In this document: positions 1 through 32,232 of the stretch, piece after piece
How positions within the stretch are numbered: the stretch's first letter is position 1
How the letters are laid out: every line of letters begins with the position of its first letter
NCBI GenBank assembly: GCA_003135575.1
Contig: PLCG01000094.1
Span: forward strand, 1,312-33,543
From: Nitrososphaerota archaeon
GTDB taxonomy: Archaea; Thermoproteota; Nitrososphaeria; Nitrososphaerales; Gagatemarchaeaceae
Length of the DNA: 32,232 nt
Direction: 5' to 3'
Program-made: the position numbers and the translations under genes
Notes under the pieces: generated by a model
Seen by the model: the letters and a program-made list of their open reading frames with translations, nothing else
Told to the model about the DNA's origin: nothing
Database searches by the model: none

Positions 1-66
1 GCAATGAACCCTGTGTATGGCGACAAGCACTGCTACTTCATTTTAGACAAAGCGTAGCGGAGCTTG
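1..66 (+). repeat. dispersed repeat copy A (core 3' half plus 3' module)
   Basis: GCAATGAACCCTGTGTATGGCGAC...CTACTTCATTTTAGACAAAGCGTAGCGGAGCTTG; cut by window start. Confidence 0.8.
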
Positions 67-123
67 ACGTTCGGACAAACGTATTAATGGAATGAGCGTG
101 TCGAACGTCAACGCGAAAGTAAC

Positions 124-1524
124 ATGGTCACCGGGGCTCGTCCAGGCGTTGGCCGCCTCGCAATCACGCTAATCGTAGCTCTTATCCTGATAATTGGAGG
201 CGTCGCTACAACTGCTTACTTGGCGACCCCAAGAAACGAAGCGACAAGCTCGACAAGCAGCGTTGCGACCAGGACCACCACAGGTCCCACCACGACGGCC
301 AATGACACGAGCGCGGTCGACCTGCAGGTTAGCACTCCGACGCCCTCCTTCCAGAACGGGAGCTGCGGCGCAGGCCCGGCATACGCGGACTCGTGGCTCC
401 TCTTCAAACACGACTCTGAGAGGACTGGCTTCTCGAGCTACAACTTCTCTACATCATCCGCCGGGAAGTTCCTGGGTCAGATCGCGTGGCGGAACAGTTC
501 AGGCTTCTCCGAGATGATAGCGACGCAGAGCGAGCTCTTCGTGGCTAGCTACTGGCTTTACGCCCTCAACCTCACCAACGGCAAGGGGCTCTGGACCGAG
601 ACGACGGGAGCGGGACCCGCCCCTCCAATCGCCGCCGACGGAAACATGGTCTACCTAGGCGAGAACGTTGGACCTTTAACCGCTTTCAACGCGACGACCG
701 GCGCGAACTCACAGATAGGGGACACGATGACGCTGGCCACGGTTGCCATCTGCGGAGACGTCGCCTATGTCAACTCCGGGCCGGGACGATTCCCGGGAGG
801 AGGACCCACTGACTCGCTTCAGGCCCTGAACCTCACCAGCGGACAGGATCTCTGGACCTTGAATTTGGCCTCGGGATTCTTCAGCAGCTACTACCCGACG
901 ACCGACGGTCACATGGTCTACATGCTCATGGACAACGGGACGGTCTTTGCTTACAGCGCGGCCTCGGGAACCCTCGTCTGGCGGCAGACGATTCCCCTCG
1001 TCCCCGTCACGACCGTATCCACAATCACTGGCTCCAACCGCAGCGTAACAGTGGTCGTAAATCCTAACGCAGCAGACGACTTCGTCGAAACCCCACCGCT
1101 GTCCGGGGGCAAGCTCTTCGTAACCACGACCTTCGGAATGATGTACGCCTTGAACGCGACAAACGGAGGCATGGTGTGGTCGACCGACCTCGGGACGAAA
1201 ATCACCGATGCAAGAGGTTCCTCAGCGGTGGCCTACGGGAAGATATTCGAGGGGACTGCAGCGGGCCTGCTGGCCATCTACGCCACCAACGGCTCGATCG
1301 TCTGGAAGGCCCCTCTAAATTCCACGGACACCGGTACGCCCACTGTCGTAGACGGGTACGTCTTCATCGCAGATTTCAGCGGGACTCTCTACCAGTTCAA
1401 CGCAAGCAATGGAGCGCTTCTTTGGAGCTACACGGGGTTGGGCGTGGGTTACGTCTCCGAGCCCATTGTGGCGGACGGGTTCGTAGCGGTGGACGGGAAT
1501 CACGGGGTCTTCGCCTTCCGTTAG
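124..1524 (+). CDS. PQQ-binding-like beta-propeller repeat protein with N-terminal TM/signal anchor
   Basis: ORF 466 aa; N-terminal hydrophobic segment (LAITLIVALILIIGGVATTAYL); repeated blade motifs such as ALNLTNGKGLWTETTG, AYSAASGTLVWRQ, ALNATNGGMVWSTD, AIYATNGSIVWKA, QFNASNGALLWSY. Confidence 0.88.
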   Translation: MVTGARPGVGRLAITLIVALILIIGGVATTAYLATPRNEATSSTSSVATRTTTGPTTTANDTSAVDLQVSTPTPSFQNGSCGAGPAYADSWLLFKHDSERTGFSSYNFSTSSAGKFLGQIAWRNSSGFSEMIATQSELFVASYWLYALNLTNGKGLWTETTGAGPAPPIAADGNMVYLGENVGPLTAFNATTGANSQIGDTMTLATVAICGDVAYVNSGPGRFPGGGPTDSLQALNLTSGQDLWTLNLASGFFSSYYPTTDGHMVYMLMDNGTVFAYSAASGTLVWRQTIPLVPVTTVSTITGSNRSVTVVVNPNAADDFVETPPLSGGKLFVTTTFGMMYALNATNGGMVWSTDLGTKITDARGSSAVAYGKIFEGTAAGLLAIYATNGSIVWKAPLNSTDTGTPTVVDGYVFIADFSGTLYQFNASNGALLWSYTGLGVGYVSEPIVADGFVAVDGNHGVFAFR

Positions 1525-1526
1525 TA

Positions 1527-1556
1527 ATTGCCTCGGCGGAGGCGCAATGAACCCGT
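1527..1556 (+). repeat. dispersed repeat copy B (core)
   Basis: ATTGCCTCGGCGGAGGCGCAATGAACCCGT. Confidence 0.8.
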
Positions 1557-1573
1557 ATCCACCAAAGCTAGGT

Positions 1574-1966
1574 CTAGTAACCTTCGACCTTCAGGTCAGG
1601 TATCCCAGAGAAATGCTTGCGGTTCCGAGTGAGCAGCGGTTGGTGGTTTTCTACAGCTATACCTGCGAGCATCGCGTCCTCCGGGTCCATCCTGGTCCCC
1701 TCCCTCGCCCTCTGCGCGTAGATCAACCCCGCCCTTATCGCGGACTCCGGGTCGAGCGGAAGCTGGGCGAGAGATTTGAGGACATCGAGGACCTTCTCAC
1801 GCTCTTCAGAAGACCTCACGCTGAGGCCGACGCCGACGTAGAGCTCGAATATCGAAGGCGCGCCGACCAGGACGGGCACGTTTCCGTCCGCAAGCTCCTT
1901 CGCCTTCCCCACGGCGCCGGCGTCGTTTCGCATCATGTCCACGAGAAAGGTAGTGTCGACCAGCAT
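1574..1966 (-). CDS. vapC: VapC-like PIN-domain toxin
   Basis: MLVDTTFLVDMMRND start, internal acidic residues (E in IFELYVG, D in DPEDAMLAGIA), C-terminal LLTRNRKHFSGIPDLKV typical of PIN. Confidence 0.88.
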   Translation of the reverse strand: MLVDTTFLVDMMRNDAGAVGKAKELADGNVPVLVGAPSIFELYVGVGLSVRSSEEREKVLDVLKSLAQLPLDPESAIRAGLIYAQRAREGTRMDPEDAMLAGIAVENHQPLLTRNRKHFSGIPDLKVEGY

Positions 1967-1970
1967 CTTC

Positions 1971-2204
1971 TCAGCCCAGCTTCTCGGCGGTGCGCTGGAG
2001 GCGCGTCGAGCTCTCCTCCCTCAGCTCCCTGACCCGCTCCTCCACCTGGGCCGCCTGCCGTGGAGACAGGATTCCAACCAGGTCCAAGACTCCCCGGCTC
2101 CGCGTCATCCGTTCGATGAGCTCGGTGAAGCTCTCCCCCGGCTTCTTCAGGGCCTTGAGCCTCTGGTACGCTTCGTCGGAGATTGCGATGTTCTTGGTGC
2201 CCAT
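1971..2204 (-). CDS. vapB: VapB-like antitoxin (DUF217-type)
   Basis: MGTKNIAISDEAYQRLKALKKPGESFTELIERM; immediately upstream of VapC on the same strand; ATG at 2204. Confidence 0.82.
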   Translation of the reverse strand: MGTKNIAISDEAYQRLKALKKPGESFTELIERMTRSRGVLDLVGILSPRQAAQVEERVRELREESSTRLQRTAEKLG

Positions 2205-2288
2205 ATCTCTCTGTGTGTGTCTGTGTGTGGGAATTAATAACGGTTGCTGCGCACACGCCGCAAACCATCTATAGATCATCCAGTCCAA

Positions 2289-2356
2289 GTTCAGCCCGTC
2301 CACTACCTATAGCTCAACGTGTGAGTGAATTGCCCCGGCGGAGGCGCGATGAACTC
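2289..2356 (+). repeat. dispersed repeat copy C (5' module plus core)
   Basis: TTCAGCCCGTCCACTACCTATAGCTCAACGTGTGAGTGAATTGCCCCGGCGGAGGCGCGATGAACTC. Confidence 0.9.
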
Positions 2357-2383
2357 TTTCTCGCGCAGCAATCCAAGTGGATT

Positions 2384-2399
2384 GTATATATTTATATAA
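2384..2399 (+). promoter_or_regulatory. archaeal TATA-like promoter for winged-helix gene 2422
   Basis: TATATATTTATATAAG about 25-35 nt upstream of ATG 2422; consistent with a leaderless transcript. Confidence 0.65.
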
Positions 2400-2421
2400 G
2401 TCAGTGAGGCCTCAAGCCGAG

Positions 2422-2691
2422 ATGGGTCGAAGAATGGAGGTACTCCACGAGCCGCGTCTGGATACCGTCTCGATGATAGAGAAGGCAATCCTGGACTCGG
2501 AGGAATACCCGACAAGGATGCAGCTCTGGAAGGGCCTACCCAGGAAGGTCCAGTACCAGACGTTCCAGAGGGTCCTACAATATCTCGAGGCATCGGAAAA
2601 GATAGCGTTCAACGACAGGAAGATCATCTACACCGGCGTTGCAAGCGACAAGCTGAGGAAGTTTCTCGAGTCGAGCGTAAGAATCGGCTAG
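2422..2691 (+). CDS. small winged-helix-like protein, paralogue of 26788-27075
   Basis: EYPTRMQLWKGLPRKVQYQTFQRVLQYLEASEKIAFNDRKIIY; TATA-like TATATATTTATATAAG just upstream; ATG at 2422. Confidence 0.75.
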   Translation: MGRRMEVLHEPRLDTVSMIEKAILDSEEYPTRMQLWKGLPRKVQYQTFQRVLQYLEASEKIAFNDRKIIYTGVASDKLRKFLESSVRIG

Positions 2692-2975
2692 TAGCCAAAA
2701 CGTCGCTCGTATTCCTTGTGCGACATCAAGTCGATGATCAGGACAGACCGCTGCACGATAGCATAGCAAGAACGGTGCCCCTCGGGGTGCGAGTAGCGGA
2801 ACAGGTTCTTCACGTCGAAGTTGCTCCGATAGAAGGAGGGTATGCGACTCTTTTGAATCTGCTCTCCTGCGAAGATGTTCGTCAGCAACACATCTCTCAT
2901 ATCGTCGATCCAGCGCGACTCTTTGCTTTCAGGATCGGAACTTCGCGATCTCGCCAGCTCCTCCGACAGCCGCAC
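2688..2975 (-). CDS. RelE-superfamily-like toxin, convergent with the winged-helix gene
   Basis: NLFRYSHPEGHRSCYAIVQRSVLIIDLMSHKEYERRFGY C-terminus; shares IDD, NLFR and HKEYERRF with ORF 26462-26791; start codon uncertain. Confidence 0.65.
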   Translation of the reverse strand: MRLSEELARSRSSDPESKESRWIDDMRDVLLTNIFAGEQIQKSRIPSFYRSNFDVKNLFRYSHPEGHRSCYAIVQRSVLIIDLMSHKEYERRFGY

Positions 2976-3074
2976 TTCTCTGGCAGGATTCCCGGCACGC
3001 TACGGGATAGACATCTCTTCTCTTATCAGGAGAGCGGTCGAGGCGGGTCGCAGCACGGCCTCAGGCTCTTGGGC

Positions 3075-3098
3075 GACCAGTTCAGCCCGTCCATTACC
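3075..3098 (+). repeat. dispersed repeat partial D (5' module only)
   Basis: GACCAGTTCAGCCCGTCCATTACC matches CCAGTTCAGCCCGTCCACTACC of copy J. Confidence 0.75.
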
Positions 3099-3146
3099 CC
3101 TCGGAGCGACCAAACTCTTTAGCGAGGGGTTCTTTCAGCCTCGTCA

Positions 3147-3368
3147 TTGACCTCTTCAGGACACCGGGGAAAAAAGAGGCCGGCCACCAAGGCGGAGGGA
3201 GAGTCCGACCACCGCACTGAGAGCGAGCTGAGCATCCACGAGGCGATGCTGGAAGCCCTCGTAGAAGAACTGGACGAGAAAGGAATCATCAGATACTCCG
3301 ATTGGGAGGCCAGAGCGAAGAGGAAACTAGCCGAGCTGGAAGAAGCAGTGGAAGACCGAGGACCCTAG
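3147..3368 (+). CDS. small hypothetical protein
   Basis: ORF 73 aa, TTG start; SIHEAMLEALVEELDEKGIIRYSDWEARAKRKLAELEEAVED looks like a real helical protein. Confidence 0.5.
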   Translation: MTSSGHRGKKRPATKAEGESDHRTESELSIHEAMLEALVEELDEKGIIRYSDWEARAKRKLAELEEAVEDRGP

Positions 3369-3448
3369 CACTAGGCACGGCGAATAGCTCCTCGGAATGT
3401 AGGCGACGCATTGCTTCTTTTATACCGCCAGCCCATACTGTGTCTGGC

Positions 3449-3586
3449 TTGGATGTCACGCAGGAGGAGTTAGAGAAGGCGATGAGGGAAATCGACAGGA
3501 AGCTGGCTCTTCCGGACGACAAGTTCGAAAAATACGCGAGTGACCTTCTTGAGCGCGCGGTCAAGGGATTACGAAGAAGCCGCTAA
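3449..3586 (+). CDS. small hypothetical (possible antitoxin-size) protein
   Basis: TTG start downstream of TATA-like TTCTTTTATACC; LDVTQEELEKAMREIDRKLALPDDKFEKYASDLLERAVKGLRRSR. Confidence 0.4.
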   Translation: MDVTQEELEKAMREIDRKLALPDDKFEKYASDLLERAVKGLRRSR

Positions 3587-3746
3587 GCTCCACCAGTTCC
3601 TCTCCAGGCTGGAGCCCGTCCAGGTGAGAAGAGCCATGCAGGCCTCTCGGCGAGCCCCTGATGAGCTCGGGAACGAGCTTGTCGTCCTTGCGGCGATCAT
3701 GGAGATTCGAGACCGCATAGGAGACCCTTCGCTCGAGGAGAAATGA
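3540..3746 (+). CDS. small hypothetical protein overlapping the preceding ORF
   Basis: DYEEAAKLHQFLSRLEPVQVRRAMQASRRAPDELGNELVVLAAIMEIRDRIGDPSLEEK; overlaps 3449-3586 in a different frame. Confidence 0.4.
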   Translation: MTFLSARSRDYEEAAKLHQFLSRLEPVQVRRAMQASRRAPDELGNELVVLAAIMEIRDRIGDPSLEEK

Positions 3747-3814
3747 AGCAATGAAGCTCGACCAATTAACATCTCAAGGTTAAGTAACAACCAGGTCGAC
3801 GCTTTCCAGTCACG

Positions 3815-4123
3815 ATGGCCGAGACAATCAAGATCGACGGCAGGGGCATGACGATCCAGGACGCGGTGAAGGAGATGTGGGACAGGATGCGGCCGCTCGA
3901 GGCGAAGGGCTTCCACCCGATCTCCGGCGTCGAGATAGTCGACGCAAAGAAAAACAAGGTCATCCAAGTCTTCGAGCTGACCGACCCACAGTTCCAAGCG
4001 CATCTCAAATCTGACAAGCCGGAAACGCCGCAACCGGCGGGTCGCAGGCTGGATGCGCGACCACACGCCCCCGAGAGGAAGGAGCATTACGCCTACCTCG
4101 CACGAATCAGCTTGGAACTCTGA
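3815..4123 (+). CDS. hypothetical protein
   Basis: ORF 102 aa; MAETIKIDGRGMTIQDAVKEMWDRMRPLEAKGFHPISGVEIVDAKKNKVIQVFEL. Confidence 0.5.
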   Translation: MAETIKIDGRGMTIQDAVKEMWDRMRPLEAKGFHPISGVEIVDAKKNKVIQVFELTDPQFQAHLKSDKPETPQPAGRRLDARPHAPERKEHYAYLARISLEL

Positions 4124-4127
4124 CAGT

Positions 4128-4192
4128 CAAACGTGTGTGTGAAATGCCACGGCGGAGGCGCAATGAACCCCATGCATGGTGACGTCCTGCAT
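4128..4192 (+). repeat. dispersed repeat copy E (partial 5' module plus core)
   Basis: ACGTGTGTGTGAAATGCCACGGCGGAGGCGCAATGAACCCCATGCATGGTGAC. Confidence 0.85.
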
Positions 4193-4249
4193 CCAACTGC
4201 TCGAATCCAAGAAAATGCTTAAGGGGCAAAACCTCCACAGACTTGTCCT

Positions 4250-4384
4250 ATGGAGCTCAAGCAGGAGCAGAGGCTTACCAAGAAGGAGTTCGAGAAACTC
4301 TCCGCAGAGATACGAGAACTGGTAGGGGACAAGCTCAAAGGGCACAAGGACGGAGACGCGGAGCGGCTCCTGTTCGAACGGTAA
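4250..4384 (+). CDS. small antitoxin-like protein upstream of truncated vapC
   Basis: Manual translation MELKQEQRLTKKEFEKLSAEIRELVGDKLKGHKDGDAERLLFER*; TATA-like sequence upstream (ATGCTTAAGG); adjacent to a PIN N-terminus. Confidence 0.45.
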   Translation: MELKQEQRLTKKEFEKLSAEIRELVGDKLKGHKDGDAERLLFER

Positions 4385-4393
4385 TCGAGCCCA

Positions 4394-4627
4394 TTGCAAA
4401 TTGTCGACACTGTCGTGCTGCTTGCGTTCTTAGACAAGGACAACCAGCGCTTCGAGAAGGAGAACGCCCTACTTCATTTTAGCAACCCAGCGGAACTGAT
4501 GCACTTGGAAACGGGTCATGCCAACATGGTAACTTTGATTACCATATGGAAAGCATTTCTACCAGTGGTCCCTCAATTGTCGACACTAACTAGGATGCCA
4601 CCCGAGTTGGGCGTTGTCGACAGCTAG
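4394..4627 (+). pseudogene. truncated VapC-like PIN gene interrupted by the dispersed-repeat 3' module
   Basis: MQIVDTVVLLAFLDKDNQRFEKENALL looks like a PIN N-terminus, then the reading frame enters CTACTTCATTTTAGCAACCCAGCGGAACT, which matches repeat copies A and K. Confidence 0.55.
4469..4498 (+). repeat. dispersed repeat partial F (3' module only)
   Basis: CTACTTCATTTTAGCAACCCAGCGGAACT matches CTACTTCATTTTAGCAAAGCGCAGCGGAGCT of copy K. Confidence 0.75.
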
Positions 4628-4638
4628 AATCACGCGTA

Positions 4639-4680
4639 TTTTATATACCCATACTACTATGGTAGGACTGAGGTAGTATG
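4639..4680 (+). promoter_or_regulatory. TATA-like box plus inverted-repeat operator candidate for RHH gene
   Basis: TTTTATATAC then CATACTAC(4650-4657)...GTAGTATG(4673-4680), with an additional GTAG at 4662. Confidence 0.55.
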
Positions 4681-4905
4681 AGAAAGATCTCAATCTCCTT
4701 GACTGATGAACTAGATGACGCTCTGGAGAGCATAGCGATAGCACAAGGGACCAACAAATCCAGAGTCATTGACAACTATCTGCGTGAACACAAGGTCGTG
4801 CAGCACTATCTGGAAATAATAAGATCGGAACCAAAGACGGGCGTGTTTGCCATGTCTCGCAAAATCGTCGACGACTTGAAGGAAAGAACGACGATTAGCG
4901 GATGA
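4678..4905 (+). CDS. ribbon-helix-helix (CopG/Arc-like) antitoxin or regulator
   Basis: MRKISISLTDELDDALESIAIAQGTNKSRVIDNYLREH, classic RHH pattern. Confidence 0.78.
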   Translation: MRKISISLTDELDDALESIAIAQGTNKSRVIDNYLREHKVVQHYLEIIRSEPKTGVFAMSRKIVDDLKERTTISG

Positions 4906-5353
4906 GCTTCTTCATAGGCGTCAGCCAACAGCCGAGCTCAGCGTCGTAATATCTGTCAGCATATTGCGCGTATCCAGAAAGTCTATACCACGAAACCACA
5001 TCATCAAGAGAATCCAACCGTATTTCACCGATGGCAAGCTGCTTCGCAAAATTTTCAGCAAGGCTCATGAGCTTTGTTCCGACGCCCGCGGCCTGGACGA
5101 GGGCATTGCTTCCTACCATGTCGACCACGATGTGGTCCAAGTTGATTCTCATCTCTATGATGCCAGCGATACGCACATCAATCTCGTAGAGAACCACCAG
5201 ATCGTTAGGAAGTAGACTCCACCGATGATAATCTCTGAGCACATATCTGTCCATTATCTCATTGCCCGTCCGAAACGCCTGGCCGATGTCTCCTTCACGC
5301 AAGAACCTGAAGCCCTCCGGCAGCGCTAGCCGCGACCTAACATCCCCAGACAA
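4895..5353 (-). CDS. GNAT-like N-acetyltransferase
   Basis: NALVQAAGVGTKLMSLAENFAKQLAIGEIRLDSLDDVVSWYRLSGYAQYADRYYD resembles the GNAT acetyl-CoA loop and C-terminal half. Confidence 0.65.
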   Translation of the reverse strand: MSGDVRSRLALPEGFRFLREGDIGQAFRTGNEIMDRYVLRDYHRWSLLPNDLVVLYEIDVRIAGIIEMRINLDHIVVDMVGSNALVQAAGVGTKLMSLAENFAKQLAIGEIRLDSLDDVVSWYRLSGYAQYADRYYDAELGCWLTPMKKLIR

Positions 5354-5425
5354 ACGGACTACGATATCTGACCAAATCCAGCTTAAGCTTGCTGGTCAGT
5401 TGAAAGTCAATCCTCAAGCCAAATT

Positions 5426-5472
5426 CGAATGAATGCTCCGGCGGAGGCGCAATGACCCTTGTGCATGGCGAC
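5426..5472 (+). repeat. dispersed repeat copy G (core)
   Basis: GAATGCTCCGGCGGAGGCGCAATGACCCTTGTGCATGGCGAC. Confidence 0.85.
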
Positions 5473-5577
5473 ATCAATCGTCTGCCTTCTTAGGAACTCT
5501 AGCGGAACTTAGAGTAAGTTCAACGCAGGAACCCACGCCTTAAATCCGAGAAGGGAAAATGTCATCTTAACACAATC

Positions 5578-6219
5578 ATGACGACCAACGTCGGTGGCTC
5601 AAGGCACCTCGGAATTCTTGCCTACGGCTCACTGATTACGTCTCCCGGACCGGAAATCGCGTCTGTGACGGTTGAGCGCATCAAGAATGTGGAGACCCCG
5701 TTCAAAGTGGAATTTGCCCGAAAGAGCAAGACAAGGGGATACGCTCCGACCTTGATCCCGGTCGACAGCGGGGGTGCCAGCGTCAAGGCAGAGATCATCG
5801 TCATAAAAGACCGCTTTGCCCCGGATTTGGCGGCGGACATGCTCTGGCGAAGAGAGACGCACCAAACCGGTCGGCAGAGATACCGTCGCCCCGATGTCAT
5901 CGACCTTAACGACGTCATCGTGGAAACCATTCATGACCTCTCAGGGGTTCGAACCGTGCTATATGCCAAAATCGGACAAAACATTGATCGGCTCTCAGCC
6001 AAGACGCTAGCTGAATTGGCCATCAATAGTGTGCATACGGCATCCCGTGGAAATGATGGAATCACGTACTTGATGGATGCCAAGAAGAGCGGGATTGAAA
6101 CTCCCCTGATGAGAAATTACGAGTCAGAAATAATGCGGCAGACTAGAACCAAGACCCTAGGAGGTGCCGTGAACCAGCTCAGGTCTAGAATGCGTAGTGC
6201 CCCGGCGGAGGCGCAATGA
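5578..6219 (+). CDS. hypothetical protein, possible gamma-glutamylcyclotransferase-like fold
   Basis: ORF 213 aa; N-terminal GILAYGSLI resembles the YGSL motif of GGCT-fold proteins (weak). Confidence 0.6.
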   Translation: MTTNVGGSRHLGILAYGSLITSPGPEIASVTVERIKNVETPFKVEFARKSKTRGYAPTLIPVDSGGASVKAEIIVIKDRFAPDLAADMLWRRETHQTGRQRYRRPDVIDLNDVIVETIHDLSGVRTVLYAKIGQNIDRLSAKTLAELAINSVHTASRGNDGITYLMDAKKSGIETPLMRNYESEIMRQTRTKTLGGAVNQLRSRMRSAPAEAQ

Positions 6220-6224
6220 ACCCC
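6196..6224 (+). repeat. dispersed repeat copy H (core)
   Basis: GTGCCCCGGCGGAGGCGCAATGAACCCC, overlapping the stop codon of ORF 5578-6219. Confidence 0.85.
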
Positions 6225-6248
6225 AAGAAAGACGAGCGGAGAGCAAGG

Positions 6249-6284
6249 CTTTAAAATGACGCTTTCCCATCCATCTAATGGGAA
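6249..6284 (+). promoter_or_regulatory. TATA-like box plus inverted repeat upstream of AbrB-type antitoxin
   Basis: CTTTAAAATG then TTCCCAT-ccatcta-ATGGGAA (7-bp perfect arms). Confidence 0.5.
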
Positions 6285-6290
6285 TAACTC

Positions 6291-6530
6291 TTGGAGACTG
6301 TGGTCGATGAGCGGGGAAGGGTTCTCATCCCTCAAGAACTGAGGGAAGAGGCTGGTCTTGAAGAGGGTACGGTCGTAAGGGTGGAGAAAGGCAAGGGGAA
6401 GACAATCCAGATCGCTCCTTTGAAGCGAGGCGCGCGTCTCGCGTGGAAGGACCTTGACGGCATCAAACCGCACAGGACGGGCAAGCCCGAATGGCCGACA
6501 CCAGAAGAAATCAAGGGCATCTGGGAATAG
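6291..6530 (+). CDS. AbrB/SpoVT-type antitoxin
   Basis: TTG start; METVVDERGRVLIPQELREEAGLEEGTVVRVEKGKGKTIQIAPL. Confidence 0.85.
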   Translation: METVVDERGRVLIPQELREEAGLEEGTVVRVEKGKGKTIQIAPLKRGARLAWKDLDGIKPHRTGKPEWPTPEEIKGIWE

Positions 6531-6928
6531 ACACCAACGTCTTGGTCGCGTACCTCGACGCCGGGCATCCTTCGCACAAGGAGACCGAGTTCCTGGCTCA
6601 GAGAGGAGTGGCCCTCAACCCCACGGTGATACACGAGGCCTATCACACCCTTGTGTTCAAGATGAAATGGGCGGCAGAGGAAGCTTCAAGGACGCTGGTC
6701 GCGGCTTGCACGGACGAGGACAACCTCTTCATCAACCAAACTCTCAGGAGGGTCCGCGCAGGATTGAAGATAGGGGCAGAGCACCATGAGCTCGGTGGAA
6801 GGGATGCCCTGATCCTCGGAAACCTTCTCATTGGAAAGGTCGGCGAACTCATCACGTTCGACAAGGAACTTCTTGCACTCGGAAAGATCAAGTTCGGCAG
6901 GTCTGCCATCACAATCCGGCGACCCTAG
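6491..6928 (+). CDS. vapC: VapC-like PIN-domain toxin
   Basis: GIDTNVLVAYLDAGHPSHKETEFLAQRGVALNPTVIHEAYHTLV ... ELGGRDALILGNLLIGKVGELITFDKELLALGKI; overlaps the antitoxin ORF (true start may be downstream). Confidence 0.85.
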   Translation: MADTRRNQGHLGIDTNVLVAYLDAGHPSHKETEFLAQRGVALNPTVIHEAYHTLVFKMKWAAEEASRTLVAACTDEDNLFINQTLRRVRAGLKIGAEHHELGGRDALILGNLLIGKVGELITFDKELLALGKIKFGRSAITIRRP

Positions 6929-6933
6929 GTGAC

Positions 6934-7014
6934 TAATTCAGCCTGTCCTCCATCTGTGGCTCAACGTGAGTGAAACGCCCCGGCGGAGGCGCGATGAACC
7001 CTTATGCGTGGCCA
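6934..7014 (+). repeat. dispersed repeat copy I (5' module plus core)
   Basis: AATTCAGCCTGTCCTCCATCTGTGGCTCAACGTGAGTGAAACGCCCCGGCGGAGGCGCGATGAACCCTTATGCGTGG. Confidence 0.9.
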
Positions 7015-7020
7015 CACCAC

Positions 7021-7284
7021 CTAACGATAAACTCCATGCGTCCCAACGTCTAGGAATACAACAGTCCGATTCTCAAACCTGACCGTATACAATACCCTGA
7101 ATTGCTTGCCTATCTCGTACGAGAAAACACCCTTCCATCGAGCCACTTTTCTCAGCCCGAGCCTCGTGGGGTCTTCGCTCTCTAGGAGATGGCCCATTGC
7201 TTCATCGACCCGAGCCCTGACCTCCTGGCCTAGAGATTGGTAGCTACGGTGAAATGTATTAGTTATCTCGGCCTTCCAAACCAA
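7021..7284 (-). CDS. relE: RelE-family toxin
   Basis: MVWKAEITNTFHRSYQSLGQEVRARVDEAMGHLLESEDPTRLGLRKVARWKGVFSYEIGKQFRVLYTVRFENRTVVFLDVGTH. Confidence 0.82.
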   Translation of the reverse strand: MVWKAEITNTFHRSYQSLGQEVRARVDEAMGHLLESEDPTRLGLRKVARWKGVFSYEIGKQFRVLYTVRFENRTVVFLDVGTHGVYR

Positions 7285-7294
7285 GGCGCTTCAT

Positions 7295-7531
7295 TCAGTC
7301 TTTGTGGAGTGCCGCAATCATTTCATCTGCGTTCTTGAATCGTCTGACCTTCCCGCTGCGTGCTTCCTTTAGGCTTCTCTCGAGCCTGCCTCTGGCGGCA
7401 CCATCGAGCATGAGGTCAACCTGGCTAGCAATCTCTTCCTTTGTCAAGCCTTCTCTCACGGCCTCCTCCATGAACTCGACTAATTCCCGCATCGTCTTGC
7501 GGTCGGTGACTATCTGCTCCGTCCTCGCCAT
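7295..7531 (-). CDS. RelB-like antitoxin
   Basis: MARTEQIVTDRKTMRELVEFMEEAVREGLTKEEIASQVDLMLDGAARGRLERSLKEARSGKVRRFKNADEMIAALHKD; 10 nt upstream of RelE on the same strand; ATG at 7531. Confidence 0.72.
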   Translation of the reverse strand: MARTEQIVTDRKTMRELVEFMEEAVREGLTKEEIASQVDLMLDGAARGRLERSLKEARSGKVRRFKNADEMIAALHKD

Positions 7532-7703
7532 AGACTCATCATGAGCGCCAGCAGTTATAAGCATACACGCCAATATTGGCCGAAGGGCATTGACATCTGA
7601 GGGTTCCGCCGACATCATCCCTGAGGAGCGATTCAAAAGACTCCTGGCGGAGATTCTCGCCCGAGACAGGCCCACACTTGAGAAGATAGGGCGACTCTAA
7701 CCC

Positions 7704-7790
7704 AACCAGTTCAGCCCGTCCACTACCTATAGCTCAACGTATCTTATGAAATGCCCCGGCGGAGGCGCAATGAACCCTGTACATGGCGAC
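7704..7790 (+). repeat. dispersed repeat copy J (5' module plus core)
   Basis: CCAGTTCAGCCCGTCCACTACCTATAGCTCAACGTATCTTATGAAATGCCCCGGCGGAGGCGCAATGAACCCTGTACATGGCGAC. Confidence 0.92.
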
Positions 7791-7839
7791 AGCCAGTACT
7801 CATAAACAGCCTACATTGTCACAGTGAACTTCGGCAGGA

Positions 7840-9786
7840 TCATGGACCATCGAGAGTCGGGGATGAGCCCAACCCGATCCTTCTCAAAAGATCCGTCCAG
7901 CGCGGGTCGGTTCGGAGCGGTTCGAAGATGAAGTCGAGGTGGATGGTCCCCATGTAAGGGGAGTGCTCCTCGAAGCCCTTCTCAAGCCAATCGAACGCCT
8001 TGTCATGCTCCCCCAACATGGTGTAGACTCCTGCAATCGCTGGCGCAGCCTTTTTGCTGGCTTTCCGCATCTCGAGCAACTCGGCCAACACCTTCCGAAT
8101 ATCCTCAACGCGTCCCGCTTTCGCATACGAGTACGCGAGGTCGTTCAATGATGACGGATTTGAGCGCTCAATCTCGATCGATTTCTCGATCATCGGTATG
8201 CCCTTTTCGAACATTCCCTTTTGCACATACGACAGCCCCAGGTTTCCCAGCGGGAAAGGTGAGTTGGGGTTGATTTCTAGCGCCCTCTCATACAGCTCGA
8301 TCGCATCGTCATATTGCCCCGAATAGAGGTAGATGGTCCCGAGGATTTGACAGGTCACATTTGAGAAAGGATCCAGTTCTAGGGCTTTCTTGGCCTCTTT
8401 CGCTGCCTCTTCTCGCCGCCCGAGTGACAACAGGCCCTGGGCACGAAAGGCGTGAGCATGAGCAAGGTTGGGCTCCAGCTCAACGGCCTGTCTCAATTCG
8501 TCGTCTGCCTCGGAGTATTTCCACTCGTACATCCGGAGGATCCTTCCCATGGCCACGTGCCCTTCAGCGAGTTCGTCGTCGAGTTCCAAGGCCCTCACCG
8601 CGTAGGATTTCGCCTTCACGAAGGCGTCATCTGAGGGCATCAGCTCGAAAAAGCCGAGGATGATCCAGGCATGGGCGAGGTCCGCGTAACATTGAGCAAA
8701 GTCCGGGGCAAGCGCCACTGCCTTCTCGTAGAAGCCGATCCCCCTCAGCAGGGACTCCTTGTTGAGCTTGGTGGAGGCAAATTCCCCCTTGAGCCAGAGC
8801 GTGTAGGCCTCGAGGTTCTGGGTCGGTCGGTCCAACCGTCCCACCGACGTCGAGAATTCAAGCCGAAGCGCCTCAGCAACCTTCTCCGCTATGTCCGTCT
8901 GCACGGCGAAGATGTCATCCAGCTGCCTGTCGTACGTCTCCGACCACACGTGAGCCTCGTTGGAGGTATTGATCAGCTGGACTGTGACCCTCACCTTGTT
9001 CCCCGCCTTCCTTACGCTCCCCTCGAGGACGGAACCGACTCGCAGCTCGTCCGCGATTATGGCGACCTGCTTCGCCCCTCCCTTGTACCGGAGCACAGAG
9101 GTCCTAGCGATGACCTCCAACCCGTTCACGCGTGAGAGCACTGTTATCAGCTCCTCGGTCAGTCCGTCGGCGAAATACTCGTCATTCGCATCTGGGCTGA
9201 TGTTGTCAAACGGGAGGACCGCCAACCTTTCCCTTCGCGACTGGCCGCCTCTCGCGGGCTCGTCCCAGGGCATGGCGATCTTGTAGACCTCTAACGGCAT
9301 GCTGACGTTCTTCAGCGTCTTGCTACCGAGGCTGACTAGCGGCAGATCAGTCTTGTTCTGCACGTGGTCATAGACCTGACGCGAAAGGCAGACGCCCCCG
9401 ACCTCCGCGAGGGGCTCGATCCTGGATGCGACGTTCACGGCATCGCCTGAAATGTCGCCGTCGGATTCCACTATGTCGCCGAGGTGGATGCCCACCCTGA
9501 GATGGATCTTCTCCTCGTCAGTCTGAGAGAGGTTGTAGTCTCTGGCGGCTCTCTGAATCGCATACGCACACCTGACTGCCGCCAGCGCGCTCGGAAACTC
9601 GACCAAGAACGCGTCCCCGATCGTCTTGACCTCCCTCCCGCCGTGCCTGTCGAAGATTGGCCTCAGCAGCTTCCTCTGTTCGTTGACAAGCGCAAGCGAG
9701 AGTGCTTCGTCCCTTTGGGACAAGGCGGTATAGCCGACCATGTCGGTGAACATGATAGCTGCGAGTCTCCGCTGCCCCTTGGACAA
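7840..9786 (-). CDS. class III adenylate/guanylate cyclase - TolB-like - TPR protein
   Basis: RRLAAIMFTDMVGYTALSQRDE...KTIGDAFLVEFPSALAAV...GDAVNVASRIEPLA cyclase domain; LAVLPFDNISPDANDEYFADGLTEELI; TPRs in the C-terminal half. Confidence 0.93.
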   Translation of the reverse strand: MSKGQRRLAAIMFTDMVGYTALSQRDEALSLALVNEQRKLLRPIFDRHGGREVKTIGDAFLVEFPSALAAVRCAYAIQRAARDYNLSQTDEEKIHLRVGIHLGDIVESDGDISGDAVNVASRIEPLAEVGGVCLSRQVYDHVQNKTDLPLVSLGSKTLKNVSMPLEVYKIAMPWDEPARGGQSRRERLAVLPFDNISPDANDEYFADGLTEELITVLSRVNGLEVIARTSVLRYKGGAKQVAIIADELRVGSVLEGSVRKAGNKVRVTVQLINTSNEAHVWSETYDRQLDDIFAVQTDIAEKVAEALRLEFSTSVGRLDRPTQNLEAYTLWLKGEFASTKLNKESLLRGIGFYEKAVALAPDFAQCYADLAHAWIILGFFELMPSDDAFVKAKSYAVRALELDDELAEGHVAMGRILRMYEWKYSEADDELRQAVELEPNLAHAHAFRAQGLLSLGRREEAAKEAKKALELDPFSNVTCQILGTIYLYSGQYDDAIELYERALEINPNSPFPLGNLGLSYVQKGMFEKGIPMIEKSIEIERSNPSSLNDLAYSYAKAGRVEDIRKVLAELLEMRKASKKAAPAIAGVYTMLGEHDKAFDWLEKGFEEHSPYMGTIHLDFIFEPLRTDPRWTDLLRRIGLGSSPTLDGP

Positions 9787-9949
9787 GCTGATGCCTCGTC
9801 TCTGCCGACGAGTGATAAAGCCATTATGGGCGCCAACGCATGATTCATCTCAAGGAACGCGTAGTCTTGCACGCAAGGCGGACCGCTTCACCGACCGAGG
9901 ACGGCCTCGAAGCGTTATCTACCCGGCTGACCGCAATTGCATTCTCGCC

Positions 9950-10258
9950 TTGAGATACGTCCTGATCACCAGCCGGTCGAACCACTGGGACAGGGTGGGC
10001 AACGTCTCCTCGTATCCATACGAGATGCTCCGTGGCGGCGTGATGAACCCCGAGAGGCTGGCGGACAACACGCCGGCGGTCTTCGTCAAGGTGGACAAGG
10101 AGATGAGGACACCGGAGAAAGCATGGGAAGGCGAGGTGGTCAAGATAACAAGAAGGGCGGACAAGGTCTGGCTACAGTTCAGGCTCGGCCTGGTGACCAC
10201 GTGTCCTGAGAACTTTGCAGGGTCCCCGGACGGCTGGTATACCGACGAAACGGCGTAG
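9950..10258 (+). CDS. hypothetical protein, TTG start
   Basis: MRYVLITSRSNHWDRVGNVSSYPYEMLRGGVMNPERLADNTPAVFVKVDKEMRTPEKAWEGEVVKITRRADKVWLQFRL; the upstream part of ORF 9740-10258 overlaps the divergent cyclase gene and is probably not coding. Confidence 0.5.
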   Translation: MRYVLITSRSNHWDRVGNVSSYPYEMLRGGVMNPERLADNTPAVFVKVDKEMRTPEKAWEGEVVKITRRADKVWLQFRLGLVTTCPENFAGSPDGWYTDETA

Positions 10259-10264
10259 ACCACA

Positions 10265-10337
10265 TCAGGTGGGGGCGCAATGAACTCTGTGTGGCGAATG
10301 TCCTTCTACTTCATTTTAGCAAAGCGCAGCGGAGCTG
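10265..10337 (+). repeat. dispersed repeat copy K (degenerate core plus 3' module)
   Basis: CAGGTGGGGGCGCAATGAACTCTGTGTGGCGA...CTACTTCATTTTAGCAAAGCGCAGCGGAGCTG. Confidence 0.85.
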
Positions 10338-10348
10338 AGGAAGTTTGT

Positions 10349-10609
10349 TCAAGGCCCGTAAGCGCCGCTGCGATGGTCGATCTTGTCCACGAGCACGAGG
10401 CCCTCATTGCCAAGGACCTCGTAGAGAACCCTGTAGTCTCCGACCCTGATCCGATAGACCCCTTCCCTTCCTTGGAGCTTTATCGCACCGGGAGGGAACG
10501 GATCGTCAACTAGTTCCTCGAGTCTCGCCACAATCCTTGACCTGGTTGACTGCTCGAGCAATGCAAGTTCTCGATTGGCTCTTTTCGAGAGCCTTACTTC
10601 GTACTTCAA
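10349..10609 (-). CDS. relE: RelE-family toxin
   Basis: MKYEVRLSKRANRELALLEQSTRSRIVARLEELVDDPFPPGAIKLQGREGVYRIRVGDYRVLYEVLGNEGLVLVDKIDHR. Confidence 0.93.
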   Translation of the reverse strand: MKYEVRLSKRANRELALLEQSTRSRIVARLEELVDDPFPPGAIKLQGREGVYRIRVGDYRVLYEVLGNEGLVLVDKIDHRSGAYGP

Positions 10610-10791
10610 GAGCGCTTCTTCTTGACTTCGGAAAGTGCCACGGTACTGCCGTGAGCGAGGTCTTGGCGAGCCTCATCTATCGCTTCTGAGTCGTCCTTCG
10701 TGAGCACCGAATCGAACGCCTTCTCCAGGGATGAGACCCTCTTCTTAATCTGGTCTATCTCCTGCTTCAATTCGGCCTCGCCCGCCTTCAT
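10606..10791 (-). CDS. antitoxin-like protein paired with RelE
   Basis: MKAGEAELKQEIDQIKKRVSSLEKAFDSVLTKDDSEAIDEARQDLAHGSTVALSEVKKKRS; 4-nt overlap with RelE; ATG at 10791. Confidence 0.75.
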   Translation of the reverse strand: MKAGEAELKQEIDQIKKRVSSLEKAFDSVLTKDDSEAIDEARQDLAHGSTVALSEVKKKRS

Positions 10792-10845
10792 GTCGTCTTC
10801 ACAAGGCAGAAGGGTGTGGACGGATATAAGCGTGCACAGCGACCG

Positions 10846-10922
10846 CATCCGTCCACTACCTACAGCTCAACGTGTGAGTGAAATGCCCCGGCGTAGGCGC
10901 AATGAACCCTTATGCAGGGCGA
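10846..10922 (+). repeat. dispersed repeat copy L (5' module plus core)
   Basis: CATCCGTCCACTACCTACAGCTCAACGTGTGAGTGAAATGCCCCGGCGTAGGCGCAATGAACCCTTATGCAGGGCGA. Confidence 0.92.
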
Positions 10923-11043
10923 AATCATCCTCTTCCCCAGCAAGAATCGTTTGTGGAAGAGTAGCGATTGTCCTTCAAGTCCGATTTGTATTTGATTGCG
11001 GAAAACCTAAATATTCGAACGTTCCTTCAATCATAGAAGATTC

Positions 11044-13305
11044 ATGTCGAAGATCTTCGACAAAACTTCAATCACCGCAATTTCGATTAGTTTACTATTT
11101 CTCATCTCCTCCATATCTGCTCCTATTGTTGTGGCTTCAACCAACTCAAAACCGGCGCCTCTTGCATCGACTCCGCTCTCCCAGCTCGAGGCGAACTGGG
11201 CGGCCCCCGACGGAAATCAGTTCAACCATAACTATAGTCCGCAACACCAGCTCAACAGTTCGAATGCCCAATACCTCGGTCTAAACTGGCTGTTCCCATT
11301 ACCCACCCATCCGACGGCGCTGATATCTGTCGCAGGAGGACTTGGGGTTGACACTGCCCCGCTGATCGTCAACGGGACGATTTATTTCGTCACACAGTTC
11401 GACCAGGTCTTCGCGCTCAACGCTGCGAACGGGAACGTGCTATGGACCGATGTAATACCCGTGCTCCCCAACAGCACCGCAGGAAAGGGCACCGGCTCAA
11501 TCTCCCTCCATCTCCACAATGGCAACGTGCAGTTCAGCACGGCGCTCTTCAACCACACACCGACGTTCTGGGTCGGAGCAGACGACATGAAGGTCTACGC
11601 CATCAACGCCCTCAGCGGCAAGTACGAGCTGAACTTCTCAGTCTTCGACGGCGTCAATACCGTTGCCGGAACGCATCTAGGCGCCCAGTATACAGGGGTC
11701 GGAGTAGCAAACATTCTAGTCGATCAGAACAAGGGTATTCTGATTTCATCTGTCGTCAGCGCCTCAAGCCCGAATACGGGTCGGTGCTTCTACCGCGGTT
11801 GGGACTTGAATGCTAGCCCACCAAAGATGATTTGGGAGGCTTACTGTACCCCTCCTCAGCCGAACTCCAGTGTGGCGGTCGATCCGACCTGGACAATAAA
11901 GATGGTGAACGGCCTGAAGGGGGCGCAAATTTTCTACCCCGGACCGCAATACCACAATGGCGGTCCGATACCCGCGTCCGCAGTGGTGGACCTGAAGAAG
12001 CTCTCGCCAGCGCAGCTCAATTCGACCCTCTACGATGACTGGGGAAGCATCAACCAAACTCCAGCCTGCAAGGCAGCGACTGGCGGCGTATCCACAGGAT
12101 CAACGGCTGCTGGTTGGGGCGCCCCTTGGGTGCTTGGAACAGGCCCGACTGCGGGTTACGCGTTCGTCAACACTAACAACCCGGACCCCTACAACAGTGC
12201 GTGCACCCTGGGCCCAGAACTCTGGTCTGCCTCCGTCTTGGCGCTGAATGAAACCAACGGACAATGGATCTGGGCCTTCCAGACCTCTGCCCACGACCAA
12301 TGGGACCTCGACTGCTCCTGGTGGCAAGGACTTGGCAACGAGACACTAAGCGCCGGTGGCGGCAGTACACAGGTGCTCTGGAAGCTCTGCAAGAACGGCT
12401 ACCTTTACGAGCTGAACGCGCAGACCGGCGCTATGATATGGGCCTACACCCCACCAATCACCTCGATTGCTAGGTGTCCCAAGTACTGCGACATGCTCGA
12501 CCCGCTCAACAGGACGCAGATGACGGAGCCCTACTTCGCGCCGGACAGGACCGCGGCGGGCGTTGGCACGCTCATGTATCCCGGCGCTGCGGTAGGCGAG
12601 TCTGAAGCCTCGTACAGCCCGGCCCTAAACTACATATTCTTCGCGGACGAGATTCTCCCCGTCCTTACCTACTATGTGCCGATTAACTCGACCAACTACA
12701 AGACGAACTCCGGGGCGCTCTACCTCGGTCAAAACGGTGGGCCGCTCCTTGGAGGGGGTCCTAACGCAATAAACAACGCCACCATCTCCGCAGTCAACGC
12801 GGCGACCGGACAGCTGGTCTGGTCGTTCGTTGTCCACACCCAAGGCTACCGGGGCGGCGTATCCAACAGCGGGAACATAGTCTTCCTCACCCTGTCGTCA
12901 GGGGACCTGATGATGCTCGATGCCTCGACCGGCAAGCTGATCAAAGACTACTACATCGGCGGCCCGCTCAACGTCCTTCCGTCGATAGGGGCGACATCCA
13001 GCGGACAGGTGGAAGTGATCGTCCCGATCACCGCCGGCATTGTCACCTGGGGTACAGGAGTTCCAGGTGACATCGTCGCACTCACCCTCCAGAACGTTCC
13101 AACTGGGGGCGCGACCAACACTGTAACTTCAACCTCGACCGTCTCTGGTGCAGGTCAAGTTTCTACGGCAACCACCACGGTCACGGCGGCAGGAACCTCA
13201 GGAGCCGATTCGACGACTCTATATGGAATCGCGGCGGTCGCCGTGATCTTCATCATCGCCACGGGCTTCCTTGCCATGAGGGGCAGAAGAAGGCCCGCCC
13301 TCTGA
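11044..13305 (+). CDS. secreted/membrane-anchored PQQ-dependent dehydrogenase-like beta-propeller protein
   Basis: 753 aa; signal-like N-terminus; blades ALNAANGNVLWTD, ALNETNGQWIWAFQTSAHDQWDLDC, ELNAQTGAMIWAY, AVNAATGQLVWSF; Thr/Ser-rich linker and C-terminal TM plus RGRRR. Confidence 0.9.
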   Translation: MSKIFDKTSITAISISLLFLISSISAPIVVASTNSKPAPLASTPLSQLEANWAAPDGNQFNHNYSPQHQLNSSNAQYLGLNWLFPLPTHPTALISVAGGLGVDTAPLIVNGTIYFVTQFDQVFALNAANGNVLWTDVIPVLPNSTAGKGTGSISLHLHNGNVQFSTALFNHTPTFWVGADDMKVYAINALSGKYELNFSVFDGVNTVAGTHLGAQYTGVGVANILVDQNKGILISSVVSASSPNTGRCFYRGWDLNASPPKMIWEAYCTPPQPNSSVAVDPTWTIKMVNGLKGAQIFYPGPQYHNGGPIPASAVVDLKKLSPAQLNSTLYDDWGSINQTPACKAATGGVSTGSTAAGWGAPWVLGTGPTAGYAFVNTNNPDPYNSACTLGPELWSASVLALNETNGQWIWAFQTSAHDQWDLDCSWWQGLGNETLSAGGGSTQVLWKLCKNGYLYELNAQTGAMIWAYTPPITSIARCPKYCDMLDPLNRTQMTEPYFAPDRTAAGVGTLMYPGAAVGESEASYSPALNYIFFADEILPVLTYYVPINSTNYKTNSGALYLGQNGGPLLGGGPNAINNATISAVNAATGQLVWSFVVHTQGYRGGVSNSGNIVFLTLSSGDLMMLDASTGKLIKDYYIGGPLNVLPSIGATSSGQVEVIVPITAGIVTWGTGVPGDIVALTLQNVPTGGATNTVTSTSTVSGAGQVSTATTTVTAAGTSGADSTTLYGIAAVAVIFIIATGFLAMRGRRRPAL

Positions 13306-13370
13306 TCTTTCTCAACCTATCCCCTTATTTCCAGCGGGGCTAGTCAAGGCGGCTCATACGATCAGGCCGC

Positions 13371-13427
13371 TTGACCCGTGAATGGATGCCCCGGCGGAGG
13401 CGCTATGAACCCTTATGCATGGCGAAA
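13371..13427 (+). repeat. dispersed repeat copy M (core)
   Basis: GGATGCCCCGGCGGAGGCGCTATGAACCCTTATGCATGGCGAA. Confidence 0.9.
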
Positions 13428-13449
13428 ACTCCGCGGTTGAGTCCAAGAC

Positions 13450-14403
13450 TTGAAGCTCACTTACGCGTCAAGATTCGAGATCTTGCCCACGGCACCCTTC
13501 GACTTTCGGCTCACCGTGAAGAGACCCGCGGGCTGGAGCCTCTTCAACGCCGGCGAGATCTACGAGGACGGGACCCTCTGGACTGCGACGCGGCTACTCG
13601 AGACTGTCATAGGGCTGAAGCTAAAGTTCCTAGGGACGGTCGAGAACCCGCGGGTGCTGGCCACCGTCTTCACGCAGAGGCCGCTTCCCGCCCAAAAAAA
13701 GCGGGAGATGAAAAGTGCGCTGGAGATCCTCACCGGTGCCGACCAGGACCTGAGAGAGTTCTACGCTATGGGGAAGCGGGACGAGATCCTGAGGCACACC
13801 GTCGAGGACCTCTACGGCATGCACGACACCCAGACGGCCTACCTCTTCAACTCGGTCGTCCTGAGCATCTGCCTGCAGATGGCGAGGATGGACAGGAGCC
13901 TGAAGATGATGGCCGCAGTCACCAAGCACTACGGGGACAGGGTGCAGTTCGACGGGAAGGAGATTGTCGTGGAGCCGTCAGCCGAGAGGATAACGAAGCT
14001 AAAGCCTGCAGAGTTCGCTAGAAAGTGCAACCTTGGCTACCGCGCCAAGTACCTCGTGGCCGCGGCCAAGATGGTCGCCCGCGGCTTCCCGGGCACCCTC
14101 GAGATCCTAAAGATGCAGCCGGAGGAGGCGAAGGAGAGGCTCATGGAGCTCCCGGGCGTCGGGGACTACGCGGCGGACATCATCAACCCGCACGGCGGCT
14201 TCCCCATCGACGCCTGGTCGGTCGACGTCTTCGGGAAGCTCTTCTTCGGGAAGGAGCCCGAGGACAGGAGGGACGCCATCGAGGAGGTCAAGCAGGAGGG
14301 CGTCCGCCGCTGGGGCCAATTCGCATGGCTAGCCTTCTTCTACGTGGCGCAGGACCTTGAGAACCTCTCGAAGAGGCTCGGGACCCAGCTCAGGCTGCAG
14401 TAA
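13450..14403 (+). CDS. HhH-GPD DNA glycosylase (OGG1-like)
   Basis: LMELPGVGDYAADIINPHGGFPIDAWSVDVFGKLFF: HhH motif followed by the catalytic-Asp region (PIDAWSVDV). Confidence 0.85.
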   Translation: MKLTYASRFEILPTAPFDFRLTVKRPAGWSLFNAGEIYEDGTLWTATRLLETVIGLKLKFLGTVENPRVLATVFTQRPLPAQKKREMKSALEILTGADQDLREFYAMGKRDEILRHTVEDLYGMHDTQTAYLFNSVVLSICLQMARMDRSLKMMAAVTKHYGDRVQFDGKEIVVEPSAERITKLKPAEFARKCNLGYRAKYLVAAAKMVARGFPGTLEILKMQPEEAKERLMELPGVGDYAADIINPHGGFPIDAWSVDVFGKLFFGKEPEDRRDAIEEVKQEGVRRWGQFAWLAFFYVAQDLENLSKRLGTQLRLQ

Positions 14404-14426
14404 GAAGAGCCTTCGCCGGTGGTAGC

Positions 14427-14681
14427 CTACCCTAGCAGGTAGTCAGCCAGGCCATCGGGGTCTATCACGTCGATCTCCCTTACGGTCTCCTCCACTTCAG
14501 AGAGGGGCACGCCAATCTCCTTTGTAATGGTCTTGCCAGAAGCGTCCTTGTACGTGATCACGGTCTTCTGCCTGTCCGTCGGCGACTCCGCCATGGAGAC
14601 GTACTCCAGGCCCTTGCTCTTGAACGAGTCCTTGACGTCCCTCATGAGTGACGACATCTCGACGCGCTCGCCTGTGGGCAT
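14427..14681 (-). CDS. hypothetical small protein
   Basis: 84 aa ORF; MPTGERVEMSSLMRDVKDSFKSKGLEYVSMAESPTDRQKTVITYKDASGKTITKEIGVPLSEVEETVREIDVIDPDGLADYLLG. Confidence 0.6.
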   Translation of the reverse strand: MPTGERVEMSSLMRDVKDSFKSKGLEYVSMAESPTDRQKTVITYKDASGKTITKEIGVPLSEVEETVREIDVIDPDGLADYLLG

Positions 14682-14742
14682 CTTTCACGCCGACCCTATT
14701 AACCCTCGTCTTGCGAGTCGAAGTCCTTCGAGGTCATCGACT

Positions 14743-14771
14743 CTCTGCGGAGGCGGAATAAACCCTTGTGC
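14743..14771 (+). repeat. dispersed repeat copy N (degenerate core)
   Basis: TCTGCGGAGGCGGAATAAACCCTTGTGCGG. Confidence 0.6.
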
Positions 14772-14805
14772 GGCTTAAATACCAGCACAAGGCCCAACCT
14801 TCCCG

Positions 14806-15171
14806 ATGCAGGCGCAAGAGGAGACGGAGGCAGAGGATTGGGCGCGCACAGAGGAGCGCCGCAGAAGGATCTACGAGGGACTATGGCGCGCCGACGAGGA
14901 GCGGGTCAGAAGGCAGCGCGAGAGAGACCCTTACAATAACCGCCGAAGACAGGGACGCGACGACCATCGCAATCCGTTTGACATTAGCGCTGTCAAAGAG
15001 ATCCCAAGGGCCACCCAGGTCTTGGGCGTCAGGGTCGGTGCGACCGAGGTCGAGATCAAGGCAGCTTACAAGAGGATGGCCATGGTGTGGCATCCGGACA
15101 GGCCGGGGGGATCGGCAGAAAAGATGAAAGACATCAATGACGCGAGAGAGATCCTGCTGCAGGGGCTTTGA
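14806..15171 (+). CDS. J-domain protein (C-terminal J domain)
   Basis: TQVLGVRVGATEVEIKAAYKRMAMVWHPDRPGGSAEKMKDINDAREIL, with HPD motif. Confidence 0.85.
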   Translation: MQAQEETEAEDWARTEERRRRIYEGLWRADEERVRRQRERDPYNNRRRQGRDDHRNPFDISAVKEIPRATQVLGVRVGATEVEIKAAYKRMAMVWHPDRPGGSAEKMKDINDAREILLQGL

Positions 15172-15209
15172 GCCCATCCGAAACCAAGCGAATGTGACCG
15201 GGTTGTTGC

Positions 15210-15260
15210 GCTATCTGTAGCTCAACGTGTGAGTGAAATGCCCCGGCGGAGGCGCAATGT
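15210..15260 (+). repeat. dispersed repeat copy O (5' module plus core, truncated)
   Basis: CTATCTGTAGCTCAACGTGTGAGTGAAATGCCCCGGCGGAGGCGCAATG. Confidence 0.9.
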
Positions 15261-15387
15261 TCTTCTTCTGAATGCCCGCCAAACATTCTCTATGCCCTCG
15301 CCTCGCCGCAGGGAATACAAGAGGACATATTCGACTCGACCTGTCGGGAAGTCTCCCAAGGCATCATCGAAGTCAATCTCGGTCGTC

Positions 15388-15762
15388 ATGAAGTCTAACC
15401 GCTCTTCGGGCACCATGCCCGAACTGACGCTGGCGAGGCTTCTTCGGAGAAAGCTCGTGTCGAGCGACCTGCCTGGCAGACCTGACATCGTTTATGCGCG
15501 GTCGAAAGTGGCGGTCTTCGTTCATGGGTGCTTCTGGCACAGGTGCCCGGTATGCGACCTACCGCTGCCCAAGACCAACACAGGTTTCTGGCGAAGGAAG
15601 TTCGAAAGGAATGTCGAGCGAGACCAGATCAACCGACTCGAGTTAGAGTCGATGGGCTGGAGTGTACACGAGGTCTGGGAGCATGAGATTAGAGAGGATT
15701 CGGCCGGGTGCGCCATGCGAATCAAGGACGCAATCGCAAGACTACCGCAATTTGCTGCCTAG
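15388..15762 (+). CDS. vsr: Vsr-like very-short-patch mismatch endonuclease
   Basis: SSGTMPELTLARLLRRKLV...LPGRPDIVYARSKVAVFVHGCFWHRCPVC...TGFWRRKFERNVERDQINRLELESMGWSVHEVWEHEI; ATG at 15388 preferred because the ORF-track start lies in a repeat. Confidence 0.9.
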   Translation: MKSNRSSGTMPELTLARLLRRKLVSSDLPGRPDIVYARSKVAVFVHGCFWHRCPVCDLPLPKTNTGFWRRKFERNVERDQINRLELESMGWSVHEVWEHEIREDSAGCAMRIKDAIARLPQFAA

Positions 15763-15880
15763 CTGCGACGCGACAGGACTCTCCGGTTGATGCGAGATTC
15801 GCCGGGCGCGAACGAATCACGAACCTGTTTGCATCGTCGAAAGAACCTATTTAAGCACCAACGCTCGTTTGACGAAGTAA

Positions 15881-16660
15881 ATGCCTCTACCGGGGAGAGA
15901 AACGATGCCCTGGAAGGAAGACGAAGGCTTGCTTATGATTAAGGCTCGGTGGCTAGTCGGCAAGACCCTATCACAGGTGGAAGATTCAATCAGGCAGCTC
16001 GACGACGCGTCACGCGTAAAGACGAAGGCAGGCGCCGCGTATGTGACCGAGCATTACTTTGGGATTCCCGCCAACAGCGGAGACGAACCAGACTTTCCAA
16101 AGCTCGGGATTGAGCTCAAATCGGTCCCTTTGAAGGAGAAGAACGGTCTGCTGACAGTGAAGGAGCCTCTCTCCCTGAACATGCTCAATTACATGAAGGA
16201 GTGGAAGTGCGACGACATCAATGAGTCTTCGTTCTACAGGAAGAACAAGCGCATCCTCTTCGTCTGTTACGTTCACAAGGGCGAGAAGCGGTCCGATTAC
16301 GTCATAAGATACGTCTTCATCTGGAACATGGACGGAACTGTGCTCGACGAGCTCAGGCCGGACTTCGACAGGATAATCACGAAGATAAGGGCGGGCAACG
16401 CTACCGACCTGCACCAGAGATACGACAGATATCTTACCACTTGTCCGAAGCACAACGGGAAGTTCAAGGACCCGAAGGAGCGCACCTCGAAGATCGCGCA
16501 GCCGTTCAATGACACTCCGGGCGAGAGAAAGGCCTACAGGCTGAAGACGACCTACATGAGCCTGGTGATAAGCAGAGACCTAGGCGTCTCTTTGCAACGC
16601 AGCGGCCGAGGATTGGAGGCGATATGGTGGAGGGACACTGCAGGCGGGCCGAGCCTATGA
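15881..16660 (+). CDS. Sau3AI/MutH-like type II restriction endonuclease (single domain)
   Basis: LVGKTLSQVE...KTKAGAAYVTEHYFGIPANSGDEPDFPKLGIELKSVPLKEKNG: D...ExK catalytic signature of the MutH/Sau3AI fold. Confidence 0.78.
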   Translation: MPLPGRETMPWKEDEGLLMIKARWLVGKTLSQVEDSIRQLDDASRVKTKAGAAYVTEHYFGIPANSGDEPDFPKLGIELKSVPLKEKNGLLTVKEPLSLNMLNYMKEWKCDDINESSFYRKNKRILFVCYVHKGEKRSDYVIRYVFIWNMDGTVLDELRPDFDRIITKIRAGNATDLHQRYDRYLTTCPKHNGKFKDPKERTSKIAQPFNDTPGERKAYRLKTTYMSLVISRDLGVSLQRSGRGLEAIWWRDTAGGPSL

Positions 16661-17749
16661 AGCCACTCTTGTCAAGATAGGCGCCACAGGGACATCCATC
16701 CCGGCCTCGAAGATTATGGCCTTCGCAAGCGCCGCTGATAGCTTGACCGGCACCGAGTTCCCGACCAGCTTATACTTGGTTGTCGTAGTCTTCGCAGGGA
16801 ACTTGTACGTTAGCGGATAGCACTGCAAGGACGCACACTCCCTCACCGTCGGCTTCCGGTAGCGGATTTCTCCCTTGTGCTTCACCGCAATCACCATCGT
16901 CTCTCTTGATCCGTTGAACTGCGTGGCCATGACCGTCCTCGAAGGTCTGTCGAGGTCGTCCGGGAACTTCATCTTCCCATAATACGCGTGGGCCACTTTC
17001 TGTTTCTTGTTTCTTTCCGCGTCTGTCTTTGTCATCAGCGCGTCTTCGGGTCTCATGAAGTGGTCTTCGAGCTGCTCCACTGGTAGCGAGATTTGGTAGT
17101 TTGGGTCTTTGACCAGCTTGCCTTTCGGTATCCTGCCAATCGGGTTCGGGAACGAATCAATCACCCTCCTCATATGCACCCACGGCTCATACAGCAGGTT
17201 GTCGAGAGTCAGGGTCGACTCCTCGAAATGCGTCTGGACGGGCGTAGGATATCTCCCTGAAAGGAGCCTCAGCCGCTTTTGGGGCGCGCCGAAGTCAGCC
17301 GAGTTGAAGACCTCCCTCCTGGGAATGTCGAAAAAGCCGTCCTCCGGGATGCCCATGTCCTGCAGCCTCACCCTGTGCGGGAGCGTCTGCAGGAGACGCG
17401 GAACATTCTCCATAATCCACCATCTCGGATTCAGAGTGTGCACGAACCTGAAGTATGCCAGCACGAGTTTCATCCCTTTTGCAAAGTCGCCACCACCTCC
17501 TTTCTTGGACCCTGAGAACTCGGTGCACGGTGGGCCGCCTATGAGGACGTCGGGCCTCGGGAATCGTTTGGGATCCAGCGACGCGATGTCGGCCTTGAAC
17601 ACCTCGGTCTCTGGCTGGTTGACCTTGTGAGCCTCGAGAGCAGGGTTCCAGTTGTCCACAGCGTGCGTGACATCGAAGCCCATCTGTCTGAATCCTTCAG
17701 AGAACCCGCCCGCACCGCAGAAGAGGTCTAACACCGTCAGCTTCGGCAT
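16655..17749 (-). CDS. C5-cytosine DNA methyltransferase
   Basis: LTVLDLFCGAGGFSEGFRQMGFD; GGPPCTEFSGSKKGG; ENVPRLLQ; RECASLQCYP; YKLVGNSVPVKLSAALAKAI. Confidence 0.95.
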   Translation of the reverse strand: MPKLTVLDLFCGAGGFSEGFRQMGFDVTHAVDNWNPALEAHKVNQPETEVFKADIASLDPKRFPRPDVLIGGPPCTEFSGSKKGGGGDFAKGMKLVLAYFRFVHTLNPRWWIMENVPRLLQTLPHRVRLQDMGIPEDGFFDIPRREVFNSADFGAPQKRLRLLSGRYPTPVQTHFEESTLTLDNLLYEPWVHMRRVIDSFPNPIGRIPKGKLVKDPNYQISLPVEQLEDHFMRPEDALMTKTDAERNKKQKVAHAYYGKMKFPDDLDRPSRTVMATQFNGSRETMVIAVKHKGEIRYRKPTVRECASLQCYPLTYKFPAKTTTTKYKLVGNSVPVKLSAALAKAIIFEAGMDVPVAPILTRVAS

Positions 17750-17788
17750 GAAGACTCTACCAATGAGTCGCTGGTGCTATTTAAGAAC

Positions 17789-18319
17789 CTATGAGCCCCG
17801 CGCGTCTCGTCGCTCTGAGGTCACAATCAATGACCAGGCTCTTCTCAATGCCTTGACAGCCGACCTTGTTTCTCGTATCACATGCTTGGACGACATGTCG
17901 ACCTGGATTTTGGCCCCGAGGCGAAACGAGACCGTGCCTTGTCGGGTCTCGCGTATGATTCGCACGGGTGTGCGGTATCTGGCGGAAACTCTCCAAGCTG
18001 TCTTTTCTCCTCTCTCAAGGCTCTTGCTGTCTGCTTCTTCTGAGACCTTGCTTGCCTGTGTGTGACCGCCTTTGAAGACGGCCGATTCAACGTTGTAGCA
18101 ACCGAATCGGTCGGCCCAGGCCAGGTTGGCATGTGGGACCCTACGCGATTCTTGCTGGCCGACGATTCTCAGGACCCACCGGATTTCCTTTTTCTTCACG
18201 CGAAACCGTACTGGAGGCTGAGCCGCCTCGTAACGTGCTCCAGTCGCCAGCCCTAGCACAACTCTCATTGCCGCCGCTTCTCGTGCAGCGACAGTGTCGA
18301 CGGAGTTGCCTCTTGACAA
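17789..18319 (-). CDS. hypothetical ORF upstream of the methyltransferase
   Basis: 176 aa ORF, same strand and 39 nt upstream of the methyltransferase; no recognisable family. Confidence 0.25.
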   Translation of the reverse strand: MSRGNSVDTVAAREAAAMRVVLGLATGARYEAAQPPVRFRVKKKEIRWVLRIVGQQESRRVPHANLAWADRFGCYNVESAVFKGGHTQASKVSEEADSKSLERGEKTAWRVSARYRTPVRIIRETRQGTVSFRLGAKIQVDMSSKHVIRETRSAVKALRRAWSLIVTSERRDARGS

Positions 18320-18534
18320 AGCAGTAGCCTCATACGGCGTTGATTACATAAGCCCACACGCCGAGAATCAGAAATCGACAAGCTGTTTCTGTTATCGTCG
18401 CGCTCTTCGAGTTCATCGGGCTGGACAGCGGAGGCTACCCCGTCCACTGTCAATCGAAGAGCGAAGACGAACGAGGCGAACCAATTTGTGGAAAAGTCTA
18501 AAGGGTCTGACAGCAGCCATGACTCTCCGGTAGC

Positions 18535-20427
18535 TTGAGACTATACTCCGGGACCTCGCTCCAATTCGTCGAAGACACCTTCCAGGGCCAGATTGCAGAG
18601 AAGCTAAGGAACGCGTTCTTCGAGCACTTCCGATACAATCCCTCCCCGAGCGAGGTCAGCTCCTGGAGGAACTCCCTCAGGGCCATGTCGCAGGTGATCG
18701 AGCACTCGAAACTCATGGACCACGGGATAGTCCTCGAGTACCAGCTCCCCCTGACGTCGAGGCGGCTCGACTGCATGATATGCGGCAGGGACCATGAGCA
18801 TGAAGACCACGCGGTAATCGTGGAGCTGAAGCAGTGGGAGAGGTGCGAAGACTCCGAGAGCGAGCGCGAGGTGAGCACCAGGCTGGGAGGCCGCGAGAGA
18901 GACGTCCTGCACCCGTCCGTCCAGGCAGGGCAATACAAGAGATACCTCCAAGACGTCCAGACGGTCTTCTACGACTCCGACAAGGACGGCGGCCACGTCG
19001 AGCTAGACGCGTGCTGCTACCTTCACAACTACAACCCATACTCGGACGACGTGCTATTCTATCCAAAGTTCAAGGCTGTGACCGACGACTGCCCGGTCTT
19101 CACGGCCGACAACGTGAGCGGCCTGAGCGACTACCTCGTCCCGAGGCTGGACCGCGGCGAGGGCATCGAGGTCCTGAGGAGGGTAGAGGCGAGCAGATAC
19201 AGGCCGAGCAAGAAGCTCATGGACCATGTAGGCGACGTGATCAAGGGCAACCCTGAGTTCATACTCCTCGACGAGCAGCTCGTCGTCTACGACAAGATAT
19301 TCTCCTTTGCCAAGAAAGGCTTCCACGACAAGCAGAAGGTCGTCGTCATCGTCGAGGGAGGGCCTGGGACGGGCAAGTCTGCGATCGCCATCAACCTGAT
19401 GGCCGACCTCTCCATAGCCGGCTACAACGCCCACTACGCGACGGGCTCGAAGGCCTTCACGGAGACCCTATGGAAGAGGGTAGGCTCGCGGGCCTCGGCT
19501 CAGTTCAAGTACTTCAACAGCTACTCGAACGCGCAGGACAACGAGATCGACGTCCTCATCGCCGACGAGTCGCACAGGATACGGATGACGAGCTACAACC
19601 GGTTCACTCCGAAGATCAAGCGCAAAGACGTCCCACAGATCGAGGAGCTCGTGACCGCAGCGAAGGTCTCGGTCTTCTTCATCGACGACAAGCAGGTCGT
19701 CCGTCCAGGCGAGATAGGCTCTATCGAATACATCAAGGAATATGCTGCGAACAGGAACTGCAAGGTGTTCGAATACAAGCTCGACGTCCAGTTCAGGTGC
19801 GCCGGCTCCCAGGGCTTTGTGAGCTGGGTCGAGAACACCCTCGGGATCGCGAGGACCGCGGACGTCATCTGGGACCCGAGCGAGGAAGACTTCGAGTTCA
19901 AAGTCCTGGACAGCCCGGAGGAGTTGGAGGCCGCCATACGCCAGAAGGTGACGGAAGGGAACACGGGGCGGCTCGTCGCCGGGTTCTGCTGGAAGTGGTC
20001 TGACCCCAAGCCCGACGGGACTCTGGAGGATGATGTGGTCATAGGGGGCTTTCGCAGGCCTTGGAACGCCAAACAGGACGTGAGGAGGCTCGCGAAGGGG
20101 ATACCCACGGCTTCGCTCTGGGCGACCGACCCGAACGGATTGGAGCAGGTCGGGTGCGTCTACACTGCTCAGGGTTTCGAGTTCGATTATGCGGGGGTCA
20201 TCTTCGGTCCCGACCTGCGATACAACTTCGACACGCAATCTTGGGAAGGCCATCCGGCAGATTCCTATGACAGGTCAGTGAAGAGGGCAGGCGCCGACTT
20301 TACCAAACTGGTCGAGAACACGTATCGGGTGCTCTTCAGCCGCGCCATGAAGGGATGCTACGTCCATTTCATGGACAAGGACACAGAGAGATTCTTCAAG
20401 TCGAGAATGGAACAGGGTCAGTCCTAG
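18535..20427 (+). CDS. DUF2075-like P-loop NTPase with N-terminal PD-(D/E)XK-like nuclease motif
   Basis: TTG start; RRLDCMICGRDHEHEDHAVIVELKQWE (D...ExK); VVVIVEGGPGTGKSAIAINLMADL (Walker A); DVLIADESHRIR (Walker B); FIDDKQVVRPGEIGS; C-terminal VYTAQGFEFDYAGVIFG and YRVLFSRAMKGCYV. Confidence 0.9.
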   Translation: MRLYSGTSLQFVEDTFQGQIAEKLRNAFFEHFRYNPSPSEVSSWRNSLRAMSQVIEHSKLMDHGIVLEYQLPLTSRRLDCMICGRDHEHEDHAVIVELKQWERCEDSESEREVSTRLGGRERDVLHPSVQAGQYKRYLQDVQTVFYDSDKDGGHVELDACCYLHNYNPYSDDVLFYPKFKAVTDDCPVFTADNVSGLSDYLVPRLDRGEGIEVLRRVEASRYRPSKKLMDHVGDVIKGNPEFILLDEQLVVYDKIFSFAKKGFHDKQKVVVIVEGGPGTGKSAIAINLMADLSIAGYNAHYATGSKAFTETLWKRVGSRASAQFKYFNSYSNAQDNEIDVLIADESHRIRMTSYNRFTPKIKRKDVPQIEELVTAAKVSVFFIDDKQVVRPGEIGSIEYIKEYAANRNCKVFEYKLDVQFRCAGSQGFVSWVENTLGIARTADVIWDPSEEDFEFKVLDSPEELEAAIRQKVTEGNTGRLVAGFCWKWSDPKPDGTLEDDVVIGGFRRPWNAKQDVRRLAKGIPTASLWATDPNGLEQVGCVYTAQGFEFDYAGVIFGPDLRYNFDTQSWEGHPADSYDRSVKRAGADFTKLVENTYRVLFSRAMKGCYVHFMDKDTERFFKSRMEQGQS

Positions 20428-20436
20428 GTCACGACC

Positions 20437-21108
20437 TTGACCGATACAAAATCGGGAGGCGAAAGCGAATCGATCTTCTTGGATGATGAGGTGCTTCCGC
20501 AGATTCTACGGGTCGTGCGCAATGCGTCGCAACTCGTAACCTTCGTCACGCCCTACGTCCGTCTCTGGGGTCATCTTCAGAGTGCGATGGACGAGGCCAT
20601 TGATCGAGGAGTCGCTATATGGTTCGTCGTACGGGCGGGCGAAAGGAACCAATCTGAGGAGCTGGAATGGCTCCGCGAACACGGCGCCAAGGTATACGAA
20701 GTACCGCATCTGCACGCGAAAATCTATCTCAACGAGAAGACTGTCATGGTAAGCTCAATGAACATCACCGAGAAATCGACGACCAACTCTCACGATTTTG
20801 CGGTGATGGTGAGGGACGAAGACGATGCGAAGAAGCTTAGAGATTACGTCGCACGCCTGACCGGGAAGGTCAATGCGTCTCGACCCGGACGTCCAGGGAG
20901 ACAGAACGAACAGACAGGAATATGCATCAGAGACGGAAGCAGGATGGAATTCAATATCGCAAAGCCGCTGTGCACCAAATGCTATCTCGAATGGGTGAAA
21001 TACAAGAACGAGGATTATGTGGAAAAGTATTGCCATTCATGTGGTAAGCTCACTAAGACCACCTACGCAAGACCGCTTTGCATAGCCTGCTACAAGAAGT
21101 TGAACTGA
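20437..21108 (+). CDS. PLD-like (single HKD-type) nuclease with C-terminal Cys clusters
   Basis: VPHLHAKIYLNEKTVMVSSMNITEKSTTNSHDFAVMV resembles HxKx..SxN; C-terminal CTKCYLEW and CHSCGKLTKTTYARPLCIACYKKLN zinc-ribbon-like. Confidence 0.8.
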   Translation: MTDTKSGGESESIFLDDEVLPQILRVVRNASQLVTFVTPYVRLWGHLQSAMDEAIDRGVAIWFVVRAGERNQSEELEWLREHGAKVYEVPHLHAKIYLNEKTVMVSSMNITEKSTTNSHDFAVMVRDEDDAKKLRDYVARLTGKVNASRPGRPGRQNEQTGICIRDGSRMEFNIAKPLCTKCYLEWVKYKNEDYVEKYCHSCGKLTKTTYARPLCIACYKKLN

Positions 21109-21121
21109 GCTATTGGGTCGT

Positions 21122-22351
21122 TTACCGATTGCGTCTGTAGCCGTGCTGGCTCCGCCCCCCCTGGCCGCGGTATCCACGGCCGCCGTATCCCTTGCCTCCA
21201 CTACTGTGGACTGACGTGCCCGGAATGAACGCATGCTCCTTGTCCTCCGGCCTCATGGGCAGTATAGGGGCCTTGGTCAACCTGAGGATCCGACCGAAAT
21301 CGCCCGACTCCTCCTTCGAGACGAAGGAGTAGGCCTTCCCTGCTCTCCCGGCCCTGGCTGTCCTGCCTACCCTGTGGAAGTAGATCAGCGGGTCGACGGG
21401 GACGTCATAGTTTACGACCATCGCGACTTGCGAGACGTCAATGCCCCTGCTGGCGATGTCCGTTGCGACGAGGATGTCGGCGCGACCATCTCTGAACGCA
21501 CCCATGTAATGGTCGCGCTGGTTCTGCGAGAGGTTCCCGTGGAGGGGCACCACCTCGTACCCCTTCTCGTGGAGGTCCTTCGCGAGCCTGTCTGCCCCGT
21601 GCTTCGTCCTGCGGAAGATTATCGCGCTGGCCGGGCGCTCCTTCTGCAGGAGGTCGGTGAGGAACTGGAGCTTCTCGTCGTGCCTGACAACGGCGTAGTA
21701 CTGGTCGAGCGTCTCGACGGAGGGCTCGTCCGAGTCCACGAGGATCTTCTCTGGGTCGGTCATGTACTTCCTCGAGAGCTCCGTAATCTTCTGCGGCATC
21801 GTCGCGGAGAAGATGCACACCTGCTTCTTCCCTTGGATGCAGCCTAGGATGTAGTCGACGTCGTCTATGAAACCCATGTCGAGCATGGTGTCCGCCTCGT
21901 CAAGGACCACGAACCTGACGGAGCGGAGGTCGAGCCACCTGTGCTTGATGTGGTCGATCACCCTGCCAGTTGTGCCGACGACGACGTGGACTCCCCGCCT
22001 CAGCTCATCGCGTTGCATGCCTATCGACTGGCCGCCGTAGATGGTGACCGCCCTGACGCCGGTGTAGGCGCCGATCTTCCTCATCTCCTGGGTTATCTGG
22101 ACCGCCAGCTCCCGCGTCGGCGCTAGGACGATTGCCTGGACCTGCCGGTTCTTTGGGTCTATCGAATGCAGCAGGGGCACCGAGAAAGCGAGGGTCTTTC
22201 CAGAGCCAGTCTTGGCCTGCCCTATCACGTCTCGGCCTTTCAGCAGCGGTCCGATGGTCTTCTCCTGGATGGGGGTCGGCTTGGTAAAGCCCATCTTTTC
22301 GACTCCCCTCATTATCAAGGGGTCGATTTTCATTTCTTCAAAGGTACTCAA
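21122..22351 (-). CDS. DEAD-box RNA helicase
   Basis: GFTKPTPIQEKTI, AKTGSGKT, PTRELA, VLDEADTMLDMGF, SATMP, HRVGRTARAGRAG; Gly/Arg-rich tail. Confidence 0.97.
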   Translation of the reverse strand: MSTFEEMKIDPLIMRGVEKMGFTKPTPIQEKTIGPLLKGRDVIGQAKTGSGKTLAFSVPLLHSIDPKNRQVQAIVLAPTRELAVQITQEMRKIGAYTGVRAVTIYGGQSIGMQRDELRRGVHVVVGTTGRVIDHIKHRWLDLRSVRFVVLDEADTMLDMGFIDDVDYILGCIQGKKQVCIFSATMPQKITELSRKYMTDPEKILVDSDEPSVETLDQYYAVVRHDEKLQFLTDLLQKERPASAIIFRRTKHGADRLAKDLHEKGYEVVPLHGNLSQNQRDHYMGAFRDGRADILVATDIASRGIDVSQVAMVVNYDVPVDPLIYFHRVGRTARAGRAGKAYSFVSKEESGDFGRILRLTKAPILPMRPEDKEHAFIPGTSVHSSGGKGYGGRGYRGQGGRSQHGYRRNR

Positions 22352-22494
22352 TTTTGTTTTTGCTTCTACAGGAATAACCCGTCAGAGAATCAGAACCTTA
22401 AGCGCTCCGAATCGTCGAACCGAGACTTGCCTGTAAGAAAACAACCTCTAACTTGAGTATTTAACCCTGCTTAGGGGGGCAAAGTATTGACCGA

Positions 22495-22526
22495 CGCTCG
22501 GCAGGGACACAATGAACTCCGATGCC
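22495..22526 (+). repeat. degenerate repeat-like copy P
   Basis: GCTCGGCAGGGACACAATGAACTCCGATGCCA shares spaced identity with the core. Confidence 0.35.
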
Positions 22527-22791
22527 ATAGTGGGAGCACATATTCTCGGTTCACAAGCGTAATAACGCATCCGCAAGAACCCAAAACCATGTTCGGCAAG
22601 CAGAAAACCCAGTCCATTCCGCGAGGACTGTCGGCTGAGGAGATGGTGGACTTTTTCGAATACCCTCTAAAGACTCATCGTGAAACGCCTCATTACGATT
22701 ACCTATGTTGGACGGGCTTGATCTTACCATTCCCACGCTTGCAGTCCACAACCTCCGATCGTTACGACTAGGCACGAGCGGAGGCGCTATT

Positions 22792-22998
22792 CTATTTGAC
22801 GATTCCCGCTTCTTGCAGCGTCCGTCTCATCCTTGCCTCGATTGAGAACGTTACTTCTTCCGCGGTCTTAGTTCCGATGTAGAATTCCTCCTGCCACTCT
22901 ATCTGAAGCGTCCTCACGCCACCAAGGGGAATAACTCTCGCGTATCTGACGCAACCCTTCAATCGGCTATCATAACCAGGTTCCTCCATCAATGTCAA
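22792..22998 (-). CDS. small hypothetical protein
   Basis: 68 aa; VRYARVIPLGGVRTLQIEWQEEFYIGTKTAEEVTFSIEARMRRTLQEAGIVK. Confidence 0.45.
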   Translation of the reverse strand: MTLMEEPGYDSRLKGCVRYARVIPLGGVRTLQIEWQEEFYIGTKTAEEVTFSIEARMRRTLQEAGIVK

Positions 22999-23470
22999 GT
23001 TTCACTTGCCCGCAATTGATACATCGCAATGACGAATATAGCACTACTTTCCTCGTTTCAGCTTCTTTTCATGCAAAGCCGAGACACAGTGATGTTGAAT
23101 TCCGTACCAGAGTCTTCGATTCGCCGTCGCAAAGACCTAAGGGCAAATCCGGCCCGGGTTTTGCATGAAATCTCTGAAATTCGGTCGAAGGAGAATTATT
23201 ACTCCGACAACTCACACAGTGACCGTTGAGCCGGAATAGCCCAAGCGCCTTTGCATTAACAGCTCTTCTTGAAAGAAGGCCAAGCCATGAACTGTCCGAC
23301 CTCCCGGAATCGGACACAGAGTTCAGCTGGCGCATGACGCAATTCCTGATCTGGCCTGGAGAGCACAATCCGGCCCTCCGGCGTCAGGTCGACATGGGCA
23401 TCGGAATTAGAACAAGTGACGATGACCTCGAAATGCTTCGGACCTCATAGCAGAGAGCCGAAGTCAAAAG

Positions 23471-24022
23471 TTAGGCGAGGCGTCCTTTGGGCTTCGTCTT
23501 GAGCGCGTTGATAATCTCTCTACAGAACGCGGGAAGGTCATCGGGAACCCTTGAGGTGATCAGATTGCCATCTCTCACGACCGCCTTGTCGACGTAGTTC
23601 CCTCCCGCATTTATCACGTCATCCTTGATTGACTTGTAGCAAGTTACCGTCTTCCCCTTCAACACCTTCGCCGACACGAGCATGGACCCGGCGTGGCATA
23701 TAGCTGCGACAATCTTACCTTCATCATTCGCGTCCTTGACAAACTTGACCATCGCTTCTGTCCTCCTCATGTAGTCTGGGGCGAATCCGCCAGGAATCAC
23801 GACTGCATCGAACTGTTTCGCCTTGGTACGCTCCGCCGCCAGGTCTGCCTTGACCTCTAGCCCGTGCTTGCTCTTGTAAGTCGCGCCGGCAATCGGTGCA
23901 ACAACGGAAACGGCGGCCCCTGCCTCCTTCAACCGTATTAGGGGATACCACAGCTCCAAGTCCTCGTACATGTTCTCTGCGAGCACAGCGACTCGCTTTC
24001 TCGCAAGCGGTGAATCCATCAT
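23471..24022 (-). CDS. DJ-1/PfpI-family protein
   Basis: RVAVLAENMYEDLELWYPLIRLKEAGA...DAVVIPGGFAPDYMRR...VAAICHAGSMLVSAKVLKGKTVTCY...SRVPDDLPAFCREI. Confidence 0.95.
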   Translation of the reverse strand: MMDSPLARKRVAVLAENMYEDLELWYPLIRLKEAGAAVSVVAPIAGATYKSKHGLEVKADLAAERTKAKQFDAVVIPGGFAPDYMRRTEAMVKFVKDANDEGKIVAAICHAGSMLVSAKVLKGKTVTCYKSIKDDVINAGGNYVDKAVVRDGNLITSRVPDDLPAFCREIINALKTKPKGRLA

Positions 24023-24050
24023 CTGATTACTTGTAGAACAAATCTAAGAG

Positions 24051-25238
24051 TTAAGTATGATGCTCAAGGCCAGGCAAAGGCCTCGGTCCCTCCTCCACTA
24101 CCGGCAACATGCCATTTAGCGTGCTCAATACGGCGTTCGCGTCGAGCAGCCATTTCTTGGTAGGACCGTCAAAGAGCGAATACGCGATGACGAATCTCAT
24201 AGACTGGCTTTGATCCATGAGAAGAATCCGCAGCTTCTTTCCAAGCTTGTTGGCGAGCTTGTCGATGTACTCCAGGAACTCCGTATAGGCATAGTTGGGC
24301 AAGAAGACCTCGGCGCAGTACGCCGAACCATAGGCGTAGGCCTCACTCCAAAGGAACGGCGTCCTGTTAAGAAGCGACATCAGGTCCGCAACCTCAGCTT
24401 GAGTCCCTTTCGTCAATAGGAGTGTTAGTTCGATGTAGACATCCTTTCTTGAAATTGCCCTCTGCTGCTCGGAATCGTAATGAGTGCCTTGCCAGACAAG
24501 ACGATAACCCCTGAACAGCTGCCTGGCCTTGACATGGTCCCTGAAGTGGAACTCGAGCGCATTCAGACTCACTTTCACGCTTCCGACCATCTTTACAAAC
24601 CTCTTACCCGCATCAATGTCTAGTTCCTTTAGAATCAGCAGGTCAACCTTGTCGTACCTTTCCACACTTGATGGAGCGTTCAAGGGCAACTTCCTCTCCC
24701 TACCCGTGGTGGCCCAGCCTGAGCGCCACGTTCCCTCGGTGAAATCAAAGAACTCAGGCTTCATAGGCGGGTTTCTCATCTCCTCGAAAGCGAGAACGTC
24801 TAGTTCGGTGAATAGCCCTGCGTTCTGTAGGAACAAGTAGACAGCCGCGCATTTCTCTGCAAGTTCGCGTGGCACAGCCACGTGGATGACATATTCTCCG
24901 GTCAGCAACACGCGCGTGAAACTGTGGAGATAGCAAAGATCGCTAAGGGCGTTGAAAATCGATTTCGCGTTGACCTCGCACGCCGGATTGAGTTTCGCAA
25001 CTAGAATCAGTCTCTTGAACCCAAGCCTCGCATAGTTGGGAACAGCCTGTACTGTGATACCGCTCTTCAGGAAGAACCTGTGGTATCGATATCTGACTGT
25101 CTCCTTGAACTGACCCGTCCTTCTTGCAATCTCGTTGATGTTCGGCCCTACCTCGGCAAGGCAGCGGGCCATTTCCACTAGTTCGTCGTTGAGCTTCCGG
25201 CGCGGATGCTCCGAACCGGATTGGTCGCCTCCACTCAT
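24051..25238 (-). CDS. HTH transcriptional regulator (archaeal, Lrp/AsnC-like HTH arrangement)
   Basis: VEMARCLAEVGPNINEIARRTGQFKETVRYRYHRFFLKSG N-terminal HTH; second HTH-like segment DKVDLLILKELDIDAGKRFVKMVGSVKVSLNALEFHFRDHV. Confidence 0.75.
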   Translation of the reverse strand: MSGGDQSGSEHPRRKLNDELVEMARCLAEVGPNINEIARRTGQFKETVRYRYHRFFLKSGITVQAVPNYARLGFKRLILVAKLNPACEVNAKSIFNALSDLCYLHSFTRVLLTGEYVIHVAVPRELAEKCAAVYLFLQNAGLFTELDVLAFEEMRNPPMKPEFFDFTEGTWRSGWATTGRERKLPLNAPSSVERYDKVDLLILKELDIDAGKRFVKMVGSVKVSLNALEFHFRDHVKARQLFRGYRLVWQGTHYDSEQQRAISRKDVYIELTLLLTKGTQAEVADLMSLLNRTPFLWSEAYAYGSAYCAEVFLPNYAYTEFLEYIDKLANKLGKKLRILLMDQSQSMRFVIAYSLFDGPTKKWLLDANAVLSTLNGMLPVVEEGPRPLPGLEHHT

Positions 25239-25396
25239 CCTGTCATCAACCCAAACCTTTTGCCCACAACTACGTCACCTCGCCCACTATTGTCAAATTG
25301 TAGGTTCGATGCCAGCGTCTGGTCGGTACGGGAATATAGCATTACTTTCACAAAATCGGACCAATTTCGTGTAATCCCTAAAGACTAAACCGTAGG

Positions 25397-26422
25397 ATGA
25401 GTCGACAGTCTAGTGCGCTGTTGGCAAGCCCAAGTCCGCTCCGGGGTGCACTTGCCTTCCTCCAAAGGCACCCAATCGTCTGCCTCCTCCTGCTCTCGCC
25501 CGGGATCCCCGAATACCTCTCCGGGTCCAGCCCCACCAACGCCATCGTCCTGAACCCGTTCATGTTCGTCTTCCAGGTCCTCGCCAACCTCGGCCTCTAC
25601 GGCCCCGGAGTCCTGCTCGTCAGGGAGGCGATGGTCAGGTGGAAGAAGGGGTGGGCGACCGTGCTCCTGCTCGGGGCCGCGTACGGGATCCTGGAGGAGG
25701 GCATCGCCCTCAGCACGCTCTTCGACCCCAACGCGAACCCGGTCGGGAAGCTCGGGTTCTACGGGCACTTGCTCGGGGTGAGCTGGATATGGGTCGCGGG
25801 CATCCTGCCCGTCCACATGATCTTCAGCATCTCGCTCCCGATAATGCTCCTCGGGCTGGCGGTGCCCCGGACGAACGGTGAGAGCCTCCTGTCCCGGCGC
25901 GGCCTGCGCATCGCGTCGGTGGTGTTGAGCCTAGACGTGGTGGTGCTGTTCGTCGTCGTGTCGAGGGTCGGGCATTTCTGGATGGGCTGGCCCGTCTTCT
26001 TGGGGAGCATCGTCGCCATGATGGTCCTCGTCCTGGTCGCGCGTCGTGTCCCCACAAACGCCCTCCATGCTTCGAGCGAGCTGCAGAGGCTGGGGCCAAG
26101 GCGCGCCTTCGTGATGGGCGCATTCTTCTACACCTCGGTCCTCATCGCAGAGAATGTGGGAATGGGCGTGGGCCTTCCTGCGGCAGCGGATTTCGTCCTG
26201 GTCATCGCGGTGCAGGGCCTCTTCCTCGTCGCCGCGCTCCGATTCTTCGGCTCACGAAGCAACGAGAGGGTCCTCATCGCTTTTACGGCGGGACTGGCTG
26301 TGCCCATCGTGGTGTTCGGGCTTGTATCCGAGGCCTCGCTTCCTTTGACGGTCCTGCCCGACCTTGCGTTCGTCCTATTCCTCAGGATGCTCTGGAAGCG
26401 GGTACCCCTGAGCATCATCTGA
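25397..26422 (+). CDS. multi-pass membrane protein
   Basis: 341 aa, several hydrophobic helices; YGILEEGIALSTLFDP glutamate-containing helix. Confidence 0.8.
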   Translation: MSRQSSALLASPSPLRGALAFLQRHPIVCLLLLSPGIPEYLSGSSPTNAIVLNPFMFVFQVLANLGLYGPGVLLVREAMVRWKKGWATVLLLGAAYGILEEGIALSTLFDPNANPVGKLGFYGHLLGVSWIWVAGILPVHMIFSISLPIMLLGLAVPRTNGESLLSRRGLRIASVVLSLDVVVLFVVVSRVGHFWMGWPVFLGSIVAMMVLVLVARRVPTNALHASSELQRLGPRRAFVMGAFFYTSVLIAENVGMGVGLPAAADFVLVIAVQGLFLVAALRFFGSRSNERVLIAFTAGLAVPIVVFGLVSEASLPLTVLPDLAFVLFLRMLWKRVPLSII

Positions 26423-26461
26423 CGGAGGCGTTCATTAGGCTCGCGGACCTCTTCCTGATGG

Positions 26462-26791
26462 TTGCGAGACTACAGCAAGTTCAAGGTGACCGTGAGAGGC
26501 GATCCGAAGTTTGCATCGTTCTTCATGGGTCTGAGCGACGGACAACTGAAGAAGGGGATAGACGATGTCCTCGACGCGCTAAAGGAGCATCCAGATTCTG
26601 GCGACCTCGTCGAACGCTCGCTATGGCCTGATGAATACAAGAAACTCGTACTCGACAACCTGTTCCGAATCGAGATCGGGAGGGAGCAGCGTATGACCTA
26701 TACGATAAGAATCGACGGCGGTAATCTGGATGTTGACGTCATCGAGTTCTTCCCGACGCACAAGGAATACGAGAGACGCTTCCACTTTTAG
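26462..26791 (+). CDS. RelE-superfamily-like toxin, convergent with winged-helix gene
   Basis: VTVRGDPKFASFFMGLSDGQLKKGIDDVLDALKEHPDSGDLVERSLWPDEYKKLVLDNLFRIEIGREQRMTYTIRIDGGNLDVDVIEFFPTHKEYERRFHF; TTG start. Confidence 0.75.
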   Translation: MRDYSKFKVTVRGDPKFASFFMGLSDGQLKKGIDDVLDALKEHPDSGDLVERSLWPDEYKKLVLDNLFRIEIGREQRMTYTIRIDGGNLDVDVIEFFPTHKEYERRFHF

Positions 26792-27075
26792 CGAAGCTTG
26801 ATACTTTTCTCGAACAGGTGCTTCAGCCTGGGGTTGTCTACGGCCACCCAGACGATTCTGTCATCCTTGAAGACTATCTTGTTCGAGGCCTCGAGGTAGT
26901 CCAGAATCCGCTTGAAGGTCTGGTATTCCATGCCTTTGGGAAGCGACTTCCAGAGCTCCGTCCTGGTTGGATAGTCTGACTTCTTGATCCGGTCGACTAT
27001 CTGCTTCTCCACCATTAGCACGGTGTCAAGCTTCGGCGAGTGCACCAAGCAAATACTCAAAAGGCAGGTCGTCAT
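26788..27075 (-). CDS. small winged-helix-like protein, paralogue of 2422-2691
   Basis: DYPTRTELWKSLPKGMEYQTFKRILDYLEASNKIVFKDDRIVWVAV aligns with EYPTRMQLWKGLPRKVQYQTFQRVLQYLEASEKIAFNDRKIIYTGV. Confidence 0.78.
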   Translation of the reverse strand: MTTCLLSICLVHSPKLDTVLMVEKQIVDRIKKSDYPTRTELWKSLPKGMEYQTFKRILDYLEASNKIVFKDDRIVWVAVDNPRLKHLFEKSIKLR

Positions 27076-27107
27076 ATAAACTTATGTAACTGGGAAATAG
27101 TGGAAGC

Positions 27108-27163
27108 TCTGCCGGATGCCGCATTCGTCCTCTTTCTCCGAATGCTTTGGAATCGGATTATTA
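27108..27163 (+). pseudogene. C-terminal remnant related to membrane protein 25397-26422
   Basis: Translation ALPDAAFVLFLRMLWNR versus VLPDLAFVLFLRMLWKR at the end of the membrane protein (14/17 identical by eye). Confidence 0.6.
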
Positions 27164-27886
27164 TCTTCCGTTCTTCAACTTGACGAACTCGACCAGCCCG
27201 TCCCTGAACTTGATGCTCGCGTGGCTCCCGTTGCAGAAGGGCTTGTTGACCGAGGCACCGCACCTGCAGATCGTCACCCGGTTTCTTATCTCGTAGGGCG
27301 TCCCGTCCTCCGACTCCAGCCGGATGCCTCCCTGGACGTAGAGAGGGCCGCTGCACCCCATCGCGGGGTCCTCGACCACGCCGATCGAGGGCTTCAGCCT
27401 GGGCTCGATCTCCTTTCCCGTCTTCTTGTCATGGAGCACCAGCCTGCCCGAGGGGCAGTGCGACTCCTCGCGTATGACCAGCTTGCGCACCTCCGGGTCG
27501 TCCGTCTGGTCCATCAACCCCCAGATCTTGCCGCCGGGGTCACAAAAACGGGCAAAGGCGCACAGGTCCTCGGCGTCGCTCAGCGTCATGGTCGCCCCGT
27601 CAAAGATGTCGGCCTGCCTCGCGAACGGCTGTCGGGTGGCGGTCTCCTTCCCGTCGAAATGGGTCCTCGAGTGCGAGCCGTCACAAAACGGCTTGGATTG
27701 CGAGCGCCCGCAGCGGCACAGCTTGTATTCCCCCTTCGTCTCGAACGTCTTCGCCCTCTTCCAGTCCCACGACAGGCCTTCGTCGTTCGGGTCGATTATC
27801 TCCATCGTGAGCGGAATCTCTCCTGACACGACGTATGGCCCGTCCTTTGACACCACGATCTTTCCTTCGGAGGGCTTGGCGCTCAA
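27161..27886 (-). CDS. CDGSH iron-sulfur domain protein (two CDGSH motifs)
   Basis: CRCGRSQSKPFCDGSH and CRCGASVNKPFCNGSH. Confidence 0.95.
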   Translation of the reverse strand: MSAKPSEGKIVVSKDGPYVVSGEIPLTMEIIDPNDEGLSWDWKRAKTFETKGEYKLCRCGRSQSKPFCDGSHSRTHFDGKETATRQPFARQADIFDGATMTLSDAEDLCAFARFCDPGGKIWGLMDQTDDPEVRKLVIREESHCPSGRLVLHDKKTGKEIEPRLKPSIGVVEDPAMGCSGPLYVQGGIRLESEDGTPYEIRNRVTICRCGASVNKPFCNGSHASIKFRDGLVEFVKLKNGR

Positions 27887-27938
27887 TTTCCCACGCGAAA
27901 CAAGTAACGGGTGGTAATTAATACCATTCAGAGGCTCG

Positions 27939-28067
27939 ATGGGGGCTACTTTGCGAGAAGAAAGTAAGCAGCCGTCTCATGAGAAACTCATAAAGGCCAC
28001 CGAACTCATCGGCGAGAGGGTCATGCCGGCGATTCGCGAAAAGCTCGAAGTGGGCGTATACTCTTGA
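27939..28067 (+). pseudogene. short ORF resembling the C-terminus of LLM-class flavin-dependent oxidoreductases
   Basis: Manual translation MGATLREESKQPSHEKLIKATELIGERVMPAIREKLEVGVYS*; overlaps the Rieske start (TTGA). Confidence 0.4.
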
Positions 28068-28378
28068 CGAAGACCCCCGTAGCCAAGGTGAAAGAGATTC
28101 TCCCGGGGACCATGAAGGGGTTCGAAATCGGTCCAAACAAGCTTCTGGTCGCGAATATCGACGGGCAGTTCTTCGCCATGCGCTCGGTCTGCAACCACGT
28201 GGGCGGGCCATTGGAGAAGGGCAAGCTGGACGGGGAGGTGGTCACCTGTCCGTGGCACGGGTCAAGGTGGGACGTGAAGACCGGCAAGCTGGTCCAGTTC
28301 GCAAAACAGCTGCCTCCCGAGCCTGTCTACAAGGTCACCGTCGATGGAGACCAGATTTTCGTCGAAACCGAGGGCTGA
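28064..28378 (+). CDS. Rieske 2Fe-2S ferredoxin-like protein
   Basis: SVCNHVGGPLEKGKLDGEVVTCPWHGSRWDVKTGK (CxH...CxxH). Confidence 0.93.
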   Translation: MTKTPVAKVKEILPGTMKGFEIGPNKLLVANIDGQFFAMRSVCNHVGGPLEKGKLDGEVVTCPWHGSRWDVKTGKLVQFAKQLPPEPVYKVTVDGDQIFVETEG

Positions 28379-28389
28379 GCAGCCATGCT

Positions 28390-30333
28390 TCAATATCCCA
28401 TCTTTCGCTCGATCTCCAACCAGCGCGGGTCGGAGCGATACTTTGCGAGCCGTGGAAACAGTCTGAAGTACCCAAGGGCCCCATCATGCTCTAGGTACGC
28501 ACGCTCGAGCAGTCGATAGGCCTCGTCCTCTTCTCCCAACTCGAGCTTGACCTCGGCGAGAAGGGCGGGTGACTTGTAGAGCCCAGACTTCTCCGACTGG
28601 ACTTCGTCGACTATCTTGACCGCCTGCTCTTTTCGCCCCGCTATCGCGTAGAGCTCCGCCAGCGCCATCCTCGGATAGGAAGACGACCCTGCTCCGCCCG
28701 TTTCGGCGGCCTTCGTCATCTCTGCGATCGCCCTGTCCAATTCCCCCACCCCTTCATGCGCCCAAGCGCTCCAGAAATGTGCGGACGCGAAGCCTGGGTC
28801 CTCCTCGGCCAGCTTTTCGAACTGGTCTATCGCCTCGCGATATTTGCCCTGGAAGAAGATCCCAATCCCTATCCCCTGCTTTATGGTGCTCGAATGGGGG
28901 TCCAGCTGCAGGGCTTGCTGCTCGTGCTCGAACGCCTCCTCGAACCTTCCCAAGCCGTTCAGCAGCGTCCAATACCAATGATGGGCAGTCGCATAGCTGG
29001 GCTTGAGCGCTATCGCCCGTTTGAGCTCCCTTTCAGCCCCGCGCATGTCCCATTCGTGGTGCAGGGCGAGCGCCAGGGACGCGTGGGCCTCGGCTAGGTC
29101 ATCGTCAAGCTCGACAGCCCTCTGCGCGTAGCCCTTGCCGATCGCACCCTCGCTGTGGGACATCCATCCCCTGTCTTCCTGGATGGAGTAGCAGTCCGCG
29201 AGCCCGGAGTACGCGAGAGCGAAGTTCGGGTCCCGTTTGATTGCCTCCTCGAAGTACTTGGCGGCCTTCTTGAGCCCCTCGAACGACCGCTCGTTCCAAA
29301 GGTATCTCCCCTTCAGGTAGAGGGTGTACGCCTCGACGTCACCCGTCGCCTTCTTCTCCACCGCCTCCCTCTCCTTTGAGAGAAGGTTCACCCTGAGCGC
29401 CTGCGCTACCTGCTCGGCGATGTCTGCCTGGATCGCAAAGATGTCCGTCAGGTCCCGGTCGTAGCTCTGCGCCCAGAGGTGCCTGTCGTTCTGGCTGTCG
29501 ATGAGCTGTGTGGTGATCCTCACCTTGTTGCCCGCCTTCCTCACGCTCCCCTCGAGCACCGTCCCCGCCGAGAGCTCGCGCCCTATCTCGCCGATAGGCA
29601 GCACAGTGTCCTTGTACCTCATCACGGACGTGCGCGAGATGACGCTCAGCTCGCTTATCCTCGAGACCGTCGAGATGAGCTCGTCAGTCATCCCGTCGAC
29701 GAAATACCGGTCGTTCGGGTCGGCGCTCAAGTTCGAGAGCGGCAGTATGGCGATGCGACGGGGGTCAAGGGCCGACTCGGCAGGTTGCGCCCTCTCACCT
29801 CGTCCTTCCACCTTGTAGACCTCGACGGGGTACCGTATATTCTTCAGCTCACGGGTGCCGATCTTCACGAACCTGCAATCGACCTTCCTCTCCACCTGGT
29901 CCACCACCTGCCTGGTAACGCAGATCCCGCCTGGCTCGGCGAGGGGTTGGAGCCTGGAGGCGACGTTGACCGCATCCCCGAGGATGTCCCCCTCCGAGTG
30001 GACGACGTCCCCCACGTGTATCCCGATCCTGACCGATATCTTGTCGCCAGGTCCTTGCTTTTCGTTGAACCTCCGGACGTTCCCCTGGGCCTGGAGGGCG
30101 CACTCGACAGCCTCCACCGCGCTCGGGAACTCCACCAGGAAGCCGTCTCCCATGGTCTTGACGACCCTTCCCCGGTGGCTGTCGAAGGCACCCTGCAGGA
30201 GGCCTCTATGCTCCTCTAGCAGCCTCAGGGCCCTCCTCTCGTCGACAGAGGTCATCGAGGAGTAGCCCACCAGGTCGGTGAACATGATCGCCCCCAGTCG
30301 GCGCTCCCCCATGTCCCTCCGCTCGGCTGCCAT
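28390..30333 (-). CDS. class III adenylate/guanylate cyclase - TolB-like - TPR protein (paralogue of 7840-9786)
   Basis: RRLGAIMFTDLVGYSSMTSVDE...KTMGDGFLVEFPSAVEAV...GDAVNVASRLQPLA; same domain order as 7840-9786. Confidence 0.93.
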   Translation of the reverse strand: MAAERRDMGERRLGAIMFTDLVGYSSMTSVDERRALRLLEEHRGLLQGAFDSHRGRVVKTMGDGFLVEFPSAVEAVECALQAQGNVRRFNEKQGPGDKISVRIGIHVGDVVHSEGDILGDAVNVASRLQPLAEPGGICVTRQVVDQVERKVDCRFVKIGTRELKNIRYPVEVYKVEGRGERAQPAESALDPRRIAILPLSNLSADPNDRYFVDGMTDELISTVSRISELSVISRTSVMRYKDTVLPIGEIGRELSAGTVLEGSVRKAGNKVRITTQLIDSQNDRHLWAQSYDRDLTDIFAIQADIAEQVAQALRVNLLSKEREAVEKKATGDVEAYTLYLKGRYLWNERSFEGLKKAAKYFEEAIKRDPNFALAYSGLADCYSIQEDRGWMSHSEGAIGKGYAQRAVELDDDLAEAHASLALALHHEWDMRGAERELKRAIALKPSYATAHHWYWTLLNGLGRFEEAFEHEQQALQLDPHSSTIKQGIGIGIFFQGKYREAIDQFEKLAEEDPGFASAHFWSAWAHEGVGELDRAIAEMTKAAETGGAGSSSYPRMALAELYAIAGRKEQAVKIVDEVQSEKSGLYKSPALLAEVKLELGEEDEAYRLLERAYLEHDGALGYFRLFPRLAKYRSDPRWLEIERKMGY

Positions 30334-30527
30334 CTCTGGCTCGCTGGGGCTTGACTAGGCTATAACTTTGAACGGTGAAGAGACCGAGATTTTTCTTGCT
30401 TTCTGCGGGCTGCTACCCTGCGCACTTGCGCGTTCTTCTCTGCCAGGGCTAATAGGGCCTCACTTGAGGCGTCTGCGAGCGCTCGGATTTCCTTCCTCTT
30501 CACTTCGTTCAACTTCGCTCCCATGTC

Positions 30528-30797
30528 CTATCGGGAAGAGACCTTGTTTTCGACCTGGCTGAGCCGTGCCTTGATTTCCGCAATTTCTTGTACTTCTGGG
30601 AACCGCTTCTCCAAGGAACCAATTCTTTCATCAACTCGTCTTATTTCAGATTGGACGCCGTCGAAACGCGCGTCCAGCACCTTCTCGAGATGGCCCACCT
30701 CCTCGCTTACGATGCTGCGGATTTTGGACTCCATTGTGGGAATGAGGAGCCTCTCCACCCAACCCGGAATCTTCTCCGCCATTTTCGCCATGCTCAC
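30528..30797 (-). CDS. coiled-coil hypothetical protein
   Basis: 89 aa; VGHLEKVLDARFDGVQSEIRRVDERIGSLEKRFPEVQEIAEIKARLSQVENKV. Confidence 0.65.
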   Translation of the reverse strand: MSMAKMAEKIPGWVERLLIPTMESKIRSIVSEEVGHLEKVLDARFDGVQSEIRRVDERIGSLEKRFPEVQEIAEIKARLSQVENKVSSR

Positions 30798-30853
30798 TTA
30801 GGCTCGCCTCTTATTTAAGAGCAAACGCGCCAAGGAGAGGTAGAGGACCCGCG

Positions 30854-32059
30854 TTGAGAGTTGGAAAGAATCCTCGACTGCTGACCGTTGCGGTGGCCCT
30901 CGTTGTCATTGGTGGAATCTTGTTGTCTCTTTACATGTCTGCGTGGTTTGGGCATCCCCATCAAGAGTCTACCGCCGCACCGCCACCCTTGGTTCCCATA
31001 CTCTGGGAGTCCACGGCCTTCAACATGTCGAACGGAGAGACGGCCGTCCAAGCTGCCTCGGAGTTCAACGCCAACTTCATCTTCAGAGGGACTTTTCAGT
31101 GGGGGCTCTCTGGAGTCCGGGCGGGGCCCGAATCCTCGACCCCTCTATTTCTCAAGTACGTAGAAAACATCAAGGCGCTCAAGCAGGGCAACCCAAACCT
31201 TGTGTACGAGGGGGGTTTCGGAACCCAGTACCTGCCAAGGAACGATGTCTGGCCTAATGGGACGGCCATCTCTGATGTGGATTTCAACAGCATGGTGGGG
31301 AAGAACAGCACCGGGGGCTGGCTTCAGCTGGAGGGGTACGACGGCTACGTCCCAGACCTGGCGAGCCCGACATTCCGGGCCTTCGTCGTCCAGTGGTCGG
31401 AAAGACAGATCGACGAAGGGGTCGATGGGGTGTTCTTTGACGACCCGTACACCTACGCAAACCACCTGGTGGGCGTGGAGCATCAGGACGCAAGCACTGT
31501 CTATGGTCAATACGGGGGATACATGGCCAGCGTCGTGCAATCGCTCAAGTCCTACGCCTCCGCTCACGGCAGGACTTTCTTTGCAACGATCAACTCAGGA
31601 AGGTGCGTCAACATACAGGGACAGCTGCAATACCCAGCGCTCCTCAGCTTCGAGTCCTACTTCACCTGCTCGGCCGCCGATGAAGACTTCAACGCCACCG
31701 CCAACCCGTCCCTACAGCCCGTAGAGAACTTCACCCAGCTCAAGGCCTCCGTGACGGCCGTCGTGAACGTCCCGATGATGGTATTCATAGATTGGCCGGG
31801 CCAGCAGGCCGCTCTTGGCAGCATGACCACTCAGCAGCAAATAACAGTCCTCACGAATCTTGGCGACAAACTGAAAGCAAGCGGTGTGCCCTTCGTGTAC
31901 CATCTCTACCATCACGTGCCCCTCTATGATTCCGTTGCAGAAGGGACCTACTCCACCCTGTTGCAGTTGGACAAAGAGGCCGCCACAGGATCATCATTCG
32001 GTCAGACGGCATTGCCTCCTCTTGCAGTACCCACGTTAATCCCTGCCCGCAAAGATTGA
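30854..32059 (+). CDS. secreted/anchored TIM-barrel glycoside-hydrolase-like protein
   Basis: TTG start; N-terminal TM; RQIDEGVDGVFFDDPYTYANH and FATINSGRCV resemble putative glycosyl-hydrolase barrel strands. Confidence 0.6.
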   Translation: MRVGKNPRLLTVAVALVVIGGILLSLYMSAWFGHPHQESTAAPPPLVPILWESTAFNMSNGETAVQAASEFNANFIFRGTFQWGLSGVRAGPESSTPLFLKYVENIKALKQGNPNLVYEGGFGTQYLPRNDVWPNGTAISDVDFNSMVGKNSTGGWLQLEGYDGYVPDLASPTFRAFVVQWSERQIDEGVDGVFFDDPYTYANHLVGVEHQDASTVYGQYGGYMASVVQSLKSYASAHGRTFFATINSGRCVNIQGQLQYPALLSFESYFTCSAADEDFNATANPSLQPVENFTQLKASVTAVVNVPMMVFIDWPGQQAALGSMTTQQQITVLTNLGDKLKASGVPFVYHLYHHVPLYDSVAEGTYSTLLQLDKEAATGSSFGQTALPPLAVPTLIPARKD

Positions 32060-32107
32060 AGGCCGATACGAAGAGAAATTAGCCTGCCTATCCGGGGGAG
32101 AAAGCGC

Positions 32108-32232
32108 TTGAGCTCTGCCCCTGCCATCGACGCGCGGCAACTCACCCGAAAGTACCGCGACAAGGTCGCCGTCGCCGACGCGACCTTCCAGGTGGGGCGC
32201 TCCGAGGTATTCGGCTTCCTGGGCCCCAACGG
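32108..32232 (+). CDS. ABC transporter ATP-binding protein (5' part, cut by window end)
   Basis: IDARQLTRKYRDKVAVADATFQVGRSEVFGFLGPNG: A-loop Tyr and start of Walker A. Confidence 0.85.
   Translation, partial: MSSAPAIDARQLTRKYRDKVAVADATFQVGRSEVFGFLGPN

Follow-up and report, generated by a model that had tools for sequence, protein, structure and literature searches.

To our knowledge, prokaryotes have one well-established means of stockpiling single-gene cassettes in ordered arrays, the integron. Integron cassettes are small, many of them carry toxin-antitoxin genes, they lie between recombination sites of one orientation, they are shared and reordered between species, and the array has one fixed end, intI-attI. 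SCC elements integrate in tandem at the conserved 3' end of a housekeeping gene, which is restored after insertion. Casposons and CRISPR form polarised arrays that grow at a fixed end. Integrons have been reported in archaea (PMC9668308), where tandem integration at one site is also known (PMC6563490). In tandem elements with tRNA-targeting tyrosine integrases (PMC6563490, PMC8371274), the target is the 3' end of an RNA gene that is restored after insertion, the elements are bounded by short direct repeats, and growth is stepwise and in one orientation.

The array described here was recognised in a 32,232-nucleotide stretch (hereafter the window; contig C51, bases 1312-33543) of a Nitrososphaerota genome of 2.34 Mb in 117 contigs. 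Below, this genome is called own, other compared genomes G, contigs C and inspected loci L, each with a number. Like an integron, the array consists of small cassettes, many of them with toxin-antitoxin genes, which are shared and reordered between species and extend from one fixed end. Moreover, its sites stand at cassette boundaries in one orientation: among the 36 contigs inspected, 190 of 195 sites followed their contig's majority orientation (i.e., 97% uniformity), and homology between genomes ended at sites more often than by chance. Yet we rejected integron membership, as none of the 46 family genomes contained an IntI over the TIGR02249 cut-off, and the R' box of attC (GTTRRRY) occurred within 90 nt 3' of the core at 2 of 46 own sites, against a random rate of 5.7%. 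The attC motif RYYYAAC matched at 11 of the 46 own sites because the arm of the repeat is derived from 23S rRNA. In addition, and again unlike in integrons, the array's genes lie on both strands, and the 23S rRNA gene takes the place of intI-attI as its fixed end.

The comparison with the other systems is similarly mixed. As in the tandem integrase elements, the 3' target is restored, and both the 3' end of the 23S gene and the processing stem are found intact beside the array; however, the units here measure ~1 kb, hold one to a few genes, number in the dozens and have no integrase of their own, nor was an integrase consistently tied to them, and the processing stem of the 23S rRNA serves as target. 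SCC elements differ in their large serine recombinase (PF00239), which had no match in the own genome or in other members of its genus. Casposons and CRISPR differ in that Cas1 is missing in several array carriers and that the units here are full genes; in an unsystematic look, we also noticed no terminal inverted repeats in the arrays.

A repeat made of the 23S rRNA 3' end and half of its processing stem

A first-pass annotation of the window had placed about 13 copies of a repeat in its first 15.3 kb, all on the + strand, and had seen no full copy beyond. Our search for the repeat core (GGCGGAGGCGCAATGAACCC) recovered all 13 where they had been placed, on the + strand, the first being cut by the window edge (Table 1), and detected none with up to four mismatches from 15.3 kb to the window end. 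A degenerate core-like remnant was seen at ~22500, past the array's last full site. The core consensus matched three times in the window and never in 100 shuffles. As for the flanking modules that the annotation had described, a 5' module does accompany several cores, but it is full-length at three only (2337, 7758 and 10890), being shortened at 6982 and 15245 and standing alone at ~3078; a 3' module was confirmed at two places, 32-65 and 10299-10333, and a piece of it lies near 4469. In the own genome as a whole, where the annotation had proposed a copy-number check, we counted 47 core matches with up to three mismatches, while a reversed-pattern control gave none. These copies are clustered on several contigs, with one orientation per contig, and the sole exception is an opposite-strand copy outside the window (C51:38462).

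Table 1. Repeat sites, site fragments and cassettes in the window
Feature	Position	Strand	Remarks
Site 1, right end of core (GCAATGAACCC)	1-11	+	full site starts at C51:1298, just left of the window
Site core, 0 mismatches	1535-1554	+
PIN-domain toxin (1574-1966) and upstream partner ORF (1933-2268)	1574-2268	-	between sites 1535 and 2337
Site: 23S 3'-end arm (2288-2336) and core (2337-2356, 2 mismatches)	2288-2356	+
Lone 23S 3'-end arm fragment, without core	3078-3099	+
Site core, 0 mismatches	4151-4170	+
Site core, 2 mismatches	5440-5459	+
Cassette, 213-aa ORF (5578-6219)	5508-6224	+	88% identity to G002 L137:3101-3816; homology stops at core
Site core, 0 mismatches	6204-6223	+
MazE-like antitoxin / PIN toxin cassette	6262-6948	+	89% identity to G007 L046:4744-5430
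Site: degenerate 23S arm and core (6982-7001, 1 mismatch)	6935-7001	+
Site: full 23S 3'-end arm (7708-7757) and core (7758-7777, 0 mismatches)	7708-7777	+
Cassette segment	9897-10279	+	85% identity to G001 L122:3779-4161; homology stops inside core after GGCGCA
Site core, 3 mismatches, then 3' module (10299-10333)	10268-10287	+
ParE toxin (10349-10609) and upstream partner ORF (10606-10848)	10349-10848	-
Site: 23S arm and core (10890-10909, 1 mismatch)	10849-10909	+
Site core, 1 mismatch	13393-13412	+
Site core, 3 mismatches	14746-14765	+
J-domain protein cassette	14770-15251	+	83% identity to G002 L137:2555-3039
Distal left half-site: 23S-like arm and GGCGGAGGCGCAATG, then unrelated TTCTTC	15204-15259	+	core start 15245

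We identified the 5' module of the repeat as the 3' end of the 23S rRNA gene, and the core as the 3' half of the bulge-helix-bulge (BHB) stem for pre-23S processing, which lies immediately downstream of that gene; this origin is not visible from the window by itself. Covariance matches to the Rfam archaeal large-subunit rRNA (LSU_rRNA_archaea, RF02540) ended inside the repeat, at the full model end, in L088, L084, L034 and L021 (position 2987), and the same full-end match was obtained at L012, L141 and L127; the core starts ~8 nt past the matched 23S end. Within the window, no known RNA family matched at the Rfam gathering threshold. The own 23S gene is cut off by the end of contig C25, and its 3' end resumes at the edge of contig C101, directly followed by same-strand array sites. 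The 5' strand of the stem, GCCGTGCATAGGGTTCGCGCAAGCATCCGCCGGGG, lies in the own 16S-23S spacer and pairs with the core in the archaeal bulge-helix-bulge shape, i.e., a 4-bp GCGC helix between two 3-nt bulges, AAU and AAG; the joined own halves fold with a z-score of -9.6.

In six genomes, sequence and fold alike revealed complementary halves flanking the 23S gene, whose pairing leaves two 3-nt bulges around a 4-bp central helix. The energies of the stem duplexes lay between -48.7 and -61.1 kcal/mol, and paired base changes distinguished the genomes (e.g., GCCG/CGGC to GCCA/TGGC). Since the 5' half occurs exactly once in each of six genomes, against 1 to 44 occurrences of the 3' half when up to two mismatches are allowed, it is the 3' half alone that has multiplied. 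A stem known as a single-copy RNA-processing signal is thus found here with its 3' half multiplied as a cassette boundary. The annotation's alternative of an anonymous non-autonomous element lost its support with this identification of the repeat and with the start of the arrays at the 23S gene.

Location, spread and contents of the arrays

At least six genomes have an array that starts from the 23S gene and follows its direction (own C101, G070 C22, G017 C1, G010 C4, G007 C57 and G001 C51); the one on G070 C22, for example, comprises nine sites over 27 kb, and the one on G010 C4 ten sites over 31 kb. Site spacing had a median of 1.1 kb across the 36 inspected contigs. Some small arrays lie away from the 23S gene, on G017 C1 at 1.029 Mb (opposite strand) and on C12; a small serine resolvase gene was observed ~2 kb from the ectopic mini-array of G017 (L128, G017:C1:1026769-1030922). 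G013, whose complete genome is a single contig, lacks an array and carries the native site plus one 3-mismatch match elsewhere; its flanks are too rearranged relative to array-bearing genomes to display an array between conserved neighbours.

Core copies are confined to one family, Gagatemarchaeaceae (Thaumarchaeota group I.1c), with the core being present in 36 of 46 family genomes versus 1 of 254 other genomes of the order. Exact core matches in named genomes came almost only from Thaumarchaeota/Nitrososphaerales MAGs, including Candidatus Gagatemarchaeum stordalenia, which places the own genome in Gagatemarchaeaceae as well. Of note, one exact match falls on a contig binned as Acidobacteria (L061, QIAL01000482.1), shows no arm similarity and is probably due to chance or misbinning. 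There were no exact matches in IMG/VR that would indicate viral carriers, and ARAGORN, with bacterial settings, predicted no tRNA in the array loci. Across genomes, the number of sites tracked genome size (rho 0.78).

The window cassettes, with genes on both strands, encode PIN toxins, a MazE-like antitoxin, ParE, a ribbon-helix-helix protein, a GNAT acetyltransferase, a J-domain protein, PQQ beta-propeller proteins and a cyclase-TPR protein; the PIN, MazE-like and ParE products agree with the annotation's view that many of the intervening genes are of toxin-antitoxin type. Families common to the arrays of several genomes, as read from the sequences by eye, include AbrB-type, RelE-, HicA- and Doc-like proteins, and a HerA-like ATPase recurs in a few arrays. 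Among 2318 array ORFs, no gene was common to all arrays.

Several further features of these loci were observed. Just past the last site of the window, at 15229-21108, lies a defence-like block with Vsr, a MutH-like restriction enzyme, a C5 methyltransferase, an ATPase with weak AbiO/Nhi matches and a PLD-type DrmC-like protein. On the - strand, a pair of related cyclase-TPR genes (7840-9786, with a weak Pycsar-cyclase match, and 28390-30333) share common repeats 20.5 kb apart, and a third family member is located at L013:1208-3148. Downstream of the 3' arm, by eye, the motif TTCGGACAAAACTATTAA recurs in the right arms of L067, L055, L054 and L009, possibly as a common promoter for the next cassette.

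Cassette exchange, its boundaries and the mechanisms that could account for it

We examined cassette sharing by an all-against-all comparison of array loci. Nineteen of the 100 usable homology ends had a site no more than 100 nt away in both genomes, where 1.0 was expected and 1000 randomisations yielded 5 at most. In the window, the cassettes at 5508-6224 and 14770-15251, which match neighbouring cassettes of G002, stand 8.5 kb apart and in reversed order. Cassettes have thus been exchanged and reordered between species, with the exchanged segments ending at sites. Together with the single site orientation and the variable copy number, this supports the cassette-array reading of the first-pass annotation; the contrary patterns that it had named, randomly oriented copies unrelated to cassette boundaries and copies fixed at orthologous loci without cassette turnover, were not what we found.

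Up to the core, left arms consist of cassette-specific sequence, and right flanks differ; shared cassettes have less precise boundaries on the left than on the right. At the 6204 site, of the 60 bases on either side of the core, the shared cassette retained 54 upstream and 17 downstream, and at 10268 shared sequence broke off within the core itself. One-arm searches, which are independent of the core, returned half-sites that break at GGCGCA/AT, e.g., at 15245 and L012:6374. Given that half-sites and shared cassettes break there, the exchange point appears to lie near GGCGCA/AT, which is also the BHB bulge.

We consider it probable that these loci are integron-like cassette arrays, anchored at the 23S 3' end and built by site-specific recombination. 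Circular or linear cassettes carrying a copy of the site would enter at the 23S-flanking copy or at existing array copies, through site-specific DNA recombination with exchange near GGCGCA/ATGAACCC and a recombinase acting in trans. Each insertion would add one more same-orientation site and regenerate an intact 23S processing signal beside the gene, so that ribosome production would be unharmed.

Among tyrosine recombinase, serine recombinase, Cas1 and reverse transcriptase candidates, no enzyme tied to the arrays was found, which speaks against this reading, as do the small arrays away from the 23S gene and the lesser precision of left cassette boundaries. Tyrosine recombinases (PF00589) had no match in G008, G014, G016 and G017, each with at least six sites and the last 100% complete; their number correlated moderately with site number (rho 0.44, versus 0.78 for genome size). 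As those adjacent to arrays belong to unrelated subgroups rather than one clade, and several carriers have none, we rejected them as the array enzyme. Serine recombinases, Cas1 and reverse transcriptases were likewise rejected, each being missing in strong array carriers. Separately, by-eye reading suggested tRNA-like sequence just upstream of two array-adjacent integrases (C86 and G007 C25).

The arms tend to resemble the same genome's own 23S 3' end, arrays can begin at that end, and casposons insert in tandem in Thaumarchaeota (PMC6563490), all of which would also fit a Cas1/casposase-like or other staggered-cut enzyme that would duplicate the site when inserting DNA at the 23S 3' flank, just as CRISPR adaptation duplicates the repeat. 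The arms would then be host sequence rather than carried attachment sites. However, Cas1 is absent from the array carriers G001 (44 sites), G033 and G070, and the cassette common to the own genome and G002 keeps its non-23S left arm up to the core, indicating that the left arm travels with the cassette; we therefore regard such target-site duplication as unlikely.

We also think it quite unlikely that the arrays arose passively, through illegitimate insertion together with homologous recombination among repeats of rRNA origin, with no dedicated enzyme and with cassettes selected for their genes only. The absence of a recombinase from our searches, the ~80 nt of homology that full arms and core provide and the correlation of site number with genome size would all suit this scenario, but the exchange boundaries lie at the ~14-20 bp core even where neither arm is related, conservation is far higher in the core than in the arms, and orientation is nearly uniform.

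The coincidence of the exchange point with the BHB bulge, where the splicing endonuclease would be expected to cut, and the capacity of internal sites to pair with the single 5' half to a similar degree as the native site does (median -50.4 kcal/mol) bring to mind cassettes joined by BHB cutting and ligation of RNA and returned to DNA by reverse transcription; this is hardly credible, as RVT_1 reverse transcriptases are lacking in the own genome, G017, G033, G029, G008 and G070, and the arrays have no repeated 5' half. Similarly implausible is a dispersed element of the SINE or MITE kind, or a family of regulatory RNAs or terminators, without a cassette role: the repeat is short, structured and of transcribed-sequence origin, with a weak match to the C/D-box sRNA sR10 over the core (L084:427-481, over the 23S 3' flank; 24.5 bits, below the gathering score), yet ~96% of copies lie in same-strand clusters, cassette boundaries coincide with sites, copies are restricted to one family and, as the annotation had rightly argued against terminators, site orientation is independent of gene strand.

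A possible separate cassette system

With site-specific recombination at a 23S-anchored array as the preferred reading, there is a real chance that this is a separate system from the known site-specific cassette arrays. A review of archaeal tyrosine recombinases (PMC8371274) does not mention rRNA targets, a genome paper on Gagatemarchaeaceae (PMC10640624) does not mention cassettes, integrons or 23S, and our literature search found no report of a 23S-anchored cassette array. More tentatively, we propose that Gagatemarchaeaceae may have evolved a cassette-capture platform of their own, independent of integrons, with the 3' half of the pre-23S stem as attachment site and a trans-acting recombinase of an as yet unrecognised type.

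If this is true, a concrete hunt for the recombinase becomes possible, and a puzzle arises as to how 23S maturation chooses the correct 3' partner among dozens of equivalent downstream 3' halves. Such a system, independent and docked on an rRNA processing signal in abundant acid-soil archaea, would represent a second solution to the stockpiling of cassettes, and would help explain gene gain in Gagatemarchaeaceae genomes, whose size is tracked by the number of sites.

Follow-up and report, generated by a model that had tools for sequence, protein, structure and literature searches.

A convergent winged-helix and YoeB/RelE-like gene pair in archaea: a predicted type II-like toxin-antitoxin family with a palindromic operator on the antitoxin promoter

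W and T are two small proteins encoded tail to tail, in two copies, within a stretch of 32,232 nucleotides (the window) of a 2.34-Mb archaeal genome bin that is 87% complete. The pair probably constitutes a type II-like toxin-antitoxin (TA) module, in which W is the antitoxin and its own repressor and T is a toxin of the YoeB/RelE type whose gene is uncoupled from that of the antitoxin when the two are convergent. It was found in archaea only in the searches made and is apparently an undescribed TA family, with no curated name in the libraries searched. The genes and their common stop codons in the window are as follows, the start-codon choices being approximate:

2422..2691, plus strand: W1, 89 aa, start ATG 2422, stop TAG 2689-2691; winged-helix protein, predicted antitoxin and autorepressor (on a basis that includes the AF2 model of the family)
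2688..2975, minus strand: T1, 95 aa, start GTG 2975, minus-strand TAG 2690-2688; YoeB/RelE-like predicted toxin
2688..2691, both strands: CTAG, common to the stop codons of W1 and T1 (copy 1)
26462..26791, plus strand: T2, 109 aa, start TTG 26462, stop at 26791; YoeB/RelE-like predicted toxin
26788..27048, minus strand: W2, stop at 26788, open frame up to 27081; winged-helix protein, predicted antitoxin and autorepressor
26788..26791, both strands: TTAG, common to the stop codons of T2 and W2 (copy 2)

The gene coordinates bear out the preliminary description of copy 1 as a tail-to-tail pair with CTAG common to both stops. That description regarded 26462-27075 as the same pair again; this is indeed a tail-to-tail W-T pair, but its overlap is TTAG and it is a distant relative of copy 1, as judged from identities of 47-49% between W1 and W2 and about 30% between T1 and T2. 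W2 also more likely starts at TTG 27048 or GTG 27045 than at ATG 27075, since the latter falls within the promoter palindrome at 27071-27090. The two copies belong to different subclades in both trees and differ in ancestry. Copy 1 clusters with Bathyarchaeota (support 97 in the W tree and 93 in the T tree) and copy 2 with Nitrososphaeria relatives from the host family (99 and 96). No third W copy was found in the 2.34-Mb genome; the named relatives in which close copies occur are bins of Nitrososphaerales/Thaumarchaeota and of Gagatemarchaeum.

T belongs to the RelE/ParE/YoeB toxin superfamily and has a YoeB/RelE fold, in keeping with its original reading as RelE-like. Among 82 T homologues, 30 match the Pfam family ParE_toxin and 22 match YoeB_toxin (the latter at E <= 0.01), while TIGR02116 is matched by eight and RelE_StbE reached by just one (both at E <= 0.001). 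T1 and T2 themselves have no Pfam or NCBIfam match above cut-off and do not pass the cut-off of the curated YoeB/Txe family. The six best matches in a PDB profile search with T are all YoeB-type entries. The AF2 model of T2 (pLDDT 85) shows the strand-helix-helix-strands-helix order of the RelE topology, and its best Foldseek match is the YoeB/ParE structure 6n90 (E 6e-4, prob 1.00).

The catalytic residues of E. coli YoeB are Glu46, Arg65 and His83. R77 and Y80 are conserved in all 82 sequences of the T alignment and H100 and Y103 in 81 of them; all four are present in both T1 and T2, and T1 retains the family positions G47, P56, Y59, R77, Y80, H100, K101, Y103, F107 and Y109. In the profile match R77 aligns with the arginine of the YoeB RLxY motif, and H100 is located after the last strand like His83 of YoeB, the positions being compared without direct alignment. 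No conserved glutamate occupies the position of YoeB Glu46 across the 82 aligned sequences. T would most likely be a ribosome-associated mRNA endonuclease, toxic to its host.

The winged-helix character that the preliminary description ascribed to W is reproduced by its AF2 model (pLDDT 80). A fold search with this model returned many DNA-binding winged helices, all of them weak matches (E > 0.03). W has no Pfam antitoxin match and does not qualify as a YefM/Phd protein. W and T of the window fall outside all families of Pfam, NCBIfam and PADLOC, and single-sequence family searches with the window proteins yielded sub-threshold noise only. It is proposed that W binds and neutralises T and that it also binds DNA, repressing its own gene via a palindrome in the promoter.

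Homologues were gathered in separate searches with W alone and with T alone, and in a scan of named genomes 80 of 223 relatives were kept; most of the genomes surveyed are metagenome bins. The preliminary description named W homologues that stand apart from RelE-like genes as grounds against it. This objection fails, as T adjoins W at 97 of the 120 non-redundant W loci of the archaea-wide set. T is convergent to W at 46 loci, nearly all of them in Thermoproteota. At a further 43 it lies directly 3' on the same strand, often overlapping (W>T); the hosts are DPANN archaea, Methanoregula and Hadarchaeum, mostly the first two. At eight loci T is upstream on the same strand (T>W), in most cases within a single Nitrososphaeria family and once in Bathyarchaeota. 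The 23 W loci without T include five with possible T remnants and several others near contig edges. As about one fifth of the W genes lack T, some of them at contig ends, some W proteins may act as plain regulators.

In 400 Thermoproteota genomes W lies within 450 nt of 32 of the 33 intact T genes, and the remaining one ends at a contig edge; of the 47 W genes, by contrast, 15 have no intact T (Fisher p = 0.0014). Such one-sided loss, with the toxin gone and the antitoxin retained, is in the direction expected if T is harmful without W. Between species Ka/Ks is 0.03-0.15 for W and T, which denotes strong purifying selection, and in convergent T (0.07-0.11) this selection is nearly as strong as on W. 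The tail-to-tail adjacency is therefore far above chance, being kept between species while both proteins are under strong purifying selection. The idea that the genes are chance neighbours, or that one frame is non-coding, draws on their small size and nothing further. It is refuted by the kept adjacency, which extends over several archaeal phyla, by Ka/Ks near 0.1 for both genes and by the T-W association in the 400 genomes; the confident fold models for W and T also speak against it, and its probability is negligible.

The distances of W and T correlate: r is 0.70 for all 83 pairs, against a permutation maximum of 0.16, and 0.57 among the convergent pairs only (permutation maximum 0.17). The layout labels can be mapped on the T tree with five changes, compared with a mean of 32.7 when shuffled; the resolution of deep branches is poor, given how short the proteins are. 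One W>T locus (L111) is nested in a convergent clade with support of 100 in the W tree and 99 in the T tree, and one convergent locus (L137) is placed among the W>T loci of DPANN archaea. Layouts therefore do flip.

Stop-to-stop gaps range from -11 to +13 nt in 45 of the 46 convergent pairs, with a gap of 65 nt in one degraded pair; the value is -4 in 12 pairs, 0 in 10 and +1 in six. The 4-nt overlap is just one value in this range; it was rejected as a functional signal and is incidental. The preliminary description considered the arrangement probably functional. This holds insofar as the pair is a conserved module and its convergence is real and widespread, but the family cannot depend on the convergent 3' overlap to work, since the same families also form W>T operons and T>W tandems. 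Beyond W and T the gene neighbours differ between convergent loci, with the exception of one close pair, so it is the pair alone that travels. Its patchy distribution and unrelated neighbours suggest that it may be mobile. Carriage on viruses, phages or plasmids was considered and rejected, as W had no match in viral, plasmid and phage sequence sets.

A palindrome search near W promoters identified a 20-bp element, the predicted operator, with the consensus ATTRTATAARYTTATAYAAT, the right arm of which is the TATA box. Two such sites are present in the window:

2381..2400, plus strand: Operator 1, ATTGTATATATTTATATAAG, 20-bp palindrome enclosing the W1 TATA box, PWM score 20.7
27071..27090, minus strand: Operator 2, GTTACATAAGTTTATATGAC, palindrome over the W2 TATA box, PWM score 19.1-19.2

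Operator 1 is located about 26 nt 5' of the W1 start codon, a leaderless-type spacing. No other site in the window scores >= 8, and with up to two mismatches allowed the operator pattern occurs in the whole 2.34-Mb genome at the two W promoters only; as these same two sites served to define the pattern, what is informative is that it occurs nowhere else. The operator is found at 38/43 W promoters of convergent loci and at 39/41 of W>T loci, the latter from other phyla and scored with a model trained on the convergent loci. Split-half tests recovered it in 34/43 held-out convergent W promoters, and the convergent-trained model also detects it at 14/21 solitary W and 4/8 T>W loci. Left-arm complementarity amounts to 6.6-6.8 of 10 positions compared with about 3.8 for shuffled arms, hence the match is to a palindrome and goes beyond the TATA arm alone. 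The fetched loci, 490 kb in total, contain 69 strong sites, of which 67 are W promoters. An operator common to T and W was rejected because upstream of T it occurs at chance level only (3/37 convergent and 2/27 operonic T genes). By its sequence the palindrome at the W promoter has the hallmarks of a site dedicated to autoregulation. In T>W pairs of the Nitrosopumilaceae type the operator is weak or changed, and several T>W loci contain an operator-like TATA element for W between the two genes. At two Nitrosopumilaceae-like T>W loci (L014 and L038) a different inverted repeat, ATAGTACAA ... TTGTACTAT, flanks the W TATA region, which suggests an altered operator specificity in that lineage.

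An operator so strongly conserved at W and almost nowhere else would also befit a regulatory circuit in which W represses its own gene and its RelE-fold partner T is no toxin but acts, for instance, as co-repressor or anti-repressor, and the purifying selection on T, which nearly matches that on W, is compatible with such a role. This is rather improbable given that the Arg and His/Tyr positions conserved in T match the active-site region of YoeB-type toxins, that T is often decayed beside an intact W and that the distribution is patchy.

The promoters of the two genes are unequal. According to a TATA model, which is approximate, the 130 nt upstream of the gene contain a TATA motif in 27/43 cases for convergent W versus 2/36 for convergent T (p = 7.5e-8); at W>T loci the counts are 30/42 for W and 5/28 for T. 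The convergent T gene thus seems to have no recognisable promoter and W a strong one. Read-through from upstream is one possible source of the convergent T transcript: about 40% of convergent T genes have a co-directional ORF within 120 nt, and T2 starts 42 nt 3' of a co-directional gene of 341 aa. A conserved upstream gene that drives convergent T was rejected, as the neighbours are unrelated save in one close pair. T-run terminators within 60 nt after the stops are not enriched at convergent loci (six observed versus 5.0 expected after W, eight versus 10.4 after T), whereas after T in W>T operons 17 were observed versus 5.3 expected; the convergent transcripts may therefore overlap. A U-tract terminator within the conserved T C-terminus was rejected for lack of enrichment, the lysine codons being 36 AAA/35 AAG there and 169/182 in the rest of T, which amounts to equal choice.

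A strong W promoter facing a T gene without a recognisable one, gaps of -11 to +13 nt and the lack, at convergent stops, of the T-run enrichment seen after T in W>T operons are what one would expect if the convergent form were a hybrid of type I and type II, in which the W transcript runs past its stop into T and serves as antisense RNA in addition to neutralisation by the protein. The relBE2-asrelE2 locus of M. tuberculosis provides a precedent (PMC9325379). However, the overlap is dispensable in that both families are also found in the W>T and T>W layouts, and when convergent genes are tightly packed their 3' ends can be expected to overlap in any case, which makes such a hybrid unlikely. 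The palindromic operator on W alone explains more than the antisense overlap or transcriptional interference suggested at the outset.

In the type II-like module favoured here, W would repress its own promoter via the 20-bp palindrome around the TATA box. Where W comes first and T follows with no promoter of its own, as in DPANN archaea and Methanoregula, the operator would govern both genes. In Thermoproteota, including both window copies, W keeps a strong and apparently autoregulated promoter while T has none recognisable, and the outcome would be antitoxin in excess and toxin at a low level supplied by a weak promoter or by outside read-through. Free T would titrate W off the operator and W synthesis would rise, so that the balance between toxin and antitoxin would be set by feedback on W and not by co-transcription. 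As in type II systems there are two small adjacent protein-coding genes, a toxin from a known superfamily (RelE/ParE/YoeB) and, as far as the winged-helix model and the conserved palindrome predict, a DNA-binding antitoxin with an operator on its own promoter. A co-directional operon is found in the 43 W>T loci but in none of the 46 convergent loci, the two window copies included, hence the label type II-like for the convergent form.

A more far-reaching proposal, which we consider doubtful, is that of a pan-archaeal TA family whose invariant unit is antitoxin plus operator with the toxin gene on any side, and in whose stable convergent form in Thermoproteota the antitoxin transcript also holds back, as antisense RNA, a toxin gene that has no promoter, so that a single locus combines control of type I and type II. 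The W-T family makes it testable whether TA balance needs co-transcription or whether antitoxin autoregulation suffices. Its members come from ammonia-oxidising archaea, uncultured soil archaea, Bathyarchaeia, DPANN archaea and Methanoregula, and the operator, being conserved between phyla, may be used to find and test further members.

Besides W-T, the window contains further TA pairs, which crowd around copy 1 (the first four entries below), and other loci:

1574-2303: VapB-PIN pair, near copy 1
6291-6928: MazE/AbrB-PIN pair, near copy 1
7021-7675: ParE-like toxin and small partner gene without Pfam match, near copy 1
10349-10848: ParE-like toxin and small partner gene without Pfam match, near copy 1
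7840-9786 and 28390-30333: two paralogues of about 650 aa that resemble adenylate/guanylate cyclase plus TPR repeats (domains named by eye)
15229-17749: restriction-modification locus with a Vsr-like nicking endonuclease, a type II restriction enzyme and a cytosine methyltransferase
18535-21108: Schlafen-group-3 helicase-type protein (Pfam PF09848, E 2e-86), then a phospholipase-D-like protein with DrmC similarity; together a possible defence operon

The type II restriction enzyme and cytosine methyltransferase genes are themselves convergent with a 6-nt overlap (16655-16660). A repeat element of 45-95 nt with the core TGCCCCGGCGGAGGCGCAATGAACCC occurs on the plus strand at 1534, 2336, 4150, 5439, 6203, 6981, 7757, 10889, 13392 and 15244, and also at three other loci (L168, L169 and L171). 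The elements are spaced 0.8-3 kb apart, keep a single orientation per contig stretch (28/28) and separate small gene modules, many of which are TA pairs, so the whole looks like a cassette array. An integron integrase behind the array was rejected; no match exceeded the cut-off, and the sub-cut-off matches were also found in control genomes. W-T copy 1 lies inside an interval of this array and copy 2 outside. The element is present in some members of the same genus and family, two of them on contigs with W-T loci (G001:C13 and G008:C110), and a third protein similar to the paralogues of about 650 aa is encoded in the array on contig C107 (L168). At another locus (L010, G010:C4) a solitary W (1033-1446, plus strand) is tail to tail with a PIN-like gene, named by eye, in the usual place of T (1498-1803, minus strand). 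This gene has its own VapB-like upstream gene, and the arrangement is probably a coincidence, possibly a partner exchange.

A 2025 survey of RelE/ParE toxins reported YoeB/Txe to be absent in archaea, an absence on which the W-T family bears, and mentions neither winged-helix antitoxins nor convergent genes (PMC11980606). Screens for type II systems seek two-gene operons (e.g. Makarova 2009, PMC2701414) and would therefore miss a convergent family; the large TA census takes two-gene operons as its basis, and the word 'convergent' is absent from its text. A convergent type II family was not found in open-access papers searched in full text; arCOG, InterPro or the closed literature may already contain the family as an unnamed cluster.

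Like YefM-YoeB and Axe-Txe, the family has a toxin with the YoeB fold and sequence profile, and in its W>T members the antitoxin gene leads the operon and has an operator on its promoter. It differs in that W is a winged helix and not a YefM/Phd protein, and in that the window genes are convergent. RelB is a ribbon-helix-helix protein. The RelBE systems, archaeal ones included, share with W-T a RelE-superfamily toxin and a small autorepressing DNA-binding antitoxin, a role predicted for W, which unlike RelB is modelled as a winged helix. In HigBA, which forms one operon, HigA is an Xre-type HTH protein. The toxin gene comes first and gene order is thus reversible, resembling the eight T>W loci, but several of these have the operator-like TATA element for W between the genes. 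The nearest regulatory precedent is the type IIb relBE2-asrelE2 system of M. tuberculosis, in which a non-coding antisense RNA opposes a normal operon (PMC9325379). Both involve a RelE toxin and convergent transcription across the toxin gene, as far as can be told for W-T from the genes alone, whereas in W-T it is the antitoxin gene itself that is convergent.
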